Source of the DNA: Pandoraea fibrosis
GTDB taxonomy: Bacteria > Pseudomonadota > Gammaproteobacteria > Burkholderiales > Burkholderiaceae
DNA length: 64,000 nt
Assembly (NCBI RefSeq): GCF_000807775.2
Contig: NZ_CP047385.1
Coordinates: 2,852,001-2,916,000 of the forward strand
Direction of reading: 5' to 3'
A program made the position numbers and the translations under genes. Positions 1 through 64,000 of this stretch are shown in pieces (position 1 is the first letter of the stretch; each line of letters begins with the position of its first letter). The notes beneath the pieces were generated by a model. It was not told the origin of the DNA. It worked only from the letters and a program-made list of their open reading frames with translations, and did not search any database.

Positions 1-125
1 ACCACCTCCACTCGTGCGGCTGGCGGTTCGTGGGGGGCGATGATGATCGTTTCTGCAAAAGCGATGCCGGTCGCGAGCGTGAGCGCGGCGGCGCCTAGCC
101 ATGTGTAAAGGGACTTCTTTGTCAT
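1..125 (-). CDS. Small secreted protein, N-terminal part only (partial)
   Basis: Only the first 41 codons lie in the window; the gene runs off the left edge. The start is the ATG at 125-123. The product begins with two lysines, then a hydrophobic stretch ending in TGIAFA-ET, a standard Sec signal peptide with an AxA-type cleavage site near residue 24. The mature part starts ETIIIAPHEPPAARVEV. This resembles the beginning of short exported proteins with YXWGXW repeats, which are common in Burkholderiales, but the repeats themselves would lie outside the window, so the family is a guess. Export is well supported, function is not. Confidence 0.6.
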   Translation of the reverse strand, partial: MTKKSLYTWLGAAALTLATGIAFAETIIIAPHEPPAARVEV

Positions 126-171
126 TCAGTTTCCGTTTTCTATGGACAAGCGATAACGTCCGGTGAGTTTG

Positions 172-1002
172 TTATTGCGCCGACAAGGCGGCTTCTTCTG
201 CGCCGCAATTGGCTGTCGACGTAGCACCCTTGGCGCGGACGGCCTGAACTTCCTTGCGAGCGGCCTTCACGTCGGCGAGAAATTGCGCATTGGTATGCAG
301 CTTGGCCACCGTGGCGGCGCCCATCGTGCGTCCGGCGTCCACGTCACTTTGCCAATGGGCATTGCAGACGACCCGGCTTTGGCCAAATTCCAGACCGCGT
401 TTGAGCAGCGCATCGGCGCGATCCGGGCTGATTTCGGCCAATACGAGTGCCCAGGCCCAACCGGCAGCCGTGTGGCCCGACGGGTACGAGCCGTCGTGAC
501 GCAGCAACGGTTCCTGCTCAGGCAAACAGGTGCCTTCGTTGTGAACCACGAAGGGGCGAGTGCGGTTGTATTTGTTCTTGACGCCGTAGGTCGACATCCC
601 GGCATCGGTCAGGACTCGCTCCATCAGGTGGTACAGGTGAGGCGTCTTCTTTTGGTCGATGTCGACGCCCATCGCGCAAGAGAAGTTCTTGGCCGGTTGT
701 GGAAACACCAGATCGGCGTCGAGACGTGCGACGTCGGCACGCGCCTTGCCGCGCAACGGCACGGTGGCTTCGCGTGCGGCTTCGTCGCGGGCGAGTGCAG
801 CACTGCCTTCGGCCGGCGGTGGTCCGAGCAATTCGAGACTGTTCGGCAAATCCTTTTGCGGGAGATAGCCGGCTGCGAACTTGAAGTGCGGGTCGGTGAT
901 CTTCGGATTTGCCGAGCTGTCTGACGCGCTCGCTGATGCGCTGGCAATACCCAGCAGTACTAAGCCGAACATGCACGTCAATGGGTGATTTCTAAGGCGC
1001 AT
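172..1002 (-). CDS. Class A non-specific acid phosphatase (PAP2 superfamily)
   Basis: A periplasmic or secreted phosphomonoesterase of 276 residues. The phosphatase signature is complete and in order: KNKYNRTRP (motif 1), GSYPSGHT (motif 2) and SRVVCNAHWQSD (motif 3, with the nucleophilic histidine). This arrangement is typical of PhoN/PhoC-type enzymes, which release phosphate from many organic esters. A signal peptide precedes it (MRLRNHPLTC followed by a hydrophobic run and ASASASDS). I chose the ATG at 1002-1000 because it puts the signal peptide at the very N-terminus; an in-frame upstream start at 1110 would add 36 hydrophilic residues before it. Family assignment is firm; substrate preference is not visible. 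Confidence 0.92.
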   Translation of the reverse strand: MRLRNHPLTCMFGLVLLGIASASASASDSSANPKITDPHFKFAAGYLPQKDLPNSLELLGPPPAEGSAALARDEAAREATVPLRGKARADVARLDADLVFPQPAKNFSCAMGVDIDQKKTPHLYHLMERVLTDAGMSTYGVKNKYNRTRPFVVHNEGTCLPEQEPLLRHDGSYPSGHTAAGWAWALVLAEISPDRADALLKRGLEFGQSRVVCNAHWQSDVDAGRTMGAATVAKLHTNAQFLADVKAARKEVQAVRAKGATSTANCGAEEAALSAQ

Positions 1003-1300
1003 GGATGATGATTCTCGCTTCAACGTGATGGAAAATTGATCGCGCATTGAGCATTGGATAGTCGGCTTTTGCGGCAACGAAAGTGACTGACGATCAGGGG
1101 GCTGGTGCAAAAAAGTCGGAAAACCATTCAGCGAATTGCTTCATGACAGTTGTTCCCGGACTGTACCCCGGGTCCTTTCGGGAAAAACGGCGCGAGCGGT
1201 CAAATGAGTCAAATTGGCGATAAGAATGAGACGAAATCGAGGCGTCATCGCGGTGGCGGACAATTGGCCGGGCTTTGCGCCGTTTTTTCGGGCGTCGTTA

Positions 1301-1756
1301 TCAAACCGAAGGCACCGCCTGTATTGAAATCAGGAACTTCGTGACCTTGGCGGTTTTCGGGTCCATCAGGCATTCGAAGGAGAACTTGCGCCAGCCGGCG
1401 TCGAATCTCGCCTGACCGATACCGATCAATTTATCGTTGCGAATCAGGCTGAGGGTGTTGGGTTCGCTAGTGCCAAGGAAGACGCGATCCACGCCCTTGA
1501 GCTTGCCGTCGAAAGCCGACTGCGCGTTTGGGCGGCAAATGAATTCGGCGACCTGCTTGGCGCGCGACCATCCCCGTGCGACGGCGCGGTCGCTTGGCGA
1601 GCGCAGGCCGGCAATGTTCGCGTCGATCACGCGCTGCTGGGCCGGCGACACAACAGTTGCCGCCCGAGGTTCGGACGCGGTGTCTTCCAGAGACCCGCAG
1701 TAACCCAACGAGGCGACAACGAGTCCGCAGAAGCCGAAGAATGATCGTTTGCACAT
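1301..1756 (-). CDS. Small exported protein of unknown function
   Basis: A 151-residue protein starting MCKRSFFGFCGLVVASLGYC, a short signal peptide. A cysteine follows it, but the preceding residues (LGY) do not make a good lipobox. The mature part carries two further cysteines (EFICRPN, SFECLMD) that could form a disulfide. The ending, FECLMDPKTAKVTKFLISIQ, recalls small exported DUF930-like proteins, with low certainty. A TTG at 1801 would extend it by 15 residues, but the ATG at 1756 fits the signal peptide better. It lies downstream of the outer-membrane barrel gene on the same strand, 67 bp away, so the two may be co-transcribed. Confidence 0.65.
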   Translation of the reverse strand: MCKRSFFGFCGLVVASLGYCGSLEDTASEPRAATVVSPAQQRVIDANIAGLRSPSDRAVARGWSRAKQVAEFICRPNAQSAFDGKLKGVDRVFLGTSEPNTLSLIRNDKLIGIGQARFDAGWRKFSFECLMDPKTAKVTKFLISIQAVPSV

Positions 1757-1823
1757 GGAGTCGACAGCACTATCAAAAATCGTCACCCCGACGTGAGCCA
1801 AGAGGCATGGCGGTCGCCGGGGC

Positions 1824-2792
1824 CTAGAACTTGAAACCGATACCGGTGAGGAAGATGTCGCTATCGCGATCCGACCTCGACATCACCCGTGACCATGCGA
1901 CCTTCCCAACCCATCGCTTCGAGAACGAATAGGAAGCACCCATCGTCAACAGACCGGAGACGACGTCTCGCCGTCCGCCGGCTTCCGGGTTGGCATGGTA
2001 TTGATGCCACGTGAAGTAGGGACCGAACCCTACGCTTAGCCCGAGGCGATCGCCGAGAAAGCTCTGGCCGAGCGATAGCTGCGCGGTCATGCCTTGCCGG
2101 TATCCGATATCGCTTTTTCCTTCGTTAATGAACGCTACTGCGCCGTCGAACCAATCATTGAAGGCGTGACGGTATTCCACTGAATAGGCCGGTGCGTTTT
2201 GCGACGTGCGGCTATTCACCACGGATAAGCCGCCCAATGCGTATAACGTGTGCTTTCCTGCAACTGCGGCGGGCGGCGCGTGTGGCTCGCCGCGTGCCAG
2301 ATCGTTGAAGCGGTAGCGAACGCCGAGCATGTACGTCGCGGTGTCGATGCTGCGATGCGTGTGTACCCAGTTGGTCCGGAATGACACGGCCCAGTGAGGC
2401 CGGAAATACCATGCGAGGTACGCGCTGTACATCATGCCCACGCCATGCTTGTTTTCGTACGCCCGGTCTGGGCCGGTCGCAACCGTATCGAAGTAGGTAT
2501 AGGGTCCGAGACCGATCCCTGCGTCGAAACGTCCCGCGAAAAATTCTCGGTGCGCCCAAAGCTGCAGTGCAAATCCATCGCGATGATGGTTCGTCACATG
2601 CCCTTCGTTGAGCCATGTGAAGGACACGTCGAAATAACGGTGTATGGGCTGCTGATAGTCGAAGCTCCACGCGTAGGTTCGTTCGCGCCCACCGTCCAGC
2701 TGCTTCATGTCACCGGGATAGACCCCCACTTGCTGTGCGTACACCCCCGAGCACCACAACGACAAAATTAACCACAGGCTTCGTCGAAACAA
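1824..2792 (-). CDS. Outer-membrane beta-barrel protein with two homologous halves
   Basis: A 322-residue exported protein rich in alternating aromatic/polar strands and ending in GIGFKF, the terminal aromatic typical of barrels inserted by BAM. It contains two related halves about 163 residues apart: YAWSFDYQQPIHRYFDVSF...WLNEGH near residue 40 and YSVEYRHAFNDWFDGAVAF...INEGKS near residue 203, each followed by an L/F-GLGPY or VGFGPYF strand. I chose the TTG start at 2792-2790. It has an AAGGGA ribosome-binding site 9 bp upstream and gives a clean signal peptide (MFRRSLWLILSLWCSGVYA). The upstream ATG at 2951 would place the predicted promoter (2836-2891) inside the coding region. The protein resembles PagL/acyloxyacyl-hydrolase-like small barrels in general style, but I see no catalytic triad I can defend. 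It is divergent to the first tpsA. Confidence 0.8.
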   Translation of the reverse strand: MFRRSLWLILSLWCSGVYAQQVGVYPGDMKQLDGGRERTYAWSFDYQQPIHRYFDVSFTWLNEGHVTNHHRDGFALQLWAHREFFAGRFDAGIGLGPYTYFDTVATGPDRAYENKHGVGMMYSAYLAWYFRPHWAVSFRTNWVHTHRSIDTATYMLGVRYRFNDLARGEPHAPPAAVAGKHTLYALGGLSVVNSRTSQNAPAYSVEYRHAFNDWFDGAVAFINEGKSDIGYRQGMTAQLSLGQSFLGDRLGLSVGFGPYFTWHQYHANPEAGGRRDVVSGLLTMGASYSFSKRWVGKVAWSRVMSRSDRDSDIFLTGIGFKF

Positions 2793-2835
2793 TTTTTCAA
2801 TTCCCTTGCGTCGTGCAAAAAAAGCACTTTGGGGG

Positions 2836-2891
2836 ATTTGACGTCTTAATGCGCCGAAGGATGTTTGAAAAACCGAGCCTGATTTTTGATT
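2836..2891 (-). promoter_or_regulatory. Predicted activator-dependent promoter of the outer-membrane barrel gene (heptad repeat type)
   Basis: On the minus strand AATCAAA (2891-2885) and TTTCAAA (2870-2864) are separated by exactly 14 bp. A -10-like TCAAAT (2841-2836) starts 29 bp after the start of the second heptamer. The same geometry recurs at five other places in this window. Transcription would start about 40 bp upstream of the TTG codon at 2792, which supports that start. Confidence 0.55.
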
Positions 2892-2971
2892 TTTTGCTTG
2901 GGTGGCCGAGGGGGTGTTGCGGTCGGTTTTGACGGTGGTGGTTGTGCTCAATGCGCGGGATTTCGCATGTT

Positions 2972-3027
2972 TGGCAAACGCTATCGCCTCATATTCAAAG
3001 ACCTACTTCTAAGCGCTCACCTATCGT
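2972..3027 (+). promoter_or_regulatory. Predicted activator-dependent promoter of the first tpsA (heptad repeat type)
   Basis: TGGCAAA (2972-2978) and ATTCAAA (2993-2999) lie 21 bp apart. CTCAC (3016-3020) and the -10-like TATCGT (3022-3027) follow. The same elements at the same spacing precede the second tpsA gene. No TTGACA-like -35 is present, so an activator bound at about -62 and -41 is inferred. The untranslated leader would be close to 190 nt. The whole 2793-3225 interval is the divergent regulatory region between the barrel gene and tpsA. Confidence 0.6.
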
Positions 3028-3193
3028 GCTGGCATTCGTGGGCAAGTGTGCCACTGGGTAGTTGGTGTGTCCTCGCGTGATGAAACGGCGGCCGAGTCGC
3101 TTTGTGGATTTCGAGCGATGACGTTGAAAGATGGCGTCTGTGCCAATTGCCCGAGAAGGCAATGGGGCGTCGTTCCTCGTCAAACGCACCGCT

Positions 3194-3220
3194 GCCCATA
3201 TATTTTTCGATAGAGTGGGC
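3194..3220 (+). promoter_or_regulatory. Hairpin covering the ribosome-binding region of the first tpsA
   Basis: GCCCAT (3194-3199) can pair with GTGGGC (3215-3220) around a 15-nt loop, six bases before the ATG at 3226. The only plausible Shine-Dalgarno sequence (AGTGGG) is in the 3' arm. The equivalent hairpin at 7689-7715 keeps its pairing with two changed base pairs, so a translational control element is plausible. Confidence 0.45.
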
Positions 3221-3225
3221 AATTC

Positions 3226-6200
3226 ATGAACAAGAACCAATTTCGCAAGGTATTCAGTGAGCGTCTTGGGATGCTGGTAGCCGTAGGTGAGGACGCGAAG
3301 AGCCAAGACAAAGGACTGGGTGCTGGTAACGGAGGCGGTGCTGTCGCCGATGTCCATGTCGTCTCGGACATCAAAGGCGTAGTGCTGGCGATTGTTCTGG
3401 CGCTAGCGGAGACGACGGCATTTGCCCAGTCCTTGCCCACAGGCGGTCAATACACGGCGGGCTCGGGCACGATCAGCACGAACGGCGGCACCATGACCGT
3501 CGATCAGAACACCCAGCGCGGTGTGATCAACTGGAACACGTTCAACGTTGGCTCGGGTAATACGGTTCAGTTCAATCAACCGAACGCTCAGTCCAAGACG
3601 CTGAACATCGTCAGTGGTGGCGTGCCCTCGAATATTCAGGGCAGCCTGCTCGCCAACGGTCAGATCTTCATTCAAAACTCCAGCGGCATTCTCTTTGGTA
3701 AGGGCGCCGTGGTGAACGTCGGTTCGCTGCTGGCGACGACTAAAGCGATCGATCCGAACGCGTTTATGAATGGGGACGTACTGACGTTGTCGTCGACGGG
3801 CAAGAGCGGTTTAGTGCAGAACGACGGCAACATCCAGGCCTCGGGCTTTGTCACGCTGATGGGCGATCAGGTACGCAACACCGGCTCAATCACAGTGCCG
3901 GGCGGTCAAGTGGTGCTCGCGGCGGGCGATAGCGCCACGGTGGCGCTGGCCAACGGCCAGGGCTTGAGCCTGACGCTGACCAACGCGACAGCCAGTGCCT
4001 TGGTGGAGAACAGCGGTCAGATCGTGGCGGATAACGGTTCGGTCCTGCTGACCGCGCGCGGTAGCGACACGTTGCTCAAAACGGTGATCAATATGTCGGG
4101 CGTAGTGCAAGCCGGCTCAGGCGCCATCGTCGCGGATGCCGGCAGCACGGGCGACGTGATCGTCACAGGCAAGCTTGATGCGTCGAACCTGAGCGCAGGT
4201 GGTGTGGGCGGCGACGTGGTTCTCTCAGGCAACCGCATTGGCCTATCGGACACAGCGCGTATCGATGTGAGCGGCGATGGCGACGCAGGCTATGCGGTCA
4301 TCGGTGGCGACACCCTACACAAGATTTCCGGCACCAAGGCAGCGGCATTGATCGACAACGTGACGTTCGCCGACGCGGTGCAGATCGACCGTGGTGCGCA
4401 GATCATGGCGCGTTCGGTGCATGGCAATGGCGGCTTTCTGGAGACATCAGGCCGCTATCTGAACATGCAAGGTCAGGTCGATGCGTCGGCACCGAACGGC
4501 AAGAACGGCTCGTGGCTGATCGATCCGACGGATGTGACGATTAGCACGGATGACGACACAAACTACACCGGCCCGTTGGGCAACGGCACGTTCAATTGGA
4601 ATACCGGGTCCGAGACGGCGGTGGTGAACAACGGCTCGCTGGTCGACGCGCTGAACAGCGGCACGGACGTGACGATCACCACGGCGAGTGATGGCCCTGC
4701 CACGGGCAATATCTCGGTGAAGGCAGACATCGTCACGCATAGCGCCCAGAGCGCAAACCTGACGCTGCTTGCCAACAACAGCCTGTACATCGGCGATCAG
4801 ACGGATGCGCGAATTGCGGCGGACGGCGACGGTGCGCTCAACGTCAATATGGTGGCAATTGACGGCACGGCGTATGTCGGAAGCACCGGCAACACTGTCA
4901 CGTTTGACACGAAGGGCAACGTCAGTATCACGGGGGGGAGTGAGACCTCGGGTGCGGTGGGGCTGCAACTGGCCGGCAACGTGAACGTACTCTCCGGCAA
5001 TGTGGCGCTCACGGGGGCGTCCGACAGCCAAAATGCCGTAGACGCCGTTAAGAACTCCTCGTTGAATGTGACCGGAGGCCGCCTTCGCGTCGACGGAACG
5101 TCTGGGTCCGGAGTGGGCGTCCACCTTACCAGTCTGCTAGTTAGCGGAAGCGGTGCAGTTGAAATTAACGGATCAGGTCAAACGGGGGTTTCGCTATCCA
5201 GCCTGAATGTATCCGATACCGGGGCCGCCAATATTTCCGGCCAAACCAGTCGGTCAGGTGGCTATGGAATCAGCATAACCAATGCGAATGCATCTGGTCA
5301 CGGTGAAATCTATCTTCATGGAACGTCGTCGGCGACGACCGGGGTGGGGTATGGAGTTTATGTCTCTGCTACGAGTGCTGCTCAAGACTCTTTAGTTCGT
5401 ATTGAAGGAGAGAGTAATGGCGGTGATAACGGCGTTGGAATCTACATAAAAAATGCCACTGTTCGGGACAATGGTTCAGCTATTTTCAGTGGAAGTAGCT
5501 CAGGGGCAGGGGATGCGGCTTATGTGTACGCCATGTTGGTTCTCGATCAAGCAAAACTCGATGTCACGGGTACCGCCACCGGTTCGGGCGTGGGCGTCGA
5601 TGCAACAAACATCAACACTTTGGTTAACGGTTCTATCAATATCTCGGGGACTTCGGCTGACGGCGATGGGAGCCGAATCAATGGTGCTGTGGGCGTGGGC
5701 TCCAACTCCGAGGTCAACGTTAGCGGCAATAGCACGAATGGAAACGGCACAGTTTTGGGGGCGGGCGGTTCGGTCACTATTTCTGGTTGCGGTACGTTCG
5801 ACATTTCAGGCGGCTCGGCGAACGGCACTGGGACTCTGATCAACGGCGGCGTGAACGTTTCGAACACCGGTACTGCCAATATCACGGGTAATTCGACCGA
5901 GGGAAACGGCACGGTGATCCACGGTTCGATGAATGTCTCCGGGAGCGGTACGCTCGACATTGGCGGTAGCAGCGCAAACAGCACGGGCACGCTGGTGGAT
6001 CTGAATGGTTCTATCAGGACGGCTGACAACGGCGCTACCACCATCAAGGGAAATAGTACCGATGGTCCCGGCGTGCTCGTCAACGGCACCTTGAATGTCT
6101 CCGGGAGCGGTACGCTCGACATCAGCGGCAACAGCGCGAACAGTACAGGCACGCTGGTGGACCTGAACGGTTCCATGGGGACGACTGACAACGGCGCTAC

Positions 6201-7191
6201 CAGCATCAAGGGAAATAGTACCGATGGCGCCGGCGTGCTCATCAACGGCACGGTGAATGTCTCCGGGAACGGCGCGCTCGACATCAGCGGCAACAGTGCG
6301 AACAGCACCGGAACGTTGGTGGACTCGAACGGTTCCGTCAGCACAATTGACCAAGGATCCTCCAACGTAGCTGGGCGTAGCACGGACGGCACCGGGGTGG
6401 TCGTTAATGGTTCGTTCAATGTGTCAGGCAACGGTTCCGCGAATGTCAGCGGCCACTCAGCCGACGGCAAGAGTCTGGTGGGGGAGTTTACTGCCAGTGA
6501 TGACAGCTCGATATACGTCACCGCGCCAGGTGCGGGTGAGGGCGACATTGTTCTGCACCTGTCCGGTAACGTGAAGTGGGGCCTCGATATTCTTCCCGAG
6601 AACACTACGCCGATAGACCCGACCGATCCCGTCAATCCGACAAATCCAACGGACCCGACCAACAACACGCCGGAAAATCCGACCAGCGGGGATTCCGGCG
6701 GTGGGCACAGCAACACCGGTGCGATCGTGGGTGGCGTGCTTGGTGCCGCCGGTATTGGCGGGGCGCTGGTCATGAGCGCCCATGGGGTGATGTACCTGGA
6801 GCAGCCGGCAGAGTTGATTGTCGACATCGGCGACTTGTCTTATTGGGGCAGAGTGTCGCTCGAACATCTACAGATCGATTTGAAGGGCGGTCAGGCGGAA
6901 CTTGCGCTCCGCAGTCCGACTGGGCCACTCAAACGTCAACTCAAACTTTTAGATGGTGGCGATGGTGTGAAGCACTACGCCTCGGTCGATGCGAAGACCG
7001 GCGTTAAGTCGGATCTGACGTTTGATCCGAAGACGAGCGAATACTTCTACACGGAGACGGGAATGAAGGCGGGGCAGCCGTACAAGGTCTCGGCCCACGG
7101 CTGGCTCAAAGCGCATACCTCGATTGGCGCGCCTGCACCATTGCCGGAGTCGGCAAGCTGGGCTATACGGCCAAGCGCAAATGCAAAGTGA
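3226..7191 (+). CDS. TpsA exoprotein 1: HMW/FHA-type two-partner-secretion adhesin
   Basis: A secreted adhesin of 1321 residues. It opens with an extended signal peptide (MNKNQFRKVFSERLGMLVAV, then a hydrophobic stretch ending ETTAFA-QSLP near residue 68). A haemagglutinin-activity TPS domain follows (VINWNTFNVGSGNTVQFNQP, NGQIFIQNSSGILFGKGAVV). After about residue 600 the protein becomes a repeat region built from units of roughly 20-25 residues such as NVSGSGTLDISGNSANSTG, probably a beta-helix. It is extremely rich in N-X-S/T sequons, the target of HMW1C-type glycosyltransferases, and such an enzyme is encoded downstream at 16191. The C-terminus has a P-T-D-P linker, a Gly-rich hydrophobic segment and a conserved domain of about 130 residues (from YLEQPAELIVDIGD) shared only with the neighbouring exoprotein. 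There is no C-terminal cysteine pair as used for anchoring HMW1. Secretion through the TpsB at 14358 is inferred. Confidence 0.93.
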   Translation: MNKNQFRKVFSERLGMLVAVGEDAKSQDKGLGAGNGGGAVADVHVVSDIKGVVLAIVLALAETTAFAQSLPTGGQYTAGSGTISTNGGTMTVDQNTQRGVINWNTFNVGSGNTVQFNQPNAQSKTLNIVSGGVPSNIQGSLLANGQIFIQNSSGILFGKGAVVNVGSLLATTKAIDPNAFMNGDVLTLSSTGKSGLVQNDGNIQASGFVTLMGDQVRNTGSITVPGGQVVLAAGDSATVALANGQGLSLTLTNATASALVENSGQIVADNGSVLLTARGSDTLLKTVINMSGVVQAGSGAIVADAGSTGDVIVTGKLDASNLSAGGVGGDVVLSGNRIGLSDTARIDVSGDGDAGYAVIGGDTLHKISGTKAAALIDNVTFADAVQIDRGAQIMARSVHGNGGFLETSGRYLNMQGQVDASAPNGKNGSWLIDPTDVTISTDDDTNYTGPLGNGTFNWNTGSETAVVNNGSLVDALNSGTDVTITTASDGPATGNISVKADIVTHSAQSANLTLLANNSLYIGDQTDARIAADGDGALNVNMVAIDGTAYVGSTGNTVTFDTKGNVSITGGSETSGAVGLQLAGNVNVLSGNVALTGASDSQNAVDAVKNSSLNVTGGRLRVDGTSGSGVGVHLTSLLVSGSGAVEINGSGQTGVSLSSLNVSDTGAANISGQTSRSGGYGISITNANASGHGEIYLHGTSSATTGVGYGVYVSATSAAQDSLVRIEGESNGGDNGVGIYIKNATVRDNGSAIFSGSSSGAGDAAYVYAMLVLDQAKLDVTGTATGSGVGVDATNINTLVNGSINISGTSADGDGSRINGAVGVGSNSEVNVSGNSTNGNGTVLGAGGSVTISGCGTFDISGGSANGTGTLINGGVNVSNTGTANITGNSTEGNGTVIHGSMNVSGSGTLDIGGSSANSTGTLVDLNGSIRTADNGATTIKGNSTDGPGVLVNGTLNVSGSGTLDISGNSANSTGTLVDLNGSMGTTDNGATSIKGNSTDGAGVLINGTVNVSGNGALDISGNSANSTGTLVDSNGSVSTIDQGSSNVAGRSTDGTGVVVNGSFNVSGNGSANVSGHSADGKSLVGEFTASDDSSIYVTAPGAGEGDIVLHLSGNVKWGLDILPENTTPIDPTDPVNPTNPTDPTNNTPENPTSGDSGGGHSNTGAIVGGVLGAAGIGGALVMSAHGVMYLEQPAELIVDIGDLSYWGRVSLEHLQIDLKGGQAELALRSPTGPLKRQLKLLDGGDGVKHYASVDAKTGVKSDLTFDPKTSEYFYTETGMKAGQPYKVSAHGWLKAHTSIGAPAPLPESASWAIRPSANAK

Positions 7192-7469
7192 TACGAGGTG
7201 ATTGGCAACCGGTCGTGACGCTCGTTTCGGGAACACCACCGCGTTCCCTTGTCTTGTTCACCTCCCCTTCACATTGGTGGTGGAGGGGAGACTCTCCCTG
7301 CTGTTCTTCAAATATCCCACCTCGCAATACGGCTCTGACGCAATCTCTCGTGCTTCCCTGAACGAGGTGTTTGCGAGCCTCGGATTCTTCATTCTTCAAC
7401 GAAAGAACCTGACGACTGTCGTTTCGGTAAGGCCTGCGATTGCCGGTAGATGATGAGTCTCAGGTTGGC
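7192..7469 (+). other. Intergenic region between the two tpsA genes, upstream part
   Basis: No gene is supported in this part of the 529-bp gap between the two exoprotein genes. A CTCCCC/GGGGAG inverted repeat at 7262-7290 with a 17-nt loop could be a weak terminator for the first tpsA, but it has no T-run. The rest of the gap holds the promoter and leader of the second tpsA, listed separately. Confidence 0.4.
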
Positions 7470-7525
7470 ATTCAAACGAGAGCGTTCGTTATTCAAAGAT
7501 TCGTTTCCAGGCGCTCACCTATCGT
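7470..7525 (+). promoter_or_regulatory. Predicted activator-dependent promoter of the second tpsA (heptad repeat type)
   Basis: Two perfect ATTCAAA heptamers (7470-7476 and 7491-7497) are separated by 14 bp. CTCAC (7514-7518) and TATCGT (7520-7525) follow at the same distances as upstream of the first tpsA. The stretch from the second heptamer through about 7550 is nearly identical to 2993-3050, so the promoter was duplicated with the gene. The leader is about 190 nt. Confidence 0.62.
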
Positions 7526-7688
7526 GCTGGCATTCGTGGGCAAGTGTGCCTTGGGGCACCGAATTTGTCCGCGCGCAAGACGAGAGTGCGCTTGGGTCGG
7601 TAGTTCGATCTTGAGCGACAACGTCGAGGGGGGCGTCGATTTGCCTGAAAAGGCAGAGCGGCGTGATCGTTCCTCGTTGCGCGCCGCT

Positions 7689-7715
7689 GCCCACATATTT
7701 ATCGATAGGGTGGGT
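7689..7715 (+). promoter_or_regulatory. Hairpin covering the ribosome-binding region of the second tpsA
   Basis: GCCCAC (7689-7694) pairs with GTGGGT (7710-7715) across a 15-nt loop, ending six bases before the ATG at 7721. Compared with 3194-3220, one pair changed from U-G to C-G and one from G-C to G-U, so pairing potential is kept while sequence drifts. Confidence 0.45.
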
Positions 7716-7720
7716 AATTC

Positions 7721-10700
7721 ATGAATAAGAACCGATTCCGTAAGGTGTTTAGTGAGCGTCTGGGCATGCTGGTAGCCGTAGGTGAGGACGCTAAGGGCCA
7801 AGGGAAGGGACTGGGTACTGGCACCGGAGGTGGTGCTGTCGTTGATTTACATGTCGTCTCAGGGATCAAGAGCGTGGTGCTGGCGATTGTGCTTGCGTTG
7901 GCGGAGACGACAGCGTTCGCGCAGTCGCTGCCCACAGGCGGTCAATACACCGCAGGCTCGGGCACGATCAGCACGAATGGCGGCACCATGACCGTCGATC
8001 AGAACACCCAGCGCGGGGTGATTAACTGGAACACGTTTAACGTGGGTGCGGGTAATACGGTTCAGTTCAATCAACCGAACGCTCAGTCGAAGACGCTCAA
8101 TATCGTCAGCGGTGGCATGCCGTCCAATATTCAGGGCAGTCTGCTCGCCAACGGTCAGATCTTCATCCAGAACTCCAGCGGCATTCTCTTTGGTAAGGGC
8201 GCGGTGGTTAACGTCGGTTCGCTGTTGGCGACGACCAAGGCGATCGATCCGAATGCGTTCATGAATGGGGACGTGCTGACCCTATCGTCGACGGGCCAGA
8301 ACGGAAAAGTACAGAATGACGGCACGATCAATGCGTCGGGTTTTGTGACGCTGATGGGCGATCAGGTGCGTAATACCGGCTCGATCACGGTGCCGGGCGG
8401 GCAGGTGGTGCTCGCCGCGGGCGATAGCGCCACAGTGGCGCTGGCCAACAGCCAGGGCCTGAGCCTGACGCTGACCAACGCGACAGCCAGTGCCTTGGTG
8501 GAGAACAGCGGTCAGATCGTGGCGGATAACGGTTCGGTCCTGCTGACCGCGCGCGGTAGCGACACGTTGCTCAAGACGGTGATCAATATGTCGGGCGTGG
8601 TGCAAGCCGGCTCAGGAGCGATTGTGGCTGACGCAGGCAGCACAGGCGACGTGATCGTCACGGGCAAGCTCGATGCGTCGAACATGAGCGCGGGTGGTGT
8701 GGGCGGCGACGTGGTGCTCTCAGGCAACCGCATCGGCCTATCGGACACAGCGCGCATCGATGTGAGCGGCGATGGCGACGCAGGCTATGCGGTCATTGGC
8801 GGTGACACGCTGCACAAGGTGCCGGGCACCAAGGCAGCAGGATTGATCGGCAACGTGACGTTCGCCGACGCAGTACAGATCGACCGTGGCGCCCAGATCA
8901 TGGCGCGTTCGGTGCATGGCAACGGCGGCTTTCTGGAGACGTCGGGCCGTTACCTGAACATGCAAGGGCAGGTCGATGCGTCGGCACCGAACGGCAAGAA
9001 TGGCTCGTGGCTGATCGATCCGACGGATGTGACGATTAGCACGGATGACGACACAAACTACACCGGCCCGTTGGGCAACGGCACGTTCAATTGGAATACC
9101 GGGTCCGAGACGGCGGTGGTGAACAACGGCTCGCTGGTCGACGCGCTGAACAGCGGCACGGACGTGACGATCACCACGGCGAGTGATGGCCCTGCCACGG
9201 GCAATATCTCGGTGAAAGCAGACATCGTCACGCATAGCGCCCAGAGCGCAAACCTGACGCTGCTTGCCAACAACAGTCTGTACATCGGGGATCAGACGGA
9301 TGTGCGAATTGCGGCGGACGGCGACGGTGCGCTCAACGTCAATATGGTGGCAACTGATGGCACGGCGTATGTCGGAAGCACCGGGCATAACGTGACCTTT
9401 GACACGAAGGGCAACGTCAGTATCACGGGGGGGAGTGAGACCTCTGGGGCGGTAGGGTTGCAACTGGCCGGCAACGTGAACGTTGTCTCCGGCAACGTGG
9501 CGCTTACGGGATCATCCAATAGCAACGTTGGCGTCAAAGGGCTTGAGAACTCCGCGATAAATGTGTCCGACGGTCATCTCGATATCAATGGTTCGTCGGG
9601 TTTGTCGACTGGCGTCGATATTTCAAACTTGACGATTGACGGAACCGCCACGGCTGGACTGACAGGCGCGGGAAGAACGGGCGTAGCCGCAGACAATATC
9701 GTTGTGTCGAATAGCGGCGCGCTTGACATTTCCGGTATCGGAACCCCGCCAAATGAGGGCTACCACGGAACGGGTGTCAAAGTCACGAACCTCACGATCG
9801 GAGGGAGTGGCTCTGTCAATATCACTGGTGAAGGCCGAGTCCTTACTAAAGACCTGGATAGCCACGGTGTCATTGCGGACAATATCAGTGTTTCCGAGCA
9901 CGGATCGCTAAATATCGCCGGCGAGTCTCTTGGGAGAAATGATTCTTCCGCGGTGAACATCGCAAACCTCAGTGTTTTCGGCGACGGCAGGGTCAACGTG
10001 ACGGGGAATAGTACCTATAACGGTTCATTTTCCCCCTTCGGCGTTATGGCGAATAACATTAGTGTGTCGGAAAATGGCTCGCTCAATGTCACCGGTGTCG
10101 CGCAAACAGGGCAAGCAGTTCACGTCACCAATGTCTCAGTCTCAGGCCACGGATCGCTCGATCTTGTTGGCACCTCGAACTTCAGTAATACCAATCAAAA
10201 CGACGCGGCAGTCTTCGTCAACAATCTGAGCGTTGCTGACGAGGCTTCCGCCAATCTCACGGGGTCGGGTTTTATCGGAATTAATGTGAGTGTCGTTCGC
10301 GTCTCCGACCATGCCTCGGTCAATTTCACTGGCAATGGGGGTAAGTTCACTGGCGTCAGCATAGGAGGGCTTACCGTTTCTGGCGGGACCGTAGATTTCA
10401 ACGGGACTGGCCGCGGCACGGGCTCGGGCGTTGTTGCCACTAATGTCAATGCGTCCAACGGCGCGTTAATTTCTTTCAACGGAACGACCTCCGGAACGGG
10501 TAACGCCGTTTGTATAACCACTGCTATCGTCTCCAGTGATGCCTCAATTGACGCCATCGGAACAGCGACTGGATCAGGCGCAGGAATCAATGTAACCAAT
10601 GTGAGGGCCTCTACCGGCAGTTCACTCAATTTCACAGGGACTGCCGCTTCGGGGGGCGGCATTGTCGCAACGACCGTAAACGTTTCCGGTGGTTCGGCTA

Positions 10701-13700
10701 ATTTCAGCGGGACCAGTGGGGGAGCGGGTGCAGGTATTTCCGCCAGCCACATCGTTGCTTCCGGCGGTTCAATCGATCTCACTGGAAATGGCACTGGATC
10801 CGGGGCAGGCGTCAGCGCCACCGACGTCACCGTTTCCGGCAATGGATCCATGCATTTCAATGGCGCCAGTGCGGCGAGCACGGGTGTTGACGCCAATCAG
10901 GTCATCGCTTCCAGTAACGGCGCAATCGATCTCATTGGACATGGCGCGACAGCGGGCGTCTCGGTCACTGACGGGAATGTCTCCGGTGGTTCAGTAAAAC
11001 TGAACGGCACATCAGAAGCCGCGACAGGTGTCAATATTGCCAATCTCACGGTAAGTGGCGACGCTAAGGTAGAGGGTGTTGGTACCGGCGCGACGGGGGT
11101 GATTGCCGACCAGATCAATGTCCTGGACAACGGGGTGCTTGATATTGCGGGCAATGGCACCGGAGCGGGAGCGGGCGTCCTCGCCGCTAATGTCACCGCT
11201 TCCGGCAGCGGAGCCATTCATCTCAATGGCACAAGCGCGGCGAGTGCGGGTGTTGACGTCAATCACGTCGAGGCTGCCGGAAGCAGCGTCATCGATCTCG
11301 TTGGGAATGGCGCCACAGCGGGAATCTCGGCAACGGACGTGAATGCGACCGGTGGCTCGGTGGCGATGAACGGCACATCGGACACTGCAACGGGCGTCAA
11401 TATTGCCGATCTGACAATCAGTGGCGACGCTAAAGTGGGGGTGGTGGGCACTGGCACGACGGGAGTGATTGCGGATCGCATCGATGTTGCAGACAACGGT
11501 GAGCTAGGAATTTCCGGCAATGGAATCTCGACGGATACGGCGCACGGTGTGATGCTGGCGAATCTTACGATTGAAGGCAGCGGCTCCGCCAATATCACTG
11601 GAATCTCGAACGGTAGCGACAAGGACAATATGTCTTTCGGCGTTGACGCAAATAACATTAGTGTCTCCGGTCTGGGGTCCCTCAATGTTGTTGGCAATAC
11701 CGCAGGGCGAGAGAGATCTGCAGGGGTTAACGTAACCAACCTCGATGTCTCGGGCGACGCTTCAGTCGACGTGACCGGTTATTCGTCCTATGGTGGGTCG
11801 TATTCCGCCTATGGCATCAGAGCGACCGACGTCAACGTTTCCGGAGGCGGTACGTTCAATGCCACCGGTACCGCCGTGGCAGGAGAGGGCGTTGGGGCGA
11901 CGAATGTCCATGTGTTCGAAAGCGGCTCAATCGATATTGTGGGTAGCGTTGCTTCCGCTAATCCCAATCAGACAGCCGCCGCCGTTGCGTTAAGCGGCTT
12001 TGAAGTCTCGGGAAGCGGCTCTGCGAATGTCACGGGGGCAGGGTTTGTCGGCATCAAGGCAAACAAGATCACCGTTTCCGACGATGGGAAAATCAATCTC
12101 TACGGTACCGCCACGAATACTTCGGGCATCGGCGTTGTTGCTACGAACGTCACTGCATCCGGCGGCTTGATCGATGTGGACGGTGCGAGCGCTGGCTCAG
12201 GCGCAGGCGTGAGCGCATCCAACGTTACCGCGGCTGGCGGCGTCATTCATCTCGCCGGCGTCAGCACTGGATCGGGGGCCGGCGTTAGCGCAACCAATGT
12301 CAGCGCGTCCGCAGGCGAGATCGATATCCTGGGAACCAACACCGGATCGGCGGCTGGCGTCAGCGCCACCAACGTCGCCGCTTCTGGCACGGGCTCTATC
12401 ATTGTCAATGGCACAAGCACTACGACTGCTGGCATCGAGGCGCAGCATGTCGTTGCTTCCGAGAGCGGTTCCATTGATCTGACGGGAAGTGGCGTCACGT
12501 CGGGTATTGCTGCATCGGAGATCGATGTTTCCGGCGGCGTGGTGAAGATGAACGGCACGTCACAGACCGGAGACGGCGTCGTTCTGTTGGCCAGTGTGAA
12601 GGTATCCGGAGATGGGGCGCTGACGATCGCTGGCAACAGCGTCTCGGGAAGCGGCGTTTCTCTGCCGGCGGATGTCGATATCTCAGGCGGTCGCATGACG
12701 CTGATCGGATCATCCGAGTCTGGCGTTGGCCTTTCCGAGGCAGGCGGCTCAGTCAACGTTTCGGGAAATGGCGTAGCGGACCTCTCGGGTACGTCGAACG
12801 ATAGCAGCGGTGTACAAATCGGGTCGGACGTCAATGTCTCAGGTGCCGGCGCTCTGAGCGTTTCCGGAATTTCGACCAATGGCACCGGCACGTTGCTCGA
12901 TGGCGATATCAACGTGAACGACAGTGCAACGGTAGACGTCTCGGGCACCTCGACGAGTGGGGTCGGCACTCAAGCTGATGGAGCGATCCATGTTTCGGGC
13001 GATGGCCGGACAACCTTCAGAGGCACATCGACGAACGGCGTTGGCACCCAAGTCGGAGGGGCGATCGATGTCTCCGGCAACGGCCGCGTCAACGTCTCAG
13101 GTACCTCTGCGAGCGACGCAGGCGTACTTCTCGATCCGACCGGCTCGGTGACGGCATCGGGTGAAGGCTCCGCGACAATCTCGGGCAATTCGATGGATGG
13201 CGTTGGCGCGCAAATCAACGGAACCGTGAACGCTCGCGAGAACGGTTCGATCATTATCCTGGGACGCTCGGAGAACAGCACTGGCGCACTGATTGACGTC
13301 AACGGCTTGGCGAGTGCGTCGGACAACGGATCGATCGATATCTCTGGTGCGTCGACGAACGGTAGTGGCGCTCAAGTCGATGGCCTGGTCGACATTAAGG
13401 ACTATGCGTCGGGTAACGTGTCGGGCATGTCGACGAACGCGCAAGGGATGGCCGTCGGAGCGGACGGTGTCATCAAGACATCCGATAACGGGTCGAGCCA
13501 CATTACCGGAAGCAGTCTGAATGGTAGCGGCGTGAGCATCGATGGCTTGGTCGATGTGTCGGGAAGTGGTTTGGGGAATATCAGCGGCAACTCGACCAAC
13601 GGCGTAAGTATGGTTCTGGGGAACCATGCCCTGATCGCCGCGAGCGACAACAGTGTGCTGAACGTGAGCGCACCGGGCAACGCGAACGGCTCCATCGCCG

Positions 13701-14389
13701 TGAATCAGTCGGGCGACGCAAAGGTCTACATCGACTACAACATTCCCGATAACAACGGCAATACGACCCCGGTAGACCCCACCGATCCGACAGGGCCAAC
13801 GAATCCGACAAACCCCACCGACCCGACGACCAATACGCCGGGAGACGGCGGCGTCACCAATCCCTCAACCGGCGATTCGGGCGGCGGGAGCAACAGCGTC
13901 GGCGGAATCGTTGGAGGTGTGCTCGGTGCCGTCGGTCTTGGCACGTTGATCTTGAACACCCACGGTGTGATGTACCTGGAGCAGCCAGTGCCGTTGGCCG
14001 TGGATTCGGGGGATGTGTCGTACTGGGGCGAGGTGTCGCTCGAGCATTTACAGATCGATCTGAACGGCGATCAGGCGGAGATCGCCCTTCATACTCCTGA
14101 CGGACCCGTCAAACGTCAGCTCAAACTCCTGGACGGCGGCGATGGCGTGAAGCACTACACCTCAGTCGACGAACAGACCGGCATCAAGTCGGATCTCACT
14201 TTCAACCCGAAGACGAGCGAGTACTTCTACACAGAAGCGGGGACAAGGGCGAGCAAGGCCTACAAAGTCTCGGCCCACGGATGGCTCAAGGAGCGGGCCA
14301 CACTCGGGGCGCCGTCGCCATTGGCGAACGCGTCAATGCCGGTGGATCAGACGGCGCATGCCGCACAAGTCAGCTCGATTGCGAAGTGA
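7721..14389 (+). CDS. TpsA exoprotein 2: giant HMW/FHA-type two-partner-secretion adhesin
   Basis: A 2222-residue paralogue of the exoprotein at 3226. The extended signal peptide (MNKNRFRKVFSERLGMLVAV), TPS domain and following segment to about residue 600 are almost identical to exoprotein 1. The middle is a different and much longer repeat region built of SGNGS-, NVSG- and ITG-type units of about 20-25 residues. It includes a near-duplicate block of 122 residues (nt 10871 against 11237) and a larger super-repeat (about 9680-10430 against 11460-12200). Sequons N-X-S/T are very frequent. The end repeats the design of exoprotein 1: proline/threonine linker, Gly-rich hydrophobic segment (GGIVGGVLGAVGLGTLIL) and conserved domain from YLEQPVPLAVDSGD. 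One cysteine occurs in the repeats (GNAVCITT) and none at the C-terminus. The downstream tpsB overlaps its last 32 bp, which supports an operon. Confidence 0.93.
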   Translation: MNKNRFRKVFSERLGMLVAVGEDAKGQGKGLGTGTGGGAVVDLHVVSGIKSVVLAIVLALAETTAFAQSLPTGGQYTAGSGTISTNGGTMTVDQNTQRGVINWNTFNVGAGNTVQFNQPNAQSKTLNIVSGGMPSNIQGSLLANGQIFIQNSSGILFGKGAVVNVGSLLATTKAIDPNAFMNGDVLTLSSTGQNGKVQNDGTINASGFVTLMGDQVRNTGSITVPGGQVVLAAGDSATVALANSQGLSLTLTNATASALVENSGQIVADNGSVLLTARGSDTLLKTVINMSGVVQAGSGAIVADAGSTGDVIVTGKLDASNMSAGGVGGDVVLSGNRIGLSDTARIDVSGDGDAGYAVIGGDTLHKVPGTKAAGLIGNVTFADAVQIDRGAQIMARSVHGNGGFLETSGRYLNMQGQVDASAPNGKNGSWLIDPTDVTISTDDDTNYTGPLGNGTFNWNTGSETAVVNNGSLVDALNSGTDVTITTASDGPATGNISVKADIVTHSAQSANLTLLANNSLYIGDQTDVRIAADGDGALNVNMVATDGTAYVGSTGHNVTFDTKGNVSITGGSETSGAVGLQLAGNVNVVSGNVALTGSSNSNVGVKGLENSAINVSDGHLDINGSSGLSTGVDISNLTIDGTATAGLTGAGRTGVAADNIVVSNSGALDISGIGTPPNEGYHGTGVKVTNLTIGGSGSVNITGEGRVLTKDLDSHGVIADNISVSEHGSLNIAGESLGRNDSSAVNIANLSVFGDGRVNVTGNSTYNGSFSPFGVMANNISVSENGSLNVTGVAQTGQAVHVTNVSVSGHGSLDLVGTSNFSNTNQNDAAVFVNNLSVADEASANLTGSGFIGINVSVVRVSDHASVNFTGNGGKFTGVSIGGLTVSGGTVDFNGTGRGTGSGVVATNVNASNGALISFNGTTSGTGNAVCITTAIVSSDASIDAIGTATGSGAGINVTNVRASTGSSLNFTGTAASGGGIVATTVNVSGGSANFSGTSGGAGAGISASHIVASGGSIDLTGNGTGSGAGVSATDVTVSGNGSMHFNGASAASTGVDANQVIASSNGAIDLIGHGATAGVSVTDGNVSGGSVKLNGTSEAATGVNIANLTVSGDAKVEGVGTGATGVIADQINVLDNGVLDIAGNGTGAGAGVLAANVTASGSGAIHLNGTSAASAGVDVNHVEAAGSSVIDLVGNGATAGISATDVNATGGSVAMNGTSDTATGVNIADLTISGDAKVGVVGTGTTGVIADRIDVADNGELGISGNGISTDTAHGVMLANLTIEGSGSANITGISNGSDKDNMSFGVDANNISVSGLGSLNVVGNTAGRERSAGVNVTNLDVSGDASVDVTGYSSYGGSYSAYGIRATDVNVSGGGTFNATGTAVAGEGVGATNVHVFESGSIDIVGSVASANPNQTAAAVALSGFEVSGSGSANVTGAGFVGIKANKITVSDDGKINLYGTATNTSGIGVVATNVTASGGLIDVDGASAGSGAGVSASNVTAAGGVIHLAGVSTGSGAGVSATNVSASAGEIDILGTNTGSAAGVSATNVAASGTGSIIVNGTSTTTAGIEAQHVVASESGSIDLTGSGVTSGIAASEIDVSGGVVKMNGTSQTGDGVVLLASVKVSGDGALTIAGNSVSGSGVSLPADVDISGGRMTLIGSSESGVGLSEAGGSVNVSGNGVADLSGTSNDSSGVQIGSDVNVSGAGALSVSGISTNGTGTLLDGDINVNDSATVDVSGTSTSGVGTQADGAIHVSGDGRTTFRGTSTNGVGTQVGGAIDVSGNGRVNVSGTSASDAGVLLDPTGSVTASGEGSATISGNSMDGVGAQINGTVNARENGSIIILGRSENSTGALIDVNGLASASDNGSIDISGASTNGSGAQVDGLVDIKDYASGNVSGMSTNAQGMAVGADGVIKTSDNGSSHITGSSLNGSGVSIDGLVDVSGSGLGNISGNSTNGVSMVLGNHALIAASDNSVLNVSAPGNANGSIAVNQSGDAKVYIDYNIPDNNGNTTPVDPTDPTGPTNPTNPTDPTTNTPGDGGVTNPSTGDSGGGSNSVGGIVGGVLGAVGLGTLILNTHGVMYLEQPVPLAVDSGDVSYWGEVSLEHLQIDLNGDQAEIALHTPDGPVKRQLKLLDGGDGVKHYTSVDEQTGIKSDLTFNPKTSEYFYTEAGTRASKAYKVSAHGWLKERATLGAPSPLANASMPVDQTAHAAQVSSIAK

Positions 14390-16163
14390 GTGGATTGGCG
14401 CCGTGGCAGACACTGCTGCCGCGGCGCCGACTGACGACAAACGGAAGAGCCGAACTGTGCGGAACCTAACCGAAAGCCACCGAAATCGCTGGCGGAAAAT
14501 CATCACGATCGCCGCTGTGCTGTGGGCATTGACGCCTTGTGCACAGGCGATTTCGCATGCTCCGGAAGTGCCGCTTTCGGTGCATCGGAACGGGCAAATC
14601 GTCGCCGGGAGCATCGCTATTCGGGTTGTGCCAGAGCTCGCGACGCTACCGGCAGGCATGCGTGAGGCACTGGAGTCTGCGCTCGCGCAGATGACCGAAC
14701 CTGCGCCGAAAACACTTCAAGACGTCACGCAATGGTCGGAGCGTCTGACGCAAGCACTCCGGCAAGGCGGCTTTCCCGTGGGATTGGTCGTCATGACGGC
14801 AGACGATTGGGAAACAGCCAACCGCACCGGGTATACGGTGTTTTCCGTCTATCCCGGCCGGGTGAGTCACGTTGTCCTTCAGAACCACTCACGAGCCAAG
14901 GACGGGCACCTTATCAAGGTGATTCATCAGGCGTTGTGCAACACGCAGGATCTGAGCGCGACGTCGTGTGTCTTGCAAACGGCCAATCTCGAGCGCACGA
15001 CGCAACTGCTTCAGGACATTCCTGGCGTCAGAATGGACGGCACGCCTCAGGCGGCACCGGGCGAAGGAACGGGGGCGGTGCAGCTTACGTTCAGCGTGGC
15101 AGAGCAGGGCGAACCGTACACGTTTGGCGCGAGCATCGACAACCAAGGGGTGGAGTCCACAGGGAAGACCCGCCTTGGTGCGTCGGTGTCCGGCAACAAC
15201 GTGTTCGGCATCGGCGACAACTATGCCGCCAACGTGTTTGTGACGAACAAGCAAATGTGGACCGGCGGTGTGATGGCCAGCGTTCCGCTCGGCGATCAGG
15301 GGTTGCGCGCCACGGCGGGCTGGAGCGCACAGACGTACAGCATCAACGCCGGAACGGCGCTCTCCGGTCTTTCGAATACGGCGAACATCGGCATCGATTA
15401 CCCCTTCACGCGTGGGCTGGACCGAAACGTTCGCGGGCAAATCCTGCTGTTGCACACCAACTCGAAGACGACCTGGGATGACTTCGACTTCAGTACACGC
15501 AGCACGCTCAGTTCGGTGCGCTTCCAGATGCAGGCCGACAACGGTGATCGCCAGATCGCCCTGAGGGCGGAGCCTTGGAGCGTCGTGGGCGCGATCACTG
15601 TTGGACATCAGAGTAGCGATGAAGCCAGTTTTGACGCAGGACCACAGCGCGCTGGCAACTATGCAAAGTTCACGCTGCTGGGTTCGAAGATCTGGCAGAT
15701 CGGCGGCACCGGCAACACCTACGTGCTAAGCCGGTTGAACACGCAGTGGGCCAGCAAAAACCTCGACTTCAGCGAAAAGATGATGCTCGGCGGCCCAAGT
15801 GCCGTGCGTGCCTACCCCATCGACGAAGAATCCGCAGACGATGCCGCCGTGCTGAACCTTGGTCTCTATCACCGGTTCCCGATCTTCCCCGGCCATCAGC
15901 TACAGCTTGGCACGTTCGTTGACGTTGCCTTCGCCCGCATCAATCACGATCCGTGGCCGGGCTGGAGTTCCGGGTATGTCGGCATTCCCAATGTGCGCAA
16001 TGAACGGCTGCTCAGCGGCTATGGCGTGAGCGCGGACTGGCTGACTCCGATCGGGCTGACGTTGTCGCTGTCGCTGGCGCGACGATTCCCGTTCTCGCCC
16101 GCGTCGTGGTCGCAGTCGGCGTTGCCGACGCAGGTATGGCTCGCGATGAGCTGGAGCCATTGA
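14358..16163 (+). CDS. TpsB outer-membrane transporter (FhaC/ShlB/HMW1B family)
   Basis: An Omp85-superfamily pore of 601 residues that exports TpsA proteins. A hydrophobic signal sequence lies unusually far in, at about residues 47-64 (IITIAAVLWALTPCAQA), so a later start, for example the GTG at 14403, is possible. POTRA-like sequence follows (residues 65-230, with a CNTQDLSATSC cysteine pair), then a 16-strand barrel. The family's loop 6 signature is present as LGGPSAVRAYPIDE near residue 475. The ATG overlaps the end of the second tpsA, so both are probably translated from one message. It is the only TpsB in the window and so probably serves both exoproteins, whose TPS domains are nearly the same. 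Confidence 0.92.
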   Translation: MPHKSARLRSEWIGAVADTAAAAPTDDKRKSRTVRNLTESHRNRWRKIITIAAVLWALTPCAQAISHAPEVPLSVHRNGQIVAGSIAIRVVPELATLPAGMREALESALAQMTEPAPKTLQDVTQWSERLTQALRQGGFPVGLVVMTADDWETANRTGYTVFSVYPGRVSHVVLQNHSRAKDGHLIKVIHQALCNTQDLSATSCVLQTANLERTTQLLQDIPGVRMDGTPQAAPGEGTGAVQLTFSVAEQGEPYTFGASIDNQGVESTGKTRLGASVSGNNVFGIGDNYAANVFVTNKQMWTGGVMASVPLGDQGLRATAGWSAQTYSINAGTALSGLSNTANIGIDYPFTRGLDRNVRGQILLLHTNSKTTWDDFDFSTRSTLSSVRFQMQADNGDRQIALRAEPWSVVGAITVGHQSSDEASFDAGPQRAGNYAKFTLLGSKIWQIGGTGNTYVLSRLNTQWASKNLDFSEKMMLGGPSAVRAYPIDEESADDAAVLNLGLYHRFPIFPGHQLQLGTFVDVAFARINHDPWPGWSSGYVGIPNVRNERLLSGYGVSADWLTPIGLTLSLSLARRFPFSPASWSQSALPTQVWLAMSWSH

Positions 16164-16190
16164 ACCCGGTCCAATTTTCGAGAGAATCCA

Positions 16191-18035
16191 ATGGATATCA
16201 GCCTGAACAACTTCGAGTACCTGTGTTATCGACGCGACTACGAAGCCGCTGGTCGAGAGCTTATCCGCTTGCTGCGCGTGCTCGATGAGAACTACGGGTA
16301 CCTGCGCGGCCTCGATGGGTGGGCCCAATCGGCTGAGGCGCGACCGATTCTGGACGAGCACCTGCTGGTGCGCCTGACGTCCGCCATCAGTAGTCTGGTT
16401 GCCGATCCGGAATTCACATTTTCGGAACAGGGGCTCATGCAGATTACGCATTTTCAGCGCTGGATCGCTGCGCTATTCGCGTCGAGCCCGTTCCGGAATG
16501 CGGATCATATTCTGCGCGCATTGGGCATGGACAATATGGCGCGCACCGAGTTGAGCATTCCGCCCAAGCTGATGCACAAATTCCAGTTGTTCTATTTGCC
16601 GGAGTCGGAAGTCCGACTGGACTGGGACATGCTTTGGAAGTTCGACAAGAGGATGGCGGCAAGACTGGCGATTACGCTCATGTCGTCACGCTTTCTCGGC
16701 ACGCCTGCCGCGCACCAAAAGCGCGAAATGCTGTTGCGCTGGCTGCCTGAGCGGCTCGACGAGATCGATAGCCTGGACGATCTGCCGGTCGGCGTGCTGC
16801 ACGACGCCTACATGTTTTGCAGCTACGCCGATCTTCCGGGCAAGCACGACATCAAGAAGCCGATCAATACCTTGATTCGGCGCAAGCTCCAGAGCCTCGG
16901 TCTTTTTGACACGAAGCGACAAGCCGAGCGTCCGGCCGGTGCGAACAAGCCGGTCGCCGTAGTGGTATTGGAATGGTTCTCCAAGAACCATTCCATTTAC
17001 CGGACGCATTCACTGACCATGTCGGCGATGCGTGAGCGGTTCCATGTGGTCGGTATGGGCTACGAGAGCCGCGTGGACGAAGTGGGGCGGGCCATCTTTG
17101 ATGAATTTGTTCCCATCACGGGGGGTAATTCGTGGGCAGATGCCAGTCAGATTCGGGAGCTGTGCGAAGCACGAGACGCACAGGTAATGTACATGCCCAG
17201 CGTCGGTATGTTCCCTATCACCATGGTGATGGCCTGCCTGCGCGTCGCGCCGCTCCAGGTCATGGCGCTTGGTCATCCGGCGACAACGCACGGGCATGCC
17301 ATCGACTATGTCGTTGTCGAAGAGGATTACGTGGGGGATGAGAAGTGCTTCAGTGAAAAGTTGCTGAAGCTGCCTTCCGACGGCATGCCCTATCGACCGC
17401 CAGCCGCCATGCTCGATATGGATCTCAAACCACTGCCCCGCACGAACAATGCCGTGCGTATCGCGGTGGCGGCCACGACCATCAAGCTCAATCCGCGGTT
17501 CTTCGAGATGTGCGGGCGCATTGCGCGCGAATCCAGCGTTCCCGTTGAGTTCCACTTCCTCGTCGGGCAGGCCATCGGCCTGATGCGCCCGCAGTTGCAG
17601 AATCTGGTCCGGCGCATGATGGGAGGCAGCGGCATTGTCTACGGCCATCAGGACTACGAGGCCTACATGAACGTCATCGCGGGATGCGATCTCTTCATGA
17701 ATCCGTTCCCGTTCGGCAATACAAACGGCATTGTCGATACCGTCTGGGCCGGCTTGGTGGGCGTATGCAAGACGGGGCCGGAGGTCAACGAGCATATCGA
17801 CGAAGCCATGTTCCGTCGGCTTGGATTCCCTGCGTGGATGATTGCCCGGAACGACGAGGAATACTTTTCGGCGGTCAAGCGACTGGTGGAGAACCCCCAG
17901 GAGCGCTCGGTGCTCGCAAAGAAGCTGGCCGGTCCGCAGGCCATTCAGAAGTTGATTTTCGAAGGTCGTCCCTCGATCCTCGGTCAACGGTTGGACGCGC
18001 TTTGGCAGCAATTGCACGAGGTGCGGCATGCATGA
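16191..18035 (+). CDS. HMW1C-type cytoplasmic N-glycosyltransferase (GT41-like)
   Basis: A 614-residue soluble enzyme expected to attach hexose from UDP-sugars to asparagine in N-X-S/T sequons of the exoproteins before export. The N-terminal half is all-helical, as in HMW1C. The C-terminal half is a GT-B fold with the family hallmark ALGHPATTHGHAIDYVVVE around residues 357-375, followed by VGDEKCFSEKLLKLP, and a donor-site region NPFPFGNTNGIVDTVWAGL near residues 504-522. No signal peptide or membrane segment is present, as expected for a cytoplasmic enzyme. It follows tpsB by 27 bp with GAGAGAA before the ATG and overlaps the next gene by 8 bp. The partnership with the sequon-rich TpsA proteins is an inference from family and context. 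Donor sugar and chain length cannot be read from sequence. Confidence 0.93.
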   Translation: MDISLNNFEYLCYRRDYEAAGRELIRLLRVLDENYGYLRGLDGWAQSAEARPILDEHLLVRLTSAISSLVADPEFTFSEQGLMQITHFQRWIAALFASSPFRNADHILRALGMDNMARTELSIPPKLMHKFQLFYLPESEVRLDWDMLWKFDKRMAARLAITLMSSRFLGTPAAHQKREMLLRWLPERLDEIDSLDDLPVGVLHDAYMFCSYADLPGKHDIKKPINTLIRRKLQSLGLFDTKRQAERPAGANKPVAVVVLEWFSKNHSIYRTHSLTMSAMRERFHVVGMGYESRVDEVGRAIFDEFVPITGGNSWADASQIRELCEARDAQVMYMPSVGMFPITMVMACLRVAPLQVMALGHPATTHGHAIDYVVVEEDYVGDEKCFSEKLLKLPSDGMPYRPPAAMLDMDLKPLPRTNNAVRIAVAATTIKLNPRFFEMCGRIARESSVPVEFHFLVGQAIGLMRPQLQNLVRRMMGGSGIVYGHQDYEAYMNVIAGCDLFMNPFPFGNTNGIVDTVWAGLVGVCKTGPEVNEHIDEAMFRRLGFPAWMIARNDEEYFSAVKRLVENPQERSVLAKKLAGPQAIQKLIFEGRPSILGQRLDALWQQLHEVRHA

Positions 18036-19839
18036 GACGCGAAAATCCGCACTGCGCCGATATACCGATCCGGTGTTTCGAGACCACTATTTCGTTGGGA
18101 GCGGCATTGATATCGGTGTCGGGAACGACCCGCTGTCCAACTACGCCTATCTCTTCCCGGGCATGCGCAATGTCGTGAGTTGGGATCTGGCGCAGGGTGA
18201 CGCCTTGGCGATGGAGGGGCTTGAGGATCGCGCCTTCGATTTCGTGCATTCGAGTCATTGTCTGGAGCATCTCACCAATCCGTTCGAGGCAATCGGACGT
18301 TGGCTGGATCTGGTCAAGCCGGGCGGATACGTTGTCGTGACCGTACCGGACGAGGACCTGTACGAAAAGGGCGTGTGGCCGAGCCGCTTCAACGCCGATC
18401 ACAAGTTCAGTTTTACGATTCATAAACCCCGCAAGGCGCTCGCGCAGTCGGTCAATGTCAGCGATTTGGTGCGAGCGTTCTCGAACGTGGCCGCTTGTGA
18501 GCGAATCGTGCTGGTCCGCCATCACTACGATGAGCGAGCGCACGATATCGATCAGACGATTGGCGGAAGTGCGGAATGCGCGATTGAGCTGGTGCTGCGC
18601 AAACGAGAGGTGCGTAGCGCGAGAGCCATGATGGCGAGTGCCGATCGACAACCCGACGCCGAGTCGGTCGTGACGGCGTACCGGCAAACGCTGGAGCATT
18701 ACCCCTATCACTTTTCCGTCTATCACCAATTCTTCCTGGTCCTCCTGAACCTCGGACGCGTGGCCGAGACAGAGACGCTTTGGAACTACGCCGTGCAGCG
18801 ACTCCCGAACAGGCACGACGTGTGGCTGTATCAAGCGCTTAACAAGATGGGGATGGGGGAGATCGAGTGGGGCTTTAGGCTTCGCGAGGCACTCATCAGG
18901 AAATGGCCTTGGGAGCGACGCACTGAGGCGCAGCCGCCGGTTTATCCCGCGTGGTCGGGGGAGTCGCTCGAAGGGCGATCCATTGTGATCTGGAGCGAGT
19001 TTGGTCTGGGCGACGAGATTTTCTTTCTGCGCTTTGCCGCAATGCTGAAGGATCAAATGGGCGCCAGCCATGTGAGCGTTGTGTGCCAGAACCCGCTGTA
19101 TGAACTGTTTCAAGCCGCGTCGCGGGTCGATGCGGTGTACTCGGTCTCCCAAGCGCAAGCAGGCGAAGTGGCACACCACGATTACTGGGTGTACCCCTAC
19201 GACATTCCGGCTTATCTGCCCCTGGATCTCGAGCATTTGTCTGCATCGATTCCGTACTGCCACGCGACGAGAACTGAACGGCTCCCGATGAAACCCGGCA
19301 GGGAAGGCGCATTGAAGGTCGGCATCGTTTTCAAGGGCGCACCGACTCACGAGAACGATCATTGGCGGTCGCTTTCGTCGCTCAGTGTGCTCGATCCGTT
19401 ATTCGAACGAGACGATGTCACCTTCTACAGCCTGCAAAAGGGAGAAGGGGCTGCCGAGGCGGCGACTTATGCTGCACGACTTCCCAATTTCATCGATCTG
19501 GGGCCAACGCTTCAGACATTTAGCGACACAGCGGCATGCATGGCGGCGATGGATCTCATCATCAGTGTCGATACCTCGGTGGCAAATCTTGCCGGCGCGA
19601 TGGGCAAGCCACTATGCGTGTTGCTCCCACCCTATGGCGATTGGCGTTGGCATTACCTCCGGGACGACAGTCCCTGGTATCCGTCGGCCGCACTATTTCG
19701 CAGGCCATTGCACGAGGACTGGCGGGGTGTCGTTTCGCGTGTGAAGGCGTATCTGGACACATTTGCGTCGAGCAATGCCCCTTGCCCCGCAGAGCGGGCA
19801 GCTGGCGCAGTCAAGGACAGGGAGGTGGCGAATGGTTGA
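18028..19839 (+). CDS. Fusion of SAM-dependent methyltransferase and TPR/GT9-like glycosyltransferase
   Basis: A 603-residue two-domain protein. Residues about 1-195 are a type 11 methyltransferase: GIDIGVGNDPL (SAM-binding loop), then FDFVHSSHCLEHLTNP and LVKPGGYVVVTVPDE. Residues about 205-300 look like degenerate TPRs (YPYHFSVYHQFFLVLLNLGR, RHDVWLYQALNKMGMGE). Residues about 310-580 resemble the glycosyltransferase domain of TPR-GT proteins, with IWSEFGLGDEIFFLRF, RSLSSL, ISVDTSVANLAGAMGKP and DWRWHYLRDDSPWYPS. It overlaps the N-glycosyltransferase gene, so translational coupling is likely. A role in extending or capping (methylating) the adhesin glycan is a reasonable inference but not shown. 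Domain calls are firm. Confidence 0.85.
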   Translation: MHETRKSALRRYTDPVFRDHYFVGSGIDIGVGNDPLSNYAYLFPGMRNVVSWDLAQGDALAMEGLEDRAFDFVHSSHCLEHLTNPFEAIGRWLDLVKPGGYVVVTVPDEDLYEKGVWPSRFNADHKFSFTIHKPRKALAQSVNVSDLVRAFSNVAACERIVLVRHHYDERAHDIDQTIGGSAECAIELVLRKREVRSARAMMASADRQPDAESVVTAYRQTLEHYPYHFSVYHQFFLVLLNLGRVAETETLWNYAVQRLPNRHDVWLYQALNKMGMGEIEWGFRLREALIRKWPWERRTEAQPPVYPAWSGESLEGRSIVIWSEFGLGDEIFFLRFAAMLKDQMGASHVSVVCQNPLYELFQAASRVDAVYSVSQAQAGEVAHHDYWVYPYDIPAYLPLDLEHLSASIPYCHATRTERLPMKPGREGALKVGIVFKGAPTHENDHWRSLSSLSVLDPLFERDDVTFYSLQKGEGAAEAATYAARLPNFIDLGPTLQTFSDTAACMAAMDLIISVDTSVANLAGAMGKPLCVLLPPYGDWRWHYLRDDSPWYPSAALFRRPLHEDWRGVVSRVKAYLDTFASSNAPCPAERAAGAVKDREVANG

Positions 19840-20134
19840 AGGGGAGGCGTTCATGGGCGGTGTCGGGTGGGCGGGAATCATTACGCTGAGTGTCAACTTC
19901 GCGATATTCATGCTCGCCGACGGTGCCCTGGATGAGACGTGGCATTGGGTCGCCGTTGAAGTGGCGCTGGCGCTATTGCTCTTTGTCAGGCCGGCACTGG
20001 TCATCTTCGGTGTGATGGAGGGCCATCGCCTGTGTGACGGGATAAACACCGTGAAAAGCAACGCGAAGGGACGTTTGGTGGGAATGGCGCTTGGATTGCT
20101 GGGCGTCGGTTGGGCTTGGATTTTGGCCCGGTAA
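19832..20134 (+). CDS. Small inner-membrane protein, unknown function
   Basis: A 100-residue protein with about three hydrophobic segments (GWAGIITLSVNFAIFMLAD, VALALLLFVRPALVIFGVM, LVGMALGLLGVGWAWIL). The ATG at 19832 overlaps the stop of the methyltransferase/glycosyltransferase gene by 8 bp and is preceded by GGGAGG, so it is probably the last gene of the adhesin-glycosylation operon. An in-frame ATG at 19763 lies inside the preceding gene and is less likely. I do not recognise a family. Confidence 0.7.
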   Translation: MVEGEAFMGGVGWAGIITLSVNFAIFMLADGALDETWHWVAVEVALALLLFVRPALVIFGVMEGHRLCDGINTVKSNAKGRLVGMALGLLGVGWAWILAR

Positions 20135-20442
20135 CCCGCGCGTCCGGCGATCCCCAAGACGAGATAACAAAGCGATGCGGATTTATCGAACGTCTCATTG
20201 GCGGCAAGTCGTGCGGTCCGATGGTTACGCACCGAAATCTCATTTCAGCGCGGGATATCGGGTGTGCGCTTCGGGCGCCAGCGGCGTCTGTATACCCACG
20301 TTAAACATTCGCTTGTTCATGCGAATGATGGTGGTTTCCATGCTTCGGCCCAGGAAATGACCGGTCGCGGCGCGTCCGGCGCGCTTCGCAGCGACGGGCC
20401 GACACGCGACTGCGATGACTGAAGCAAGCCGGAGGACACACG
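20135..20442. other. Intergenic region with a hairpin before the OmpR-type regulator
   Basis: No gene is supported here. A perfect inverted repeat, CATTCGC (20306-20312) and GCGAATG (20321-20327) around an 8-nt spacer, lies about 115 bp before the regulator start and could be an operator or an RNA hairpin. It has no T-run, so a terminator is unlikely. No copy of the heptad-repeat promoter is present. Confidence 0.4.
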
Positions 20443-21264
20443 GTGTTTGCATTGATACTGACTGAGTCGACGTTTCTCGACGCGAACACGTCGTCAGTTG
20501 AAGCGCCTTCAAGCGGGGATCACGCGAAAGTGGAAAGGCTCGTGCGCTCGATGTCGGACGACGGGCATTACTTCCTGACGTTTCACGTGCTCGAAAAAGC
20601 TCTGATGGCGATCGAAAAGGGTGTTCCCGACGTCGTCGTCATTGATTTACGGCGGGTGCGCTGGGCCTCGCTCGATCGGATCAGAGTCGTGCATCTGCGC
20701 AATCCGTCGGTGCCGATTCTGGTCATCGGCGTTCGAATGACAGACCACGAGGAGGTGATGGCGCTCGACGCGGGCGCAAGCGAATGCGTCGATGCCTCCT
20801 GCGCGCCACTCGTCTTTCTGGCGCGCTTGCGTGCGCTGGTGCGACGGCCACTCCGCAACACCCGACGCCCCACGCACATCCATATCGGCGCTTACGAACT
20901 GTGTGTCACCACACGTTCGGTGCAGGTGGCCGGGCATCCCATCGCGTTGACGGATCTTGAGTTCGATGTGGCCTGGACGCTTTTCTCCAACTTCGAGAAG
21001 ACCGTCTCGAGAGAAGCGCTCTTGCGAAATGTCTGGCGCCTGAATGTCGATCGGGAAACACGTCGCATCGATGTTCTGGTGGTCCGGCTACGCAACAAGC
21101 TGCAATTCAGCCTCACGGGTGAGCTGCAACTGGCCGCTGTGCGAGGGCAAGGTTATCGGATTCTGCGTTCGGCAAAACCGGTTGATGAGGATCGCGAGTG
21201 GCCCGCGATCTCGCAACGACCGTGGCAGTCAGACCACGCTGCGCCGAATTCCAAACGCCGGTAA
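20443..21264 (+). CDS. OmpR-family transcription regulator with degenerate receiver domain
   Basis: A 273-residue protein with an N-terminal receiver-like domain and a C-terminal winged helix (LTDLEFDVAWTLFSNFEKTV, DVLVVRLRNKLQF, LAAVRGQGYRIL). The start is the GTG at 20443 behind GGAGGA. The receiver is unusual. The phosphoacceptor-like aspartate survives (DVVVID), but the acidic pair near the N-terminus is replaced (ALILTEST) and the conserved lysine of the KP motif is alanine (SCAPLVFL). It therefore probably acts without normal phosphorylation. No histidine kinase gene is nearby. It stands at the head of a cluster of regulators between the two adhesin loci, so a role in adhesin or biofilm control is plausible. 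Confidence 0.85.
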   Translation: MFALILTESTFLDANTSSVEAPSSGDHAKVERLVRSMSDDGHYFLTFHVLEKALMAIEKGVPDVVVIDLRRVRWASLDRIRVVHLRNPSVPILVIGVRMTDHEEVMALDAGASECVDASCAPLVFLARLRALVRRPLRNTRRPTHIHIGAYELCVTTRSVQVAGHPIALTDLEFDVAWTLFSNFEKTVSREALLRNVWRLNVDRETRRIDVLVVRLRNKLQFSLTGELQLAAVRGQGYRILRSAKPVDEDREWPAISQRPWQSDHAAPNSKRR

Positions 21265-21299
21265 TGCCTTTGATGCGGGAGGGGCGCGGCGGTGCGCTA

Positions 21300-21355
21300 A
21301 TTCAATATCGTTCTTGTATTTGTCAAAGATGATGGCGAGGGACATTCAATAGGCT
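21300..21355 (+). promoter_or_regulatory. Predicted promoter of the EAL/RcsB-like operon (degenerate heptad repeat type)
   Basis: ATTCAAT (21300-21306) and TGTCAAA (21321-21327) are 14 bp apart, and TAGGCT (21350-21355) starts 29 bp after the start of the second heptamer. The match is weaker than at the adhesin promoters but the geometry is exact. If real, the RcsB-like regulator two genes down could control its own operon. Confidence 0.42.
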
Positions 21356-21427
21356 TGTGTTGCGGGGAGCGTTGACCCACTGGCGACGCCCCCGATCATC
21401 CATCGAGTCTGTGTCCAAGGGGGGGGC

Positions 21428-23011
21428 GTGCAAGCGAATGAAGCGGGTAGATTTGCATTTCCTCGGCGTTGGCACCTCTGGATCGCCATTGCCGTAGCCG
21501 TCGTCCCCATGATCGCGGCGGTCTGCCTCGCGTATTGGCATGCGAGCCGGGCGCTGGACGAGGAGGTCGAACTGCAAGCCCACCGGGTGCTTGTCCACGT
21601 CGACTGGATGCTGGGCAATGCGGCCGAGGCGGCAGCGAGAGTGCGCGGCGAGGCAGGAAGAAACTGTAACGACGTGGTCCTGGACCTGCGCAAGCAAGTC
21701 GACTCGGTACTGTTCGTCAGGTCGGTGGATTTGTTTGTCGATACCTCCACTGTCTACTGCAGTTCGCTGTACGGTAATTACCACCGCGAACACGATGTCT
21801 CGGACTACATCGACGGTCGTCTACAGATTCTTCCCCACAGCGGGACCCTTCCCGACTCCACTCTGTTCTTGTATCGGAGCGCCGCGCAAGGCCGCGGTGC
21901 GATTGTCGCCGTTGACGGACGGCACGTCCGCGATGTGCTGGTGCTGATGGCACGCGACGGCATCGAGATGACCGTGCACGTCGGGTCGGTGTCTATCGGG
22001 AAAGAGGGGCTCATTACCGTGCCGTCGAGCGCCCCGAGTAGCACGGTTGTGTTGCGTTCCAAGCGGTTCCCCGTGCTGGTCCGGGCGGATAGTCCCAAGC
22101 TGGAGCTGGCGCGGCGCGTGATCGCCGACTATTCCGGATTGTTGATCGCCTTCGCGATGCTGAGCGTGCTTGTCGGCGGCGTTGTGAAGCGGGGGCTGGC
22201 TGCCGTCGGCTCGCGGCGTCATGAAATGGTGCGGGCATTGCAGTTCGGTGAGTTCGTCCCCTATTTTCAGCCGCTGGTTTGCGCACAGGAAGGGCGATGG
22301 ATCGGTGCGGAGATTCTCGTTCGGTGGATTCACCCGAAGGAGGGCGTGGTGATGCCGGACAGCTTTATCCCGCTGGCCGAGTCGAGCGGACTCATCGTGC
22401 CGATGACACAGGCCCTGTTTCACTCGGTTGGGGAAATGATGGCCGATGTGACGCTGCCGCCGAATTTCCGGCTGAGTTTCAACGTGAGCGCGCGCCATAT
22501 GAGCGAACGCTCGATCATCTCGGATTGCGACGCATTGCAAGCAGCGCTGGGTAAGGGGCGCGTGCAACTTGTGCTCGAAGTCACGGAGCGCGATTTGCTG
22601 GACTCCGAAGTCGGCACCATCGCAATAATCGACGCGCTGCACGCGCGCGGCATCAAGATTGCCATCGATGATTTTGGCGTCGGGCATTCAAGTCTTGGCT
22701 ACCTTCGCGACTTCGATATGGATGCCGTGAAGATCGACAAGACCTTCGTGGCCAAGATCGGTGGGGGAGCCCTCTCCCAGCGAGTGCTCGACAGCATTCT
22801 GGAGATGGCGATGAAGCTGGGGCTGATCATCATTGCCGAAGGCGTTGAGACATCGCGCCAGCGCGATTACCTGTGCGAGCGGGGCGTCCCGATTCTGCAA
22901 GGCTATCTGTTCGGCCGTCCGATGCCGTTTCATCTTTTTATTTCCCGACTGGCTGAGCGATGCCAGGCGGGCGCAAGCCCAGCGCAGCACACGTGCCCCA
23001 CGGGTTCGTGA
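21428..23011 (+). CDS. Membrane-bound EAL-domain c-di-GMP phosphodiesterase with CSS-motif sensor
   Basis: A 527-residue protein. A first membrane segment lies at about residues 14-34, followed by a periplasmic CSS-motif domain with the diagnostic YCSSLYG and a second conserved cysteine (RNCNDV). A second membrane segment lies near residues 233-253. The EAL domain covers about residues 265-510. Catalytic residues are kept: EILVRW (variant of EALLRW), NVSA, LEVTE, AIDDFG, VKIDK, AEGVE and QGYLFG. Known CSS-EAL proteins such as PdeC/YjcC are inner-membrane phosphodiesterases controlled by the redox state of the periplasmic disulfide and limit biofilm formation. The start is GTG behind a G-rich ribosome-binding site. 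The RcsB-like gene follows after 47 bp, probably in the same operon. Confidence 0.92.
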   Translation: MQANEAGRFAFPRRWHLWIAIAVAVVPMIAAVCLAYWHASRALDEEVELQAHRVLVHVDWMLGNAAEAAARVRGEAGRNCNDVVLDLRKQVDSVLFVRSVDLFVDTSTVYCSSLYGNYHREHDVSDYIDGRLQILPHSGTLPDSTLFLYRSAAQGRGAIVAVDGRHVRDVLVLMARDGIEMTVHVGSVSIGKEGLITVPSSAPSSTVVLRSKRFPVLVRADSPKLELARRVIADYSGLLIAFAMLSVLVGGVVKRGLAAVGSRRHEMVRALQFGEFVPYFQPLVCAQEGRWIGAEILVRWIHPKEGVVMPDSFIPLAESSGLIVPMTQALFHSVGEMMADVTLPPNFRLSFNVSARHMSERSIISDCDALQAALGKGRVQLVLEVTERDLLDSEVGTIAIIDALHARGIKIAIDDFGVGHSSLGYLRDFDMDAVKIDKTFVAKIGGGALSQRVLDSILEMAMKLGLIIIAEGVETSRQRDYLCERGVPILQGYLFGRPMPFHLFISRLAERCQAGASPAQHTCPTGS

Positions 23012-23058
23012 TCCGCCGGGCGACTGCGATACGTTTTTCACAAGGTAGGGAGAAGGAA

Positions 23059-23700
23059 ATGCGCGTAATTCTTGCTGACGATCATTCTGTGGTTCGTTAT
23101 GGCATGCGAGCGGTGATCGAGAGCAATGACATGGGGCGCGTAGTGGGCGAGGCCGAATCGGTCGAGGGACTGATTCGCGTGCTGCGTGAAACGCCGTGCG
23201 ATGTCGTTGTCGCCGATCTGTCGATGCCGTCGTCTTCGGAGTGCGATGGCCTGGTGCTGGTCGAACGCTTGCGCCGATTGTTTCCCGGCATCCCGGTTGT
23301 CGTTTTCACGGAGATTCGCAATCACGGCGTCGTGAACATGTTGATCGCGCGGGGCGTTGCCGGAATTGTGGACAAAAGCGGCAGTCTTCACGATCTGGTG
23401 CTGGCCCTGCGGGCCGTCTCCCGGGACCAGCGATTCATCAGCCCGGAGATCCGGAGTTTGCTTCGCGATGCGGAGATTCCCGACAGTCAGCTTGGGCGAG
23501 ATGTGGAGCTGACTCGCTCGGAATTCGAGGTCGTCAGACTGTACGCCAACGATGGATTAACGATCTCCGAGATTGCCAAACGTTTGAATCGAAGTCCAAA
23601 GACCGTGAGCAAGCACAAACGCAGTGCGCAACACAAGCTGGGGCTTCTGACGAATCAACAACTCATCAGCTTCTATCGTGGCAATGCAGGCGTCGCGTAA
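23059..23700 (+). CDS. RcsB-like response regulator (NarL/FixJ family)
   Basis: A 213-residue response regulator. The receiver has the acidic pair (LADDH), the phosphoacceptor aspartate (VVVADLSMPS), a conserved threonine (VVFTEI) and lysine (IVDKSG), so it should be phosphorylated. The C-terminal LuxR-type helix-turn-helix reads LTRSEFEVVRLYAN...EIAKRLNRSPKTVSKHKRSA, very like RcsB. The ATG at 23059 was chosen because GGGAGAAGGAA precedes it; an earlier in-frame start at 22960 would overlap the EAL gene. No cognate kinase is in the window. RcsB and BvgA belong to this family and control capsule and adhesin genes. This protein is the best local candidate to bind the repeated WTTCAAA promoter boxes. 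Confidence 0.9.
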   Translation: MRVILADDHSVVRYGMRAVIESNDMGRVVGEAESVEGLIRVLRETPCDVVVADLSMPSSSECDGLVLVERLRRLFPGIPVVVFTEIRNHGVVNMLIARGVAGIVDKSGSLHDLVLALRAVSRDQRFISPEIRSLLRDAEIPDSQLGRDVELTRSEFEVVRLYANDGLTISEIAKRLNRSPKTVSKHKRSAQHKLGLLTNQQLISFYRGNAGVA

Positions 23701-23740
23701 CGACGCGATGGCGTCAATGATTTGAAAGCGTTGACGGGCT

Positions 23741-23781
23741 GTCTCACCCCCTGTTGCTACCCGATTGGGGAAGGGGGAGAC
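23741..23781 (+). other. Imperfect intergenic hairpin
   Basis: GTCTCACCCCC at 23741-23751 can pair with GGGGGAGAC at 23773-23781 with a small bulge, and an inner CCC/GGG stem lies within the loop. It follows the RcsB-like gene by 40 bp and precedes the AraC-type gene. It could attenuate transcription. No clear T-run follows, so a classic terminator is doubtful. Confidence 0.35.
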
Positions 23782-23991
23782 AAAAGAGACCGAATTCTGA
23801 GACGCAAGGGAGAGCCATGTTCTCCCATGTTGACGAAAATGCTCCCATGATCCCCGAGATGCCATTCGGCCGGATCGATTGGATGAGCAGCAACCACGAA
23901 GGCTTAACGGTGGAGGCGTGCCATACGGGAAAAAAGGACTTATCGGCTTCCGATAGCGAGAGTGTCTGGCTTGTATCAACGGGGGAATGCC

Positions 23992-24846
23992 ATGCAACTG
24001 CAATCACAATCCGATCGTTATGTATTGGTGGACGGTGGAATCAGTCACATGACGGGCATCAGAGAAAGCGTCTATTCAAGCGGTATCGGTCTTCGCGTGG
24101 TGCGAAGCCTTATCGAGGCTTTGGGGGGCTGCACAGACGGCGAATTGCCCGATCTGGTACTGGTCGGCGTTCGCGATTCGAACGTCGACGCGATTTCCCG
24201 CTGTCATGACGTCTTGCGGCAACACGACACATCGATCATTGCGTTCGGCCCCGTCCAGGAGCCTGCGCTGCGGGTGCGATGTTTCAGGGCCGGCGCCGTC
24301 GACTACATCGATTCGGGCGCATCTGCCAAGGAGCTGGATTTACGCATCGGCATGCATCTCAAGCATCGACCGACATTTGCCGCAGTTCCGTCGTCAGGGG
24401 AGGGGCAGGAGATTACGGGATCGCGCAAACACGAAATCTATCATCTCGCTGTGAAGTACCTTGCCCAAACCGAGATCGGCAACATCTCTCAGCAATCTCT
24501 GGCTTCACGCATTGGCGTTTCGGTGGGACATCTAGACGCCGCCTTCCGGACTGTTCTGGGCTATAGCATCGTGCGATTTCTCAAGCGACGCCGCATGGAA
24601 ATTGCGACGGTGCTGCTCAAGGGAAGCAACATGAGCGTGACCGCGATCGCCGAACTTCTGGGGTTTTGCGATGGCGCCAACTTTGCGACGGCATTCCGGC
24701 AGGAGATTGGGAAAACCCCTTCCGAATACCGGTTTGGATTGCGTGACGACTGCGAAGACGGATGTGCCGTAACGGTGACTGATCTGGTGGCCGCCGCCGG
24801 CGCGTCTCGATGGCGGTGCAGCGACTATGCGGGAGCGACGCCATGA
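23992..24846 (+). CDS. AraC-family regulator with receiver-like N-terminal domain
   Basis: A 284-residue protein. Residues about 1-125 look like a response-regulator receiver fold (DLVLVGVRDSN, SIIAFGPV, FRAGAVDYIDSGASAKELDLR) but lack the acidic pair, the aspartate at the usual place and the KP lysine, so it is a pseudo-receiver. The C-terminal part is an AraC double helix-turn-helix (ISQQSLASRIGVSVGHLDAAF, SVTAIAELLGFCDGANFATAF, GKTPSEYR). The ATG at 23992 has GGGGGA in front; an in-frame GTG at 23962 is less likely. It shares a 4-bp ATGA overlap with the next AraC gene, so the two are translationally coupled. Confidence 0.85.
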   Translation: MQLQSQSDRYVLVDGGISHMTGIRESVYSSGIGLRVVRSLIEALGGCTDGELPDLVLVGVRDSNVDAISRCHDVLRQHDTSIIAFGPVQEPALRVRCFRAGAVDYIDSGASAKELDLRIGMHLKHRPTFAAVPSSGEGQEITGSRKHEIYHLAVKYLAQTEIGNISQQSLASRIGVSVGHLDAAFRTVLGYSIVRFLKRRRMEIATVLLKGSNMSVTAIAELLGFCDGANFATAFRQEIGKTPSEYRFGLRDDCEDGCAVTVTDLVAAAGASRWRCSDYAGATP

Positions 24847-25691
24847 TGAACCCGCAGCGCCCCATCCCCTCGCGTGGGGATGGGAGTCGAGCTGGCACCA
24901 ATGCCACGGTGCGCTCCACGATCTGGATACTGAACGAGCGCCCCGAGGCGTTCGCTGATGTGGTTGGCGAACTTCGCGCGCAACTCTTCGACGTGCGGGT
25001 GGTGAGCGATGGGTGGACGAGCTATTACGAAGCCCTCGTGTCTGCGCCGACCGCTTTCGTCGTCGATGGCGCGCTCACCGGAATGGATGCCAGAGCGTTC
25101 TGCTGCCTGGTGAGCGGCGCCCCCCGCCTTCGTGGCGTTCCCGTCATTTACATCGATGTCGAGGGGGCCAGTGAGGCTCGTAGCCGTGCGTTGGCGTCCG
25201 GGGCATCTGACTGCATCGTGTTCCCCTTCATGCCGGAGGAGTTGATTGCGCGCCTGCGGCTCCAAATTCGCATCGCGCGTAGTGCGAGCGATCCGGTAGA
25301 GCTTCAACGCGCTGACCGCGCATCTCGGAGCACGCGCACCGCGATGACGTTGATCAACGGTGGCCGGATCGCCGACATGAGTGCGAAGACGTTGGCTAAC
25401 GCCGTAGGAGCGAGTGATCGTCGCTTGTCTCGGGACTTTAAGGAAAAGCTCGGGGTGTCCGTATCCGAGTACCTGCGGCGAGAAAAGCTGGGGCGCGCAG
25501 CATGGTTGCTGCAACACTCAGGCATTTCGATCACGGATGTGGCGCATGAAGTCGGTTTCCGGAGTCCGTGTAATTTCAGCGTCGCATTCAAGAAACACAC
25601 TGGACTGACGCCTTCCCAATTCCGCGCCAATGGACAGTCGTCAATGGTGGACCGCGAGGGAGAGGACAATTCGGTTACCTCAGCGCGTTGA
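24843..25691 (+). CDS. AraC-family regulator with receiver-like N-terminal domain (second of a pair)
   Basis: A 282-residue protein with the same plan as its upstream neighbour. A receiver-like N-terminal domain (TAFVVDGALTGMD, GVPVIYIDVEG, GASDCIVFPFMPEELIARLR) is followed by an AraC DNA-binding domain (SAKTLANAVGASDRRLSRDF, SITDVAHEVGFRSPCNFSVAF, GLTPSQFR). It keeps an aspartate at the phosphorylation position (VVDG) but has F in place of the KP lysine. The two genes look like an old tandem duplication. The ATG at 24843 overlaps the preceding stop; an upstream in-frame start at 24810 would overlap more. The target genes are unknown. Confidence 0.85.
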   Translation: MMNPQRPIPSRGDGSRAGTNATVRSTIWILNERPEAFADVVGELRAQLFDVRVVSDGWTSYYEALVSAPTAFVVDGALTGMDARAFCCLVSGAPRLRGVPVIYIDVEGASEARSRALASGASDCIVFPFMPEELIARLRLQIRIARSASDPVELQRADRASRSTRTAMTLINGGRIADMSAKTLANAVGASDRRLSRDFKEKLGVSVSEYLRREKLGRAAWLLQHSGISITDVAHEVGFRSPCNFSVAFKKHTGLTPSQFRANGQSSMVDREGEDNSVTSAR

Positions 25692-26019
25692 ATGATCCTA
25701 TGTGTCTTGCATACAAAATTCCATATATTCATATGTAGTGCTAGGTGATAGGTGATCCTCGCGTAAATGCAAGGCGATTCGAATGACGGAATCGGAAGGG
25801 TATGTGAGGTCAGACAAGACGAATAGACAGAAAGCGACGTTGCAGAAACGGAGTCTAGATGCTTAGTTTGGCTAAATTAGTGGTATTTTTACCGATTGCG
25901 GGCGACATCACTTCCTCATATTTCTGTAGGTGCCCCTAACATGGGTTCCGGTGAAGACAACCAATGCGTGATGTCTTCGGGTTCCACATATTGAACGATG
26001 GTGCTAAGGAAATTTAGGC
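25692..26019. other. AT-rich intergenic region before the third AraC gene
   Basis: There is no gene. The stretch is clearly AT-richer than its surroundings, with a short imperfect palindrome CATATATTCATATG around 25723-25736 and a direct repeat AGGTGAT at 25744-25757. These may be regulator-binding sites for the AraC-type gene at 26020. I see no confident -35/-10 pair and no copy of the WTTCAAA repeat. Confidence 0.4.
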
Positions 26020-27183
26020 ATGCCCACCAACTCCGGAGCGGACGCTTACGGCCTGCAGTCGACTAACGGCGTCACATTTTCGACTGCCTACCTCCTTCCC
26101 GAGGTGCGCAACGACGCTTGCCGAAAGATCATCAGCCCGTTCTTCGATGCGCGTCATATCAAGAGTGAAAAGGGCGGGAATCTCGAAGGTGCATTGACGT
26201 CAACGCATATCGGCAGGCTTTTGGTCGGCGAGACGGCTTTCAATTCACAGCGACATGAGCGAAGCCGGAAGTTGGCGTTGAGCACCAGTCTCGATCAATA
26301 CCTGATTCAGTTATTCGTTTCGGGCACGCTGGATGGCGATTGCGATGGCCGACCCGTTGTGGTGCGTCCCGGGGACATCATCGCGATGGATCTTTCGCGC
26401 GTTGCCAACACACAGATTAGTCCTGGCGCTACGGTGAGCTTGATCGTCCCACGTGAAGCCATCGACAAATCCACGGGCGGGCGGAGCATCCACGGCACCG
26501 TACTCAAGGCGGAGCATGCCGTCACTCGGCTGCTCGCCGGCTTTCTCGTTAGCTTGGCGGACGTGGCAGGCGAGATCGAGGGCGAGGAGGCGCTCGGTGT
26601 CGAGAGCGGCGCTGTCAATCTGCTCGCCGAGATCCTCGCCAAGAAATCCGATGCGGCGCTATTCAACGAAGACTCGGTGCTCTCGCGCGTCTTGCGCAGT
26701 CAGGTTCTCTCCTATATCAACGCCAATCTCACGTCCCCCTCCTTGGGGCTGGATGCCATCATCGCGCGATTCCGCGTCTCACGTGCGCATCTCTATCGTA
26801 TTTTCGAGGCCGACGGTGGTATCGCAACGGTGATTCGCAACAAGCGACTGGACGCGGCTTATCGCGCACTGACGCAGGGGGGCGGGCGAGGGGCCTCGTC
26901 CATTACACGTCTCGCGCACGAGCTGGCTTTTTCCGGGAGCAACCATTTTCTGCGGGCCTTTCGGGCGCGGTTTGGCGTAACGCCGAGCGAGGCGCGTGAA
27001 CTGGCCTTTTCGTTCGAGCTTGCCGATCAGGGCGTGGCTAGCCTCTATTCGCATCTGTTGAATTACGCAAATCCGGCCACGGAGCATTTGGTCGAACCGG
27101 TCTCGGTACCGTTGAAAAAACTAGCGCCATTTTCCGACGACCTTCTGAAGGCTGCCAGCGCCGGCGTCAGACCACCCAAATGA
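26020..27183 (+). CDS. AraC-family regulator with cupin-like sensor domain
   Basis: A 387-residue regulator of the type with an AraC-binding-like N-terminal domain (about residues 40-180; note LFVSGTLDGDCDGRPVVVRPGDIIAMDLSR) and a C-terminal AraC helix-turn-helix (SLGLDAIIARFRVSRAHLYRIF, ITRLAHELAFSGSNHFLRAF, GVTPSEARELA). It differs from the two receiver-like AraC proteins upstream. It is convergent with the ClpV-like gene, with only 11 bp between the stops. GGAAATTTAGGC precedes the ATG. The inducer and targets cannot be told. Confidence 0.85.
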   Translation: MPTNSGADAYGLQSTNGVTFSTAYLLPEVRNDACRKIISPFFDARHIKSEKGGNLEGALTSTHIGRLLVGETAFNSQRHERSRKLALSTSLDQYLIQLFVSGTLDGDCDGRPVVVRPGDIIAMDLSRVANTQISPGATVSLIVPREAIDKSTGGRSIHGTVLKAEHAVTRLLAGFLVSLADVAGEIEGEEALGVESGAVNLLAEILAKKSDAALFNEDSVLSRVLRSQVLSYINANLTSPSLGLDAIIARFRVSRAHLYRIFEADGGIATVIRNKRLDAAYRALTQGGGRGASSITRLAHELAFSGSNHFLRAFRARFGVTPSEARELAFSFELADQGVASLYSHLLNYANPATEHLVEPVSVPLKKLAPFSDDLLKAASAGVRPPK

Positions 27184-27194
27184 AACGGTGACGG

Positions 27195-29858
27195 CTATTG
27201 GCGCGGGATGTCGGCCGCGACATGGATAGCCAACTGTCCGTCTTGCGACATCGTCAGCGAGAGGCATTGCGGTGCGTCGCCCGAGACCCGGCTCGCCAGG
27301 ATTTCCCGCGAGATTCTGGGCAGGATTTGCTGGTTGAGATAGGCGTCCACGCCGTGTGCACCGGCATTCAGTGTGAGGCACCGTCGTACCAGCATCGTCA
27401 CCAGCGAGTCGTCTGCGAGAAGCGTGATCCCACGCTTGCGCTTCAGGCGCTGCGCGACTTTGGCGAGCTTCATCTGCACCACGTCCCCGAGCGCCGGCGT
27501 ATCCAGGGGGCGGTACACCAGGGTCTGAACGCGAGCCAGCAACGCGCTGGGGAAGCGTGACGTCATCGCCGGTCGAATCGCGTCGAGCAGTGTGTCTTGG
27601 CCCGCATCCGCGTGGGTCGCGGCCATAGACTCGATCGTGTTGGCCCCGATACTCGACGTCATCAGAAAGACGCAGTTGCGGAAATCGATGGCCCGCCCGT
27701 CGTCATCGCGCGTCACGCGGCCATCGAAGATTCGGCAGAGCAGGTCAAGGACATCCCGAGGCGCATACTCAAGCTCGTCGAGCAGAACCACGCTGTACGG
27801 CCGTTGACGCACGGCCTCGGTCAACACGCCTTCCAGCCCGTGGCCGACGGCTTCCGGCAACGTTCCGGTTAGCCGGAACACGCTGTGCGATTCCCGGTGT
27901 TCGGAAAAGTTGAGCGGGATAAGCGCTGCCTCACTGCCGAACAAGATGTCGGCCAACGCTAATGCCGTTTCTGTTTTCCCGACGCCCGAGGGGCCGGTTA
28001 GCAGAAACGCCCCCGCCGGAGCATGCTCCGGCGTGAGTCCGGCATTGGCGGTGCGCAGGTGCTCGACGAGTCCCTGCACGGCGTCTTGTTGACCGGCCAC
28101 ACGCGATCTCAAAGGCGCATCCAGCGAGAGGAGGTCGCGCGGCTCGTCGACCATCAGATTGCCGACTGGAATCCCTGTCCACTCGGACACGATCTGCGCA
28201 ACAACCCGTGCATCGACGTCAGCGGACACCAGCGGCGGCGCGTCCTGCGCTTGAGCCAGCGCTTCGCAGGCGAGTGCCAACGCGTAGGCATCGCGCGCCT
28301 CAGGCGCCGCGTCGCGCTGTGCTCTTATGGCATCGACAAGTTCGCGCTCGCTCGCGCAGCGCACGCGAACGTCGTCGACTTCCGCTCTGGCTGCATGAAG
28401 GGAGACCTCGAGATCCTTCAATCGTTGGGATGCGCTGGTGCCGCCTTCCGCGACATCGAATTCGAGCGTCGCCTGTTCAATTTCAAGCGCGCTGAGTGTT
28501 GCCGAGGCTTGTTGAAGCGCCGCAGGTTCGACGTCCAATGACATCCTTACGCGACCGGCGGCGGCATCGAGCAAGTCGAAGGCCTTCTCCGGTAGCTTGC
28601 GCGTCGGTATGTAACGACGCGCGAGTTTAACGGCGGCCACCAGCGCTTCGTCGCGAACGTGCACCCGATGGAAAGTCGCGTAGTGCCACTTGAGTCCGCG
28701 CAGCATCAGGCAGGCGGCATCGTCGTCCGGCTCGTCGACCTCGATCATCTGGCAACGGCGCGCCAGTGTGGCGTCGTGCTCGAAGATCGTCTTGTATTCG
28801 GCCCACGTCGTCGTTGTGATCGTTCTGACGTCGCCGCAGGCAAGTGTGCGCTTGAACAGATTGGCAATGTCGGTGCCGTGTATCGTGCGATGGGGGTTGA
28901 AGAGCGTTTGGACTTCGTCAATAAACAGAAGTACCGGCTCGGCGGATGCCTGCACGGCATCAATGACGGCACTCAGCTGCTGTTGGAATTCTGCCCCGTT
29001 TTCGGCGTTGGTCCTCAGTGACTCGAGGTTGAGCGCCAGGATACGAAGATCGCGAATCACATCGGGGACATCGCCATTGGCCACGCGCAGCGCCAGACCA
29101 TCGATCAGGGCGGTTTTTCCCACGCCGGGGTCGCCAACCAGAATCGGGCTGTTCTTTCGACTCTTGGCAAGGACTTCCACCACTCGCTGGATCTCCCGAT
29201 CGCGCCCGAAAACATCATCGAGTTCTCCGCTGCGTGCGCACTCCGTCAGATCGGTTGTGTAGCGTGCCAACGGTGCAACGGTACCCCCGCCGCTGGATGC
29301 CGATGCGCCGCACGAGGCTCCCGTGCCGGCCATGCTCGACTCGAACGAGGTTTGCAACATCGACTCGACGAGCGCGGAAGGGGCACTGAGGGGTTGCGGC
29401 GTTTCGCATGTTTGTGCGCCAAGTTCGGGGAGAAGCTTGCCGACCTGAGTGCTGCTGAAATTCAACAACGGCCAGAGAGACGGGGCGCGTAACACATGCG
29501 GGGAATCGACGATGACCTGAAGCAAGTTAGCCGAACGGATCGGCCAGTGGCGATGGTCGGCGCAGGCGTGCAGCAGGCTCACCAACTGCGAGGACAGTAT
29601 CGGTTCCTTGCGCAGATTGCGCGGCAGGCGGTCGATGGTGGACATCAAGACGTCCCAGAGGACATCCACGTCGATGCCGTAGTGATTCATGATGGCGGGG
29701 ATGTCGCCATCGCCGGCTTCGAGAAGCGTCAGCAACCAGTGTTCGACGGTGATCTCGTCGGAAAGTCGTAGCTTGCAGAGACTCGCGGCGGCCTCCAGCG
29801 CCATCGCGCAGTGGGTATTGAGGCGTTGCAGGACAGGGGTGGTATCGCGAGTTGTCAT
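27195..29858 (-). CDS. clpV: ClpV/ClpB-like AAA+ ATPase, isolated from other T6SS genes
   Basis: An 887-residue double-ring AAA+ protein. A Clp-N domain (residues about 1-160) is followed by AAA1 with GDPGVGKTA near residue 243 and LLFIDEVQTLF, a middle coiled region, and AAA2 with GPSGVGKTE near residue 623, VVLLDELEYAP and the C-terminal small domain. The N-terminus (QRLNTHCAMALEAAASLC) matches ClpV of type VI secretion, which recycles the contracted sheath, better than general ClpB. I chose the ATG at 29858 because it aligns with the ClpV start; an ATG at 29906 is possible. No sheath, tube, membrane-complex or effector gene lies within the window, so it is either an orphan or an ancient relocation. 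The symbol should be read as family level. Confidence 0.82.
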   Translation of the reverse strand: MTTRDTTPVLQRLNTHCAMALEAAASLCKLRLSDEITVEHWLLTLLEAGDGDIPAIMNHYGIDVDVLWDVLMSTIDRLPRNLRKEPILSSQLVSLLHACADHRHWPIRSANLLQVIVDSPHVLRAPSLWPLLNFSSTQVGKLLPELGAQTCETPQPLSAPSALVESMLQTSFESSMAGTGASCGASASSGGGTVAPLARYTTDLTECARSGELDDVFGRDREIQRVVEVLAKSRKNSPILVGDPGVGKTALIDGLALRVANGDVPDVIRDLRILALNLESLRTNAENGAEFQQQLSAVIDAVQASAEPVLLFIDEVQTLFNPHRTIHGTDIANLFKRTLACGDVRTITTTTWAEYKTIFEHDATLARRCQMIEVDEPDDDAACLMLRGLKWHYATFHRVHVRDEALVAAVKLARRYIPTRKLPEKAFDLLDAAAGRVRMSLDVEPAALQQASATLSALEIEQATLEFDVAEGGTSASQRLKDLEVSLHAARAEVDDVRVRCASERELVDAIRAQRDAAPEARDAYALALACEALAQAQDAPPLVSADVDARVVAQIVSEWTGIPVGNLMVDEPRDLLSLDAPLRSRVAGQQDAVQGLVEHLRTANAGLTPEHAPAGAFLLTGPSGVGKTETALALADILFGSEAALIPLNFSEHRESHSVFRLTGTLPEAVGHGLEGVLTEAVRQRPYSVVLLDELEYAPRDVLDLLCRIFDGRVTRDDDGRAIDFRNCVFLMTSSIGANTIESMAATHADAGQDTLLDAIRPAMTSRFPSALLARVQTLVYRPLDTPALGDVVQMKLAKVAQRLKRKRGITLLADDSLVTMLVRRCLTLNAGAHGVDAYLNQQILPRISREILASRVSGDAPQCLSLTMSQDGQLAIHVAADIPRQ

Positions 29859-30177
29859 GTCAGGTAGGCAAGAAATCCGGGGAAAGGCGTGAGGCTCTGC
29901 AAGCATCCGGTGCTTGCGCGGGAGATGCGTTGGCAGTTTTCGCTAAACCGTATTACCCAGACTTGCCACCGCATTGAGTGGGCGCTTTCGGCTCGAGATG
30001 GGGCCGACGCCATGATTCACCTTAGCAATGCTCGCCACGCCTTGCCTTTGAACTTTTGCAAAGGCCGTTTGATCGCGATCCTGACGTACTTGCAGATTCC
30101 CGGCCGCCTTGCACAGCGCCGTCTCCGACATTGGCGCAGGGGCCGGATGCGGCTCCCCGCGCATTCCCATCACGGTG
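29859..30177. other. Intergenic region upstream of the ClpV-like gene
   Basis: No gene is supported. The only notable element is a perfect inverted repeat, GCAAGCA (29899-29905) and TGCTTGC (29911-29917) with a 5-nt loop, about 40 bp before the chosen ClpV start. It could be an operator or an RNA hairpin in the leader. I see no convincing promoter hexamers and no terminator for the SYLF gene. Confidence 0.4.
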
Positions 30178-30765
30178 TCAGAGCTTGAGCTTCGTGACCT
30201 TCGTGCCGTTGATCGACACATCGCCCATCAAACCGGTGTTGGTCATCACGACGACCTGAACGGGTGCGGTGGCGGTGGTGGTGTCGACGGCACCGTTTGC
30301 ACCGACCTTCACCAGCGCGACCGACGCCCCTGCACCCGCTGCCCAGCCTTCCGAATGGCGGAACTCGTCGAGCGCACTCTGCGTCATGAACAAGAAGACG
30401 ATTGCCTTCGACTGCGCGCCGGCCTGAAGACCCACCGACAGCGACGACGTGTTGTAGTAGCCGACCGAGTTGCCGCCAATGCGCAGCGCGCCATTGCCGG
30501 ACTGTCCGCCCACGATGAAGCCCGCCTGGATCACCTCCGGGAAGACCAGCACGCCGCGCGATTTCGCGACAAGCTCACGAGAACCTTTGACGGTGGAGTA
30601 AAGACGCGACAACGTTGCGTCGACGCTGGCGTCGATGGCGGCGCTCTTGGACGCATTGGTCGCAGCGGTGTCAGGTTTGTCGGCGGTGGTCGTGCAACCG
30701 GCGAGCGCAAGGCTGCCAACGACGAACGCAGCCGCGACCATCGACATGGGGTTTCGTTTCTGCAT
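30178..30765 (-). CDS. SYLF/YSC84-domain lipoprotein
   Basis: A 195-residue lipoprotein. The signal peptide ends in a good lipobox (LALAGC, cysteine at residue 24). The mature part is a SYLF (YSC84-like) domain, with KGSRELVAKSRGVLVFPEV, AGFIVGGQSGNGALRI, SVGLQAGAQSKAIVFLFMTQ and a glycine/alanine-rich strand region. In eukaryotes this domain binds phosphoinositides; bacterial members are periplasmic or outer-membrane lipoproteins of uncertain role, often stress- or envelope-linked. The gene is divergent from the SphA-like gene, with about 620 bp between the two starts. Confidence 0.85.
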   Translation of the reverse strand: MQKRNPMSMVAAAFVVGSLALAGCTTTADKPDTAATNASKSAAIDASVDATLSRLYSTVKGSRELVAKSRGVLVFPEVIQAGFIVGGQSGNGALRIGGNSVGYYNTSSLSVGLQAGAQSKAIVFLFMTQSALDEFRHSEGWAAGAGASVALVKVGANGAVDTTTATAPVQVVVMTNTGLMGDVSINGTKVTKLKL

Positions 30766-31389
30766 CGCTCTTCCTTATGGGTGGTAATTCGCAGTCAATT
30801 ATCGGTACGGCTTATTCTGTCACGCAGCCCTTTTGGCACAAGATCCCACCGTCTCATTTTCCTCTCCAATTTGTCTCGCTCCGCCGTTTGTGGCTTGTCA
30901 TCGCGAGCGATTTGAAACATTCTGATTCGACGCGTCTGCTTCGCGCGGTGACACTCCGAGCGCCGCAACCGCATGAACGTGCATGCTCGCCTGCGACTTC
31001 ACTCGTGGGCGATTTTTGTTGTCCGAATGCAAAAGCCTATGGGGGCCGGACGATTGGGCTCTGGTTGCGATTCAAAGAAAAACGACGGTTATTCAAATGC
31101 TGGCATTCCGAATTTCTACTATTTTTCTCGCACGAACAGGCAGATGTCTTCGTTGGCGGCAATCGATGTGCACGAGTGCGTCGCGACAGGGCAATCGCAT
31201 CCGATGCATCCGATATTGAGGTGAGGCTGCGCCAAATGCGTTTGCATCGACTCGTCGGCCGCATCTCTCGCTTCCCGGTAATCGTGGCCGGAAGCCTTAG
31301 CGCTTGACACCGGCCCCCAACCATTTCCATTGATATTTCGACCAACGCCAGGCGCATGCCCGGCCTTGACGCATGAGGACTTTCTCGTG
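30766..31389. other. Long divergent intergenic region
   Basis: I find no supportable gene in these 624 bp between the SYLF lipoprotein and the SphA-like gene. The heptad-repeat promoter at 31070-31125 points toward the SphA-like gene and would give a leader of about 260 nt. Short open frames occur on both strands but lack ribosome-binding sites and recognisable protein features. Confidence 0.45.
31070..31125 (+). promoter_or_regulatory. Predicted activator-dependent promoter of the SphA-like gene (heptad repeat type)
   Basis: Two perfect ATTCAAA heptamers (31070-31076 and 31091-31097) are separated by 14 bp, with TATTTT (31120-31125) at the same distance as the -10 elements of the other five copies. 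The sequence between and around the boxes is unrelated to the tpsA promoters, so similarity here is confined to the boxes and the -10. Confidence 0.6.
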
Positions 31390-32385
31390 ATGCCACCCCG
31401 TCTGTTTCGCCGGATTTCACCCAGCGCGGCCTCGCTCCGGCGGCCTGCTTTCGCATTGGGTGCCGCGGCGCTCCTGGTGACAGCCGCCCCCGCCAGCGCC
31501 ACGGAAGGTGCGCTAGGGCGCCCGATTACCGGTACGGCCGTACAGCCCGGTATCGGGGTTGTGTCGCCCGATCCGATCTGGATCGCGAGCTTCTCCCAGA
31601 TCTATTTCGACGGGAGCGTAGGAGGAAATCGGCAAGTGCCCGTGGCGGGCAAGACGTCGCTCGGGCTTGACGGACAGATTGCCTTCACGCTCGCCACGCT
31701 GATGAGGACATGGGGGACGAGCGCGGGAGGATGGAATTTCGCGTCGAGCTTCACGCTGCCCTATATGTGGACCAACGTGAAAGCGTCGCTGGGCGTGGGT
31801 GGTCACAGCGCGAGTACCTCACAGCGCGCATCCAACCTGTTCGATATCAGCTTCGCACCGATCATTGCCGGGTATCACTTCTCGCAGAACGATCACATTG
31901 CGTTCTCGCTCAACATCTGGGCACCGACCGGGCAGTACGATCCCAACTCGTTGGCTAATACGGGCCTGAACAACTGGACTTTCATTCCCCAGGTGGCCTA
32001 TACGAAGTACGTGCCGTCGTATGGACTGGAGTTCGACGTCGTGGCCGGCGTGCAGTTCTACACGCGCAATAACGCTACCGGCTATCAGAACGCGCCATTG
32101 TTCACGCTCGACGTGATGGGGTTGAAGAAATTCGCGAATGGCCTGGGCGTGGGTCTCGTCGTGGGCACGACGCAGCAACTTGGCCACGATAGCGGCGCTA
32201 CCGCAGATCGTCTGGGCGGCTTTCGTGGGCAGGATGTGGCGCTTGGCCCGATCGTGACCTATGACACCAAGATCGACGGGAAACTGCCTTTGTCCGTCTC
32301 GGCGCGCTGGGTGCCGACCGTTTCCAGCACCAATCGATTCAAGAGCACGCAGACGTTCATGGCAACGGGCACGCTCATCTTCTAG
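31390..32385 (+). CDS. Outer-membrane protein of the SphA / phenol-MetA-pathway family
   Basis: A 331-residue barrel protein with an N-terminal signal peptide (AFALGAAALLVTAAPASA-TEG). Many amphipathic strands follow (WNFASSFTLPYMWTNVKAS, IAFSLNIWAPTGQYDPNSL, GLEFDVVAGVQFYTRNNATG) and the protein ends in MATGTLIF with a terminal aromatic. The pattern matches the transporter-like family first noted in meta-cleavage pathways and in sphingomyelin-responsive SphA, which are thought to be outer-membrane channels for hydrophobic or lipid-like compounds. The ATG at 31390 follows GAGGA at 10 bp; an earlier in-frame start at 31330 gives no better signal peptide. A glycine-zipper gene follows 15 bp downstream, so the two probably form an operon. 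Confidence 0.82.
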   Translation: MPPRLFRRISPSAASLRRPAFALGAAALLVTAAPASATEGALGRPITGTAVQPGIGVVSPDPIWIASFSQIYFDGSVGGNRQVPVAGKTSLGLDGQIAFTLATLMRTWGTSAGGWNFASSFTLPYMWTNVKASLGVGGHSASTSQRASNLFDISFAPIIAGYHFSQNDHIAFSLNIWAPTGQYDPNSLANTGLNNWTFIPQVAYTKYVPSYGLEFDVVAGVQFYTRNNATGYQNAPLFTLDVMGLKKFANGLGVGLVVGTTQQLGHDSGATADRLGGFRGQDVALGPIVTYDTKIDGKLPLSVSARWVPTVSSTNRFKSTQTFMATGTLIF

Positions 32386-32400
32386 CAACAGGAAATCTTA

Positions 32401-32850
32401 ATGAAACTTGTGATATTGGCGTTGGGGCTGACGCTTGCCGTACCCGCATTCGCTCAGAAGCCAAGTGTCTATCCGGCGCATGGCCAAAGTATGGAGCGTC
32501 AGATGAATGACGACGGGGCATGTTACGGATGGGCACGGCAAAACACCGGCATCGATCCGACCATGTTGGCGATGCAGACGGTGCCTCCGCCGGTGCCGGT
32601 GGGTGGGCGCGCCGTAGGCGCCGCCCGCGGGGCAGCGGCAGGCGCTGTTGTCGGTGAGCTTGGGCACAACAACGTGGGGCATGCTGCGGCAGTCGGGGCA
32701 ACGGTAGGTGCCGTTGCGGGCGGTGCGCGACAGCGGGGTCGCTACGTCGCCGAGGCCGAGATGGCACAAGGCGCGAAGATGTCGCAGATCGATACCTATT
32801 GGCGCGCGTATGGCGCCTGCATGGAAGGGCGCGGGTACACGGTCAGATGA
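32401..32850 (+). CDS. Exported glycine-zipper protein
   Basis: A 149-residue protein. Signal peptide MKLVILALGLTLAVPAFA-QKP, then a short domain with a cysteine (DDGACYGWARQNTG), a glycine zipper (GAARGAAAGAVVGE...GHAAAVGATVGAVAGGA) and a C-terminal segment with a second cysteine (YWRAYGACMEGRGYTV). Proteins of this plan (YMGG/OmpA glycine-zipper types) sit in the envelope, and their role is poorly known. GGAAATCTT precedes the ATG and the gene is 15 bp from the SphA-like gene. A strong terminator follows at 33082. Confidence 0.82.
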   Translation: MKLVILALGLTLAVPAFAQKPSVYPAHGQSMERQMNDDGACYGWARQNTGIDPTMLAMQTVPPPVPVGGRAVGAARGAAAGAVVGELGHNNVGHAAAVGATVGAVAGGARQRGRYVAEAEMAQGAKMSQIDTYWRAYGACMEGRGYTVR

Positions 32851-33081
32851 CGCCGTGATCGCTTGGGGGCTTTGGATTTTCGATAGTCGCGATTGAATAT
32901 CCGCTCGGTCCGCACCAGGGTGCCTGAGTGTGCTTGCATGGACGATATGCCGGCGATTACTCTGTTTTTGGATCATCTGCGCGACCCCTTCCTCAAGGGG
33001 GAAGCCCCCGGCAGGTGATCTACCCCGACGATGCACACCATGCATCCTCCATATCCTGTCCCCGCAGTGGCATGGAGCCTG

Positions 33082-33110
33082 AACCGCCTCTTTCAGAGGC
33101 GGTTTTTTTT
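33082..33110 (+). terminator. Strong rho-independent terminator
   Basis: AACCGCCTCT (33082-33091) pairs perfectly with AGAGGCGGTT (33095-33104) over a 3-nt loop and is followed by a run of T to 33110. It ends the SphA-like/glycine-zipper operon. The full gap 32851-33501 otherwise contains the promoter of the adhesin secretion operon and its leader of about 215 nt; no gene is supported there. Confidence 0.9.
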
Positions 33111-33223
33111 CGGCTCGTCGCGATCGGAGCCGTACATCTTTGGTTGCCGACGGAGGTCAGCTTCCCATCGTCCCGGCAGATGCCTCGCGTCGACAACGAC
33201 GTGCATCTGCGTCCCGTTCTGCG

Positions 33224-33279
33224 TTTCAAAGGGAAATTGCCGCTATTCAAATGCGTATTTTCTCACCCTCACTTAACGT
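33224..33279 (+). promoter_or_regulatory. Predicted activator-dependent promoter of the Sii-like adhesin operon (heptad repeat type)
   Basis: TTTCAAA (33224-33230) and ATTCAAA (33245-33251) are 14 bp apart. CTCAC (33268-33272) and the -10-like TAACGT (33274-33279) follow at exactly the spacing seen at the tpsA promoters. The first gene of the operon starts at 33502. Confidence 0.6.
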
Positions 33280-33501
33280 GTCGCCGTGAAGGGGAGCGTG
33301 TCCTTGTCGTCGGCTCATGATGCATTCCTATGCCTCACAAATTGGGCGTGGCGTGGGTCGAGCCGATCACCGAACGTATGCGGCGCTCACAGGTTCCGGG
33401 GTCGAAGCGGTTCGCTGCCGATGGGGTGGAAAACCAGGCACCGAGGCGTGAACGAGGCACAGAAGCCCATCTGTCTCATTCTTAGAAAGGTTGAAAAAAA
33501 T

Positions 33502-35022
33502 ATGTCTCGGCACTCGCAGAATCTACGGCGATTTCGTCCTGTCAAGAAAAGTCCGCGCGGACAAAGTCATAAGGTGCCTGCGGCCGTTCTTGTCATTCTG
33601 TTGAGTGGCGCATTGGGTGTGGCACATGCGCTCGACCCGCAACCCGTCGTGAAAAGCAGCACCAAATCGATGGATACGATCATGGCGTCACTGCTCGAAG
33701 TCGGCAGCGTCGGCCGTGCAGTCACGATTCCGCTAAGCACGCCGAAAGCTGCGCAGGATGCCGCCATCGACGACATGGTGACGCTCGGCCGGTCGCTTGC
33801 CCTGGCGGATTCGCATAGTGACGCGTTGGGCGCTGCGCAAGCGTCGGCCAATTCGGCACGCTGGGCGGCGCGCAGTACCGCTGGACATTACGGGCCTCGT
33901 CTGGATGTTCAGATTCAGGGCGGCCACGAGCATTCGACCTCGTCCGACGAGACTGCGAAGAATAATCCGATCGCTTTGCCGAATCACACACGAGTGGATT
34001 CGACAGTCGTGTTGCGTCAGCCGGTGATCGATATACCGGCGCTGCAAGCGTATCGGCGCGACGACAAGCTTGCCGCAGCCGCATCGGACAAGCGAGACCA
34101 GACGCAAACGGACGTCTTCTTCGAAACGGCGCAGGCGTTCGACCAATTGCTGCAATTTCAATTACTGATCGATTTAGCGCAGGAACATCGGGAGCGCATG
34201 CAGTCGTTGTTGGGCTATATGACGCGCCGCGCAGCGGGCGGGGGCGCGACGCATGCGGATCGCGACCGCGTCTACGCGATGTCGCTCGCTGCCGACCGGG
34301 ATATGGTCGATGCCCGCAGTCAATACGAGCGGGCACAAGTCGCCTATGTGCGCTTGACGCGCGTGCGACCTTCCGCACTTCTGGTCTCACCGATCAAGAC
34401 GTTGTTGCCGGATACCCCGGAGGAGGCCATCGATCAGATGCTCGCCGTCAACCCAGGGCTTCAGGGGTTGCGCAAGCAGATCGAAGCTGCTGACTACGAC
34501 CGGGCCAGCACGCGCGCGGGCGTATTGCCCAAGGTGGCGATCGAGGCTGGCGATTACTACCAGCGCAATGCCAGCGGCATCAGCGGGTCCACTCGCGACA
34601 AGCGCGTGATGCTCGTCATGTCGATGAATGTGTTTAGCGGCGGCAGCGATTATTCCGCCGCTCGCGCTCAGGCCGAGCAGATCAATGAGCTGAAGTTGAA
34701 ACTCGACGACACGGTTGCCAAGGCGCGCGAGCGATTGACCGTCAATTACCTGGCATTGGATTCGGTCCGCTTGCAGTTATCGATCGCCCGCGAAGAAAAC
34801 AAGGCTAATAGCCAGGTCGCCAAGGCGTTCGATGCGCAGATGGCGTCGGCCAACCGATCGCTTCTCGATGTACTCGATACGTACCAAAAACTCTATCAAA
34901 GCCGAGTGAGTATCGTGAAGCTGTTCGTCGCCGAGCGCCAGGCAACGTATCAGGTCCTCAAGGACGTTGGCACGTTCGCGGCGCTCTACGACGAAAACGC
35001 AAAGACGACCGCGACGCCGTAA
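33502..35022 (+). CDS. TolC-family outer-membrane channel of the adhesin T1SS (SiiC-like)
   Basis: A 506-residue outer-membrane efflux protein. A long basic N-terminus leads into a signal peptide (VPAAVLVILLSGALGVAHA-LDP, about residue 43). The mature part has the two TolC repeats with long helices (LALADSHSDALGAAQASANS; FFETAQAFDQLLQFQLLIDLA; LNELKLKLDD-type segments) and strand pairs (RLDVQIQGGHE, RVMLVMSMNVFSGGSDY). The ATG at 33502 follows AAGG at 11 bp; an in-frame GTG at 33286 would add 72 residues without export features. It opens the secretion operon and would form the outer-membrane exit duct with the HlyD and ABC proteins encoded downstream. Confidence 0.9.
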   Translation: MSRHSQNLRRFRPVKKSPRGQSHKVPAAVLVILLSGALGVAHALDPQPVVKSSTKSMDTIMASLLEVGSVGRAVTIPLSTPKAAQDAAIDDMVTLGRSLALADSHSDALGAAQASANSARWAARSTAGHYGPRLDVQIQGGHEHSTSSDETAKNNPIALPNHTRVDSTVVLRQPVIDIPALQAYRRDDKLAAAASDKRDQTQTDVFFETAQAFDQLLQFQLLIDLAQEHRERMQSLLGYMTRRAAGGGATHADRDRVYAMSLAADRDMVDARSQYERAQVAYVRLTRVRPSALLVSPIKTLLPDTPEEAIDQMLAVNPGLQGLRKQIEAADYDRASTRAGVLPKVAIEAGDYYQRNASGISGSTRDKRVMLVMSMNVFSGGSDYSAARAQAEQINELKLKLDDTVAKARERLTVNYLALDSVRLQLSIAREENKANSQVAKAFDAQMASANRSLLDVLDTYQKLYQSRVSIVKLFVAERQATYQVLKDVGTFAALYDENAKTTATP

Positions 35023-35074
35023 GTCGCCCAGAGCACCTCAAGCAATCGAGCACTAGACCAAACAGGAATCGAAC

Positions 35075-35851
35075 ATGGCTGGACATGGCGGGGAAAACAA
35101 CAACTATTGGCCTGGCTTCGTCGATGCGTTGGCGAACATGATCATGGCCATGATCTTCATGGTCATGATCTTCATGATCCTGATGCTGCACTACAAGCTC
35201 AATTCCGGGCGCATTGTTCAGTCGGCCCTGGAACAACAAGCGAAAGCAGCGAGTGCCGCGTCGGCGTCTCCCTCTCCCCAGAGCGCGTCGCCTCCCTCGC
35301 CGCCACAGGAGGCGAAAACGCCGAGTCAGGAGTCCAAGGCTGAGGCGACTCAGAAGAGCCAGGATTCACAGGCGTTGCTATCGCCCCAGCAACCGGTCAG
35401 CGCCAGCACGAACGTCACAGGCGTGCTTGGGGACCCCGATCCTATTAAGGCGGACCACGGCGATTACCTCGGTGCGCGCCCCGGAGCGGGCAAGAATCCA
35501 CCTACCGTGACTGGCACGGGAAGTGCCTTGCGAGTGGTCTATGCGGATCAAGGTTACGAGTTGGATACGCAGGCCAAAGCGAAATTGAATAGCCTGACGA
35601 TGCCGTTGAAGTCGCGTCCTGGTATGCACCTCAAGGTGATCGCCGCGGCGACCCTGGGCGTGGGCTATTCGGATTCGCGGCGTCTTTCGTACTACCGGGC
35701 GCTTGGAGTGCGCAATGCCTTGATCGAAGCGGGCTGGTCTGCGGCCATGATCGACATCGAAATCATCGATCACAAGGACACCGGGCAATCCCAGGACGTG
35801 TTGATCCAACCGATTTCGCCACAGACGGCTGCATCAAATGGCACACCGTAG
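35075..35851 (+). CDS. MotB/OmpA-like inner-membrane protein of the adhesin secretion system (SiiA-like)
   Basis: A 258-residue protein with one N-terminal membrane helix (residues about 18-40) preceded by YWPGFVDAL. Asp17 lies at the edge of the helix, where MotB, ZorB and SiiA carry their proton-binding aspartate. A long Ser/Pro/Gln-rich linker (about 50-125) leads to a C-terminal OmpA-like domain (about 145-250; LRVVYADQGYELDTQAKAKL, SDSRRLSYYRALGVRNALIEAGW). This is the plan of Salmonella SiiA, which with SiiB forms a proton channel tuning secretion of the giant adhesin SiiE. The gene sits in a T1SS operon together with a MotA-like partner at 37175. SiiA function is inferred from architecture and context; I cannot align it here. 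Confidence 0.82.
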   Translation: MAGHGGENNNYWPGFVDALANMIMAMIFMVMIFMILMLHYKLNSGRIVQSALEQQAKAASAASASPSPQSASPPSPPQEAKTPSQESKAEATQKSQDSQALLSPQQPVSASTNVTGVLGDPDPIKADHGDYLGARPGAGKNPPTVTGTGSALRVVYADQGYELDTQAKAKLNSLTMPLKSRPGMHLKVIAAATLGVGYSDSRRLSYYRALGVRNALIEAGWSAAMIDIEIIDHKDTGQSQDVLIQPISPQTAASNGTP

Positions 35852-37112
35852 ACCCATTACCGTGACCCCGAAGGGGTTTGTCGTGGCGTTGGCCGTGTGC
35901 GTGCTGGCGCTCCTCATCTGGTCGTGTTTCATGCCTATCGCCCGCATCGTGCGCGGCGATGGCCGAGTCGTGCCGTCCGGGCACAGCCAGATTGTTCAGC
36001 ATCTGGAGGGCGGCATCATCAGTCAGATACGGGTACGCGAAGGCGAACAGGTTCGTCGCGGCGATGTACTGGTGCGGGTACAGGATACACAGGCCAGCGC
36101 CGCGCGCAGCGCCGACGAATCCAAGATGGCCTACCTTCGCGTGAAGATGTCGCGCTTGCAGGCCGAGGCACAGGATGGCCCGATGGTATTGGCCGATGGC
36201 ACGGAGAAAGACTCGCCGCTGATCCGTTCGGAGATCGAGGCCTTCGAGGCACGAAGGACGCAGGCCGAGCGGCAACGCTCGGTGATGAAGGAAGAGCTTG
36301 CGCAGAAGAACAGCGAGATTGCGGTGGCGAGAACACGGTTGTCGAGCCTGCAAGGCGAGATCGCCATTGCGCAGAGCCAACTGCGTCTGATTACCGGGCT
36401 GGTCGCGCAGAAGGCGGCTTCGTCGCTGGAGTCACTGGAGGCGCAAAGCCGTGTGCAGCGCTTGAGTAGTGCGATTCAGGAGACGCAGGCCGAACTGGTC
36501 AAGCTCGGCGGTGCAGCCAAGGAGGCCCAGGCGCGCATTGCCGAATACGACGCGCGGCGGCGCTCGGAGGCAAGCGCGGAGCTGGCGACGAGTCAGTTGG
36601 AATTTTCGCGAACCGAACAGGAATTGCGCTCGCAATCCGATCGCCTCGAGCGCACCGAAGTGCGCTCGCCGGTCGATGGAATCGTCAACCATGTCTACAT
36701 CAACACGATAGGTGGCGTGGTCAAGCCGGGCGAGCCGATCGTGGAGTTGACGCCTATCGACGATAGCGTGTTGATCGAGGGGCGCATCAGGCCGTCGGAC
36801 CGCGGAGAAATCCGCGCAGGGCTGCCGGTGAAGATACGTTTCAGTGCTTACGACTACGCGGCCCTGGGAACACTGGCCGGCACCGTCGAAGAAGTCAGCG
36901 CGGACACGATCGCCGACGCGCATGGCGATCGCTTTTACCGGATGAGCGTGCGCGTGCTGGCAAAGACGCAGGCGCATGGCAAGTTTGCCAAGCCTGTCGT
37001 GCCGGGGATGACGGCCGTTCTCGATGTGGTGGTCGGTGAGCGAACGGCGATGCAGTACCTGCTCTCGCCAGCTTTCCGATTCTACGAAAGCGCGTTTCGA
37101 GAGGCGCGTTAA
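35838..37112 (+). CDS. HlyD-family periplasmic adaptor of the adhesin T1SS (SiiD-like)
   Basis: A 424-residue membrane-fusion protein. A single membrane helix lies near the N-terminus (GFVVALAVCVLALLIWSCF, about residues 14-32), followed by a lipoyl/barrel half (DGRVVPSGHSQIVQHLEGGI) and a long alpha-helical hairpin (about 85-275, with many QAEAQ/RLSSLQGEI heptads). Then come the second lipoyl half (RTEVRSPVDGIVNHVYINTIGG) and a C-terminal beta domain. The start overlaps the SiiA-like gene by 14 bp, which indicates coupled translation. It links the ABC exporter encoded at 44814 to the TolC-type channel encoded at 33502. Confidence 0.92.
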   Translation: MAHRRPITVTPKGFVVALAVCVLALLIWSCFMPIARIVRGDGRVVPSGHSQIVQHLEGGIISQIRVREGEQVRRGDVLVRVQDTQASAARSADESKMAYLRVKMSRLQAEAQDGPMVLADGTEKDSPLIRSEIEAFEARRTQAERQRSVMKEELAQKNSEIAVARTRLSSLQGEIAIAQSQLRLITGLVAQKAASSLESLEAQSRVQRLSSAIQETQAELVKLGGAAKEAQARIAEYDARRRSEASAELATSQLEFSRTEQELRSQSDRLERTEVRSPVDGIVNHVYINTIGGVVKPGEPIVELTPIDDSVLIEGRIRPSDRGEIRAGLPVKIRFSAYDYAALGTLAGTVEEVSADTIADAHGDRFYRMSVRVLAKTQAHGKFAKPVVPGMTAVLDVVVGERTAMQYLLSPAFRFYESAFREAR

Positions 37113-37174
37113 GGCTTGGCGAGCAGGAACAGATTTCATGAGATTGGAACGGATTTACTTAAGAGGGGCGGAAC

Positions 37175-38545
37175 ATGATTAAAACGTCGAGGTACTGGGT
37201 CGGGCTGATGTTGCCGTTGATCGTGATCCTGATCGGCGGGGTGATTTTTCGGGAATTCATTGTCGATGTGGTGAGCCGTAATCCGACATTGAATCTGTCG
37301 ATCATGGCCGCCGGCGTCATCGGGATTTACGTGTGTCTGCAACGCGGGGTGGCGTTCCAGCGCGAAGTTCAAACCCTGAACCAGTTCACCGCGGTTTATG
37401 CGAAGGTGGCCGATCCTCTTGCGGCGGCCAAAAAGATTGCCAATCGCGAAACGCATATGGCGGAACTGCTCAATGTTCTCGGTGGATTGCGCGGGCAACT
37501 GAACAACCGTATCGAGCAGGTATCGCTGCTGCGGGCCTTTGAAGCGGTCAAGGGCGCCTATGGAGAGAGCTTGTCGCTGCCGAATTTTCTTTCGGGTTTC
37601 ATGATCGCCATGGGGCTGTTCGGCACCTTCATCGGGCTGCTGGAGACGCTGCAGAACACGGCGAGCTTCATCACCAGCATCACGTCGTCGAACACCGACG
37701 GCAACGCCGACAAGGCGGTGATGGCCCTGATCGAGGGGATTGAAGGGCCGCTGTCGGGGATGGGCACGTCGTTCAGCGCGTCGTTGTTTGGCCTGATGGG
37801 GTCGCTGATCCTCGGTCTGATGATCAGCAGCTTGTCCGCGTTCAGTTACCGCATCGAGCATGCCGCCCGTCGGACCGTCGATGAGGTTGTCAACGTCGAA
37901 GAGGAGAGCGCGGCACCCGTCGAGGCGCTGTCGCCTCAGCAGATCATGCAACTGGCCTCGCAGATGGCCATTGGCCTGGACCGCATGACGAATTTCTCCG
38001 AGCAATTCGCGCATCAGGCGCAGTCGCTGTTGTCGGCTACGCACATGCATCACGACGACGCGGCGAAGTTGAGCGAGACCATCCAAAGGCAAACCGATGC
38101 CTTTATTGAGGATATGGCTGCGGCACGGCAAGCCCAGGCGGATTCGCAGCAAAGTCTGGCGCGTATTCACGAGTCTTTGCATGCCGGTGTCGTTCCGGTG
38201 TTGGGCGAACTGCATGAAACGGTGCAATTGCAGGGCAAGGAACGTCGGGTACAGGAAGCACAACGTCAGGTGCAGGACGCGCGCGAGCACGAGAAGGTTG
38301 AGCACATGCTGGCCGATCTGAGTGGGCGCCTCTCCGAAGTGTCGGCCGTTCAGGCGGCTCACACCGGCGAAGCGGCCACGATGGTCAGAGCGGCCAAATT
38401 GGCGGCGGATTCGGTGTCGCGCCTGTCGGGCGCCATCGTCACGTTCCAGTCAAGTTTCGAGGTCTTGCTCAGTGAGGTGTCGGCACAGATTGCCGAGACA
38501 GGCCGGCCGCCGACTGACGTGCATGCCCCCGAGCGCCGTAGTTGA
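37175..38545 (+). CDS. MotA/ExbB-like proton-channel protein with long cytoplasmic tail (SiiB-like)
   Basis: A 456-residue inner-membrane protein. Two helices near the N-terminus (about 9-27 and 40-58) and two in the MotA/ExbB core (NFLSGFMIAMGLFGTFIGLLETLQ about 135-158; MGTSFSASLFGLMGSLILGLMISSL about 195-220). The rest, about 230 residues, is a charged coiled-coil tail rich in Q, A and E. MotA/ExbB/SiiB proteins form proton-driven channels with MotB/SiiA partners, here the product of 35075. AGAGGGGCGG precedes the ATG. ZorA of the Zorya defence system has a similar plan, but no ZorC/D/E genes are present and the secretion operon context favours SiiB. Confidence 0.82.
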   Translation: MIKTSRYWVGLMLPLIVILIGGVIFREFIVDVVSRNPTLNLSIMAAGVIGIYVCLQRGVAFQREVQTLNQFTAVYAKVADPLAAAKKIANRETHMAELLNVLGGLRGQLNNRIEQVSLLRAFEAVKGAYGESLSLPNFLSGFMIAMGLFGTFIGLLETLQNTASFITSITSSNTDGNADKAVMALIEGIEGPLSGMGTSFSASLFGLMGSLILGLMISSLSAFSYRIEHAARRTVDEVVNVEEESAAPVEALSPQQIMQLASQMAIGLDRMTNFSEQFAHQAQSLLSATHMHHDDAAKLSETIQRQTDAFIEDMAAARQAQADSQQSLARIHESLHAGVVPVLGELHETVQLQGKERRVQEAQRQVQDAREHEKVEHMLADLSGRLSEVSAVQAAHTGEAATMVRAAKLAADSVSRLSGAIVTFQSSFEVLLSEVSAQIAETGRPPTDVHAPERRS

Positions 38546-38623
38546 TTGGTTTGAGGACGTGCTTCGAACATTGAGCGCCCTCGTTGTGGTGGCTTGACCC
38601 TAGGTTGGGGCAGGAGGATTCAG

Positions 38624-41600
38624 ATGGATACGAAACAGCAAACAGCATCGGGCGGTCACGCCCTTATCGTGCCGGTCACGCACGGCCAGACAATCGACAT
38701 TCCCGTGCAGGCGTCGGCGGTCTCGCGCTACTACGTTCAGGGTGTCGACGTCGTTCTGGAGCTCAAGAGCGGCGAGCGGGTAGTGCTCGCCGGTGCGGGC
38801 CCGGAGGCGTTCGACAGCGCTCACCCTTTGCAGGTGACGTTTGAACACGGTGCGCCAACGCTGTTGAAAAGCCATTTGCTGCCGAGTATGGGCCAGGTGG
38901 TTGTCGCCGATACGGTCAAGACATTGGTTCCGCAAGACGCGAGCAAAGACGCGGCGAATGCCGCCAATGCCGCCAATGCCGCGAAGCTGGCGCATACCGA
39001 GAAAGCGCTCGCTCAAACGCAGAAAGCACTCGAAAGCACGAAGCAGACGCTGGCCGAAACGAAGCAGGAACTGGAACAGTCGCAGAAGGCGACGGCCTCG
39101 GCCGAGCCCACGCCGCCTGCGACGCCCGCGATCGGCGAGCTGCTCAAGGCAGGCAACGGCAACGAGCAAGGCGACGGCAATCCCGACGAGGTTCATCTGA
39201 GGAAGTTTGACGCTCAGGAGCCCCCGCAGATCGTTCCGCCGGCCGGGCGCACCGGCTCCCCTCCGACCGATCCGGGCTCACCTCAGGTGATCCATGTCGG
39301 CAAGGTCACGATGAACGTTGTGCTGCTGGCCTCGACGGATATTGTCGAATCAGGCAATACGATTTATGGCCCGTATGGTGCGCCGGGGGCGAATAAGGAT
39401 TCGTCGCCACCTGCGCAAACGGCCATCGCGACGGTGCAGGTGCCGGAGGGGAAGACTTTCATCGCCAATCAGGGCGATGGGGGGACGTTCACCAAGATCA
39501 TGCACCTCACCATGACCGGGGCGGGGGTGCCGAAAAGCCTGACGCTCAGTGGCGTGCCGGCGGACTGGACGATTCCAGGCGCCACCCGGAATGCCGATGG
39601 TACGTACACGATCGATCTCACGAAGTTCGCCAGCCCCAACGGCGAGAATCAGTACGACATTCCCGTGACTTATCCCATGGTCGCGGTCGATCCCAACGCC
39701 GTGATTCACAGCAGTAATCAATTGACTTTCACGATGGTGGTGGATCAGGGCGGCGACCTGGTCTCTGTCGACTGGGTGCAGACCGTCGTCGTCAAAGACG
39801 TGACGCCGGGTTCGGCCGACGACGGGCTCTATGTCGACCCTCATACGGGCGAATCCACCCTTGTGCTTCCGGCTCAGGGGATCGGCTACAACATCGTGGC
39901 AGGCGGTAACGACACGATCGTCGGCGGCTTGAACGACGATACGATCGTGAGCGGTACGGGCGGTAACAACATCGACGGCAACGGTGGCGTCAACACGGTG
40001 AGCTACGCGAACGCGAAGGCCAGCGTGGTCGTCGATCTGGGAGCGGGGACCGTCACCGGCGGGGGCGTGGCGGCGGATACGGTCAAGCATATCCAGAAAG
40101 TGATCGGCTCGGACTTCGGCGACACGATCATCGGTACGACCGATACGGTTGGGATCACCGGCGGGGCCGGCAACGACACGATCAAGCCGGGCGGCGCGTT
40201 GAACGTCGCCATCGACGGTGGTGGCGGCATCGATACGTTGAGCTTCGAGGGCACCTCGGGGGACGTGGTCGCCAATCTGAAAACGGGCGTCTTTTCCGGC
40301 GCCGGTGGTAACGGCACGGTCGTCAACGTCGAGAATCTCATTGGCGGCAATGGCAACGACACGCTGACGGGGACGACCAACACCACGTCCATCAAAGGGG
40401 GCGGGGGCAACGACACGTTCGATCCGGGCGGCGCGACTTATGTGGTCATTGAGGGCGGTGCCGGCGGCAACAATACGCTGAGTTTTGCGGGCACGAAGGG
40501 TGATGTGACCGCGAATCTGAAAACGGGCGAATTCTCCGGCGCCGACGGTAACGGCAGGGTCTCCAACGTCCAGAATCTCGTCGGTGGCGATGGCAACGAC
40601 TTCCTGACGGGCACGACCGATACCAAGTCCATGATTGGAGGAGAGGGCGACGACACGTTCGATCCGGGCGGTGCCATTAACGTCGCTATCAACGGCGGTG
40701 GCGGCAACAATACGCTGAGCTTCGCGGGCACCGCCGGTGATGTGGTCGCGAATCTGAAAACAGGCGAATTCGCCGGTGCCGACGGTTGCGGCACGGTCGT
40801 CAACGTCCAGAATCTCGTCGGCGGCGATGGCAATGACTTCCTGACGGGCACGACCGGCACCAAGTCCATCAAAGGGGGCGGGGGTGACGATACGTTCGAT
40901 CCGGGCGGCGCAACTTATGTGGTCATTGAAGGCGGCGCTGGCGGCAACAATACGCTGAGCTTTGCGGGCACGAAGGGGGATGTGACCGCCAATCTGAAGA
41001 CGGGCGAATTCTCCGGTGCCGACGGTAACGGCTCGGTCTCCAACGTGCAGAATCTCATCGGTGGCGATGGCAACGACTTCCTGACGGGCACGACCGACAC
41101 CAAATCCATGGTTGGGGGGCTGGGCGACGACACGTTCGATCCGGGGGGCGCCAGCAATGTCGTCATCAACGGTGGTGGTGGCACCAACAATACGCTGACC
41201 TTCGCGGGCGCCACGGGGGACGTGGTCGCGAATCTGAAAACGGGTGAATTCTCCGGTGGTGGCGGTAGTGGCACGGTTGTCGACATCCAGAATCTCATCG
41301 GCGGCAATGGCAACGACTTCCTGACGGGCACGACCGACACCAGGTTCATGACTGGCGGCGCAGGCGACGACACGTTCGACCCGGGGGGCGCCAGCAACAT
41401 CGTCATCAATGGTGGCGGCGGCACCAACAATACGTTGAGCTTCGCAGGCACCACGGGCGATGTGGTCGCGAATCTGAGAGCGGGGGAGTTTTCCGGCGCC
41501 GACGGTAACGGTTCGGTCTCCAACGTGCAGAATCTCATCGGCGGCGACGGCAACGATTTCCTGACGGGCATGGTCGATACCCAGTTCATCAGGGGGGGCA

Positions 41601-44600
41601 ACGGTAACGATACGTTCGATCCGGGGGGCGCGACTTATGTGGTCATCGACGGCGGTACAGGCGGCAACAATACGCTGAGCTTTGTGGGCACCAATGGGGA
41701 CGTGACCGCGAATCTGCAAACAGGCCAGTTTTCTGGTGCCGATGGTAACGGCGAGGTCACCAACATCCAGAATCTCGTGGGCGGCAGCGGCAATAACATT
41801 CTGACGGGGACGACCGACACCTTATCCATTAATGGTGGCGCAGGGAATGCCGTGATCAACCCCGGGGGAGCCGGGGCCGGGCATTCTGTGTACATCGACG
41901 GCGGCGACGGCATCAATACGTTGAGCTTTGAGGGCTACACGGATTCGGTGACGGTAAATCTGTTCGTAGGCACCATGTCTACCGCCGACACCAGCGGTAT
42001 TGTCACTCACATCCAGAGAGTCGTCGGTGGCGATGGCGATGACTACATAAAGGGCAGGGCCGATACCTTATCCATCGTCGGTGGCAAAGGAAACGACACG
42101 ATCAATCCGGGCGGTGCCAAGAACATCAGCATCGACGGCGGTGGGGGCAACAACAATACGCTGACCTTTGCGGGTTTCAACGGCGTGACCGCGAATTTGA
42201 GCGACGGTACCTTTTCCGGCGCAGCGGGCGCAGGCACGGTCATCCACATACAGAATCTCGTTGGCAGCGATGGCAACGACGTCTTGACGGGCCGCAGCGA
42301 TACCCTGTCCATCTTCGGTGGCGGCGGCAACAACACGATCAATGCCGGGGGCGCGACCCATGTGTCCATCGACGGTGGCACCGGGACCAACAATACGCTG
42401 ACTTTTGTAGGGACCACGGATGAGGTGACTGTGAATCTGGCCGCCGGAACCTTCTCTGGAAACGGCGGGGGTACGGTCACCCACATCCAGCATGTCATCG
42501 GTGGTGACGGTGGTAACACGCTGACGGGCACCACGGACACGTTATCACTCGTCGGTGGCGCGGGCGACGATACGTTTAATCCCGGCAAAGCGGCCAACGT
42601 GACGATCGATGGCGGTGCCCATGGCACCAACACGCTGACCTTTGCGGATTTCACGGGGGACGTGGTCGTGAATCTGAGCGCCGGCACCTTCACCGATGCC
42701 TACGGCAAAGGCAAGGTCAGCAACATCCAGAATCTCGTCGGTGGCAACGGCAACGACATCCTGACCGGCAGAGTCGACACTTTGTTGATTGATGGAGGTG
42801 ACGGCGACGACACGATCGACCCGGGGGGCGCTGCGAGTGTGATCATCAACGGTGGCGGCGGGACGAATACGCTGAGCTTCGCCAGCGCGACGAGTAGCGT
42901 GGAAGTGAGTCTGAAAGACGGCACGTTCTCGGGGGGCGACGGTGCTGGCAGCTTGAGCAATATCCAGAACATTATTGGAAGCCAGTTCGACGACACGATC
43001 ACGGCCTCCGACGACGCGCCAACCCTGATCGATCCGGGGCAGGGCAATGACGTGATTATCGGCAGCACCGTGACGATGACCACGTTGACTTATGCAAACT
43101 CGAAGGCGGCGGTCACCATCGATCTCAACCATGGCAGCGTCACCGGCGGCTACGGCTCAGACACGTTCACGAATGTTCGAGGCTTCGTCGGTTCGAACCA
43201 TGACGACACCTTTATCGGCGCCATTGCAGGCGCCAACCTCAATGGCGGTGGTGGCGTGAACACGCTCAGCTTCCAGGGGATGACGGATGGCGTGAATGTG
43301 AATCTTCTCGCGGGGACGGTGACGGGCAGCTTTGGTTCGGAAGTCGTCACCAATTTTCAGAATGTGATCGGCTCGAGTGGAGACGACACCATCATCGCCG
43401 CCGCCGGGATCAGCACGGTGGATAGCGGTGGTGGCAATGACACCCTCTTCGGCGACGCGCAGGGGGGGACGACACTGTCGTTCGCCGGAGCCGGGGCGGG
43501 ATCGGCAATCGTCATCGATCTGAGCGACGGTAGTGTCGGTGGCCACGCGAGCGGAACTGCCTCGGGAACTTACGGCGCCGACTCGTTCACGAGTCTGACC
43601 TTTTCCGATATGGTCGCCGTCGTGGGAAGCAGCGGCGACGACATCTTCAAGGGTGCCGGGGTCGATGGTTTGACTTTGGACGGCGGCGGCGGCGTCAATA
43701 CCTTGTCGCTGGAAGACGCGACCAGCCCTCTGACGATCAACCTTGGTGCAGGAACGGTCACCGGCGACTTCGGCTCGGAGACAATCTCCAACTTCCAGCG
43801 GGTGATCGGCGGCAGTGGCGACGATATCATCAATCCGGGCGGGGCGCATGGCGTGATCATCGACGGTGGAACCGGCACCGATACGCTGACGTTTTCGGGC
43901 ACCACGGGTGCGGTGCAGGTGGATCTGGGCGCAAATACTTTTTCCGGTGCTGACGGCGACGGCACGGTTTTCAATATCGAAAAAATCATCGGCGGTGACG
44001 GCAACGATACGCTGATTGGCACAACCTCGACACAGTCCATTCTCGGTGGCGATGGCGACGATACGATCGATCCGGGGGGCGCTGCCAACGTGTTCATCGA
44101 TGGCGGGGACGGAACGAATACGTTAAGCCTGACCCACGCAGTAAGCTCGGTATCAGTGAATTTGGGGACAGACACTACTGCAGGCGATCTGTCGGGAGGC
44201 GACGGTACCGGCAAGGTGACCCACATTCAGAACGTGATGGGAAGCGGTTTGGGGGACACGATCGACGGATCCGGTCAGACAGTTGGTTTGAACCTGAACG
44301 CTGGCACCGGTGCGGGGCATGCAACTATCACTGGTGGCAGCGGGAACGACATCATCGATGTCAGCCATTCCGGAGACGGCGCTACGGTCCACGGTGGCGG
44401 GGGCAATGACATCATTATTGTTGGCGAGGACTTCATTTCCGCCGCATCGCACTCGCTTGTCGATGGCGGAACCGGCAACAATACCGTAGAGTTCGCGGCG
44501 GGTTCATTTGCACCGAACTCAACATTCTCATTTTCCAATTTATCGCCGTCGATTCAGCACGTCAGTACGCTCGACGTAAGTAGTGCCGGAACGACTACCA

Positions 44601-44812
44601 ACTTCACGCTTACGACTGACGATATCAACCGCATGGCTGGTGGCGGCACGGGCGAGACACTCACCGTCAAAACGGTGATCGGCGGTCACGTTAACGTGGC
44701 GATGAGCCCAGGGCAGACCTTGGATGTCTCGTCGGGAGCCGATGGCGCGGTGCAGACCGTCGTCTACAATCCTGGGGGCGATATGGTGGCCAAACTGCTG
44801 GTGACGCACTGA
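38624..44812 (+). CDS. Giant T1SS repeat adhesin (SiiE/RTX-like)
   Basis: A 2062-residue protein without an N-terminal signal peptide, as expected for a type I secretion substrate. Residues 1-110 form a BapA-prefix-like beta domain. A coiled coil of about 40 residues follows (EKALAQTQKALESTKQTLA), recalling the N-terminal coiled coil that retains SiiE. After a linker and an Ig-like stretch (about 220-410), the bulk consists of at least twelve tandem units of 80 residues (240 bp) with the core GGxGxDTFDPGGA...NNTLSFAGT...GDVxANLKTGEFSG...VQNLVGGDGNDFLTGT. These contain GGxGxD-type nonapeptide-like calcium motifs. Diverged copies follow, then a C-terminal domain with the probable secretion signal (ending DMVAKLLVTH). 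The ATG at 38624 has GGAGG; an upstream in-frame start at 38594 is weaker. No LapG-type TAAG/PAAG cleavage site is seen near the N-terminus. Confidence 0.9.
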   Translation: MDTKQQTASGGHALIVPVTHGQTIDIPVQASAVSRYYVQGVDVVLELKSGERVVLAGAGPEAFDSAHPLQVTFEHGAPTLLKSHLLPSMGQVVVADTVKTLVPQDASKDAANAANAANAAKLAHTEKALAQTQKALESTKQTLAETKQELEQSQKATASAEPTPPATPAIGELLKAGNGNEQGDGNPDEVHLRKFDAQEPPQIVPPAGRTGSPPTDPGSPQVIHVGKVTMNVVLLASTDIVESGNTIYGPYGAPGANKDSSPPAQTAIATVQVPEGKTFIANQGDGGTFTKIMHLTMTGAGVPKSLTLSGVPADWTIPGATRNADGTYTIDLTKFASPNGENQYDIPVTYPMVAVDPNAVIHSSNQLTFTMVVDQGGDLVSVDWVQTVVVKDVTPGSADDGLYVDPHTGESTLVLPAQGIGYNIVAGGNDTIVGGLNDDTIVSGTGGNNIDGNGGVNTVSYANAKASVVVDLGAGTVTGGGVAADTVKHIQKVIGSDFGDTIIGTTDTVGITGGAGNDTIKPGGALNVAIDGGGGIDTLSFEGTSGDVVANLKTGVFSGAGGNGTVVNVENLIGGNGNDTLTGTTNTTSIKGGGGNDTFDPGGATYVVIEGGAGGNNTLSFAGTKGDVTANLKTGEFSGADGNGRVSNVQNLVGGDGNDFLTGTTDTKSMIGGEGDDTFDPGGAINVAINGGGGNNTLSFAGTAGDVVANLKTGEFAGADGCGTVVNVQNLVGGDGNDFLTGTTGTKSIKGGGGDDTFDPGGATYVVIEGGAGGNNTLSFAGTKGDVTANLKTGEFSGADGNGSVSNVQNLIGGDGNDFLTGTTDTKSMVGGLGDDTFDPGGASNVVINGGGGTNNTLTFAGATGDVVANLKTGEFSGGGGSGTVVDIQNLIGGNGNDFLTGTTDTRFMTGGAGDDTFDPGGASNIVINGGGGTNNTLSFAGTTGDVVANLRAGEFSGADGNGSVSNVQNLIGGDGNDFLTGMVDTQFIRGGNGNDTFDPGGATYVVIDGGTGGNNTLSFVGTNGDVTANLQTGQFSGADGNGEVTNIQNLVGGSGNNILTGTTDTLSINGGAGNAVINPGGAGAGHSVYIDGGDGINTLSFEGYTDSVTVNLFVGTMSTADTSGIVTHIQRVVGGDGDDYIKGRADTLSIVGGKGNDTINPGGAKNISIDGGGGNNNTLTFAGFNGVTANLSDGTFSGAAGAGTVIHIQNLVGSDGNDVLTGRSDTLSIFGGGGNNTINAGGATHVSIDGGTGTNNTLTFVGTTDEVTVNLAAGTFSGNGGGTVTHIQHVIGGDGGNTLTGTTDTLSLVGGAGDDTFNPGKAANVTIDGGAHGTNTLTFADFTGDVVVNLSAGTFTDAYGKGKVSNIQNLVGGNGNDILTGRVDTLLIDGGDGDDTIDPGGAASVIINGGGGTNTLSFASATSSVEVSLKDGTFSGGDGAGSLSNIQNIIGSQFDDTITASDDAPTLIDPGQGNDVIIGSTVTMTTLTYANSKAAVTIDLNHGSVTGGYGSDTFTNVRGFVGSNHDDTFIGAIAGANLNGGGGVNTLSFQGMTDGVNVNLLAGTVTGSFGSEVVTNFQNVIGSSGDDTIIAAAGISTVDSGGGNDTLFGDAQGGTTLSFAGAGAGSAIVIDLSDGSVGGHASGTASGTYGADSFTSLTFSDMVAVVGSSGDDIFKGAGVDGLTLDGGGGVNTLSLEDATSPLTINLGAGTVTGDFGSETISNFQRVIGGSGDDIINPGGAHGVIIDGGTGTDTLTFSGTTGAVQVDLGANTFSGADGDGTVFNIEKIIGGDGNDTLIGTTSTQSILGGDGDDTIDPGGAANVFIDGGDGTNTLSLTHAVSSVSVNLGTDTTAGDLSGGDGTGKVTHIQNVMGSGLGDTIDGSGQTVGLNLNAGTGAGHATITGGSGNDIIDVSHSGDGATVHGGGGNDIIIVGEDFISAASHSLVDGGTGNNTVEFAAGSFAPNSTFSFSNLSPSIQHVSTLDVSSAGTTTNFTLTTDDINRMAGGGTGETLTVKTVIGGHVNVAMSPGQTLDVSSGADGAVQTVVYNPGGDMVAKLLVTH
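40140..42850 (+). repeat. Tandem 240-bp coding repeats within the T1SS adhesin gene
   Basis: Units begin near 40158, 40397, 40637, 40877, 41117, 41357, 41597, 41837, 42078, 42318, 42556 and 42796, each marked by a variant of GGxGxDTFDPGGA in translation. The units around 40397-41830 are the most alike at DNA level; later units are more diverged. Two further isolated copies lie near 43810 and 44050. Such arrays change length by recombination. Confidence 0.88.
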
Positions 44813-44813
44813 G

Positions 44814-46532
44814 ATGACTCGTCCCCGCCCACTCCCCGAGTTTGTCGCACGGCTGCACAGCCTGACGGATCAATGGCCGATGGCTGCATGGTGGCACCGC
44901 TTCGTCGAAATCGGTTTGGCCAGCGTAGTGATCAACGTTTTCGGCCTGGCGACGCCGCTGTTCTCGATGCTCGTGTACGACAAGGTCATCGGCAACAACA
45001 TTCCCGATACGCTTTACGGTCTGCTTATCGGCATGGTGTTGTGCGTTGGTCTGGACTGTGTGCTGCGCCTGATTCGAGCGTTCTATGTCGAGCAGATCGC
45101 GTGGCGCGCCGACATCGAGATGGATCAGCGCCTCGTCAGTAACATTTTCAACCAGCGCAAAGGCCTGACTTACGCTTCCGGCGCGTTGATCAGCCGTTAT
45201 CGAGACCTCATGGTTAGCCGTGAGGTGCTCACTTCCAGTTATATGTTGGCGATCGCCGACATGCCATTTCTGGTGCTCTACCTTGTCGCGCTCGGCATTA
45301 TCGGGGGCTACATCGTGCTGGTGCCCTGCGTGATCGGCGGGATACTCGTCGCCGTCAATTTGCTGCTCAAGCAACCCGTCACTGCCTACAGCACACGGGC
45401 GCGACAGGAAGATGCCGCCAAGCTCGCGCTACTTAGCGAGATCACCACTCAGGGTGACCAGATCAAGGTCAGCCCGTGGCGCAATGACTTCACGCAGCGC
45501 TGGACGGGGCTAGCCGAGAAGGTCGCGTTAAGCCGTAGCAAGATGCGGTTCTGGCAAGCGATTGGCTACACCTCGATCGCCGACGGTGGTTTGCTCATCT
45601 GGGTGGCGACCTTGACCCTTGGCGTGTTGATGGTCGATGGCAACACCCTGACGATCGGGGCATTGACGGCGTGCTCGCTGTTGTCCAGTCGTGCCGCCTC
45701 GCTGCTGGGAGGCGTGTTGCTGGTCATCGAGCGTTTCGAGATGCTACGCCGAACGCGACATGAGTTCGATACGATGATGACCTCCGCCAGTTCACCGGTG
45801 TCTCAGGAAGACATCGCAGAAATGCCCGCTCCGGAGACGGTGCGCGGGGAAGTTCGCGCCACCCAGGTGCACTTCCAGTTTCCCGGGCGCACCAAGCCGT
45901 CGTTGCAAGGCGTCGACCTTGTGATCCGGGCTGGCGAGCGCATCGGCATCGTGGGTAACAACGGATCGGGTAAGAGTACCTTGCTACGCTGTCTTGCCGG
46001 CGTCATCGAGCCGACGCAAGGCACGCTGACGCTGGATGGCGCGACACTGACCCGATACCCGGTCGATTGGCGTGCGCGGTGGCTGGCGTACAAGCCCCAG
46101 GATCCCCACCTTTACGAGGGGACGCTGGCGTTCAATCTACGCAGTCCCGATGCCACAGCGGACACGAAGACCCTTTGGGCCGCGATACATGTGGCCGGCA
46201 TCGACAAAATGATCGAGCGTGCCACGCTGACCCTGGATAGTCCGATCACCTCGGGCGGTGTCAACCTTTCGGGCGGACAACGTCAAGCCGTTGCGCTCGC
46301 CAGAGCGTTAGCCACCGGGGCGGACTTCCTTTTGCTCGACGAGCCGACCGCAGGGCTGGATCAGGACGCCGAACGCGGCATTATTGAGCGTCTGCTGCCC
46401 TTTTGCGAAGACAAGACGTTAGTCGTCTGCACGCATAGCCTGGAGCTGCTCAAGAAAATGGATCGACTGATCGTGGTGCAGGACGGGCGCATTCTGGCCG
46501 ACGGATTGACGCGAGAGGTACTGGTGGCTTGA
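44814..46532 (+). CDS. Type I secretion ABC transporter of the adhesin (SiiF-like)
   Basis: A 572-residue exporter with a membrane domain (about residues 25-300, five or six helices) and a nucleotide-binding domain (about 340-572). Walker A is GNNGSGKSTLL, the signature is NLSGGQRQAVALARALA and Walker B is FLLLDEPTAGLD. There is no C39 peptidase domain at the N-terminus, so the substrate is not processed at a double-glycine leader. It starts 1 bp after the adhesin stop codon and is the last clear member of the secretion operon. It would power export of the adhesin together with the HlyD- and TolC-like proteins. Confidence 0.93.
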   Translation: MTRPRPLPEFVARLHSLTDQWPMAAWWHRFVEIGLASVVINVFGLATPLFSMLVYDKVIGNNIPDTLYGLLIGMVLCVGLDCVLRLIRAFYVEQIAWRADIEMDQRLVSNIFNQRKGLTYASGALISRYRDLMVSREVLTSSYMLAIADMPFLVLYLVALGIIGGYIVLVPCVIGGILVAVNLLLKQPVTAYSTRARQEDAAKLALLSEITTQGDQIKVSPWRNDFTQRWTGLAEKVALSRSKMRFWQAIGYTSIADGGLLIWVATLTLGVLMVDGNTLTIGALTACSLLSSRAASLLGGVLLVIERFEMLRRTRHEFDTMMTSASSPVSQEDIAEMPAPETVRGEVRATQVHFQFPGRTKPSLQGVDLVIRAGERIGIVGNNGSGKSTLLRCLAGVIEPTQGTLTLDGATLTRYPVDWRARWLAYKPQDPHLYEGTLAFNLRSPDATADTKTLWAAIHVAGIDKMIERATLTLDSPITSGGVNLSGGQRQAVALARALATGADFLLLDEPTAGLDQDAERGIIERLLPFCEDKTLVVCTHSLELLKKMDRLIVVQDGRILADGLTREVLVA

Positions 46533-46576
46533 GGGTGCTCGGACCGCTAGTAATTGACCTGCGAATTGAATGAAGC

Positions 46577-46807
46577 ATGACTAAGACGTTGTATCGACGG
46601 AGGTATCCCCAACGCCTCAGGATGTGGGGCGCGACGTTCGGGGCCGGTAAATCTATGGGTAAAGGGCACAACAACGAAGTCCGACGTGAACCTCTCCTGC
46701 CTCGGCGCAGAGCCTGGTATGTCTGGTGGGCCGTCGTTGCGACAGTCGCCGCCTTGATCGGAGCGATTCCGGTGGTTCACGCATACCTCCTGAAGGTGCT
46801 TGGGTGA
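46577..46807 (+). CDS. Putative small single-pass membrane protein
   Basis: An open frame of 76 residues with a basic N-terminal half and one clear hydrophobic helix near the end (WYVWWAVVATVAALIGAIPVVHAYLL). It lies 44 bp after the ABC transporter on the same strand, so it could be the last gene of the operon. The ribosome-binding site is poor for the ATG at 46577; the internal ATG at 46655 would leave a 50-residue protein. I do not recognise a family, and it may be chance. Confidence 0.42.
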   Translation: MTKTLYRRRYPQRLRMWGATFGAGKSMGKGHNNEVRREPLLPRRRAWYVWWAVVATVAALIGAIPVVHAYLLKVLG

Positions 46808-47098
46808 GCGGCAACCCCGGCCCCCCTCAAGGCCGGTCGGTAAACGGTATTCCACGCCGGCACGCTTAGTGGCATTGCCAATACCGATTCGTGCACCTCG
46901 TTTGTGCGCAGTGAGGAACGAGCCGCATGTGAAGCAAATGGCTCGGCGCCTCCTCACATCCAGCACGCGCGACCTATACTTTTTGAATGTTCTCATTCGC
47001 GAGAAGGAGGCGCATGTGTGCCCAATGGATTTCGCCGAACATCACGCGTAATCACGCATCCAACCCCTGCCTGTTTCTTTTCGTATGAGGAGAACATC

Positions 47099-47308
47099 AT
47101 GGCCCGCAAATACATCGATTGCCGGGAATTTCCGAGCGATACGAACTGCTCCGTCGCACTCAGTGCCGATTCCGAAAGCGAGTTGCTGGAGGCGGCCGTG
47201 CAGCATGCGGTCACGGTTCACAAGCATGCCGATTCGCCGGAACTGCGCTCACAACTGAAGACGCTTTTCCATGACGGGACCCCGCCAGTCGACGCGCCGC
47301 GTCATTGA
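47099..47308 (+). CDS. DUF1059 small protein
   Basis: A 69-residue protein starting MARKYIDCREFPSDTNCSVA and continuing SESELLEAAVQHAVTVHKHAD, the typical DUF1059 pattern with two cysteines spaced for metal or redox chemistry. GAGGAGA lies just before the ATG at 47099, which decides the start within a longer open frame. Members are small soluble proteins of unknown function that are common in proteobacteria and archaea. It stands alone between the adhesin operon and the Liv importer. Confidence 0.85.
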   Translation: MARKYIDCREFPSDTNCSVALSADSESELLEAAVQHAVTVHKHADSPELRSQLKTLFHDGTPPVDAPRH

Positions 47309-47466
47309 GAACGTATTCGTTCTTTTGCTGAGACTCTGCGCGGCGCCTGTCGCGCAGATAAGGATGTGAAGCGTTGCGCATATATGCAAAGCGCTGGAAA
47401 TTGGTTATCGGCGCATGGGACTGGAGCAGATAATTCGCGGCTTCTGTCTTTTGTCTGGATCACCGT

Positions 47467-48693
47467 ATGTCCGTGTCTCGTTTCCTGACCCGTATGGCGC
47501 ATGCCACGGGAGCCGCCTCGCTTGCTGCGACGCTTTTTCTGACGGGTGGTGCGGCGCTTGCGGCCACGGATGTCGTTACCATCGGTGCCCCATTGCCTGT
47601 GACCGGGGCTCTCTCGCCCGAGGGCACGAAGCTTCGGCAGGGCTATGACCTCTGGGTGGAACGCGTCAATGCGCAGGGCGGCATTCAGGTGGGCAACAAG
47701 CGTCTGCCGGTCAAGCTTGTGTTCGCCGACTACCAGTCGAATACGCCGCGCGCCGTGCAACTGACCGAGCGCCTGATTACCGAAGACAAGGTCGACTTCC
47801 TGTTCTCGCCGTTCGGCTCCGGTGCCACGAAAGCGGCCAGTACCGTCGCCGAGCGCTATCAGGTGCCGATGATTGCCTCGTCGGCATCGTCCAACGAAGT
47901 GTTCGATCAGGGCTATAAGAACCTGTTCGGCATCTATACCGACAACAGCACGTTGAGTGAGCCGCTCGCCGAACTCGTGCACGACAAGATTCCGAACGCC
48001 AAGCGCGTTGCGATCCTGGCGCGTAATGACTTGTACCCCCTCTCGCTGGCGAGGGAGTTCGAGAAGTCGGCGGTCAAACGCGGCTTGCAGATCGTCTACT
48101 CGCAGCGCTACCAGATCGGCTCACTCGATCACTCGGCAGAAGTCACCGAGATCAAGGCTGCGCGTCCGGATTGGATCATCGTCACGGGGTATATCAACGA
48201 TCTGATTCTCGTGCGCAAGCAGATGGCCGACCAGAAGCTTGGCGCACCGGCGGTCACGATGATCAACGGCCCGGCTTACGACGAGTGGATCGACGCGGTG
48301 GGCAAGCCGTTGGCCAATAACGTCACTACGGCAAGCTGGTTCCATCCGGTGTTGGCCTATCAATCGACCGACGTGTTCGGCTCGACGGCCGCGTTCGTCC
48401 GTGCGTTCCAGGGCAAATACCATAGCCTGCCAGACTTCACGCAGGCGTCGGGCGCTGGGGTAGGCGTGGTCTTGCAGCAGGCGATCGAACGAGCAGGTAC
48501 GCTCGATCGTGAGACGGTGCGCGAGGCGTTGCGCAAGGGCGGTTTCAAGACGTTCTTCGGGACGATCTCGTTTGCGCCCTCGGGCATTGCAAACTCGTAC
48601 ACGCCGCCGGTCTTCCAGGTGCAGGGCGGCCAGGTGCGCGTTATCTACCCCGCCAATATCCGCGCGACCGAATTCCGCGTCGGTGTGCAATAA
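47467..48693 (+). CDS. Liv-type ABC importer, periplasmic substrate-binding protein
   Basis: A 408-residue binding protein of the branched-chain amino acid/amide family. Signal peptide ends TGGAALA-ATD near residue 33. The mature protein has the LivK-type fold: TIGAPLPVTGALSPEG, GYDLWVERVNAQGG, DKVDFLFSPFGSGATKA, MIASSASSNEV and a second lobe with VAILARNDLYPLSLAREFEK. It is the first gene of a five-gene cluster (binding protein, two permeases, two ATPases) with spacings of 18 bp, 34 bp and two ATGA overlaps. The ligand could be a branched amino acid, an amide or an aromatic acid; sequence alone does not tell, and the isomerase-like gene downstream hints at aromatics. Confidence 0.93.
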   Translation: MSVSRFLTRMAHATGAASLAATLFLTGGAALAATDVVTIGAPLPVTGALSPEGTKLRQGYDLWVERVNAQGGIQVGNKRLPVKLVFADYQSNTPRAVQLTERLITEDKVDFLFSPFGSGATKAASTVAERYQVPMIASSASSNEVFDQGYKNLFGIYTDNSTLSEPLAELVHDKIPNAKRVAILARNDLYPLSLAREFEKSAVKRGLQIVYSQRYQIGSLDHSAEVTEIKAARPDWIIVTGYINDLILVRKQMADQKLGAPAVTMINGPAYDEWIDAVGKPLANNVTTASWFHPVLAYQSTDVFGSTAAFVRAFQGKYHSLPDFTQASGAGVGVVLQQAIERAGTLDRETVREALRKGGFKTFFGTISFAPSGIANSYTPPVFQVQGGQVRVIYPANIRATEFRVGVQ

Positions 48694-48711
48694 CCGTTCG
48701 GGCGCAGTGCG

Positions 48712-49578
48712 ATGTTGTCCGCGCAGATCGTTGCCAACGGCCTGATATTGGGCTGTCTTTACGCGAGCATCGCCGCTGGATTTTCGTTGGTCTGGGGCGT
48801 GCTCAATATCATTAACCTGCTGCACGGTTCGTTCATCGTGCTGGGCGCCTACCTGGCGTTTTACGCGCAGCGTGAGTTTGGCATCGACCCGTTCGTCTTT
48901 GCGCCGTTGGCTGGCGTGACGTTGTTCGGGCTCGGGCTGATCGTGCAGAAACTGGCGATCAACCGGGTGCTGGGGCGGCCGGTGTTGCTGACGCTCACGC
49001 TGACATTCGGCCTCAATCTCGCTTTCGGCGATGCGATGATCGAGGCGTTTAGCGCCGACTACCGCAAGGTCAATCTCACGCATGACTTCGGTTTGCTGAC
49101 GCTGCCTGGTGTCGTGCTGCCGCTCGACCGTGTGGCGGTGGCAGCGGAATCTCTCGCGATCACGGCCTTGTTGTGGTTGTTACTGCGCTTCACGAAGCTG
49201 GGCCGCACCATCGTTGCTGTACGCATGGATGCCGAGGCCGCATCGCTCATGGGGGTGAAGACCGCGGCTGTCTTTTCGCTCGCGTTTGCCATCGCGGCCT
49301 TCACGGCTGGGGCGTCTGGCGCATTGCTGGCGGTGATCTTCCCGATCTCGCCGCTCATGGCTGCCGGATATCTGGGCAAGTCGTTCGTGGTCTGTATTTT
49401 GGGCGGGCTGGGTAGCGTGCCGGGCGCGATTGCCGGCGGACTGGTGCTCGGACTGGTCGAGAGTGTCTCGTCGGCGGTGTTTGGTCCCGCGTACACCACC
49501 ACCGTTTCCTTCGTGCTGTTGCTGCTCTTGCTCTATGTCCGCCCGGGCGGCATGTTCGGCAGGAAGAGCTTTGCCTGA
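48712..49578 (+). CDS. Liv-type ABC importer permease (LivH-like)
   Basis: A 288-residue inner-membrane permease with about eight helices. Family features include ANGLILGCLYASIAAGFSLV at the N-terminus, WGVLNIINLLHGSFIVLGAY, a conserved cytoplasmic loop (TKLGRTIVAVRMDAEAASLM, the coupling region) and YLGKSFVVCILGGLGSVPGA near residues 222-241. It would pair with the LivM-like permease encoded next to it to form the translocation pore. Confidence 0.93.
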   Translation: MLSAQIVANGLILGCLYASIAAGFSLVWGVLNIINLLHGSFIVLGAYLAFYAQREFGIDPFVFAPLAGVTLFGLGLIVQKLAINRVLGRPVLLTLTLTFGLNLAFGDAMIEAFSADYRKVNLTHDFGLLTLPGVVLPLDRVAVAAESLAITALLWLLLRFTKLGRTIVAVRMDAEAASLMGVKTAAVFSLAFAIAAFTAGASGALLAVIFPISPLMAAGYLGKSFVVCILGGLGSVPGAIAGGLVLGLVESVSSAVFGPAYTTTVSFVLLLLLLYVRPGGMFGRKSFA

Positions 49579-49612
49579 TGCCGGGCTAGCCGATATCTCT
49601 GTAACTGTCTCA

Positions 49613-50584
49613 ATGACTAAATCGAAGCTACTGGGCCCGGCGGGGCTGGTCGTGGCGCTGGCGCTCGCGGCGGTGGGGATCGCCTTGGACGGCGGCCCAT
49701 ATTGGATTCGGCTTGCCACCACGTTTGCGATGTACGGCACGTTGGCGCTGTCGTGGAACATCATCGGCGGCATGGCCGGGTATCCGTCTTTCGCGAGCGC
49801 GGCGTTCTTCGGGCTGGGCGCCTACACAGGCGGGATTCTGGTGACGCATGGCTGGCCGCTTGCGGCTGCGGTGCTCGGCGCGGCTGTGACGACGGGGGCC
49901 GTGGCGGCGCTGCTGGGTCTGCTTGTGTTGCATCTGCGCGGACATTACTTCGCCATTGCGAGTCTGATGATTACCGAGGCGTTTCGTGAGATATCCAACA
50001 ATGCCGGTGATCTGACCGGCGGCGGCATGGGGCTGACGTTGCCCATGCCGGCGGGTGACGCACTCTCGCACGCGCGCCTTTTCCTGTTCGCCATGACGCT
50101 GTGCTGTGTGGGCGCAGCGATTGCCTGCGCGCTGATTTCGCGGGCGCGGCTTGGCGTCGCGTTGCGGTGCATTGCGCAAAATGAAGCGGCGGCGCTGACC
50201 ATCGGCATCGATGTCCGTCGGGCCAAGAATCTGGCGTTCGCCTATTCGAGCTGTTTTGCGGGCGCTGCCGGTGCGGTCTATGCCGCGTGGGTCGGCTATA
50301 TCGATCCGAATGATGTGTTCGACGTCATGCTGGCGGTCAAACCGCTCGTGATGGTGTTGCTCGGCGGCGCGGCCGTCTGGGTCGGTCCGCTGGTTGGCGC
50401 ATTGGTCTTCATCGCTTTCGAAGAACTGGTGTGGCGCAACATGCTGCACTTCCACAGCGGCCTGTTGGGGCTTTTCATCGCATTGCTGGTGATCTATTTC
50501 CCAGGTGGTCTGGCCGGTGTGTCGGGCTGGTTCGGCGCTCGCTGGCGCCGGCTGGGTCTGACGTCTTCACGGAGTACGGCATGA
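49613..50584 (+). CDS. Liv-type ABC importer permease (LivM-like)
   Basis: A 323-residue permease starting MTKSKLLGPAGLVVALALA, with about ten helices. LivM features are LATTFAMYGTLALSWNIIGG, GYPSFASAAFFGLGAYTGGI, HLRGHYFAIASLMITEAFRE and the coupling loop RARLGVALRCIAQNEAAALT. The ATG at 49613 was chosen over an earlier in-frame start that overlaps livH. Its stop overlaps the next gene's start as ATGA. Confidence 0.92.
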   Translation: MTKSKLLGPAGLVVALALAAVGIALDGGPYWIRLATTFAMYGTLALSWNIIGGMAGYPSFASAAFFGLGAYTGGILVTHGWPLAAAVLGAAVTTGAVAALLGLLVLHLRGHYFAIASLMITEAFREISNNAGDLTGGGMGLTLPMPAGDALSHARLFLFAMTLCCVGAAIACALISRARLGVALRCIAQNEAAALTIGIDVRRAKNLAFAYSSCFAGAAGAVYAAWVGYIDPNDVFDVMLAVKPLVMVLLGGAAVWVGPLVGALVFIAFEELVWRNMLHFHSGLLGLFIALLVIYFPGGLAGVSGWFGARWRRLGLTSSRSTA

Positions 50585-51333
50585 GCGATCTGCTGACGCT
50601 CGAGGGCGTTACACACCGGTTCGGTGGCGTGGTGGCGGCGCGCGATGTTTCCTTTTCTCTGCGACCCGGCGAGATCGTCGGACTCATTGGGCCCAACGGT
50701 GCGGGCAAGACGACACTGATCAATCTCGTGACCGGCGTTATCAAGCCCAGCGCCGGCAGTATTCATTTTGAAGGGCAACGCATCTCGGGCTTGCCGCCGC
50801 ATCGGATTGCGCGCAGTGGCATTGCTCGCACCTATCAGATCGTGCAGCCATTCCCTGCGATGACGGTCCTCGAGAATGTCGAGGCGGCCGCGTTATTTGG
50901 TGGTGGGGCAGCGTCGCGGGCTGAAGCGAGTCGTCGGGCGCAGGAAAGCCTCGAGACCTGTGGCCTGGGGGATATTGCCGAGGCGAACGCCGGGGCGCTA
51001 TCGCTTGCCGAGCGCAAACGACTCGAATTCGCCAAGGCGCTCGCGTTGCGGCCACGCCTGTTGCTGCTCGATGAGGTCAACGCGGGTCTCAATGCGTCGG
51101 AACTGGACGAGGCGATCGCGCTCACGCGCCGGCTGGCGGCGCAGGGCGTGACGATTTTGCTGGTGGAGCATCTGATGCGGCTGGTGCTGCAGGTCTGCGA
51201 CCGGATTCTGGTGTTGCATCAGGGCGCGTTGATCGCCGACGGGGCGCCGGCGCAGATTGTCGAGAACGACGCTGTGATCGCGGCCTATCTGGGGCAGCGG
51301 TATCAGTGTCGCAAGCGCGAGGGTACGTCATGA
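50581..51333 (+). CDS. Liv-type ABC importer ATPase 1 (LivG-like)
   Basis: A 250-residue ATP-binding subunit: Walker A GPNGAGKTTLI near residue 40, a LivG-typical HRIARSGIARTYQIVQPF, signature LSLAERKRLEFAKALA (LSLAE in place of LSGGQ, a usual LivG variant), Walker B LLLLDEVNAGL and switch histidine in LVEHLM. The start at 50581 and the stop at 51333 both overlap the neighbouring genes by 4 bp, so the complex is probably made with balanced stoichiometry. In the Walker B region, asparagine (EVNAGL) replaces the usual proline. Confidence 0.93.
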   Translation: MSDLLTLEGVTHRFGGVVAARDVSFSLRPGEIVGLIGPNGAGKTTLINLVTGVIKPSAGSIHFEGQRISGLPPHRIARSGIARTYQIVQPFPAMTVLENVEAAALFGGGAASRAEASRRAQESLETCGLGDIAEANAGALSLAERKRLEFAKALALRPRLLLLDEVNAGLNASELDEAIALTRRLAAQGVTILLVEHLMRLVLQVCDRILVLHQGALIADGAPAQIVENDAVIAAYLGQRYQCRKREGTS

Positions 51334-52058
51334 CGCAGCCATTGTTGCGTGTTTCGTCACTTGGCGGTGGCTACGGGGACGTGAAGGTGCTGCACGACGT
51401 GTCGTTGTCGCTCGCGGCTGGCGATCTTGCCTGCATCGTCGGTTCCAACGGCGCGGGCAAGAGCACATTGTTGCGAACGCTGGCCGGACTGCAGAGGCCG
51501 TTTGCAGGCACGGTGCACTTCCGGGGTGTCGAAACTGGCGGCTGGCAGGCGCCTCGGGTGGCAGCGCAAGGACTGGTGCTCGTGCCGGAGGGACGACGTC
51601 TTTTCGCGGGGCTGAGCGTGGAGCAGAACCTGATGATGGGGGCGCATCTGCGCAGCGACGGGCGCGATGCTGTCCGAACGTCACTAAGCGATGTATACGC
51701 GCTGTTTCCCCGGTTGCACGAGCGTCGGCGGCAGGAAGCGACCACGCTCTCGGGGGGCGAGCAGCAGATGTGTGCGGTCGGCCGGGGGCTGATGGCTGCA
51801 CCGGCCTTGCTGATGATCGACGAGTTATCTCTGGGGCTGGCACCCGCGATGGTCGATCTGTTGGTAGCGGCGCTAAGTGAAGTGAATCGCCGCGGTACGG
51901 GCTTGCTGGTCGTGGAGCAGGACGTTGGCGTTGCGCTGGAACTGGCGCGTCATGGTTTCGTGCTCGACCACGGCACGATCACTCGCAGCGGGGCGTCTGA
52001 CGCACTGTTACGCGACCCCGCCATCGGGGCGGCTTATCTGGGTCTCGCGGCCGGCTAG
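51330..52058 (+). CDS. Liv-type ABC importer ATPase 2 (LivF-like)
   Basis: A 242-residue ATP-binding subunit: SSLGGGYGDVKVLHDVSLSL, Walker A GSNGAGKSTLL near residue 37, LVLVPEGRRLFAGLSVEQNL, signature LSGGEQQMCAVGRGLM and Walker B LMIDELSLGLAP. The sequence LVPEGRRLFAGLSV is typical of LivF. It is the last gene of the importer cluster, and the isomerase-like gene follows after 97 bp. Confidence 0.93.
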   Translation: MTQPLLRVSSLGGGYGDVKVLHDVSLSLAAGDLACIVGSNGAGKSTLLRTLAGLQRPFAGTVHFRGVETGGWQAPRVAAQGLVLVPEGRRLFAGLSVEQNLMMGAHLRSDGRDAVRTSLSDVYALFPRLHERRRQEATTLSGGEQQMCAVGRGLMAAPALLMIDELSLGLAPAMVDLLVAALSEVNRRGTGLLVVEQDVGVALELARHGFVLDHGTITRSGASDALLRDPAIGAAYLGLAAG

Positions 52059-52155
52059 GCGGCTGTACGTCGGCGTTGTGCACGGGCTTTGCATGACGCC
52101 GATGCCATGATTTTTCGCCTTTTAGTGTTCTTCGCATTCGACAGGAAATATCGCC

Positions 52156-52794
52156 ATGACCACGCAAATCCACGACTCGCACGAGGCGAGCCCTGTGCGT
52201 AAATCGATCGACTTCTATTTCAGCTTCATTTCCCTGTGGTCCTACATCGGCAGCGAGCCGTTTCAGGCGTTGGTCGAGCGCCAGCAGTTGCAGGTCAACT
52301 ACAAGCCGATGGATCTCTACCAGGTCTTTCAGGCGACGGGCGGCAAGCCTCCGCATGAACGTCCGCCTGCACGACAGGCCTATCGGCTTGCCGAGATGGC
52401 ACGCTGGCAGGCCATTCGCGGCATACCGCTCAACGTATCGCCGAAGCACTATCCGGTACAGCCGTCACACGGACACCGCATGTTGCTCGCCGCGCAGGCG
52501 GATGGAGAGGACGTTAGCCGCTTCCTGCATCTGGCCCTGCGGGGCGTATGGGCCGATGAACTGAACGTTGAAGACCCCGACACGATTCGACGTCTGGCCG
52601 ATCAGGCTGGTCTCGACGGGGCAGGGCTTTACGACATCGCAGCGGAACAGGTGTGGGTCGATCAGGAGGCGGCGCTTACGCAAGAGGCGCTGGCTCGTAA
52701 TGTGTTCGGCGCGCCGTTCTACTTCTACCGAGACGAGCCATTCTGGGGGCAGGACCGGCTGGAGTTGCTTGAACGGGCGATTGGGCTTGGGTGA
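52156..52794 (+). CDS. 2-hydroxychromene-2-carboxylate isomerase-like protein (DsbA/GST-kappa fold)
   Basis: A 212-residue soluble protein of the thioredoxin-like isomerase family: IDFYFSFISLWSYIGSEPFQ at the N-terminus (SYIGS at the glutathione-binding site), an all-alpha insert (ARQAYRLAEMARWQAIRGIP) and the C-terminal NVFGAPFYFYRDEPFWGQDR. Characterised relatives (NahD) use glutathione to isomerise hydroxychromene carboxylates in naphthalene catabolism, but many members act on unknown substrates. Its place behind the importer suggests use of an imported aromatic compound; this is weak inference. Confidence 0.88.
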   Translation: MTTQIHDSHEASPVRKSIDFYFSFISLWSYIGSEPFQALVERQQLQVNYKPMDLYQVFQATGGKPPHERPPARQAYRLAEMARWQAIRGIPLNVSPKHYPVQPSHGHRMLLAAQADGEDVSRFLHLALRGVWADELNVEDPDTIRRLADQAGLDGAGLYDIAAEQVWVDQEAALTQEALARNVFGAPFYFYRDEPFWGQDRLELLERAIGLG

Positions 52795-52838
52795 AGGGGC
52801 GTGTTTTCTACGACCATGGCAAGCAGGCATTCTTGCTG

Positions 52839-52865
52839 CGGCGAGATTCGAATACACGGAAGGGG
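52839..52865. repeat. Imperfect copy of the tRNA-Ser 3' end (att-like site)
   Basis: This 27-bp stretch matches 55680-55706, the T-arm and variable-arm part of the tRNA-Ser(UGA) gene, at 24 of 27 positions and in the same orientation. The two copies bracket the AT-richer segment 52866-55679. It looks like one end of an integrated element that used the tRNA gene as attachment site. No integrase gene remains. Confidence 0.6.
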
Positions 52866-53071
52866 GCCCTCTTCCTTTTTTGATGCAGCGGCGGCTGACG
52901 TCGGTGGCACTGAGGGGGGAGTGTAACCATACGCGGCCAACGTGGCAGCGGTACGCGGAATCCTCCGCGATTGCCACGTGAGGGCATCAACGGCTAACTT
53001 CACAGAATTACTAAGATGTACGATATATTCTTCGGGAATTCATGATTCGCTATAGATGAACCGGAGGGAGT

Positions 53072-54238
53072 GTGTCAAAGAACTACAAGTGGCTAAGAAA
53101 TGGGGGCGGCAGAAAGGTCAATGTGAGTACACCCATGTCATGGAGTGCCCGTATCTCCACTGCTCGAGATTTTCTTGACCTGGTCTTTAAGATCGTAGTT
53201 GTGCTACTTCCTTTCCAAGGCATTGTGCTGTTTTTCTACTTAAACGGCATTGGGCGGCCGGATCTATTCTGGCCGACATTGTCTTCGGCCGCGGGTTTCT
53301 TCTCGCTCATACAGACTGCATTGGTGCTTGCCGGTCTCGTATTGTTCTGTCTTGCAACGCCTTCCATTATTGCAGCGCAGTTAAGCAGCTCATATATCAA
53401 TGGGCAAAAAATGCCCATGCAAGCCTCTCTATTAATGATAGCTCCGGGCTTTGGCGCGTCGGTCGTGTACGGTATCCATTCCGTATTTCGAGCATATGAC
53501 TACTCCATAAATCTAAGTTCTTATTGGAGTACGGGGGCTGCGTGTCTGATGCTCCTCGTTGCGTTTGGGGTCGTCTATGCAAGTCCAAGTTGGTTCCCAA
53601 TTCTCACGGTTGACGAAAAGAAGTCGAAAAAGGCGAGGCTTTGGTGGTCTCTGCTCCGCGTCGGAATCGCCGGAGTCGCTGCTATTTATTCACTTATTGC
53701 GGTATTAGGGGCGACACTTTTTGCAAAGATCATCGGAGTCATTGATGGACCTAACATCGTGGTCACGATTTTCACGATGTTGGCCTGCTCTCTGCCTGGG
53801 GCGCTTTATCTCGTTGGTATCAGCCGAGGGCAGACCGTCGCCCGTTCAGTTGCTGCGGCGGTGTTCTTTGGCGCCGCCATCTTGATGCCCGTATTTTTTG
53901 TTGCGCGCAGTGCATTGCTTGCCTTCGCATTTTTTACACTTACCACGGTGGGGGTGGTTGATCGTGAGCAGCGCGACTTTGCTGTTTACGACAGTTCAAA
54001 GCGAGCAATGTTAAAGAAGCTAGGTTTCGAGGCAGAGGACGTGTTTGTAAAGGGATTTGTCCGGTTTCAGTTCGGAGATATAAAGCTCCTGTGCGTGGAT
54101 GCCTTTGATCCAACGAAGACTGGGGTTGCCGATATGTTCCTTAACCGACGTGGCGAAAGTGCTCTTTCAGAGTTGCCCAAGACGGCATGTGCTGTATTGG
54201 GCAAAGACGAAATTAGGGTTGTGCAATTGCCAAAATAA
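53072..54238 (+). CDS. Polytopic membrane protein of unknown function
   Basis: A 388-residue protein with about seven hydrophobic segments between residues 30 and 290 (for example IVVVLLPFQGIVLFFYLNGI, LIQTALVLAGLVLFCLATP, LARSALLAFAFFTLTTV-like) and a soluble C-terminal domain of about 95 residues (from DREQRDFAVYDSSKRAML). The start is GTG at 53072 with GGAGGGAG in front. Base composition and codon use are AT-richer than in the flanking Liv and housekeeping genes, consistent with recent acquisition. I do not recognise the family. It lies within the segment bracketed by the two tRNA-Ser-like repeats. Confidence 0.8.
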   Translation: MSKNYKWLRNGGGRKVNVSTPMSWSARISTARDFLDLVFKIVVVLLPFQGIVLFFYLNGIGRPDLFWPTLSSAAGFFSLIQTALVLAGLVLFCLATPSIIAAQLSSSYINGQKMPMQASLLMIAPGFGASVVYGIHSVFRAYDYSINLSSYWSTGAACLMLLVAFGVVYASPSWFPILTVDEKKSKKARLWWSLLRVGIAGVAAIYSLIAVLGATLFAKIIGVIDGPNIVVTIFTMLACSLPGALYLVGISRGQTVARSVAAAVFFGAAILMPVFFVARSALLAFAFFTLTTVGVVDREQRDFAVYDSSKRAMLKKLGFEAEDVFVKGFVRFQFGDIKLLCVDAFDPTKTGVADMFLNRRGESALSELPKTACAVLGKDEIRVVQLPK

Positions 54239-54739
54239 GGTGGTCGGTAGCGCCCGATGTGAGAGTTGTCGCGCGCTGCATGCGCTTATTGGGCCTGTCG
54301 AGGTTAGGGGCGCGCGGATACGGACTTGAAATCTCCGATTGCCACTGAGGTTCCACAGGTCCAACGTCTGGTCTAGCTGGGCTTTTTTCGATGAAAACAT
54401 GCTCATACGTGGATTTTGCCTCAAGACAACGGAGCCGAGACGACTTGGACGCGGTGCTCAAACCGGACTTCTGACGTTTCTAAAATTCAGATCAGCCAAA
54501 GCGATGCGGTACCGAGCGCTTCGGGCGGGGCGGTAGGGGCATTGATGCAATGGGAGATCGACGAGTGGATGCTCGAATCCATCGCCTCTCAAGTGCGTTG
54601 CCCTGTGTAATGGTTCATGGCCGGTAGAGATCAAAGGGGGAAGACTGAAATCGGCCAATTTCGGTCAGTCGACGTGACCGGCCCAGATCGTCGACAATTC
54701 GACTTTATCAAGAGCGGCGCTGAACGGATGGAGGCAAAT
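54239..54739. other. Gene-free stretch inside the putative island
   Basis: No gene is supported in these 501 bp. Short open frames exist on both strands without ribosome-binding sites or protein-like composition. It may hold decayed remains of the acquired element. I see no insertion sequence ends. Confidence 0.35.
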
Positions 54740-55069
54740 ATGGGACCAAAAACACAAGAGCTGGTTGAGGTGTTAGCCAAACTCGCCGATCTACTTAAAA
54801 CCAACGGCGGACAGCACTGGCGCGCTTGGTTGCTTCGTGCCAAAGCTCGTTTAGAAAACGCGGATTACTCCGGTATTGAATATTTGCTTCAAGCGTACGG
54901 AGGTATGGGCTCGTTCAACGACTTTGTTGCGGCACAGAGCGCTATAGACGGGCAGCCCACCGGGAAACCCGGGTACGTTGAACTGGACGATGAGATAGAT
55001 GGCTTAAGAACTAAGGCGTGGGAGCTTGCAACAGACATCAAGCGCAACCACGAAGTCCAGCGTACCTGA
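54740..55069 (+). CDS. Small soluble protein, DUF6966-like
   Basis: A 109-residue protein starting MGPKTQELVEVLAKLADLLK, with HWRAWLLRAKARLENADYSG and IEYLLQAYGGMGSFNDFVA. The last motif resembles a small family of uncharacterised proteins (DUF6966) found scattered in proteobacteria, often in variable regions; this recognition is moderate. GGAGG lies 5 bp before the ATG at 54740, preferred over the in-frame starts at 54617 and 54728. It lies in the putative island. Confidence 0.68.
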   Translation: MGPKTQELVEVLAKLADLLKTNGGQHWRAWLLRAKARLENADYSGIEYLLQAYGGMGSFNDFVAAQSAIDGQPTGKPGYVELDDEIDGLRTKAWELATDIKRNHEVQRT

Positions 55070-55169
55070 CTATCGAATTCGTCTCGGCTAACCGCATCAG
55101 GCAGATCTCGGCCAAGAAGGGACGTTCGACGTCGACACCAAGATCTCGGATGATTCGCGCTTGGATGAC

Positions 55170-55451
55170 TCATTTCCATTGGTAAGCTGCTGCTCGCACG
55201 AACTGCGCACGGGCCTCCTCTGGCAGCCATGAAAACCGACGGTTTAGCCAACTGTCACAAGCGTCGCAGCACTCCGAAATGTCCGCTTGCTGCCAGTTAT
55301 CAAGGCGACACGCCTCCATCCAGAGCTGCCCAAATAGTGCCCGACCCTCAGAGTCATCTGCGAGTTGCTCTAATACAGCAGAAGCGAATGTCCATGGCTT
55401 TTCCCAATCGAGAAACGCAATCGCAGCCTTGATGAGTTCCGATTTGGCCAT
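55170..55451 (-). CDS. Small soluble hypothetical protein
   Basis: A 93-residue protein, helical, starting MAKSELIKAAIAFLDWEKPW and containing DISECCDACDSWLNRRFSWL with three clustered cysteines. Composition is protein-like, with many Trp, Ala and Glu. I do not recognise a family; the small size, acidic character and position in a tRNA-linked variable segment would suit an immunity or accessory protein, but nothing in the sequence proves that. No strong ribosome-binding site is seen before the ATG at 55451. Confidence 0.55.
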   Translation of the reverse strand: MAKSELIKAAIAFLDWEKPWTFASAVLEQLADDSEGRALFGQLWMEACRLDNWQQADISECCDACDSWLNRRFSWLPEEARAQFVRAAAYQWK

Positions 55452-55671
55452 GATAAGAAAACGAACTATAGAGAGTCGACAATAGCACGACCGGTGTCTG
55501 GCTCTCGTGGAGGCTGAAAGACCGTTTCGGGTCGGAAGCCGCTATTAATCACACTGCAGCGCGTTCGTCATCGCCTTATCCAAACCGCCGCGTCTAATGG
55601 CGCAATTTCCTTCTTTTGCGGAGCACCGTCCAAAAAAGTCAATGACTACTATCGGGGAAATCAAAGAATTC

Positions 55672-55761
55672 TGGCGGAGGCGGTGAGATTCGAACTCACG
55701 GAAGGGTTACCCCTTCGCTGGTTTTCAAGACCAGTCCATTAAACCACTCTGGCACGCCTCC
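55672..55761 (-). tRNA. tRNA-Ser(UGA)
   Basis: The minus strand reads GGAGGCGTGCCAGAGTGG at the 5' end. It has an anticodon stem CTGGT/ACCAG with loop CTTGAAA (anticodon TGA), a long variable arm (GCGAAGGGGTAACCCCTTC), the T-arm GTTCGAATC and an encoded CCA at 55674-55672. The acceptor stem GGAGGCG pairs with CGCCTCC. All parts expected of a class II serine tRNA are present. Its 3' part is duplicated imperfectly at 52839-52865. Confidence 0.96.
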
Positions 55762-55888
55762 GGGGCGTTGCGCACGACCTGGTGTCGTGGCGTGGGATGC
55801 CGTCTGAGGTGACGGCTTTGGGATGCGTGCGGTCCGGGGGAATCGGCGTCGGTACCCCGGCGCAGTCCGGTACCGCACGGCAGCCGGC

Positions 55889-55916
55889 ATTATACCCGCT
55901 CCTCTCGCCATGTGAA
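55889..55916 (-). promoter_or_regulatory. Sigma-70 promoter of tRNA-Ser
   Basis: On the minus strand TTCACA (55916-55911) and a perfect TATAAT (55894-55889) are 16 bp apart, pointing at the tRNA. The predicted start leaves a leader of about 120 nt before the mature tRNA. The rest of 55762-56077 shows no gene. Confidence 0.65.
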
Positions 55917-56077
55917 GCCTTCCTTGCGCCCAAATTGCCTCGCACCCCGCTCAAATCCTAGTGCTTTCCTCATCCACCCCTTGTCTTGTTCCCGTCCGGC
56001 ATGCATCATGCTTCAAGACGTGCGGTGAACGCCCCCCGCGTTACCGTGCGAGGCCAGACATGACCCGGAGACACCGC

Positions 56078-57802
56078 ATGGATGCCGACACCTCCCGCGA
56101 TTCCGCCCAAGAGACGTCAAATGACGCCAGCGGCGAGCGCGTGACCGACGCCCCGCCTGCCAACGCTTTTTCCTGGCAGATTCCCACCCTGTACAACATC
56201 GGCGTCGATGTCTGCGATAAATGGGCCGATGGCACCAATCGTCTCGCCCTCATTCACGAAAGCGCCGACGGCTCGCTCGTGCGACTCACGTTCGACGTCC
56301 TCAAGCAACTCTCGAATCAACTCGCCAACGAGTGGCGCGCCAACGGTGTCAAGGCCGGCGACCGCGTCGGCATCTTCCTGCCGCAATCGCCCGCCACACT
56401 CGTCGCTCATGTCGCCGCCTATAAACTCGGCGCGATCGCCGTCCCGCTCTTCACGCTCTTCGGACCGGAAGCGCTTGCCTACCGGCTGCAAAATTCCGGC
56501 GCCGCCGTGCTAGTCACCGACCTCGCAAGCATCGGAAAAATAGACGACATCCGTGCCGAAATTCCGGATCTGCGACTCGTGTATGTCGTGCACGACGACC
56601 TCCCCGAAGCCCATCACCACGTCGCCGACGATCAGGATTGGGGCGTTGCCGAAGACGGCCTGCTCGCCCTCTGGCCCGCCATCGCCTCACGTGATCCGCA
56701 CTTCGAGCCGGTTCAAACCCGCGCCGACGCCCCCGCACTCATCATCTATACCTCCGGCACCACCGGCAAACCCAAGGGCGCGCTCCATGCGCATCGGGTA
56801 CTACTCGGCCATCTGCCGGGCGTGGAGACGTCGCACAACGGCTTTCCGCAAGACGGCGATCTGATCTGGACCCCCGCCGACTGGGCCTGGATCGGCGGAC
56901 TACTCGACGTCCTGCTGCCGGCCTTGCACCACGGCGTGCCCGTCCTCTCGCGGCGCTTCGAGAAATTTGATCCCGTTGCCGCATTCGATTTGATGGCACG
57001 CCACGGTGTCCGGAATACCTTTCTGCCGCCGACAGCCCTCAAGATGCTGCGCACCGTCCCGTCGCCTCGTGAGCACTGGCCGCTGCAACTGCGCTCGGTC
57101 GCCAGCGGCGGCGAGTCGCTCGGCCCCGAATTGCTGGCATGGGGACGCGAGCACCTCGGTGTCGACATCAATGAGTTCTACGGTCAGACGGAATGCAACA
57201 TGGTGGTGTCGTCATGCGCCGCAGAATTTCCGGCACTGCCCGGCGCCATCGGACGTGCGGTGCGTGGCCACGATGTCACCATCGTCGATGACGACGGCAC
57301 GCCGCTTCCGCGGGGATCGGTCGGCAACATTGCGATCGCTCGACCCAATCCGGTCATGTTTCTCGGCTACTGGCACAACCCGGACGCCACGATGGAGAAA
57401 TATCGCGGCGACTACCTGCTCACAGGAGATTCGGGATTTGTGGACGAACAGGGCTACATCACGTTCACCGGCCGCTCGGACGATGTGATCACCAGCGCCG
57501 GGTATCGCATTGGCCCCGGACCCATCGAAGACTGCCTGATCCGACATCCGTCGGTGCAGTTCGCGGCGGTGATTGGAGAGCCCGACGAGCTGCGCACCGA
57601 AATCGTGAAGGCGTTCGTGGTGCTGCGTGAAGGACACGTGCCGTCCGACGCCCTGGCAAAGGAAATTCAGGATTTCGTGAAGCAACGCCTCGCCGCGCAT
57701 GAGTATCCGCGCAAGGTGGTCTTCCTGCCGGAGTTGCCGATGACAGTCACCGGCAAGATCATTCGCAAGGCATTGCGGGAAATGGGCACTGCGCTGGGAT
57801 AA
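56078..57802 (+). CDS. AMP-forming acyl-CoA synthetase (medium-chain/acetyl-CoA synthetase-like)
   Basis: A 574-residue adenylate-forming enzyme that activates a carboxylic acid as acyl-AMP and then acyl-CoA. Motifs present: IIYTSGTTGKPKGALHAHR (P-loop, A3), FYGQTECN (A5), LTGDSGFVDEQGYITFTGR (A7/A8), SAGYRIGPGPIEDCL and a C-terminal lysine in TGKIIRKALRE (A10), which catalyses the adenylation. The domain plan is closest to AcsM-type medium-chain acyl-CoA synthetases; chain length cannot be read. The ATG at 56078 has CGGAG in front; an in-frame start at 55961 adds 39 residues of low conservation value. A terminator follows at 57841. Confidence 0.92.
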   Translation: MDADTSRDSAQETSNDASGERVTDAPPANAFSWQIPTLYNIGVDVCDKWADGTNRLALIHESADGSLVRLTFDVLKQLSNQLANEWRANGVKAGDRVGIFLPQSPATLVAHVAAYKLGAIAVPLFTLFGPEALAYRLQNSGAAVLVTDLASIGKIDDIRAEIPDLRLVYVVHDDLPEAHHHVADDQDWGVAEDGLLALWPAIASRDPHFEPVQTRADAPALIIYTSGTTGKPKGALHAHRVLLGHLPGVETSHNGFPQDGDLIWTPADWAWIGGLLDVLLPALHHGVPVLSRRFEKFDPVAAFDLMARHGVRNTFLPPTALKMLRTVPSPREHWPLQLRSVASGGESLGPELLAWGREHLGVDINEFYGQTECNMVVSSCAAEFPALPGAIGRAVRGHDVTIVDDDGTPLPRGSVGNIAIARPNPVMFLGYWHNPDATMEKYRGDYLLTGDSGFVDEQGYITFTGRSDDVITSAGYRIGPGPIEDCLIRHPSVQFAAVIGEPDELRTEIVKAFVVLREGHVPSDALAKEIQDFVKQRLAAHEYPRKVVFLPELPMTVTGKIIRKALREMGTALG

Positions 57803-57840
57803 TCCCCGCGCAGGGTGGATAGCGTCGGAGGAGGAGAGAG

Positions 57841-57868
57841 TGCGCCGGGTAACGGCGCATTTCTCTTT
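57841..57868 (+). terminator. Probable rho-independent terminator
   Basis: TGCGCC (57841-57846) pairs with GGCGCA (57854-57859) over a 7-nt loop and is followed by TTTCTCTTT. It lies 38 bp after the acyl-CoA synthetase stop and before the convergent hemW. Confidence 0.6.
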
Positions 57869-57909
57869 GAGGCACGTCGTTATCCGAGCGTGAGCAGCAC
57901 GACAGTCAA

Positions 57910-59130
57910 TTACTTTCCGTCGCGTTCCAGGAACATGCCCTGAAGGTCGTTCAGGAAGCGTTGGCCCAATTCGGTCGGGGCGATGCGCTGAGGGTCGTCC
58001 ACGAGCAAACCCTTTGCGACGCCCGCCGTCAGCGCCTTGGCAATCTTCGCCATCGGCAAACCGGTCCGGTCCGCGAAAAGCTCGCTCTTCACGCCATCCG
58101 TCAGTCGCAGTGCATTGAGCATGAATTCGAACGGCAGATCACGCACGTCCACCTCCCGCTCTTCCTGAACCGCATTGCCGGCTGCCGCTGTTTCCATGAA
58201 CCGTTGCGGATGCTTGTGGCGAATCTGCCGCAGCACCCGGTGTGGGAACGAAATCTTGCTGTGCGCACCGGCACCAATGCCGAGATAGTCGCCGAATTCC
58301 CAGTAATTCACGTTGTGCTTCGCGCGTCGATGCGGCTGCGCATACGCCGACACCTCGTAATGCCCATACCCCGCCGACGCCGTGCGCTGCGCGATCCAGT
58401 CCTGCATGTCTGCCGCGGTGTCGTCGTCCGGCACGGTCGGCGGATACTTGTGGAACTGTGTGTTCGGCTCGAGCGTGAGGTGATACAGCGACAAATGCGG
58501 CGGTGCGAACGACAGCGCGGTTTCGACATCCTGCTGGCACTGCGCCAGCGTCTGGTTCGGCAACGCGAACATCAGATCGAGGTTGAAATTGTCGAAGTTC
58601 GCCTGGGCGATCTCGATGGCGTGACGCGCTTCGTGACCGTCGTGAATACGTCCGAGCGCCTTCAGATGCTCGCTGTTAAAGCTTTGAATGCCGATGGACA
58701 ACCGATTGATGCCGCTCGCCCGGAAGCTGCGAAACTTGTCGGCTTCGAACGTGCCGGGGTTCGCTTCCATGGTGATTTCGGCGTCGGCATCGAGCGGCAG
58801 CAGCGCGCGCAGATCCGAGAGCAGACGGTCCAGCCCGGCGGCCGACAGCAGGCTCGGCGTGCCGCCGCCAATGAAGACGGTGTGCACCGGACGTCCCCAC
58901 ACCAGCGGCAACGCCTGCTCCAGATCCTGACGCAGGGCGTCGAGATAGGCTTGCTCCGGGAACGCCTGCGCGCCGCCGTCGCCACGCCATTCGTGCGAAT
59001 TGAAGTCGCAATACGGGCACTTGCGTACACACCACGGAAAGTGAACGTACAACGACATCGGCGGCAGCGCCGGCAAACTGATCTTGCCGGGCCGCAGGAA
59101 GTTCTGCACGGGCAGCACGGACTCACTCAT
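57910..59130 (-). CDS. hemW: HemW heme chaperone (radical SAM)
   Basis: A 406-residue radical SAM protein of the HemN/HemW family: SLYVHFPWCVRKCPYCDFNS carries the CxxxCxxC iron-sulfur motif, followed by IGGGTPSLL, EANPGTFE and RLSIGIQSFN. It lacks the second N-terminal part of true HemN coproporphyrinogen dehydrogenases, and the C-x3-C-x2-C-D pattern with phenylalanine after D fits HemW, which delivers heme to apoproteins. The ATG at 59130 has GGGAGG upstream; a GTG at 59139 would overlap rdgB by 4 bp. It is the last gene of the rph-rdgB-hemW cluster, the normal order in Burkholderiaceae. Confidence 0.94.
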   Translation of the reverse strand: MSESVLPVQNFLRPGKISLPALPPMSLYVHFPWCVRKCPYCDFNSHEWRGDGGAQAFPEQAYLDALRQDLEQALPLVWGRPVHTVFIGGGTPSLLSAAGLDRLLSDLRALLPLDADAEITMEANPGTFEADKFRSFRASGINRLSIGIQSFNSEHLKALGRIHDGHEARHAIEIAQANFDNFNLDLMFALPNQTLAQCQQDVETALSFAPPHLSLYHLTLEPNTQFHKYPPTVPDDDTAADMQDWIAQRTASAGYGHYEVSAYAQPHRRAKHNVNYWEFGDYLGIGAGAHSKISFPHRVLRQIRHKHPQRFMETAAAGNAVQEEREVDVRDLPFEFMLNALRLTDGVKSELFADRTGLPMAKIAKALTAGVAKGLLVDDPQRIAPTELGQRFLNDLQGMFLERDGK

Positions 59131-59135
59131 ACCGC

Positions 59136-59753
59136 TCACGCCTCCCGGCTCAATTTTTCCAGCAACACGCGCAAAGCCCGCGCGCGATGGCTATGAGCGT
59201 TCTTGACGGCCGGGTCGAGTTCGGCAGCCGTCTGATTCAGCGAGCGGATCAGAAAGTGCGGATCGTAGCCAAAACCATGGGCGCCGCGAGCGGTGTCGAC
59301 GATTTCTCCGTCCCAGCGTCCCTCGGCAATGATCGGCTGCGGATCGTCGGCATGACGCACCAGCACAAGTGCCGCGAAGTAATAGGCGTCGCGATAGCCC
59401 GGGGTGTCGGCATGCGGCGCGAGTTGCTCGATCAGATGACGGTTGTTCGCGGCATCCGATTTTTCACGTCCGGCACGTGCAGCGTAGCGAGCGGAATACA
59501 CGCCCGGTGCCCCCCCCAGGATCGGCACGCATAGCCCGGAGTCGTCCGCCAGGGCGGGCAGGCCGGTTGCCGACGCGGCATGCCGTGCCTTCGTCAACGC
59601 GTTCTCGATGAAGGTCACGTGGGGCTCTTCGGCTTCGGACACGCCGAGCATGCCCTGCGGCACCAGCTCGATGCCGAGCGGCTCGAACAACGACGCGAAT
59701 TCGCGTAGCTTGCCCGGGTTGTTCGACGCCAGCACGATCTTCTGCATTGCCAT
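59136..59753 (-). CDS. rdgB: dITP/XTP pyrophosphatase (RdgB/HAM1)
   Basis: A 205-residue enzyme that hydrolyses non-canonical purine nucleoside triphosphates. The N-terminal KIVLASNNPGKLREF binds the triphosphate; LADDSGLCV, APGVYSARYA and GFGYDPHF are the other hallmarks, all intact. The ATG at 59753 follows rph by 2 bp on the minus strand and starts MAMQKIVL as usual; a longer in-frame extension to 60095 overlaps rph and is rejected. Confidence 0.95.
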   Translation of the reverse strand: MAMQKIVLASNNPGKLREFASLFEPLGIELVPQGMLGVSEAEEPHVTFIENALTKARHAASATGLPALADDSGLCVPILGGAPGVYSARYAARAGREKSDAANNRHLIEQLAPHADTPGYRDAYYFAALVLVRHADDPQPIIAEGRWDGEIVDTARGAHGFGYDPHFLIRSLNQTAAELDPAVKNAHSHRARALRVLLEKLSREA

Positions 59754-59755
59754 CG

Positions 59756-60484
59756 TCAGACTCCCAATGCGCGCTTTTGGGCGTCGATCAATTGGCGAAT
59801 GCCTGTATCGGCCAGATCGAGCAGCACGTTGCTTTGCGCGCGCGTGAACGGGGCGCCTTCGGCCGTGCCCTGAATTTCGACGAAACCGCCTTCGCTCGTC
59901 ATGATCACGTTCATGTCGGTATCGCACGCGGAATCTTCCGCGTAGTTCAGATCGAGTACCGGATGCCCCTGATACAGCCCGACCGAAACGGCGGCGACGT
60001 GCGCACGGATGGGCGACGACTCGAGTTTGCCCTCGGCGATGAGTTTCGAGACAGCGTCGTGCGCGGCGACAAATGCACCGGTAATCGAGGCGCAACGCGT
60101 GCCGCCGTCGGCCTGAAGGACGTCGCAGTCGATCTGGATTGTGCGAGGGCCGAATTTTTCGAGGTCGAACACGGCGCGCAGCGAGCGGCCGATCAGGCGC
60201 TGAATTTCCTGCGTGCGTCCGCTTTGCTTGCCACGGGCGGCTTCGCGATCGCTGCGGGTGTGCGTGGCGCGCGGCAGCATGCCGTACTCGGCGGTCAGCC
60301 AGCCCTGGCCGGAGTCACGCAGGAAGCCCGGCACTTTCTCTTCCACGCTGGCGGTGCAGATGACCTTGGTTTCGCCGCATTCGATCAGCACCGAACCTTC
60401 GGCGTAGCGGGTGTATTGGCGGGTAATGCGCACGGGGCGCAGTGCGTCTTGCGCACGGCCGTCCGGGCGGGTGATTGGCGTCAT
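59756..60484 (-). CDS. rph: Ribonuclease PH
   Basis: A 242-residue phosphorolytic exoribonuclease that trims tRNA 3' ends. Motifs: [20 protein letters not shown] at the start, [59 protein letters not shown] and the C-terminal [19 protein letters not shown]. Length and sequence are normal for the family. It is divergent from the YicC gene, with about 210 bp between them. Confidence 0.96.
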
Positions 60485-60695
60485 GAGTGATTGTCCTGCG
60501 AGGTGAATTTATGCGGCAATACCCGAATGGTATCGCTAAACGCGTCTGGCTTGGCGCCGCGGCCCGGTGCCGCGTGCCGATTCCTGAGCGTCGGGCCGGA
60601 AAATGCGATAATCGCGTTTCATCCATGCATGCGAATCCGATTGCTGCACCCCCTCGCGGAAAAACTGTCACGAGGCTGTGGTACCGGACACCCCG

Positions 60696-61625
60696 ATGAA
60701 AGACAACAACATCTACAGTATGACCGGCTACGCCAGCGTCACGCGCGACATTGCGCATGCCGATGGAGCCGCAGGCGCGAGCGTGTCGGTCGAATTGCGC
60801 ACAGTCAATTCGCGCTTCCTCGATCTGGCATTCCGCATGCCCGAAGAAGCGCGTGCCTGCGAGCCAGTGCTGCGCGAAGCGCTCACTGCGAAGCTCTCGC
60901 GCGGCAAGGTCGATATTCGTATCAATGTGCAGCGTCCCGAGAGCGGCACGAACGGCGCCCTCAATCTCGACGCCGTCAAACAACTCTCCGATCTCGAACA
61001 ACAAGTCCTCGCCATCTTTCCCGATGCGGAACGCATGCGCACCGGCGAAATCCTGCGCTGGCCGGGCGTGCTCGGCGAAGAATCGGTGACGGCCGAAGCG
61101 CTGCGTGACGCAGTGATCGACGCCGGACGCACCGCCATCGGCGATCTGGTCGACGTGCGCAAGCGCGAAGGCGCGCAGCTCAAGGCCAGCCTCATCGAGC
61201 GTATCGAAAACATGGAGAAGATCCTAACGGGCCTGCAACCGCTGGTGCCGGAACTGATCTCGCGCCATCAACAGAAGATCATCGATCGTTTGCAGGAAGC
61301 GCTGGGTATCGTGGTGCCGGAAGGCTCGGCCGCGCCCGGCAAGGACGAAATCGCCGAACGTATTCGTCAGGAAGTGACGATGTACGGCGTGCGTATCGAC
61401 GTGGCGGAAGAACTCACGCGTCTGGACGCTCACCTGAAGGAAACCCGCCACATCCTCGACAAGGGGGGATTGGTCGGCAAACGGCTGGACTTCATGATGC
61501 AGGAGCTCAATCGCGAAGCGAATACGCTCGGCTCGAAGGCCGCCTCGAAGGAACTCGCCGATGCCTCGATGGAGCTCAAGCTCTACATCGAGCAGATGCG
61601 AGAGCAAGTGCAGAATCTGGAGTAA
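60696..61625 (+). CDS. yicC: YicC-family endoribonuclease
   Basis: A 309-residue protein starting [18 protein letters not shown]. The family N-terminal domain has [20 protein letters not shown]; the C-terminal DUF1732 domain has [19 protein letters not shown] sequence ([19 protein letters not shown]) and [20 protein letters not shown]. Recent work on E. coli YicC shows endoribonuclease activity linked to small-RNA turnover. The ATG at 60696 is the usual start; a GTG at 60678 is possible. It leads into gmk after 5 bp, so the two are co-transcribed. Confidence 0.94.
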
Positions 61626-61630
61626 GTCGC

Positions 61631-62308
61631 ATGACCCCGCAATCACAAGTCCCGCCGCCCGCCCTGCATGCCGAATACCCCGGCAATCTGTTCATGGTGG
61701 TTGCCCCCTCGGGCGCGGGCAAGTCCACGCTCGTCAACGCGCTGCTCGCGCAGGACAGCGAGGTTTGCCTGTCGATCTCGTGCACCACACGGCCACCGCG
61801 CCCGAACGAGGAAGAGGGCGTGCACTACAACTTCATTTCGGTCGAGCAGTTTCTGGAGCGCCGCAAGCGTGGCGAATTTCTGGAAAGCGCCGAAGTGCAC
61901 GGTAACTACTACGGCACCTCGCGCGTGTGGATCGAGGATCAGATGCGCGAAGGTCGCGACGTGCTGCTGGAGATCGACTGGCAGGGCGCGCAGCAGGTGC
62001 GCAAGCGTTTTTCGAACGCGGTCGGCATCTTCATTCTGCCGCCGTCCATCGAGGCGCTGGAAGAGCGGCTGAAGAAGCGCGGCACGGATGAGCCGAAGGT
62101 GATTGCGCGACGTCTGCTGGCGGCGGGTGGCGAGATCGCCCACGCGCCCGAAGCCGACTTCATCATCATCAACGACGAGTTTCAGCGCGCGCTCGATCAA
62201 CTGCAATCGGTCTTTACCGCTGTGCGTCTGCGCTTTGCTTCGCAGTACGCCCGTCACAAGACGTTGTTCACGGATCTGGACATCCACGCGCCGAACGATC
62301 ACCAGTAG
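61631..62308 (+). CDS. gmk: Guanylate kinase
   Basis: A 225-residue enzyme that converts GMP to GDP. Features are [17 protein letters not shown] (P-loop), [21 protein letters not shown] (GMP-binding loop), [27 protein letters not shown] and [15 protein letters not shown] (lid arginines). The first 15 residues ([15 protein letters not shown]) are a loose tail typical of Burkholderiaceae members. It sits between yicC and rpoZ, with spoT downstream, so enzymes of GTP supply and (p)ppGpp metabolism are adjacent. Confidence 0.96.
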
Positions 62309-62338
62309 CACCCGACGCCTGTCGGCGGCACTCGCGTT

Positions 62339-62369
62339 TTGCGCGAGCCTTCGCCGGCTGCGATAGAAT
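62339..62369 (+). promoter_or_regulatory. Possible promoter of rpoZ
   Basis: TAGAAT (62364-62369) is a good -10. The best -35 candidate is TTGCGC (62339-62344), but the 19-bp spacer is longer than ideal. AAGGAA precedes the rpoZ ATG at 62398. Confidence 0.45.
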
Positions 62370-62397
62370 ACGCCTTATATCAAGAAGGAACCTCCTT

Positions 62398-62604
62398 ATG
62401 GCCCGTATTACCGTTGAAGACTGCCTGAAACGAATCCCGAATCGCTTCGAGTTGGCACTTGCCGCGACCTACCGCGCCCGCCAATTGGCGCAAGGTCACA
62501 CCCCGAAGCTCGAGAACAACAAGGACAAGCCGACCGTTGTCGCGCTGCGCGAAATCGCAGCGGGTCAGGTGGGCATCGAGATGCTCAAGAAAGTGCCGCT
62601 CTGA
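62398..62604 (+). CDS. rpoZ: RNA polymerase omega subunit
   Basis: A 68-residue protein starting [20 protein letters not shown], the invariant omega N-terminus, with [10 protein letters not shown] and [19 protein letters not shown]. It helps assemble RNA polymerase through the beta' subunit and, in proteobacteria, forms part of ppGpp site 1, which fits its place before spoT. Confidence 0.97.
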
Positions 62605-62664
62605 TCGGGAGACTGCACTGATGCGATGTGACGCTCCGGGCCGCTCGACGATGCAGGTACACGT

Positions 62665-64000
62665 ATGAGTCATGCGAAATCACCGGCCGCGTCCATCGCT
62701 GCGGATGAACCCAAAGCGGGGGAGCCGAAGCCCGAGCGCAAGAAAAAGAAGGGCGAAAGCGCCACGCGGCAGTACATCGACGCGCTGCTAGAGCAGTCGT
62801 ACCGGCATCTGTTCGGTCCGACGGCAACGCCTGAGCAGCCGCGTAAGCATGAGGTCGTTTCGATTGCCCGTCTCAAGGGCATGCTTGGGGAGTACCTCAA
62901 GGAAAACGACCTCGCGCAAATCAAAGAGGCATTCCAGTTCAGCGACGAGGCCCATCTGGGCCAATATCGCCAGAGCGGACAACCCTACATCACCCATCCC
63001 GTCGCTGTTGCCGAGATCTGTGCCGAGTGGAAGCTCGATGCGCAATCGATCATGGCCGCCCTGTTGCACGACGTGATGGAAGACCAGGGCGTGACCAAGG
63101 CCGAACTCGCCGAGCGATTCGGCCCGAAGGTCGCGGAGCTGGTCGACGGTCTGTCGAAACTCGACAAGATGGAGTTTCGCAGCCGGGAAGAAGCGCAGGC
63201 CGAGAGCTTCCGCAAGATGCTGCTGGCGATGGCGCGCGATGTTCGCGTCATTCTTGTCAAGCTGGCGGACCGCCTGCACAACATGCGCACGCTGGGCGTC
63301 ACGTCGACGGAGAAGCAGCGCCGTGTGGCGCGCGAGACGCTCGATATCTACGCCCCCATCGCGCACCGTCTTGGCCTGAACAACACTTATCGCGAGCTGC
63401 AGGACCTGAGCTTCGCGAATTACCATCCGCGTCGTTACGCCGTGCTGGACAAGGCCGTGAAGGCCGCACGCGGCAACCGGCGCGAAGTGGTGGGCAAGAT
63501 CCTCGACGCCGTCGAGAAGGCGCTCACCGACGGCGGTGTCAGCGCCGATGTCTTCGGGCGCGAGAAAACGCTTTTCAGCATCTATAACAAGATGAAGGAA
63601 AAGCAACTGTCGTTCTCGCAGGTGCTCGACGTGTACGGCTTCCGTGTCGTTGTCGAATCGAATGCGCAGTGTTATCTGTCGCTTGGCGTTCTGCACGCGC
63701 TCTACAAGCCGGTGCCGGGCAAGTTCAAGGACTACATTGCGATCCCGAAGGTCAATGGCTACCAGTCATTGCATACGACGCTCGTCGGCCCCTTCGGTAC
63801 CCCCATTGAATTCCAGATTCGCACGCGCCGCATGCATGAGATTGCGGAAGCGGGCGTTGCCGCGCACTGGCTGTACAAGAACGGCGGCGCGGATATGAAC
63901 GATGTGCAGAAGCATGCGCATCAATGGTTGCAGTCGTTGCTCGACATTCAGAGCGAGACCGGCGATTCGACCGAGTTCCTCGAGCACGTCAAGATCGACC
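62665..64000 (+). CDS. spoT: Bifunctional (p)ppGpp synthetase/hydrolase SpoT (partial, 3' end outside window)
   Basis: The first 445 codons are present, from the ATG at 62665. After a charged N-terminal tail, the HD hydrolase domain shows YITHPVAVAEI, MAALLHDVMED and VKLADRLHNMRTL. The conserved histidines and aspartates of the HD site are intact, so hydrolase activity is expected. The synthetase domain follows (GREKTLFSIYNKMKEKQLSF, VYGFRVVVES, PKVNGYQSLHTTLVGP, EIAEAGVAAHW). The TGS and ACT domains would lie beyond the window edge. The gene follows rpoZ as in most Burkholderiaceae. Confidence 0.95.
   Translation, partial: MSHAKSPAASIAADEPKAGEPKPERKKKKGESATRQYIDALLEQSYRHLFGPTATPEQPRKHEVVSIARLKGMLGEYLKENDLAQIKEAFQFSDEAHLGQYRQSGQPYITHPVAVAEICAEWKLDAQSIMAALLHDVMEDQGVTKAELAERFGPKVAELVDGLSKLDKMEFRSREEAQAESFRKMLLAMARDVRVILVKLADRLHNMRTLGVTSTEKQRRVARETLDIYAPIAHRLGLNNTYRELQDLSFANYHPRRYAVLDKAVKAARGNRREVVGKILDAVEKALTDGGVSADVFGREKTLFSIYNKMKEKQLSFSQVLDVYGFRVVVESNAQCYLSLGVLHALYKPVPGKFKDYIAIPKVNGYQSLHTTLVGPFGTPIEFQIRTRRMHEIAEAGVAAHWLYKNGGADMNDVQKHAHQWLQSLLDIQSETGDSTEFLEHVKID

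Follow-up and report, generated by a model that had tools for sequence, protein, structure and literature searches.

Pandoraea species are opportunistic lung pathogens, and the locus studied here, a window of 64,000 nucleotides of Pandoraea fibrosis DNA, holds adhesin and secretion genes with similar upstream regions. The question that it raises is which regulator would read this common layout, and which genes would follow it. The first-pass annotation had described six heptamer pairs of the WTTCAAA type (N14 spacer, 21-bp period), placed six transcription units under them as an adhesion regulon, and proposed an RcsB-like protein as the activator.

Proposed promoter layout and genes of the window

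All six pairs are present as claimed, as is a T....T hexamer starting 29 bp past the start of the second heptamer in every site, and the CAAA core is kept by 11 of the 12 heptamers. The list was nevertheless incomplete, since a seventh window site and genome position 1038362 also belong to it. Direct repeats with a period of about 21 bp were found in 7/7 window sites. If the hexamer is taken as the −10, the proximal repeat abuts or overlaps the −35 region without a consensus −35 being present; the best TTGACA-like hexamer at spacers of 15–19 shows 3–5 mismatches in 8/8 promoters of this genome (shuffled mean 3.1), so the earlier claim of an absent −35 stands.

Site 1, on the minus strand (2836..2891; AATCAAA 2891-2885, TTTCAAA 2870-2864, −10-like TCAAAT 2841-2836), precedes the minus-strand gene 1824-c.2790, which is of outer-membrane type by eye, has no Pfam or NCBIfam match and likely begins at a TTG downstream of the site. 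Genomes G002 and G006 have copies of site 1 with 3 mismatches, and the gene itself is matched there by no more than fragments. All following sites up to the sixth, with their genes, are on the plus strand. Site 2 (2972..3027; TGGCAAA 2972-2978, ATTCAAA 2993-2999, −10 TATCGT 3022-3027) precedes tpsA1 (3226..7191, ESPR and TPS domains by Pfam), and site 3 (7470..7525; ATTCAAA twice, −10 TATCGT 7520-7525) precedes a cluster at 7721..19839 that encodes, by Pfam, tpsA2, tpsB (ShlB), an HMW1C-like glycosyltransferase and a methyl/glycosyltransferase. Site 4 (21300..21355; ATTCAAT, TGTCAAA, −10 TAGGCT 21350-21355) stands before an EAL-RcsB-AraC-AraC cluster, presumably read as a single transcript, whose EAL gene (21428..23011) encodes a CSS-EAL phosphodiesterase-type protein by Pfam. 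Site 5 (31070..31125; ATTCAAA twice, −10 TATTTT 31120-31125) precedes a gene of the Phenol_MetA_deg family at c.31390-32385, outer-membrane by eye. Site 6 (33224..33279; TTTCAAA, ATTCAAA, −10 TAACGT 33274-33279) precedes the T1SS cluster (33286..46532), with TolC, the genes at 35075 and 37175 (weak family matches, below cut-off), HlyD, the ORF 38594-44812 and a type I ABC exporter. This ORF encodes 2072 aa with internal repeats, and "adhesin" is the earlier annotation's name for the candidate.

The overlooked site 7 lies on the minus strand (30019..30074; GATCAAA 30074-30068, GTTCAAA 30053-30047, −10 TAAGGT 30024-30019) before a ClpV/TssH-like AAA ATPase gene (27195..29906, minus strand). With this gene and a secreted pectinacetylesterase-like gene also preceded by sites, the label of an adhesion regulon does not cover the whole set. 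The ATPase scores 801 bits against TIGR03345, below its cut-off of 885, and no PF05591 match for TssB is present in the genome; a T6SS reading of the gene was rejected on these two grounds. Among 12 ClpV-like copies, the site was found at all 5 that adjoin the pair of REC-AraC genes described below, and it was absent at ≤3 mismatches within 20 kb around each of the 7 copies away from that pair.

Downstream of the −10, an element GC-N7-GGGCARRTGTST is conserved on the plus strand at 3028..3052, 7526-7550 and 31126-31150. Because the 25 bases after the −10 are identical between the tpsA1 and tpsA2 promoters, these two probably represent one duplicated promoter rather than two independent cases. 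Outside the boxes, identity averages 0.31 over 28 promoter pairs, with higher values for tpsA2 versus 31330 (0.50) and tpsA2 versus the pectinacetylesterase-like gene (0.48); some pairs being alike beyond the boxes, not all sites need be independent.

Rarity and conservation of the sites

Exact WTTCAAA-N14-WTTCAAA occurs three times in the 5.59-Mb genome, each time within the window, and never in reversed controls. The full pattern TTCAAA-N15-TTCAAA-N22-TANNNT is found without mismatch at four places against 0.001 expected, three of them in the window, while the fourth lies 1.8 Mb away, upstream of the secreted pectinacetylesterase-like gene. Thus the promoter pattern alone led to an unlinked candidate member. 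At 0, 1, 2 and 3 mismatches, 4, 1, 4 and 21 places were obtained (30 in total; reversed control 24), where a model built on the window's dinucleotides predicts 0.001, 0.08, 2.0 and 30.5. Low-mismatch copies exceed expectation, but the 3-mismatch count equals background, so that only the low-mismatch places stand out.

The box pair without the −10 is found at 6 places with no mismatch (0.34 expected) and at 13 with ≤1 mismatch, the latter not above the 12.2 modelled (reversed control 3). TANNNT stands at exactly +22 in 5 of these 13 pairs, with 4 for the other 31 offsets together (Poisson 3e-7). True sites among box-pair matches are set apart by a −10 at a fixed distance. Two hexamers deviate from TANNNT: TCAAAT of site 1, and TATAAA in the relatives' site before the gene of the OmpR-type winged-helix protein described below. 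The genome match at 4449324 was rejected as a target, as it is a look-alike common in the genus; this look-alike, TTCAAATGA-N12-TTCAAATGAACATT, is present in many Pandoraea genomes, and its copy in this genome adjoins a DeoR-type gene (DeoR by eye).

The comparison set comprised 32 Pandoraea genomes. Boxes and −10 are kept in the relatives and spacers drift: across 8 promoter alignments of 2–4 sequences, 97/104 core columns are invariant versus 150/288 in the inner spacer, a comparison that is partly circular because the motif itself found most sites. Sites 5 and 7 are conserved in G017, G002, G006 and G018, and site 6 in G017; in G009 and G010/G014, the second heptamer of the site before EAL is degraded. 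In the logo, strong conservation is confined to a single heptamer in each half-site, and C at −46 and TT at −43/−42 are weakly conserved in addition; an AraC half-site usually has two boxes one turn apart, as in XylS, so this point speaks against the AraC reading given below. Excluded from the logo, by judgement, were G017 C146:67508, G009 15524 (upstream of an autotransporter-like ORF, with 3 mismatches), a box pair without −10 adjoining the homolog of gene 26020 in G010/G014 and the G002/G006 site 29621/29811 (a similar one is found in G009 C2). The latter precedes a periplasmic-binding-type protein (by eye) and is probably another motif. The G010/G014 site C11:115953 / C20:31775 (0–1 mismatch), whose surroundings offered no convincing target gene, was also left out of the logo, though counted in the 7/8 comparison below.

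Candidate regulators

Within the cluster behind site 4, REC-AraC A (23992-24846, plus strand) and REC-AraC B (24843-25691, plus strand) each carry a REC-like, degenerate receiver and an AraC HTH, and are the candidate activators. The receiver fold and AraC HTH domain were found in protein B and follow from secondary structure in A. Their phosphorylation residues (DD, D, T, K) are not intact by eye, Lys being replaced in both and the phospho-Asp gone in A. Orthologs of A occur in 8/32 genomes and those of B in the same 8. As G000 is close to G017, G002 to G006 and G010 to G014, these 8 represent about five lineages, and the locus may travel as a single block. At E 0.001, B has 43 relatives, with a close group of nine (at least 43%) whose named members are Pandoraea.

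A site with ≤2 mismatches precedes the cluster holding the pair in 8/8 genomes that have it; in G018 it stands directly before AraC A, where the EAL gene was not found in the 100 kb examined, nor an RcsB-like ortholog in the whole genome. At least one non-lookalike site with ≤1 mismatch was found in 7/8 genomes with the pair versus 4/24 without it (Fisher 7e-4); the pair-free genomes hold 5 such matches, two of them in the 1.2-Mb genome G003. For WTCAAA-N15-WTCAAA-N22-TANNNT at ≤2 mismatches, matches occur in 32/32 genomes. The 8 genomes that have the pair contain 103 of them (12.9 each) and the other 24 contain 216 (9.0 each), so this level barely tells the two groups apart.

We consider it probable, at roughly 60%, judging from the sequence evidence, that an AraC-type regulator, most likely REC-AraC A and/or B, drives the regulon by class II activation. 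The heptamer pairs would be tandem half-sites covering about −62 to −35; the bound activator would overlap the place of the absent −35 and recruit RNA polymerase to the sigma-70 type −10 (TANNNT). Since site 4 stands before the pair's own cluster, the circuit would be autoregulated. Its predicted targets are tpsA1, tpsA2-tpsB-glycosyltransferase, the T1SS cluster, the two outer-membrane-type genes, the ClpV-like ATPase and the unlinked secreted pectinacetylesterase-like gene.

The closest competitor, although unlikely, is that the FeaR/TagK-like protein at 26020..27183 (plus strand; AraC_binding_2 and HTH_18) binds the boxes, with the REC-AraC pair as accessory proteins under the same control. 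Its family suits the site geometry, and its ortholog (53–100%) occurs in precisely the 8 pair genomes and in none of the 24 others (best 38%), so co-occurrence cannot tell it from the pair. In G010/G014 the homolog lies on a different contig, and mere linkage may not explain its retention. However, no site was found within 4 mismatches upstream of 26020 in the window, and the pair's cluster has a site in front in 8/8 genomes.

The common promoter plan before the tpsA, T1SS, EAL-cluster and outer-membrane genes stands as a pattern in the DNA, but the RcsB-like response regulator (23059..23700, plus strand), which was earlier held to bind the heptamers as a dimer in the manner of BvgA, found no support and is now improbable. 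Its gene does sit inside a target cluster, a hybrid kinase follows it in G009 and G014 (by eye) as in a BvgAS-like pair, with equal gene spacing in G010, and the ATTC part of the heptamer is similar to the BvgA half-site. Yet orthologs (at least 55% identity) occur in only 5/32 genomes, and G002, G006 and G018, with matches of at most 39%, keep the sites. The repeats are also direct, unlike the inverted heptads of BvgA in passages of PMC7250471; across the 8 own-genome promoters no inverted partner was found at a fixed place (best match mean 1.6 mismatches vs 1.9 shuffled), 4/8 of the best matches being a listed heptamer itself.

It is quite improbable that the boxes serve as the operator of a repressor, or that they belong to a promoter cassette that has spread and has no common activator: the widespread look-alike, the duplicated tpsA promoters and a few other pairs at 0.41–0.50 identity outside the boxes agree with it, but TANNNT fixed at +22 without a −35 suits activation, and the low mean identity makes most sites unlike copies of one cassette. 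Direct repeats are also used by OmpR-family proteins, but binding by the OmpR-type winged-helix protein with a degenerate receiver (20443..21264, plus strand) is very improbable despite this geometry and a 3-mismatch site before its own gene in G002, G006 and G018, as G009, G010 and G014 keep the site before the EAL cluster with no match to it at E 1e-30, and OmpR/PhoB spacing is 10–11 bp against 21 here. As sole binders, the RcsB-like and OmpR-like proteins were rejected, their orthologs not being found in some site-bearing genomes.

An evolutionary reading, offered tentatively and with low confidence, is that the regulon outlived its phosphorelay, its promoter code staying constant while a BvgAS-like module shrank. 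The start would be a module of EAL, RcsB-like protein, hybrid kinase and two REC-AraC proteins (G009 and G014, with the same spacing in G010), from which the kinase would have left the cluster (window, G017), then the RcsB-like gene (G002, G006) and then EAL (G018). The two pseudo-receiver AraC paralogs would pair as a heterodimer, each taking one half-site, with another signal in place of phosphorylation. No kinase relic was detected in the window when the kinases of G009 and G014 served as tblastn queries. The genomes form a natural series in which the two-component module is present or absent and regulon sites persist; attention moves from the RcsB-like to the AraC-type proteins, and a testable promoter code is obtained for Pandoraea surface adhesins and secretion.

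Comparison with known systems

Among the papers listed on Pandoraea, AraC, promoter motifs, filamentous hemagglutinin and two-partner secretion, titles and abstract openings show none on this motif; a search combining TTCAAA, AraC, direct repeat and Burkholderia found no paper, nor did one on the PIP box. BvgA and RcsB control TPS adhesins and an EAL gene, and their heptads likewise begin ATTC, but the window heptamers are direct repeats instead. In the relevant parts of PMC7250471, BvgA binds head-to-head, strong sites have inverted heptads, and dimers are spaced 22 bp.

YesN-type REC-AraC response regulators resemble the pair in receiver fold and two-HTH AraC domain. In contrast, Lys and other active-site residues are missing, by eye, from the receivers of the pair, which makes these pseudo-receivers in the terms used in sections of PMC12632262.

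Among AraC-type regulators, HrpX/HrpB have a longer −10 distance than the window sites. Their boxes, TTCGB-N15-TTCGB (PIP) and TTCG-N16-TTCG (hrpII), are likewise tandem, begin with TTC and mark a secretion/virulence regulon, as outlined in portions of PMC6913199. With TTCG at a 20-bp period against TTCAAA at 21 bp, the window sites are not PIP/hrpII boxes.

Sites of XylS and the AraC family have a period of 21 bp. Direct repeats 21 bp apart that overlap the −35 are of XylS-like AraC geometry, not that of BvgA-like inverted heptads. XylS is induced by benzoates, whereas the N domains of the REC-AraC proteins are degenerate receivers, and its box at Pm, TGCA-N6-GGTA, differs from that of the window sites. 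According to passages of PMC5481539, a XylS dimer occupies two direct repeats of 15 bp, with two boxes one turn apart in each half-site; the arrangement at Pm, two direct repeats with two AraC-type monomers beside RNA polymerase, is like the one proposed here.

Motif occurrence and predicted promoter architecture

All six heptamer pairs (WTTCAAA-N14-WTTCAAA) of the first-pass annotation were found in place with their spacers and hexamers. The promoter-motif observation is confirmed and extended, with a seventh site in the window (30074-30019, minus strand) upstream of a ClpV/TssH-like ATPase gene. In the single 5,592,065-bp contig of the genome (window at 2852001-2916000), the exact pair occurs three times, always inside the window, and its reversed control not at all. 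Searching with the -10 included (TTCAAA-N15-TTCAAA-N22-TANNNT) gave 4, 1, 4 and 21 places at 0, 1, 2 and 3 mismatches, against model expectations of 0.001, 0.08, 2.0 and 30.5; up to three mismatches, the total was 30 places versus 24 in the reversed control. Seven of the nine places with at most two mismatches lie within the window. Another is 1.8 Mb off, upstream of a secreted pectinacetylesterase-like gene (L004, PF03283), and the last is a look-alike adjoining a DeoR-type gene (named by eye). This look-alike (locus L012, genome position 4449324) has the operator-like form TTCAAATGA-N12-TTCAAATGAACATT and recurs across many Pandoraea genomes.

Without the -10, the box pair was found at 6 places at 0 mismatches (0.34 expected) and at 13 with at most one. 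Since the model expects 12.2 of the latter (3 in reversed controls), the pair alone is convincing at 0 mismatches only. TANNNT follows at +22 in 5 of these 13, compared with 4 at the remaining 31 offsets together.

A family-weighted logo (32 sites in 9 families) showed TCAAA at -60 to -56, TTCAAA at -40 to -35, T-12, A-11 and T-7 in the -10, and, weakly, C at -46 and TT at -43/-42. In eight promoter alignments (2-4 sequences each; EAL entered twice, near and far; tpsA with paralogs and a relic from genome G006), 97/104 core columns were invariant versus 150/288 inner-spacer columns, a comparison that is partly circular because most sites came from the motif search. Among the eight promoters of the genome itself (28 pairs), identity outside the boxes averaged 0.31, with a few pairs at 0.41-0.50. 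G006 keeps the divergent tpsA/1824 promoter pair (C13:131961-132154), with no tpsA match in the fetched 77 kb.

A second conserved element, GC-N7-GGGCARRTGTST, lies directly past the -10 (3028-3052, 7526-7550 and 31126-31150), spanning about +1 to +17. It is present in the tpsA and 31330 promoters, weakly in the TolC promoter, and absent from the EAL, ClpV, 1824 and wHTH promoters. Copies also occur in G017, G006 and G002; the pectinacetylesterase promoter carries it in G002 and not in the present genome. Its short core, GGCARRTGT, has two further occurrences in the window.

Candidate regulators and their distribution

The RcsB-like protein (23059-23700), formerly proposed to bind the heptamers, was not supported as the binder: at 55% or above it was found in 5/32 Pandoraea genomes (matches of at most 39% in 26 others, none in one), with no ortholog in G002, G006 and G018, and BvgA-type inverted heptads do not match the sites. 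It is replaced by a better-supported candidate, the pair REC-AraC A (23992-24846) and B (24843-25691). Orthologs of A were found in 8/32 genomes (in a ninth, G019, only at 2e-26), and those of B in the same eight (E 7e-112 or better); any match to B at 1e-25 occurs in 23/32, mostly from a second REC-AraC group (1e-35 to 1e-39). The FeaR/TagK-like AraC (26020-27183) shares these eight genomes at 53% or above, and reaches 10/32 at E 1e-60. The OmpR-like protein (20443-21264) was found in 5/32, the search giving no ortholog in G009, G010 and G014; its gene is also preceded by a 3-mismatch site in G002, G006 and G018. As to genus, the window belongs to Pandoraea: among five loci located in named genomes, four (L082-L085) are from Pandoraea sp. 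MAG, P. communis, P. horticolens and P. bronchicola, and the fifth is a weak match in an uncultured Dokdonia.

The cluster with the pair is preceded by a site of at most two mismatches in 8/8 genomes. In G009 and G014 it runs from EAL through the RcsB-like gene and a hybrid kinase to AraC A and then AraC B, with equal spacing in G010, and in G018 it consists of AraC A and B alone. In these related clusters (L108-L109 in G009, L104 in G014) the kinase, identified by eye, is of the PAS hybrid histidine type and is encoded after the RcsB-like gene and before that of AraC A; autotransporter-like adhesins lie close by, also by eye.

In structural models of both REC-AraC proteins, the N domain resembles a receiver and the C domain is helical and of AraC type (A: mean pLDDT 71.3, pTM 0.46, 5 sequences; B: 76.9, 0.50, 9 sequences). 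The predicted domain order is clear, and the relative domain arrangement is not to be read from them. Foldseek, run with B only, matched the N half to receivers (3t6k, TMt 0.89) and the C half to AraC domains (3oio, 0.84; YesN 3lsg, 0.87). Since the conserved receiver Lys is missing in both proteins and the phospho-Asp in A (by eye), they are pseudo-receivers as defined in PMC12632262.

Motif and candidate regulator across the genus

At up to one mismatch, with 8 look-alike hits removed by eye, 7/8 genomes having the pair contained at least one hit versus 4/24 lacking it (21 versus 5 hits; 3 in reversed controls over the 32 genomes). In G009 the sole hit was a look-alike, its own EAL site having two mismatches. 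Relaxed WTCAAA boxes at up to two mismatches are mostly background, because not one of the 32 genomes is free of hits (103 fall in the eight with the pair, 216 in the 24 without). At 0 mismatches of this relaxed pattern, the matches listed comprised 5 in the present genome, 3 in G002, 2 in G006 and one each in G010, G014 and G018, and none in the 8 genomes lacking the pair whose listing was complete.

The ClpV/TssH-like ATPase (27195-29906) scored 801 bits, below the cut-off of 885. Since no TssB (PF05591) was found in the genome, in a search that gave a signal in 1/14 control genomes, it probably does not belong to a functional T6SS. At E 1e-150 there are 12 copies, including this one, in 11/32 Pandoraea genomes; when all were examined, a site was present at 5/5 adjoining the pair and, at up to three mismatches within 20 kb of surrounding sequence, at 0/7 away from it. 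In the T1SS cluster, two membrane proteins (35075-35851 and 37175-38545) weakly match, below cut-off, PRK09039-type peptidoglycan-binding proteins and ZorA, a combination not usual in type I secretion.

Comparison with known systems

The predicted promoters would fit AraC/XylS class II activation, since they combine tandem direct repeats 21 bp apart with a -10 at constant distance, and the proximal repeat covers the -35 position, where a consensus hexamer is lacking. Repeats in AraC/XylS class II promoters likewise have a period of about 21 bp. XylS itself, a member of the AraC family, contacts two direct repeats of 15 bp as a dimer (PMC5481539). BvgA, according to PMC7250471, binds heptads in inverted orientation, its dimers being spaced 22 bp, unlike the direct repeats at the Pandoraea sites. 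PIP/hrpII boxes, as presented in PMC6913199 and PMC7831014, share a common logic with the Pandoraea boxes but differ in sequence and period. The proposed regulon is new, and its predicted promoters are of a known kind.
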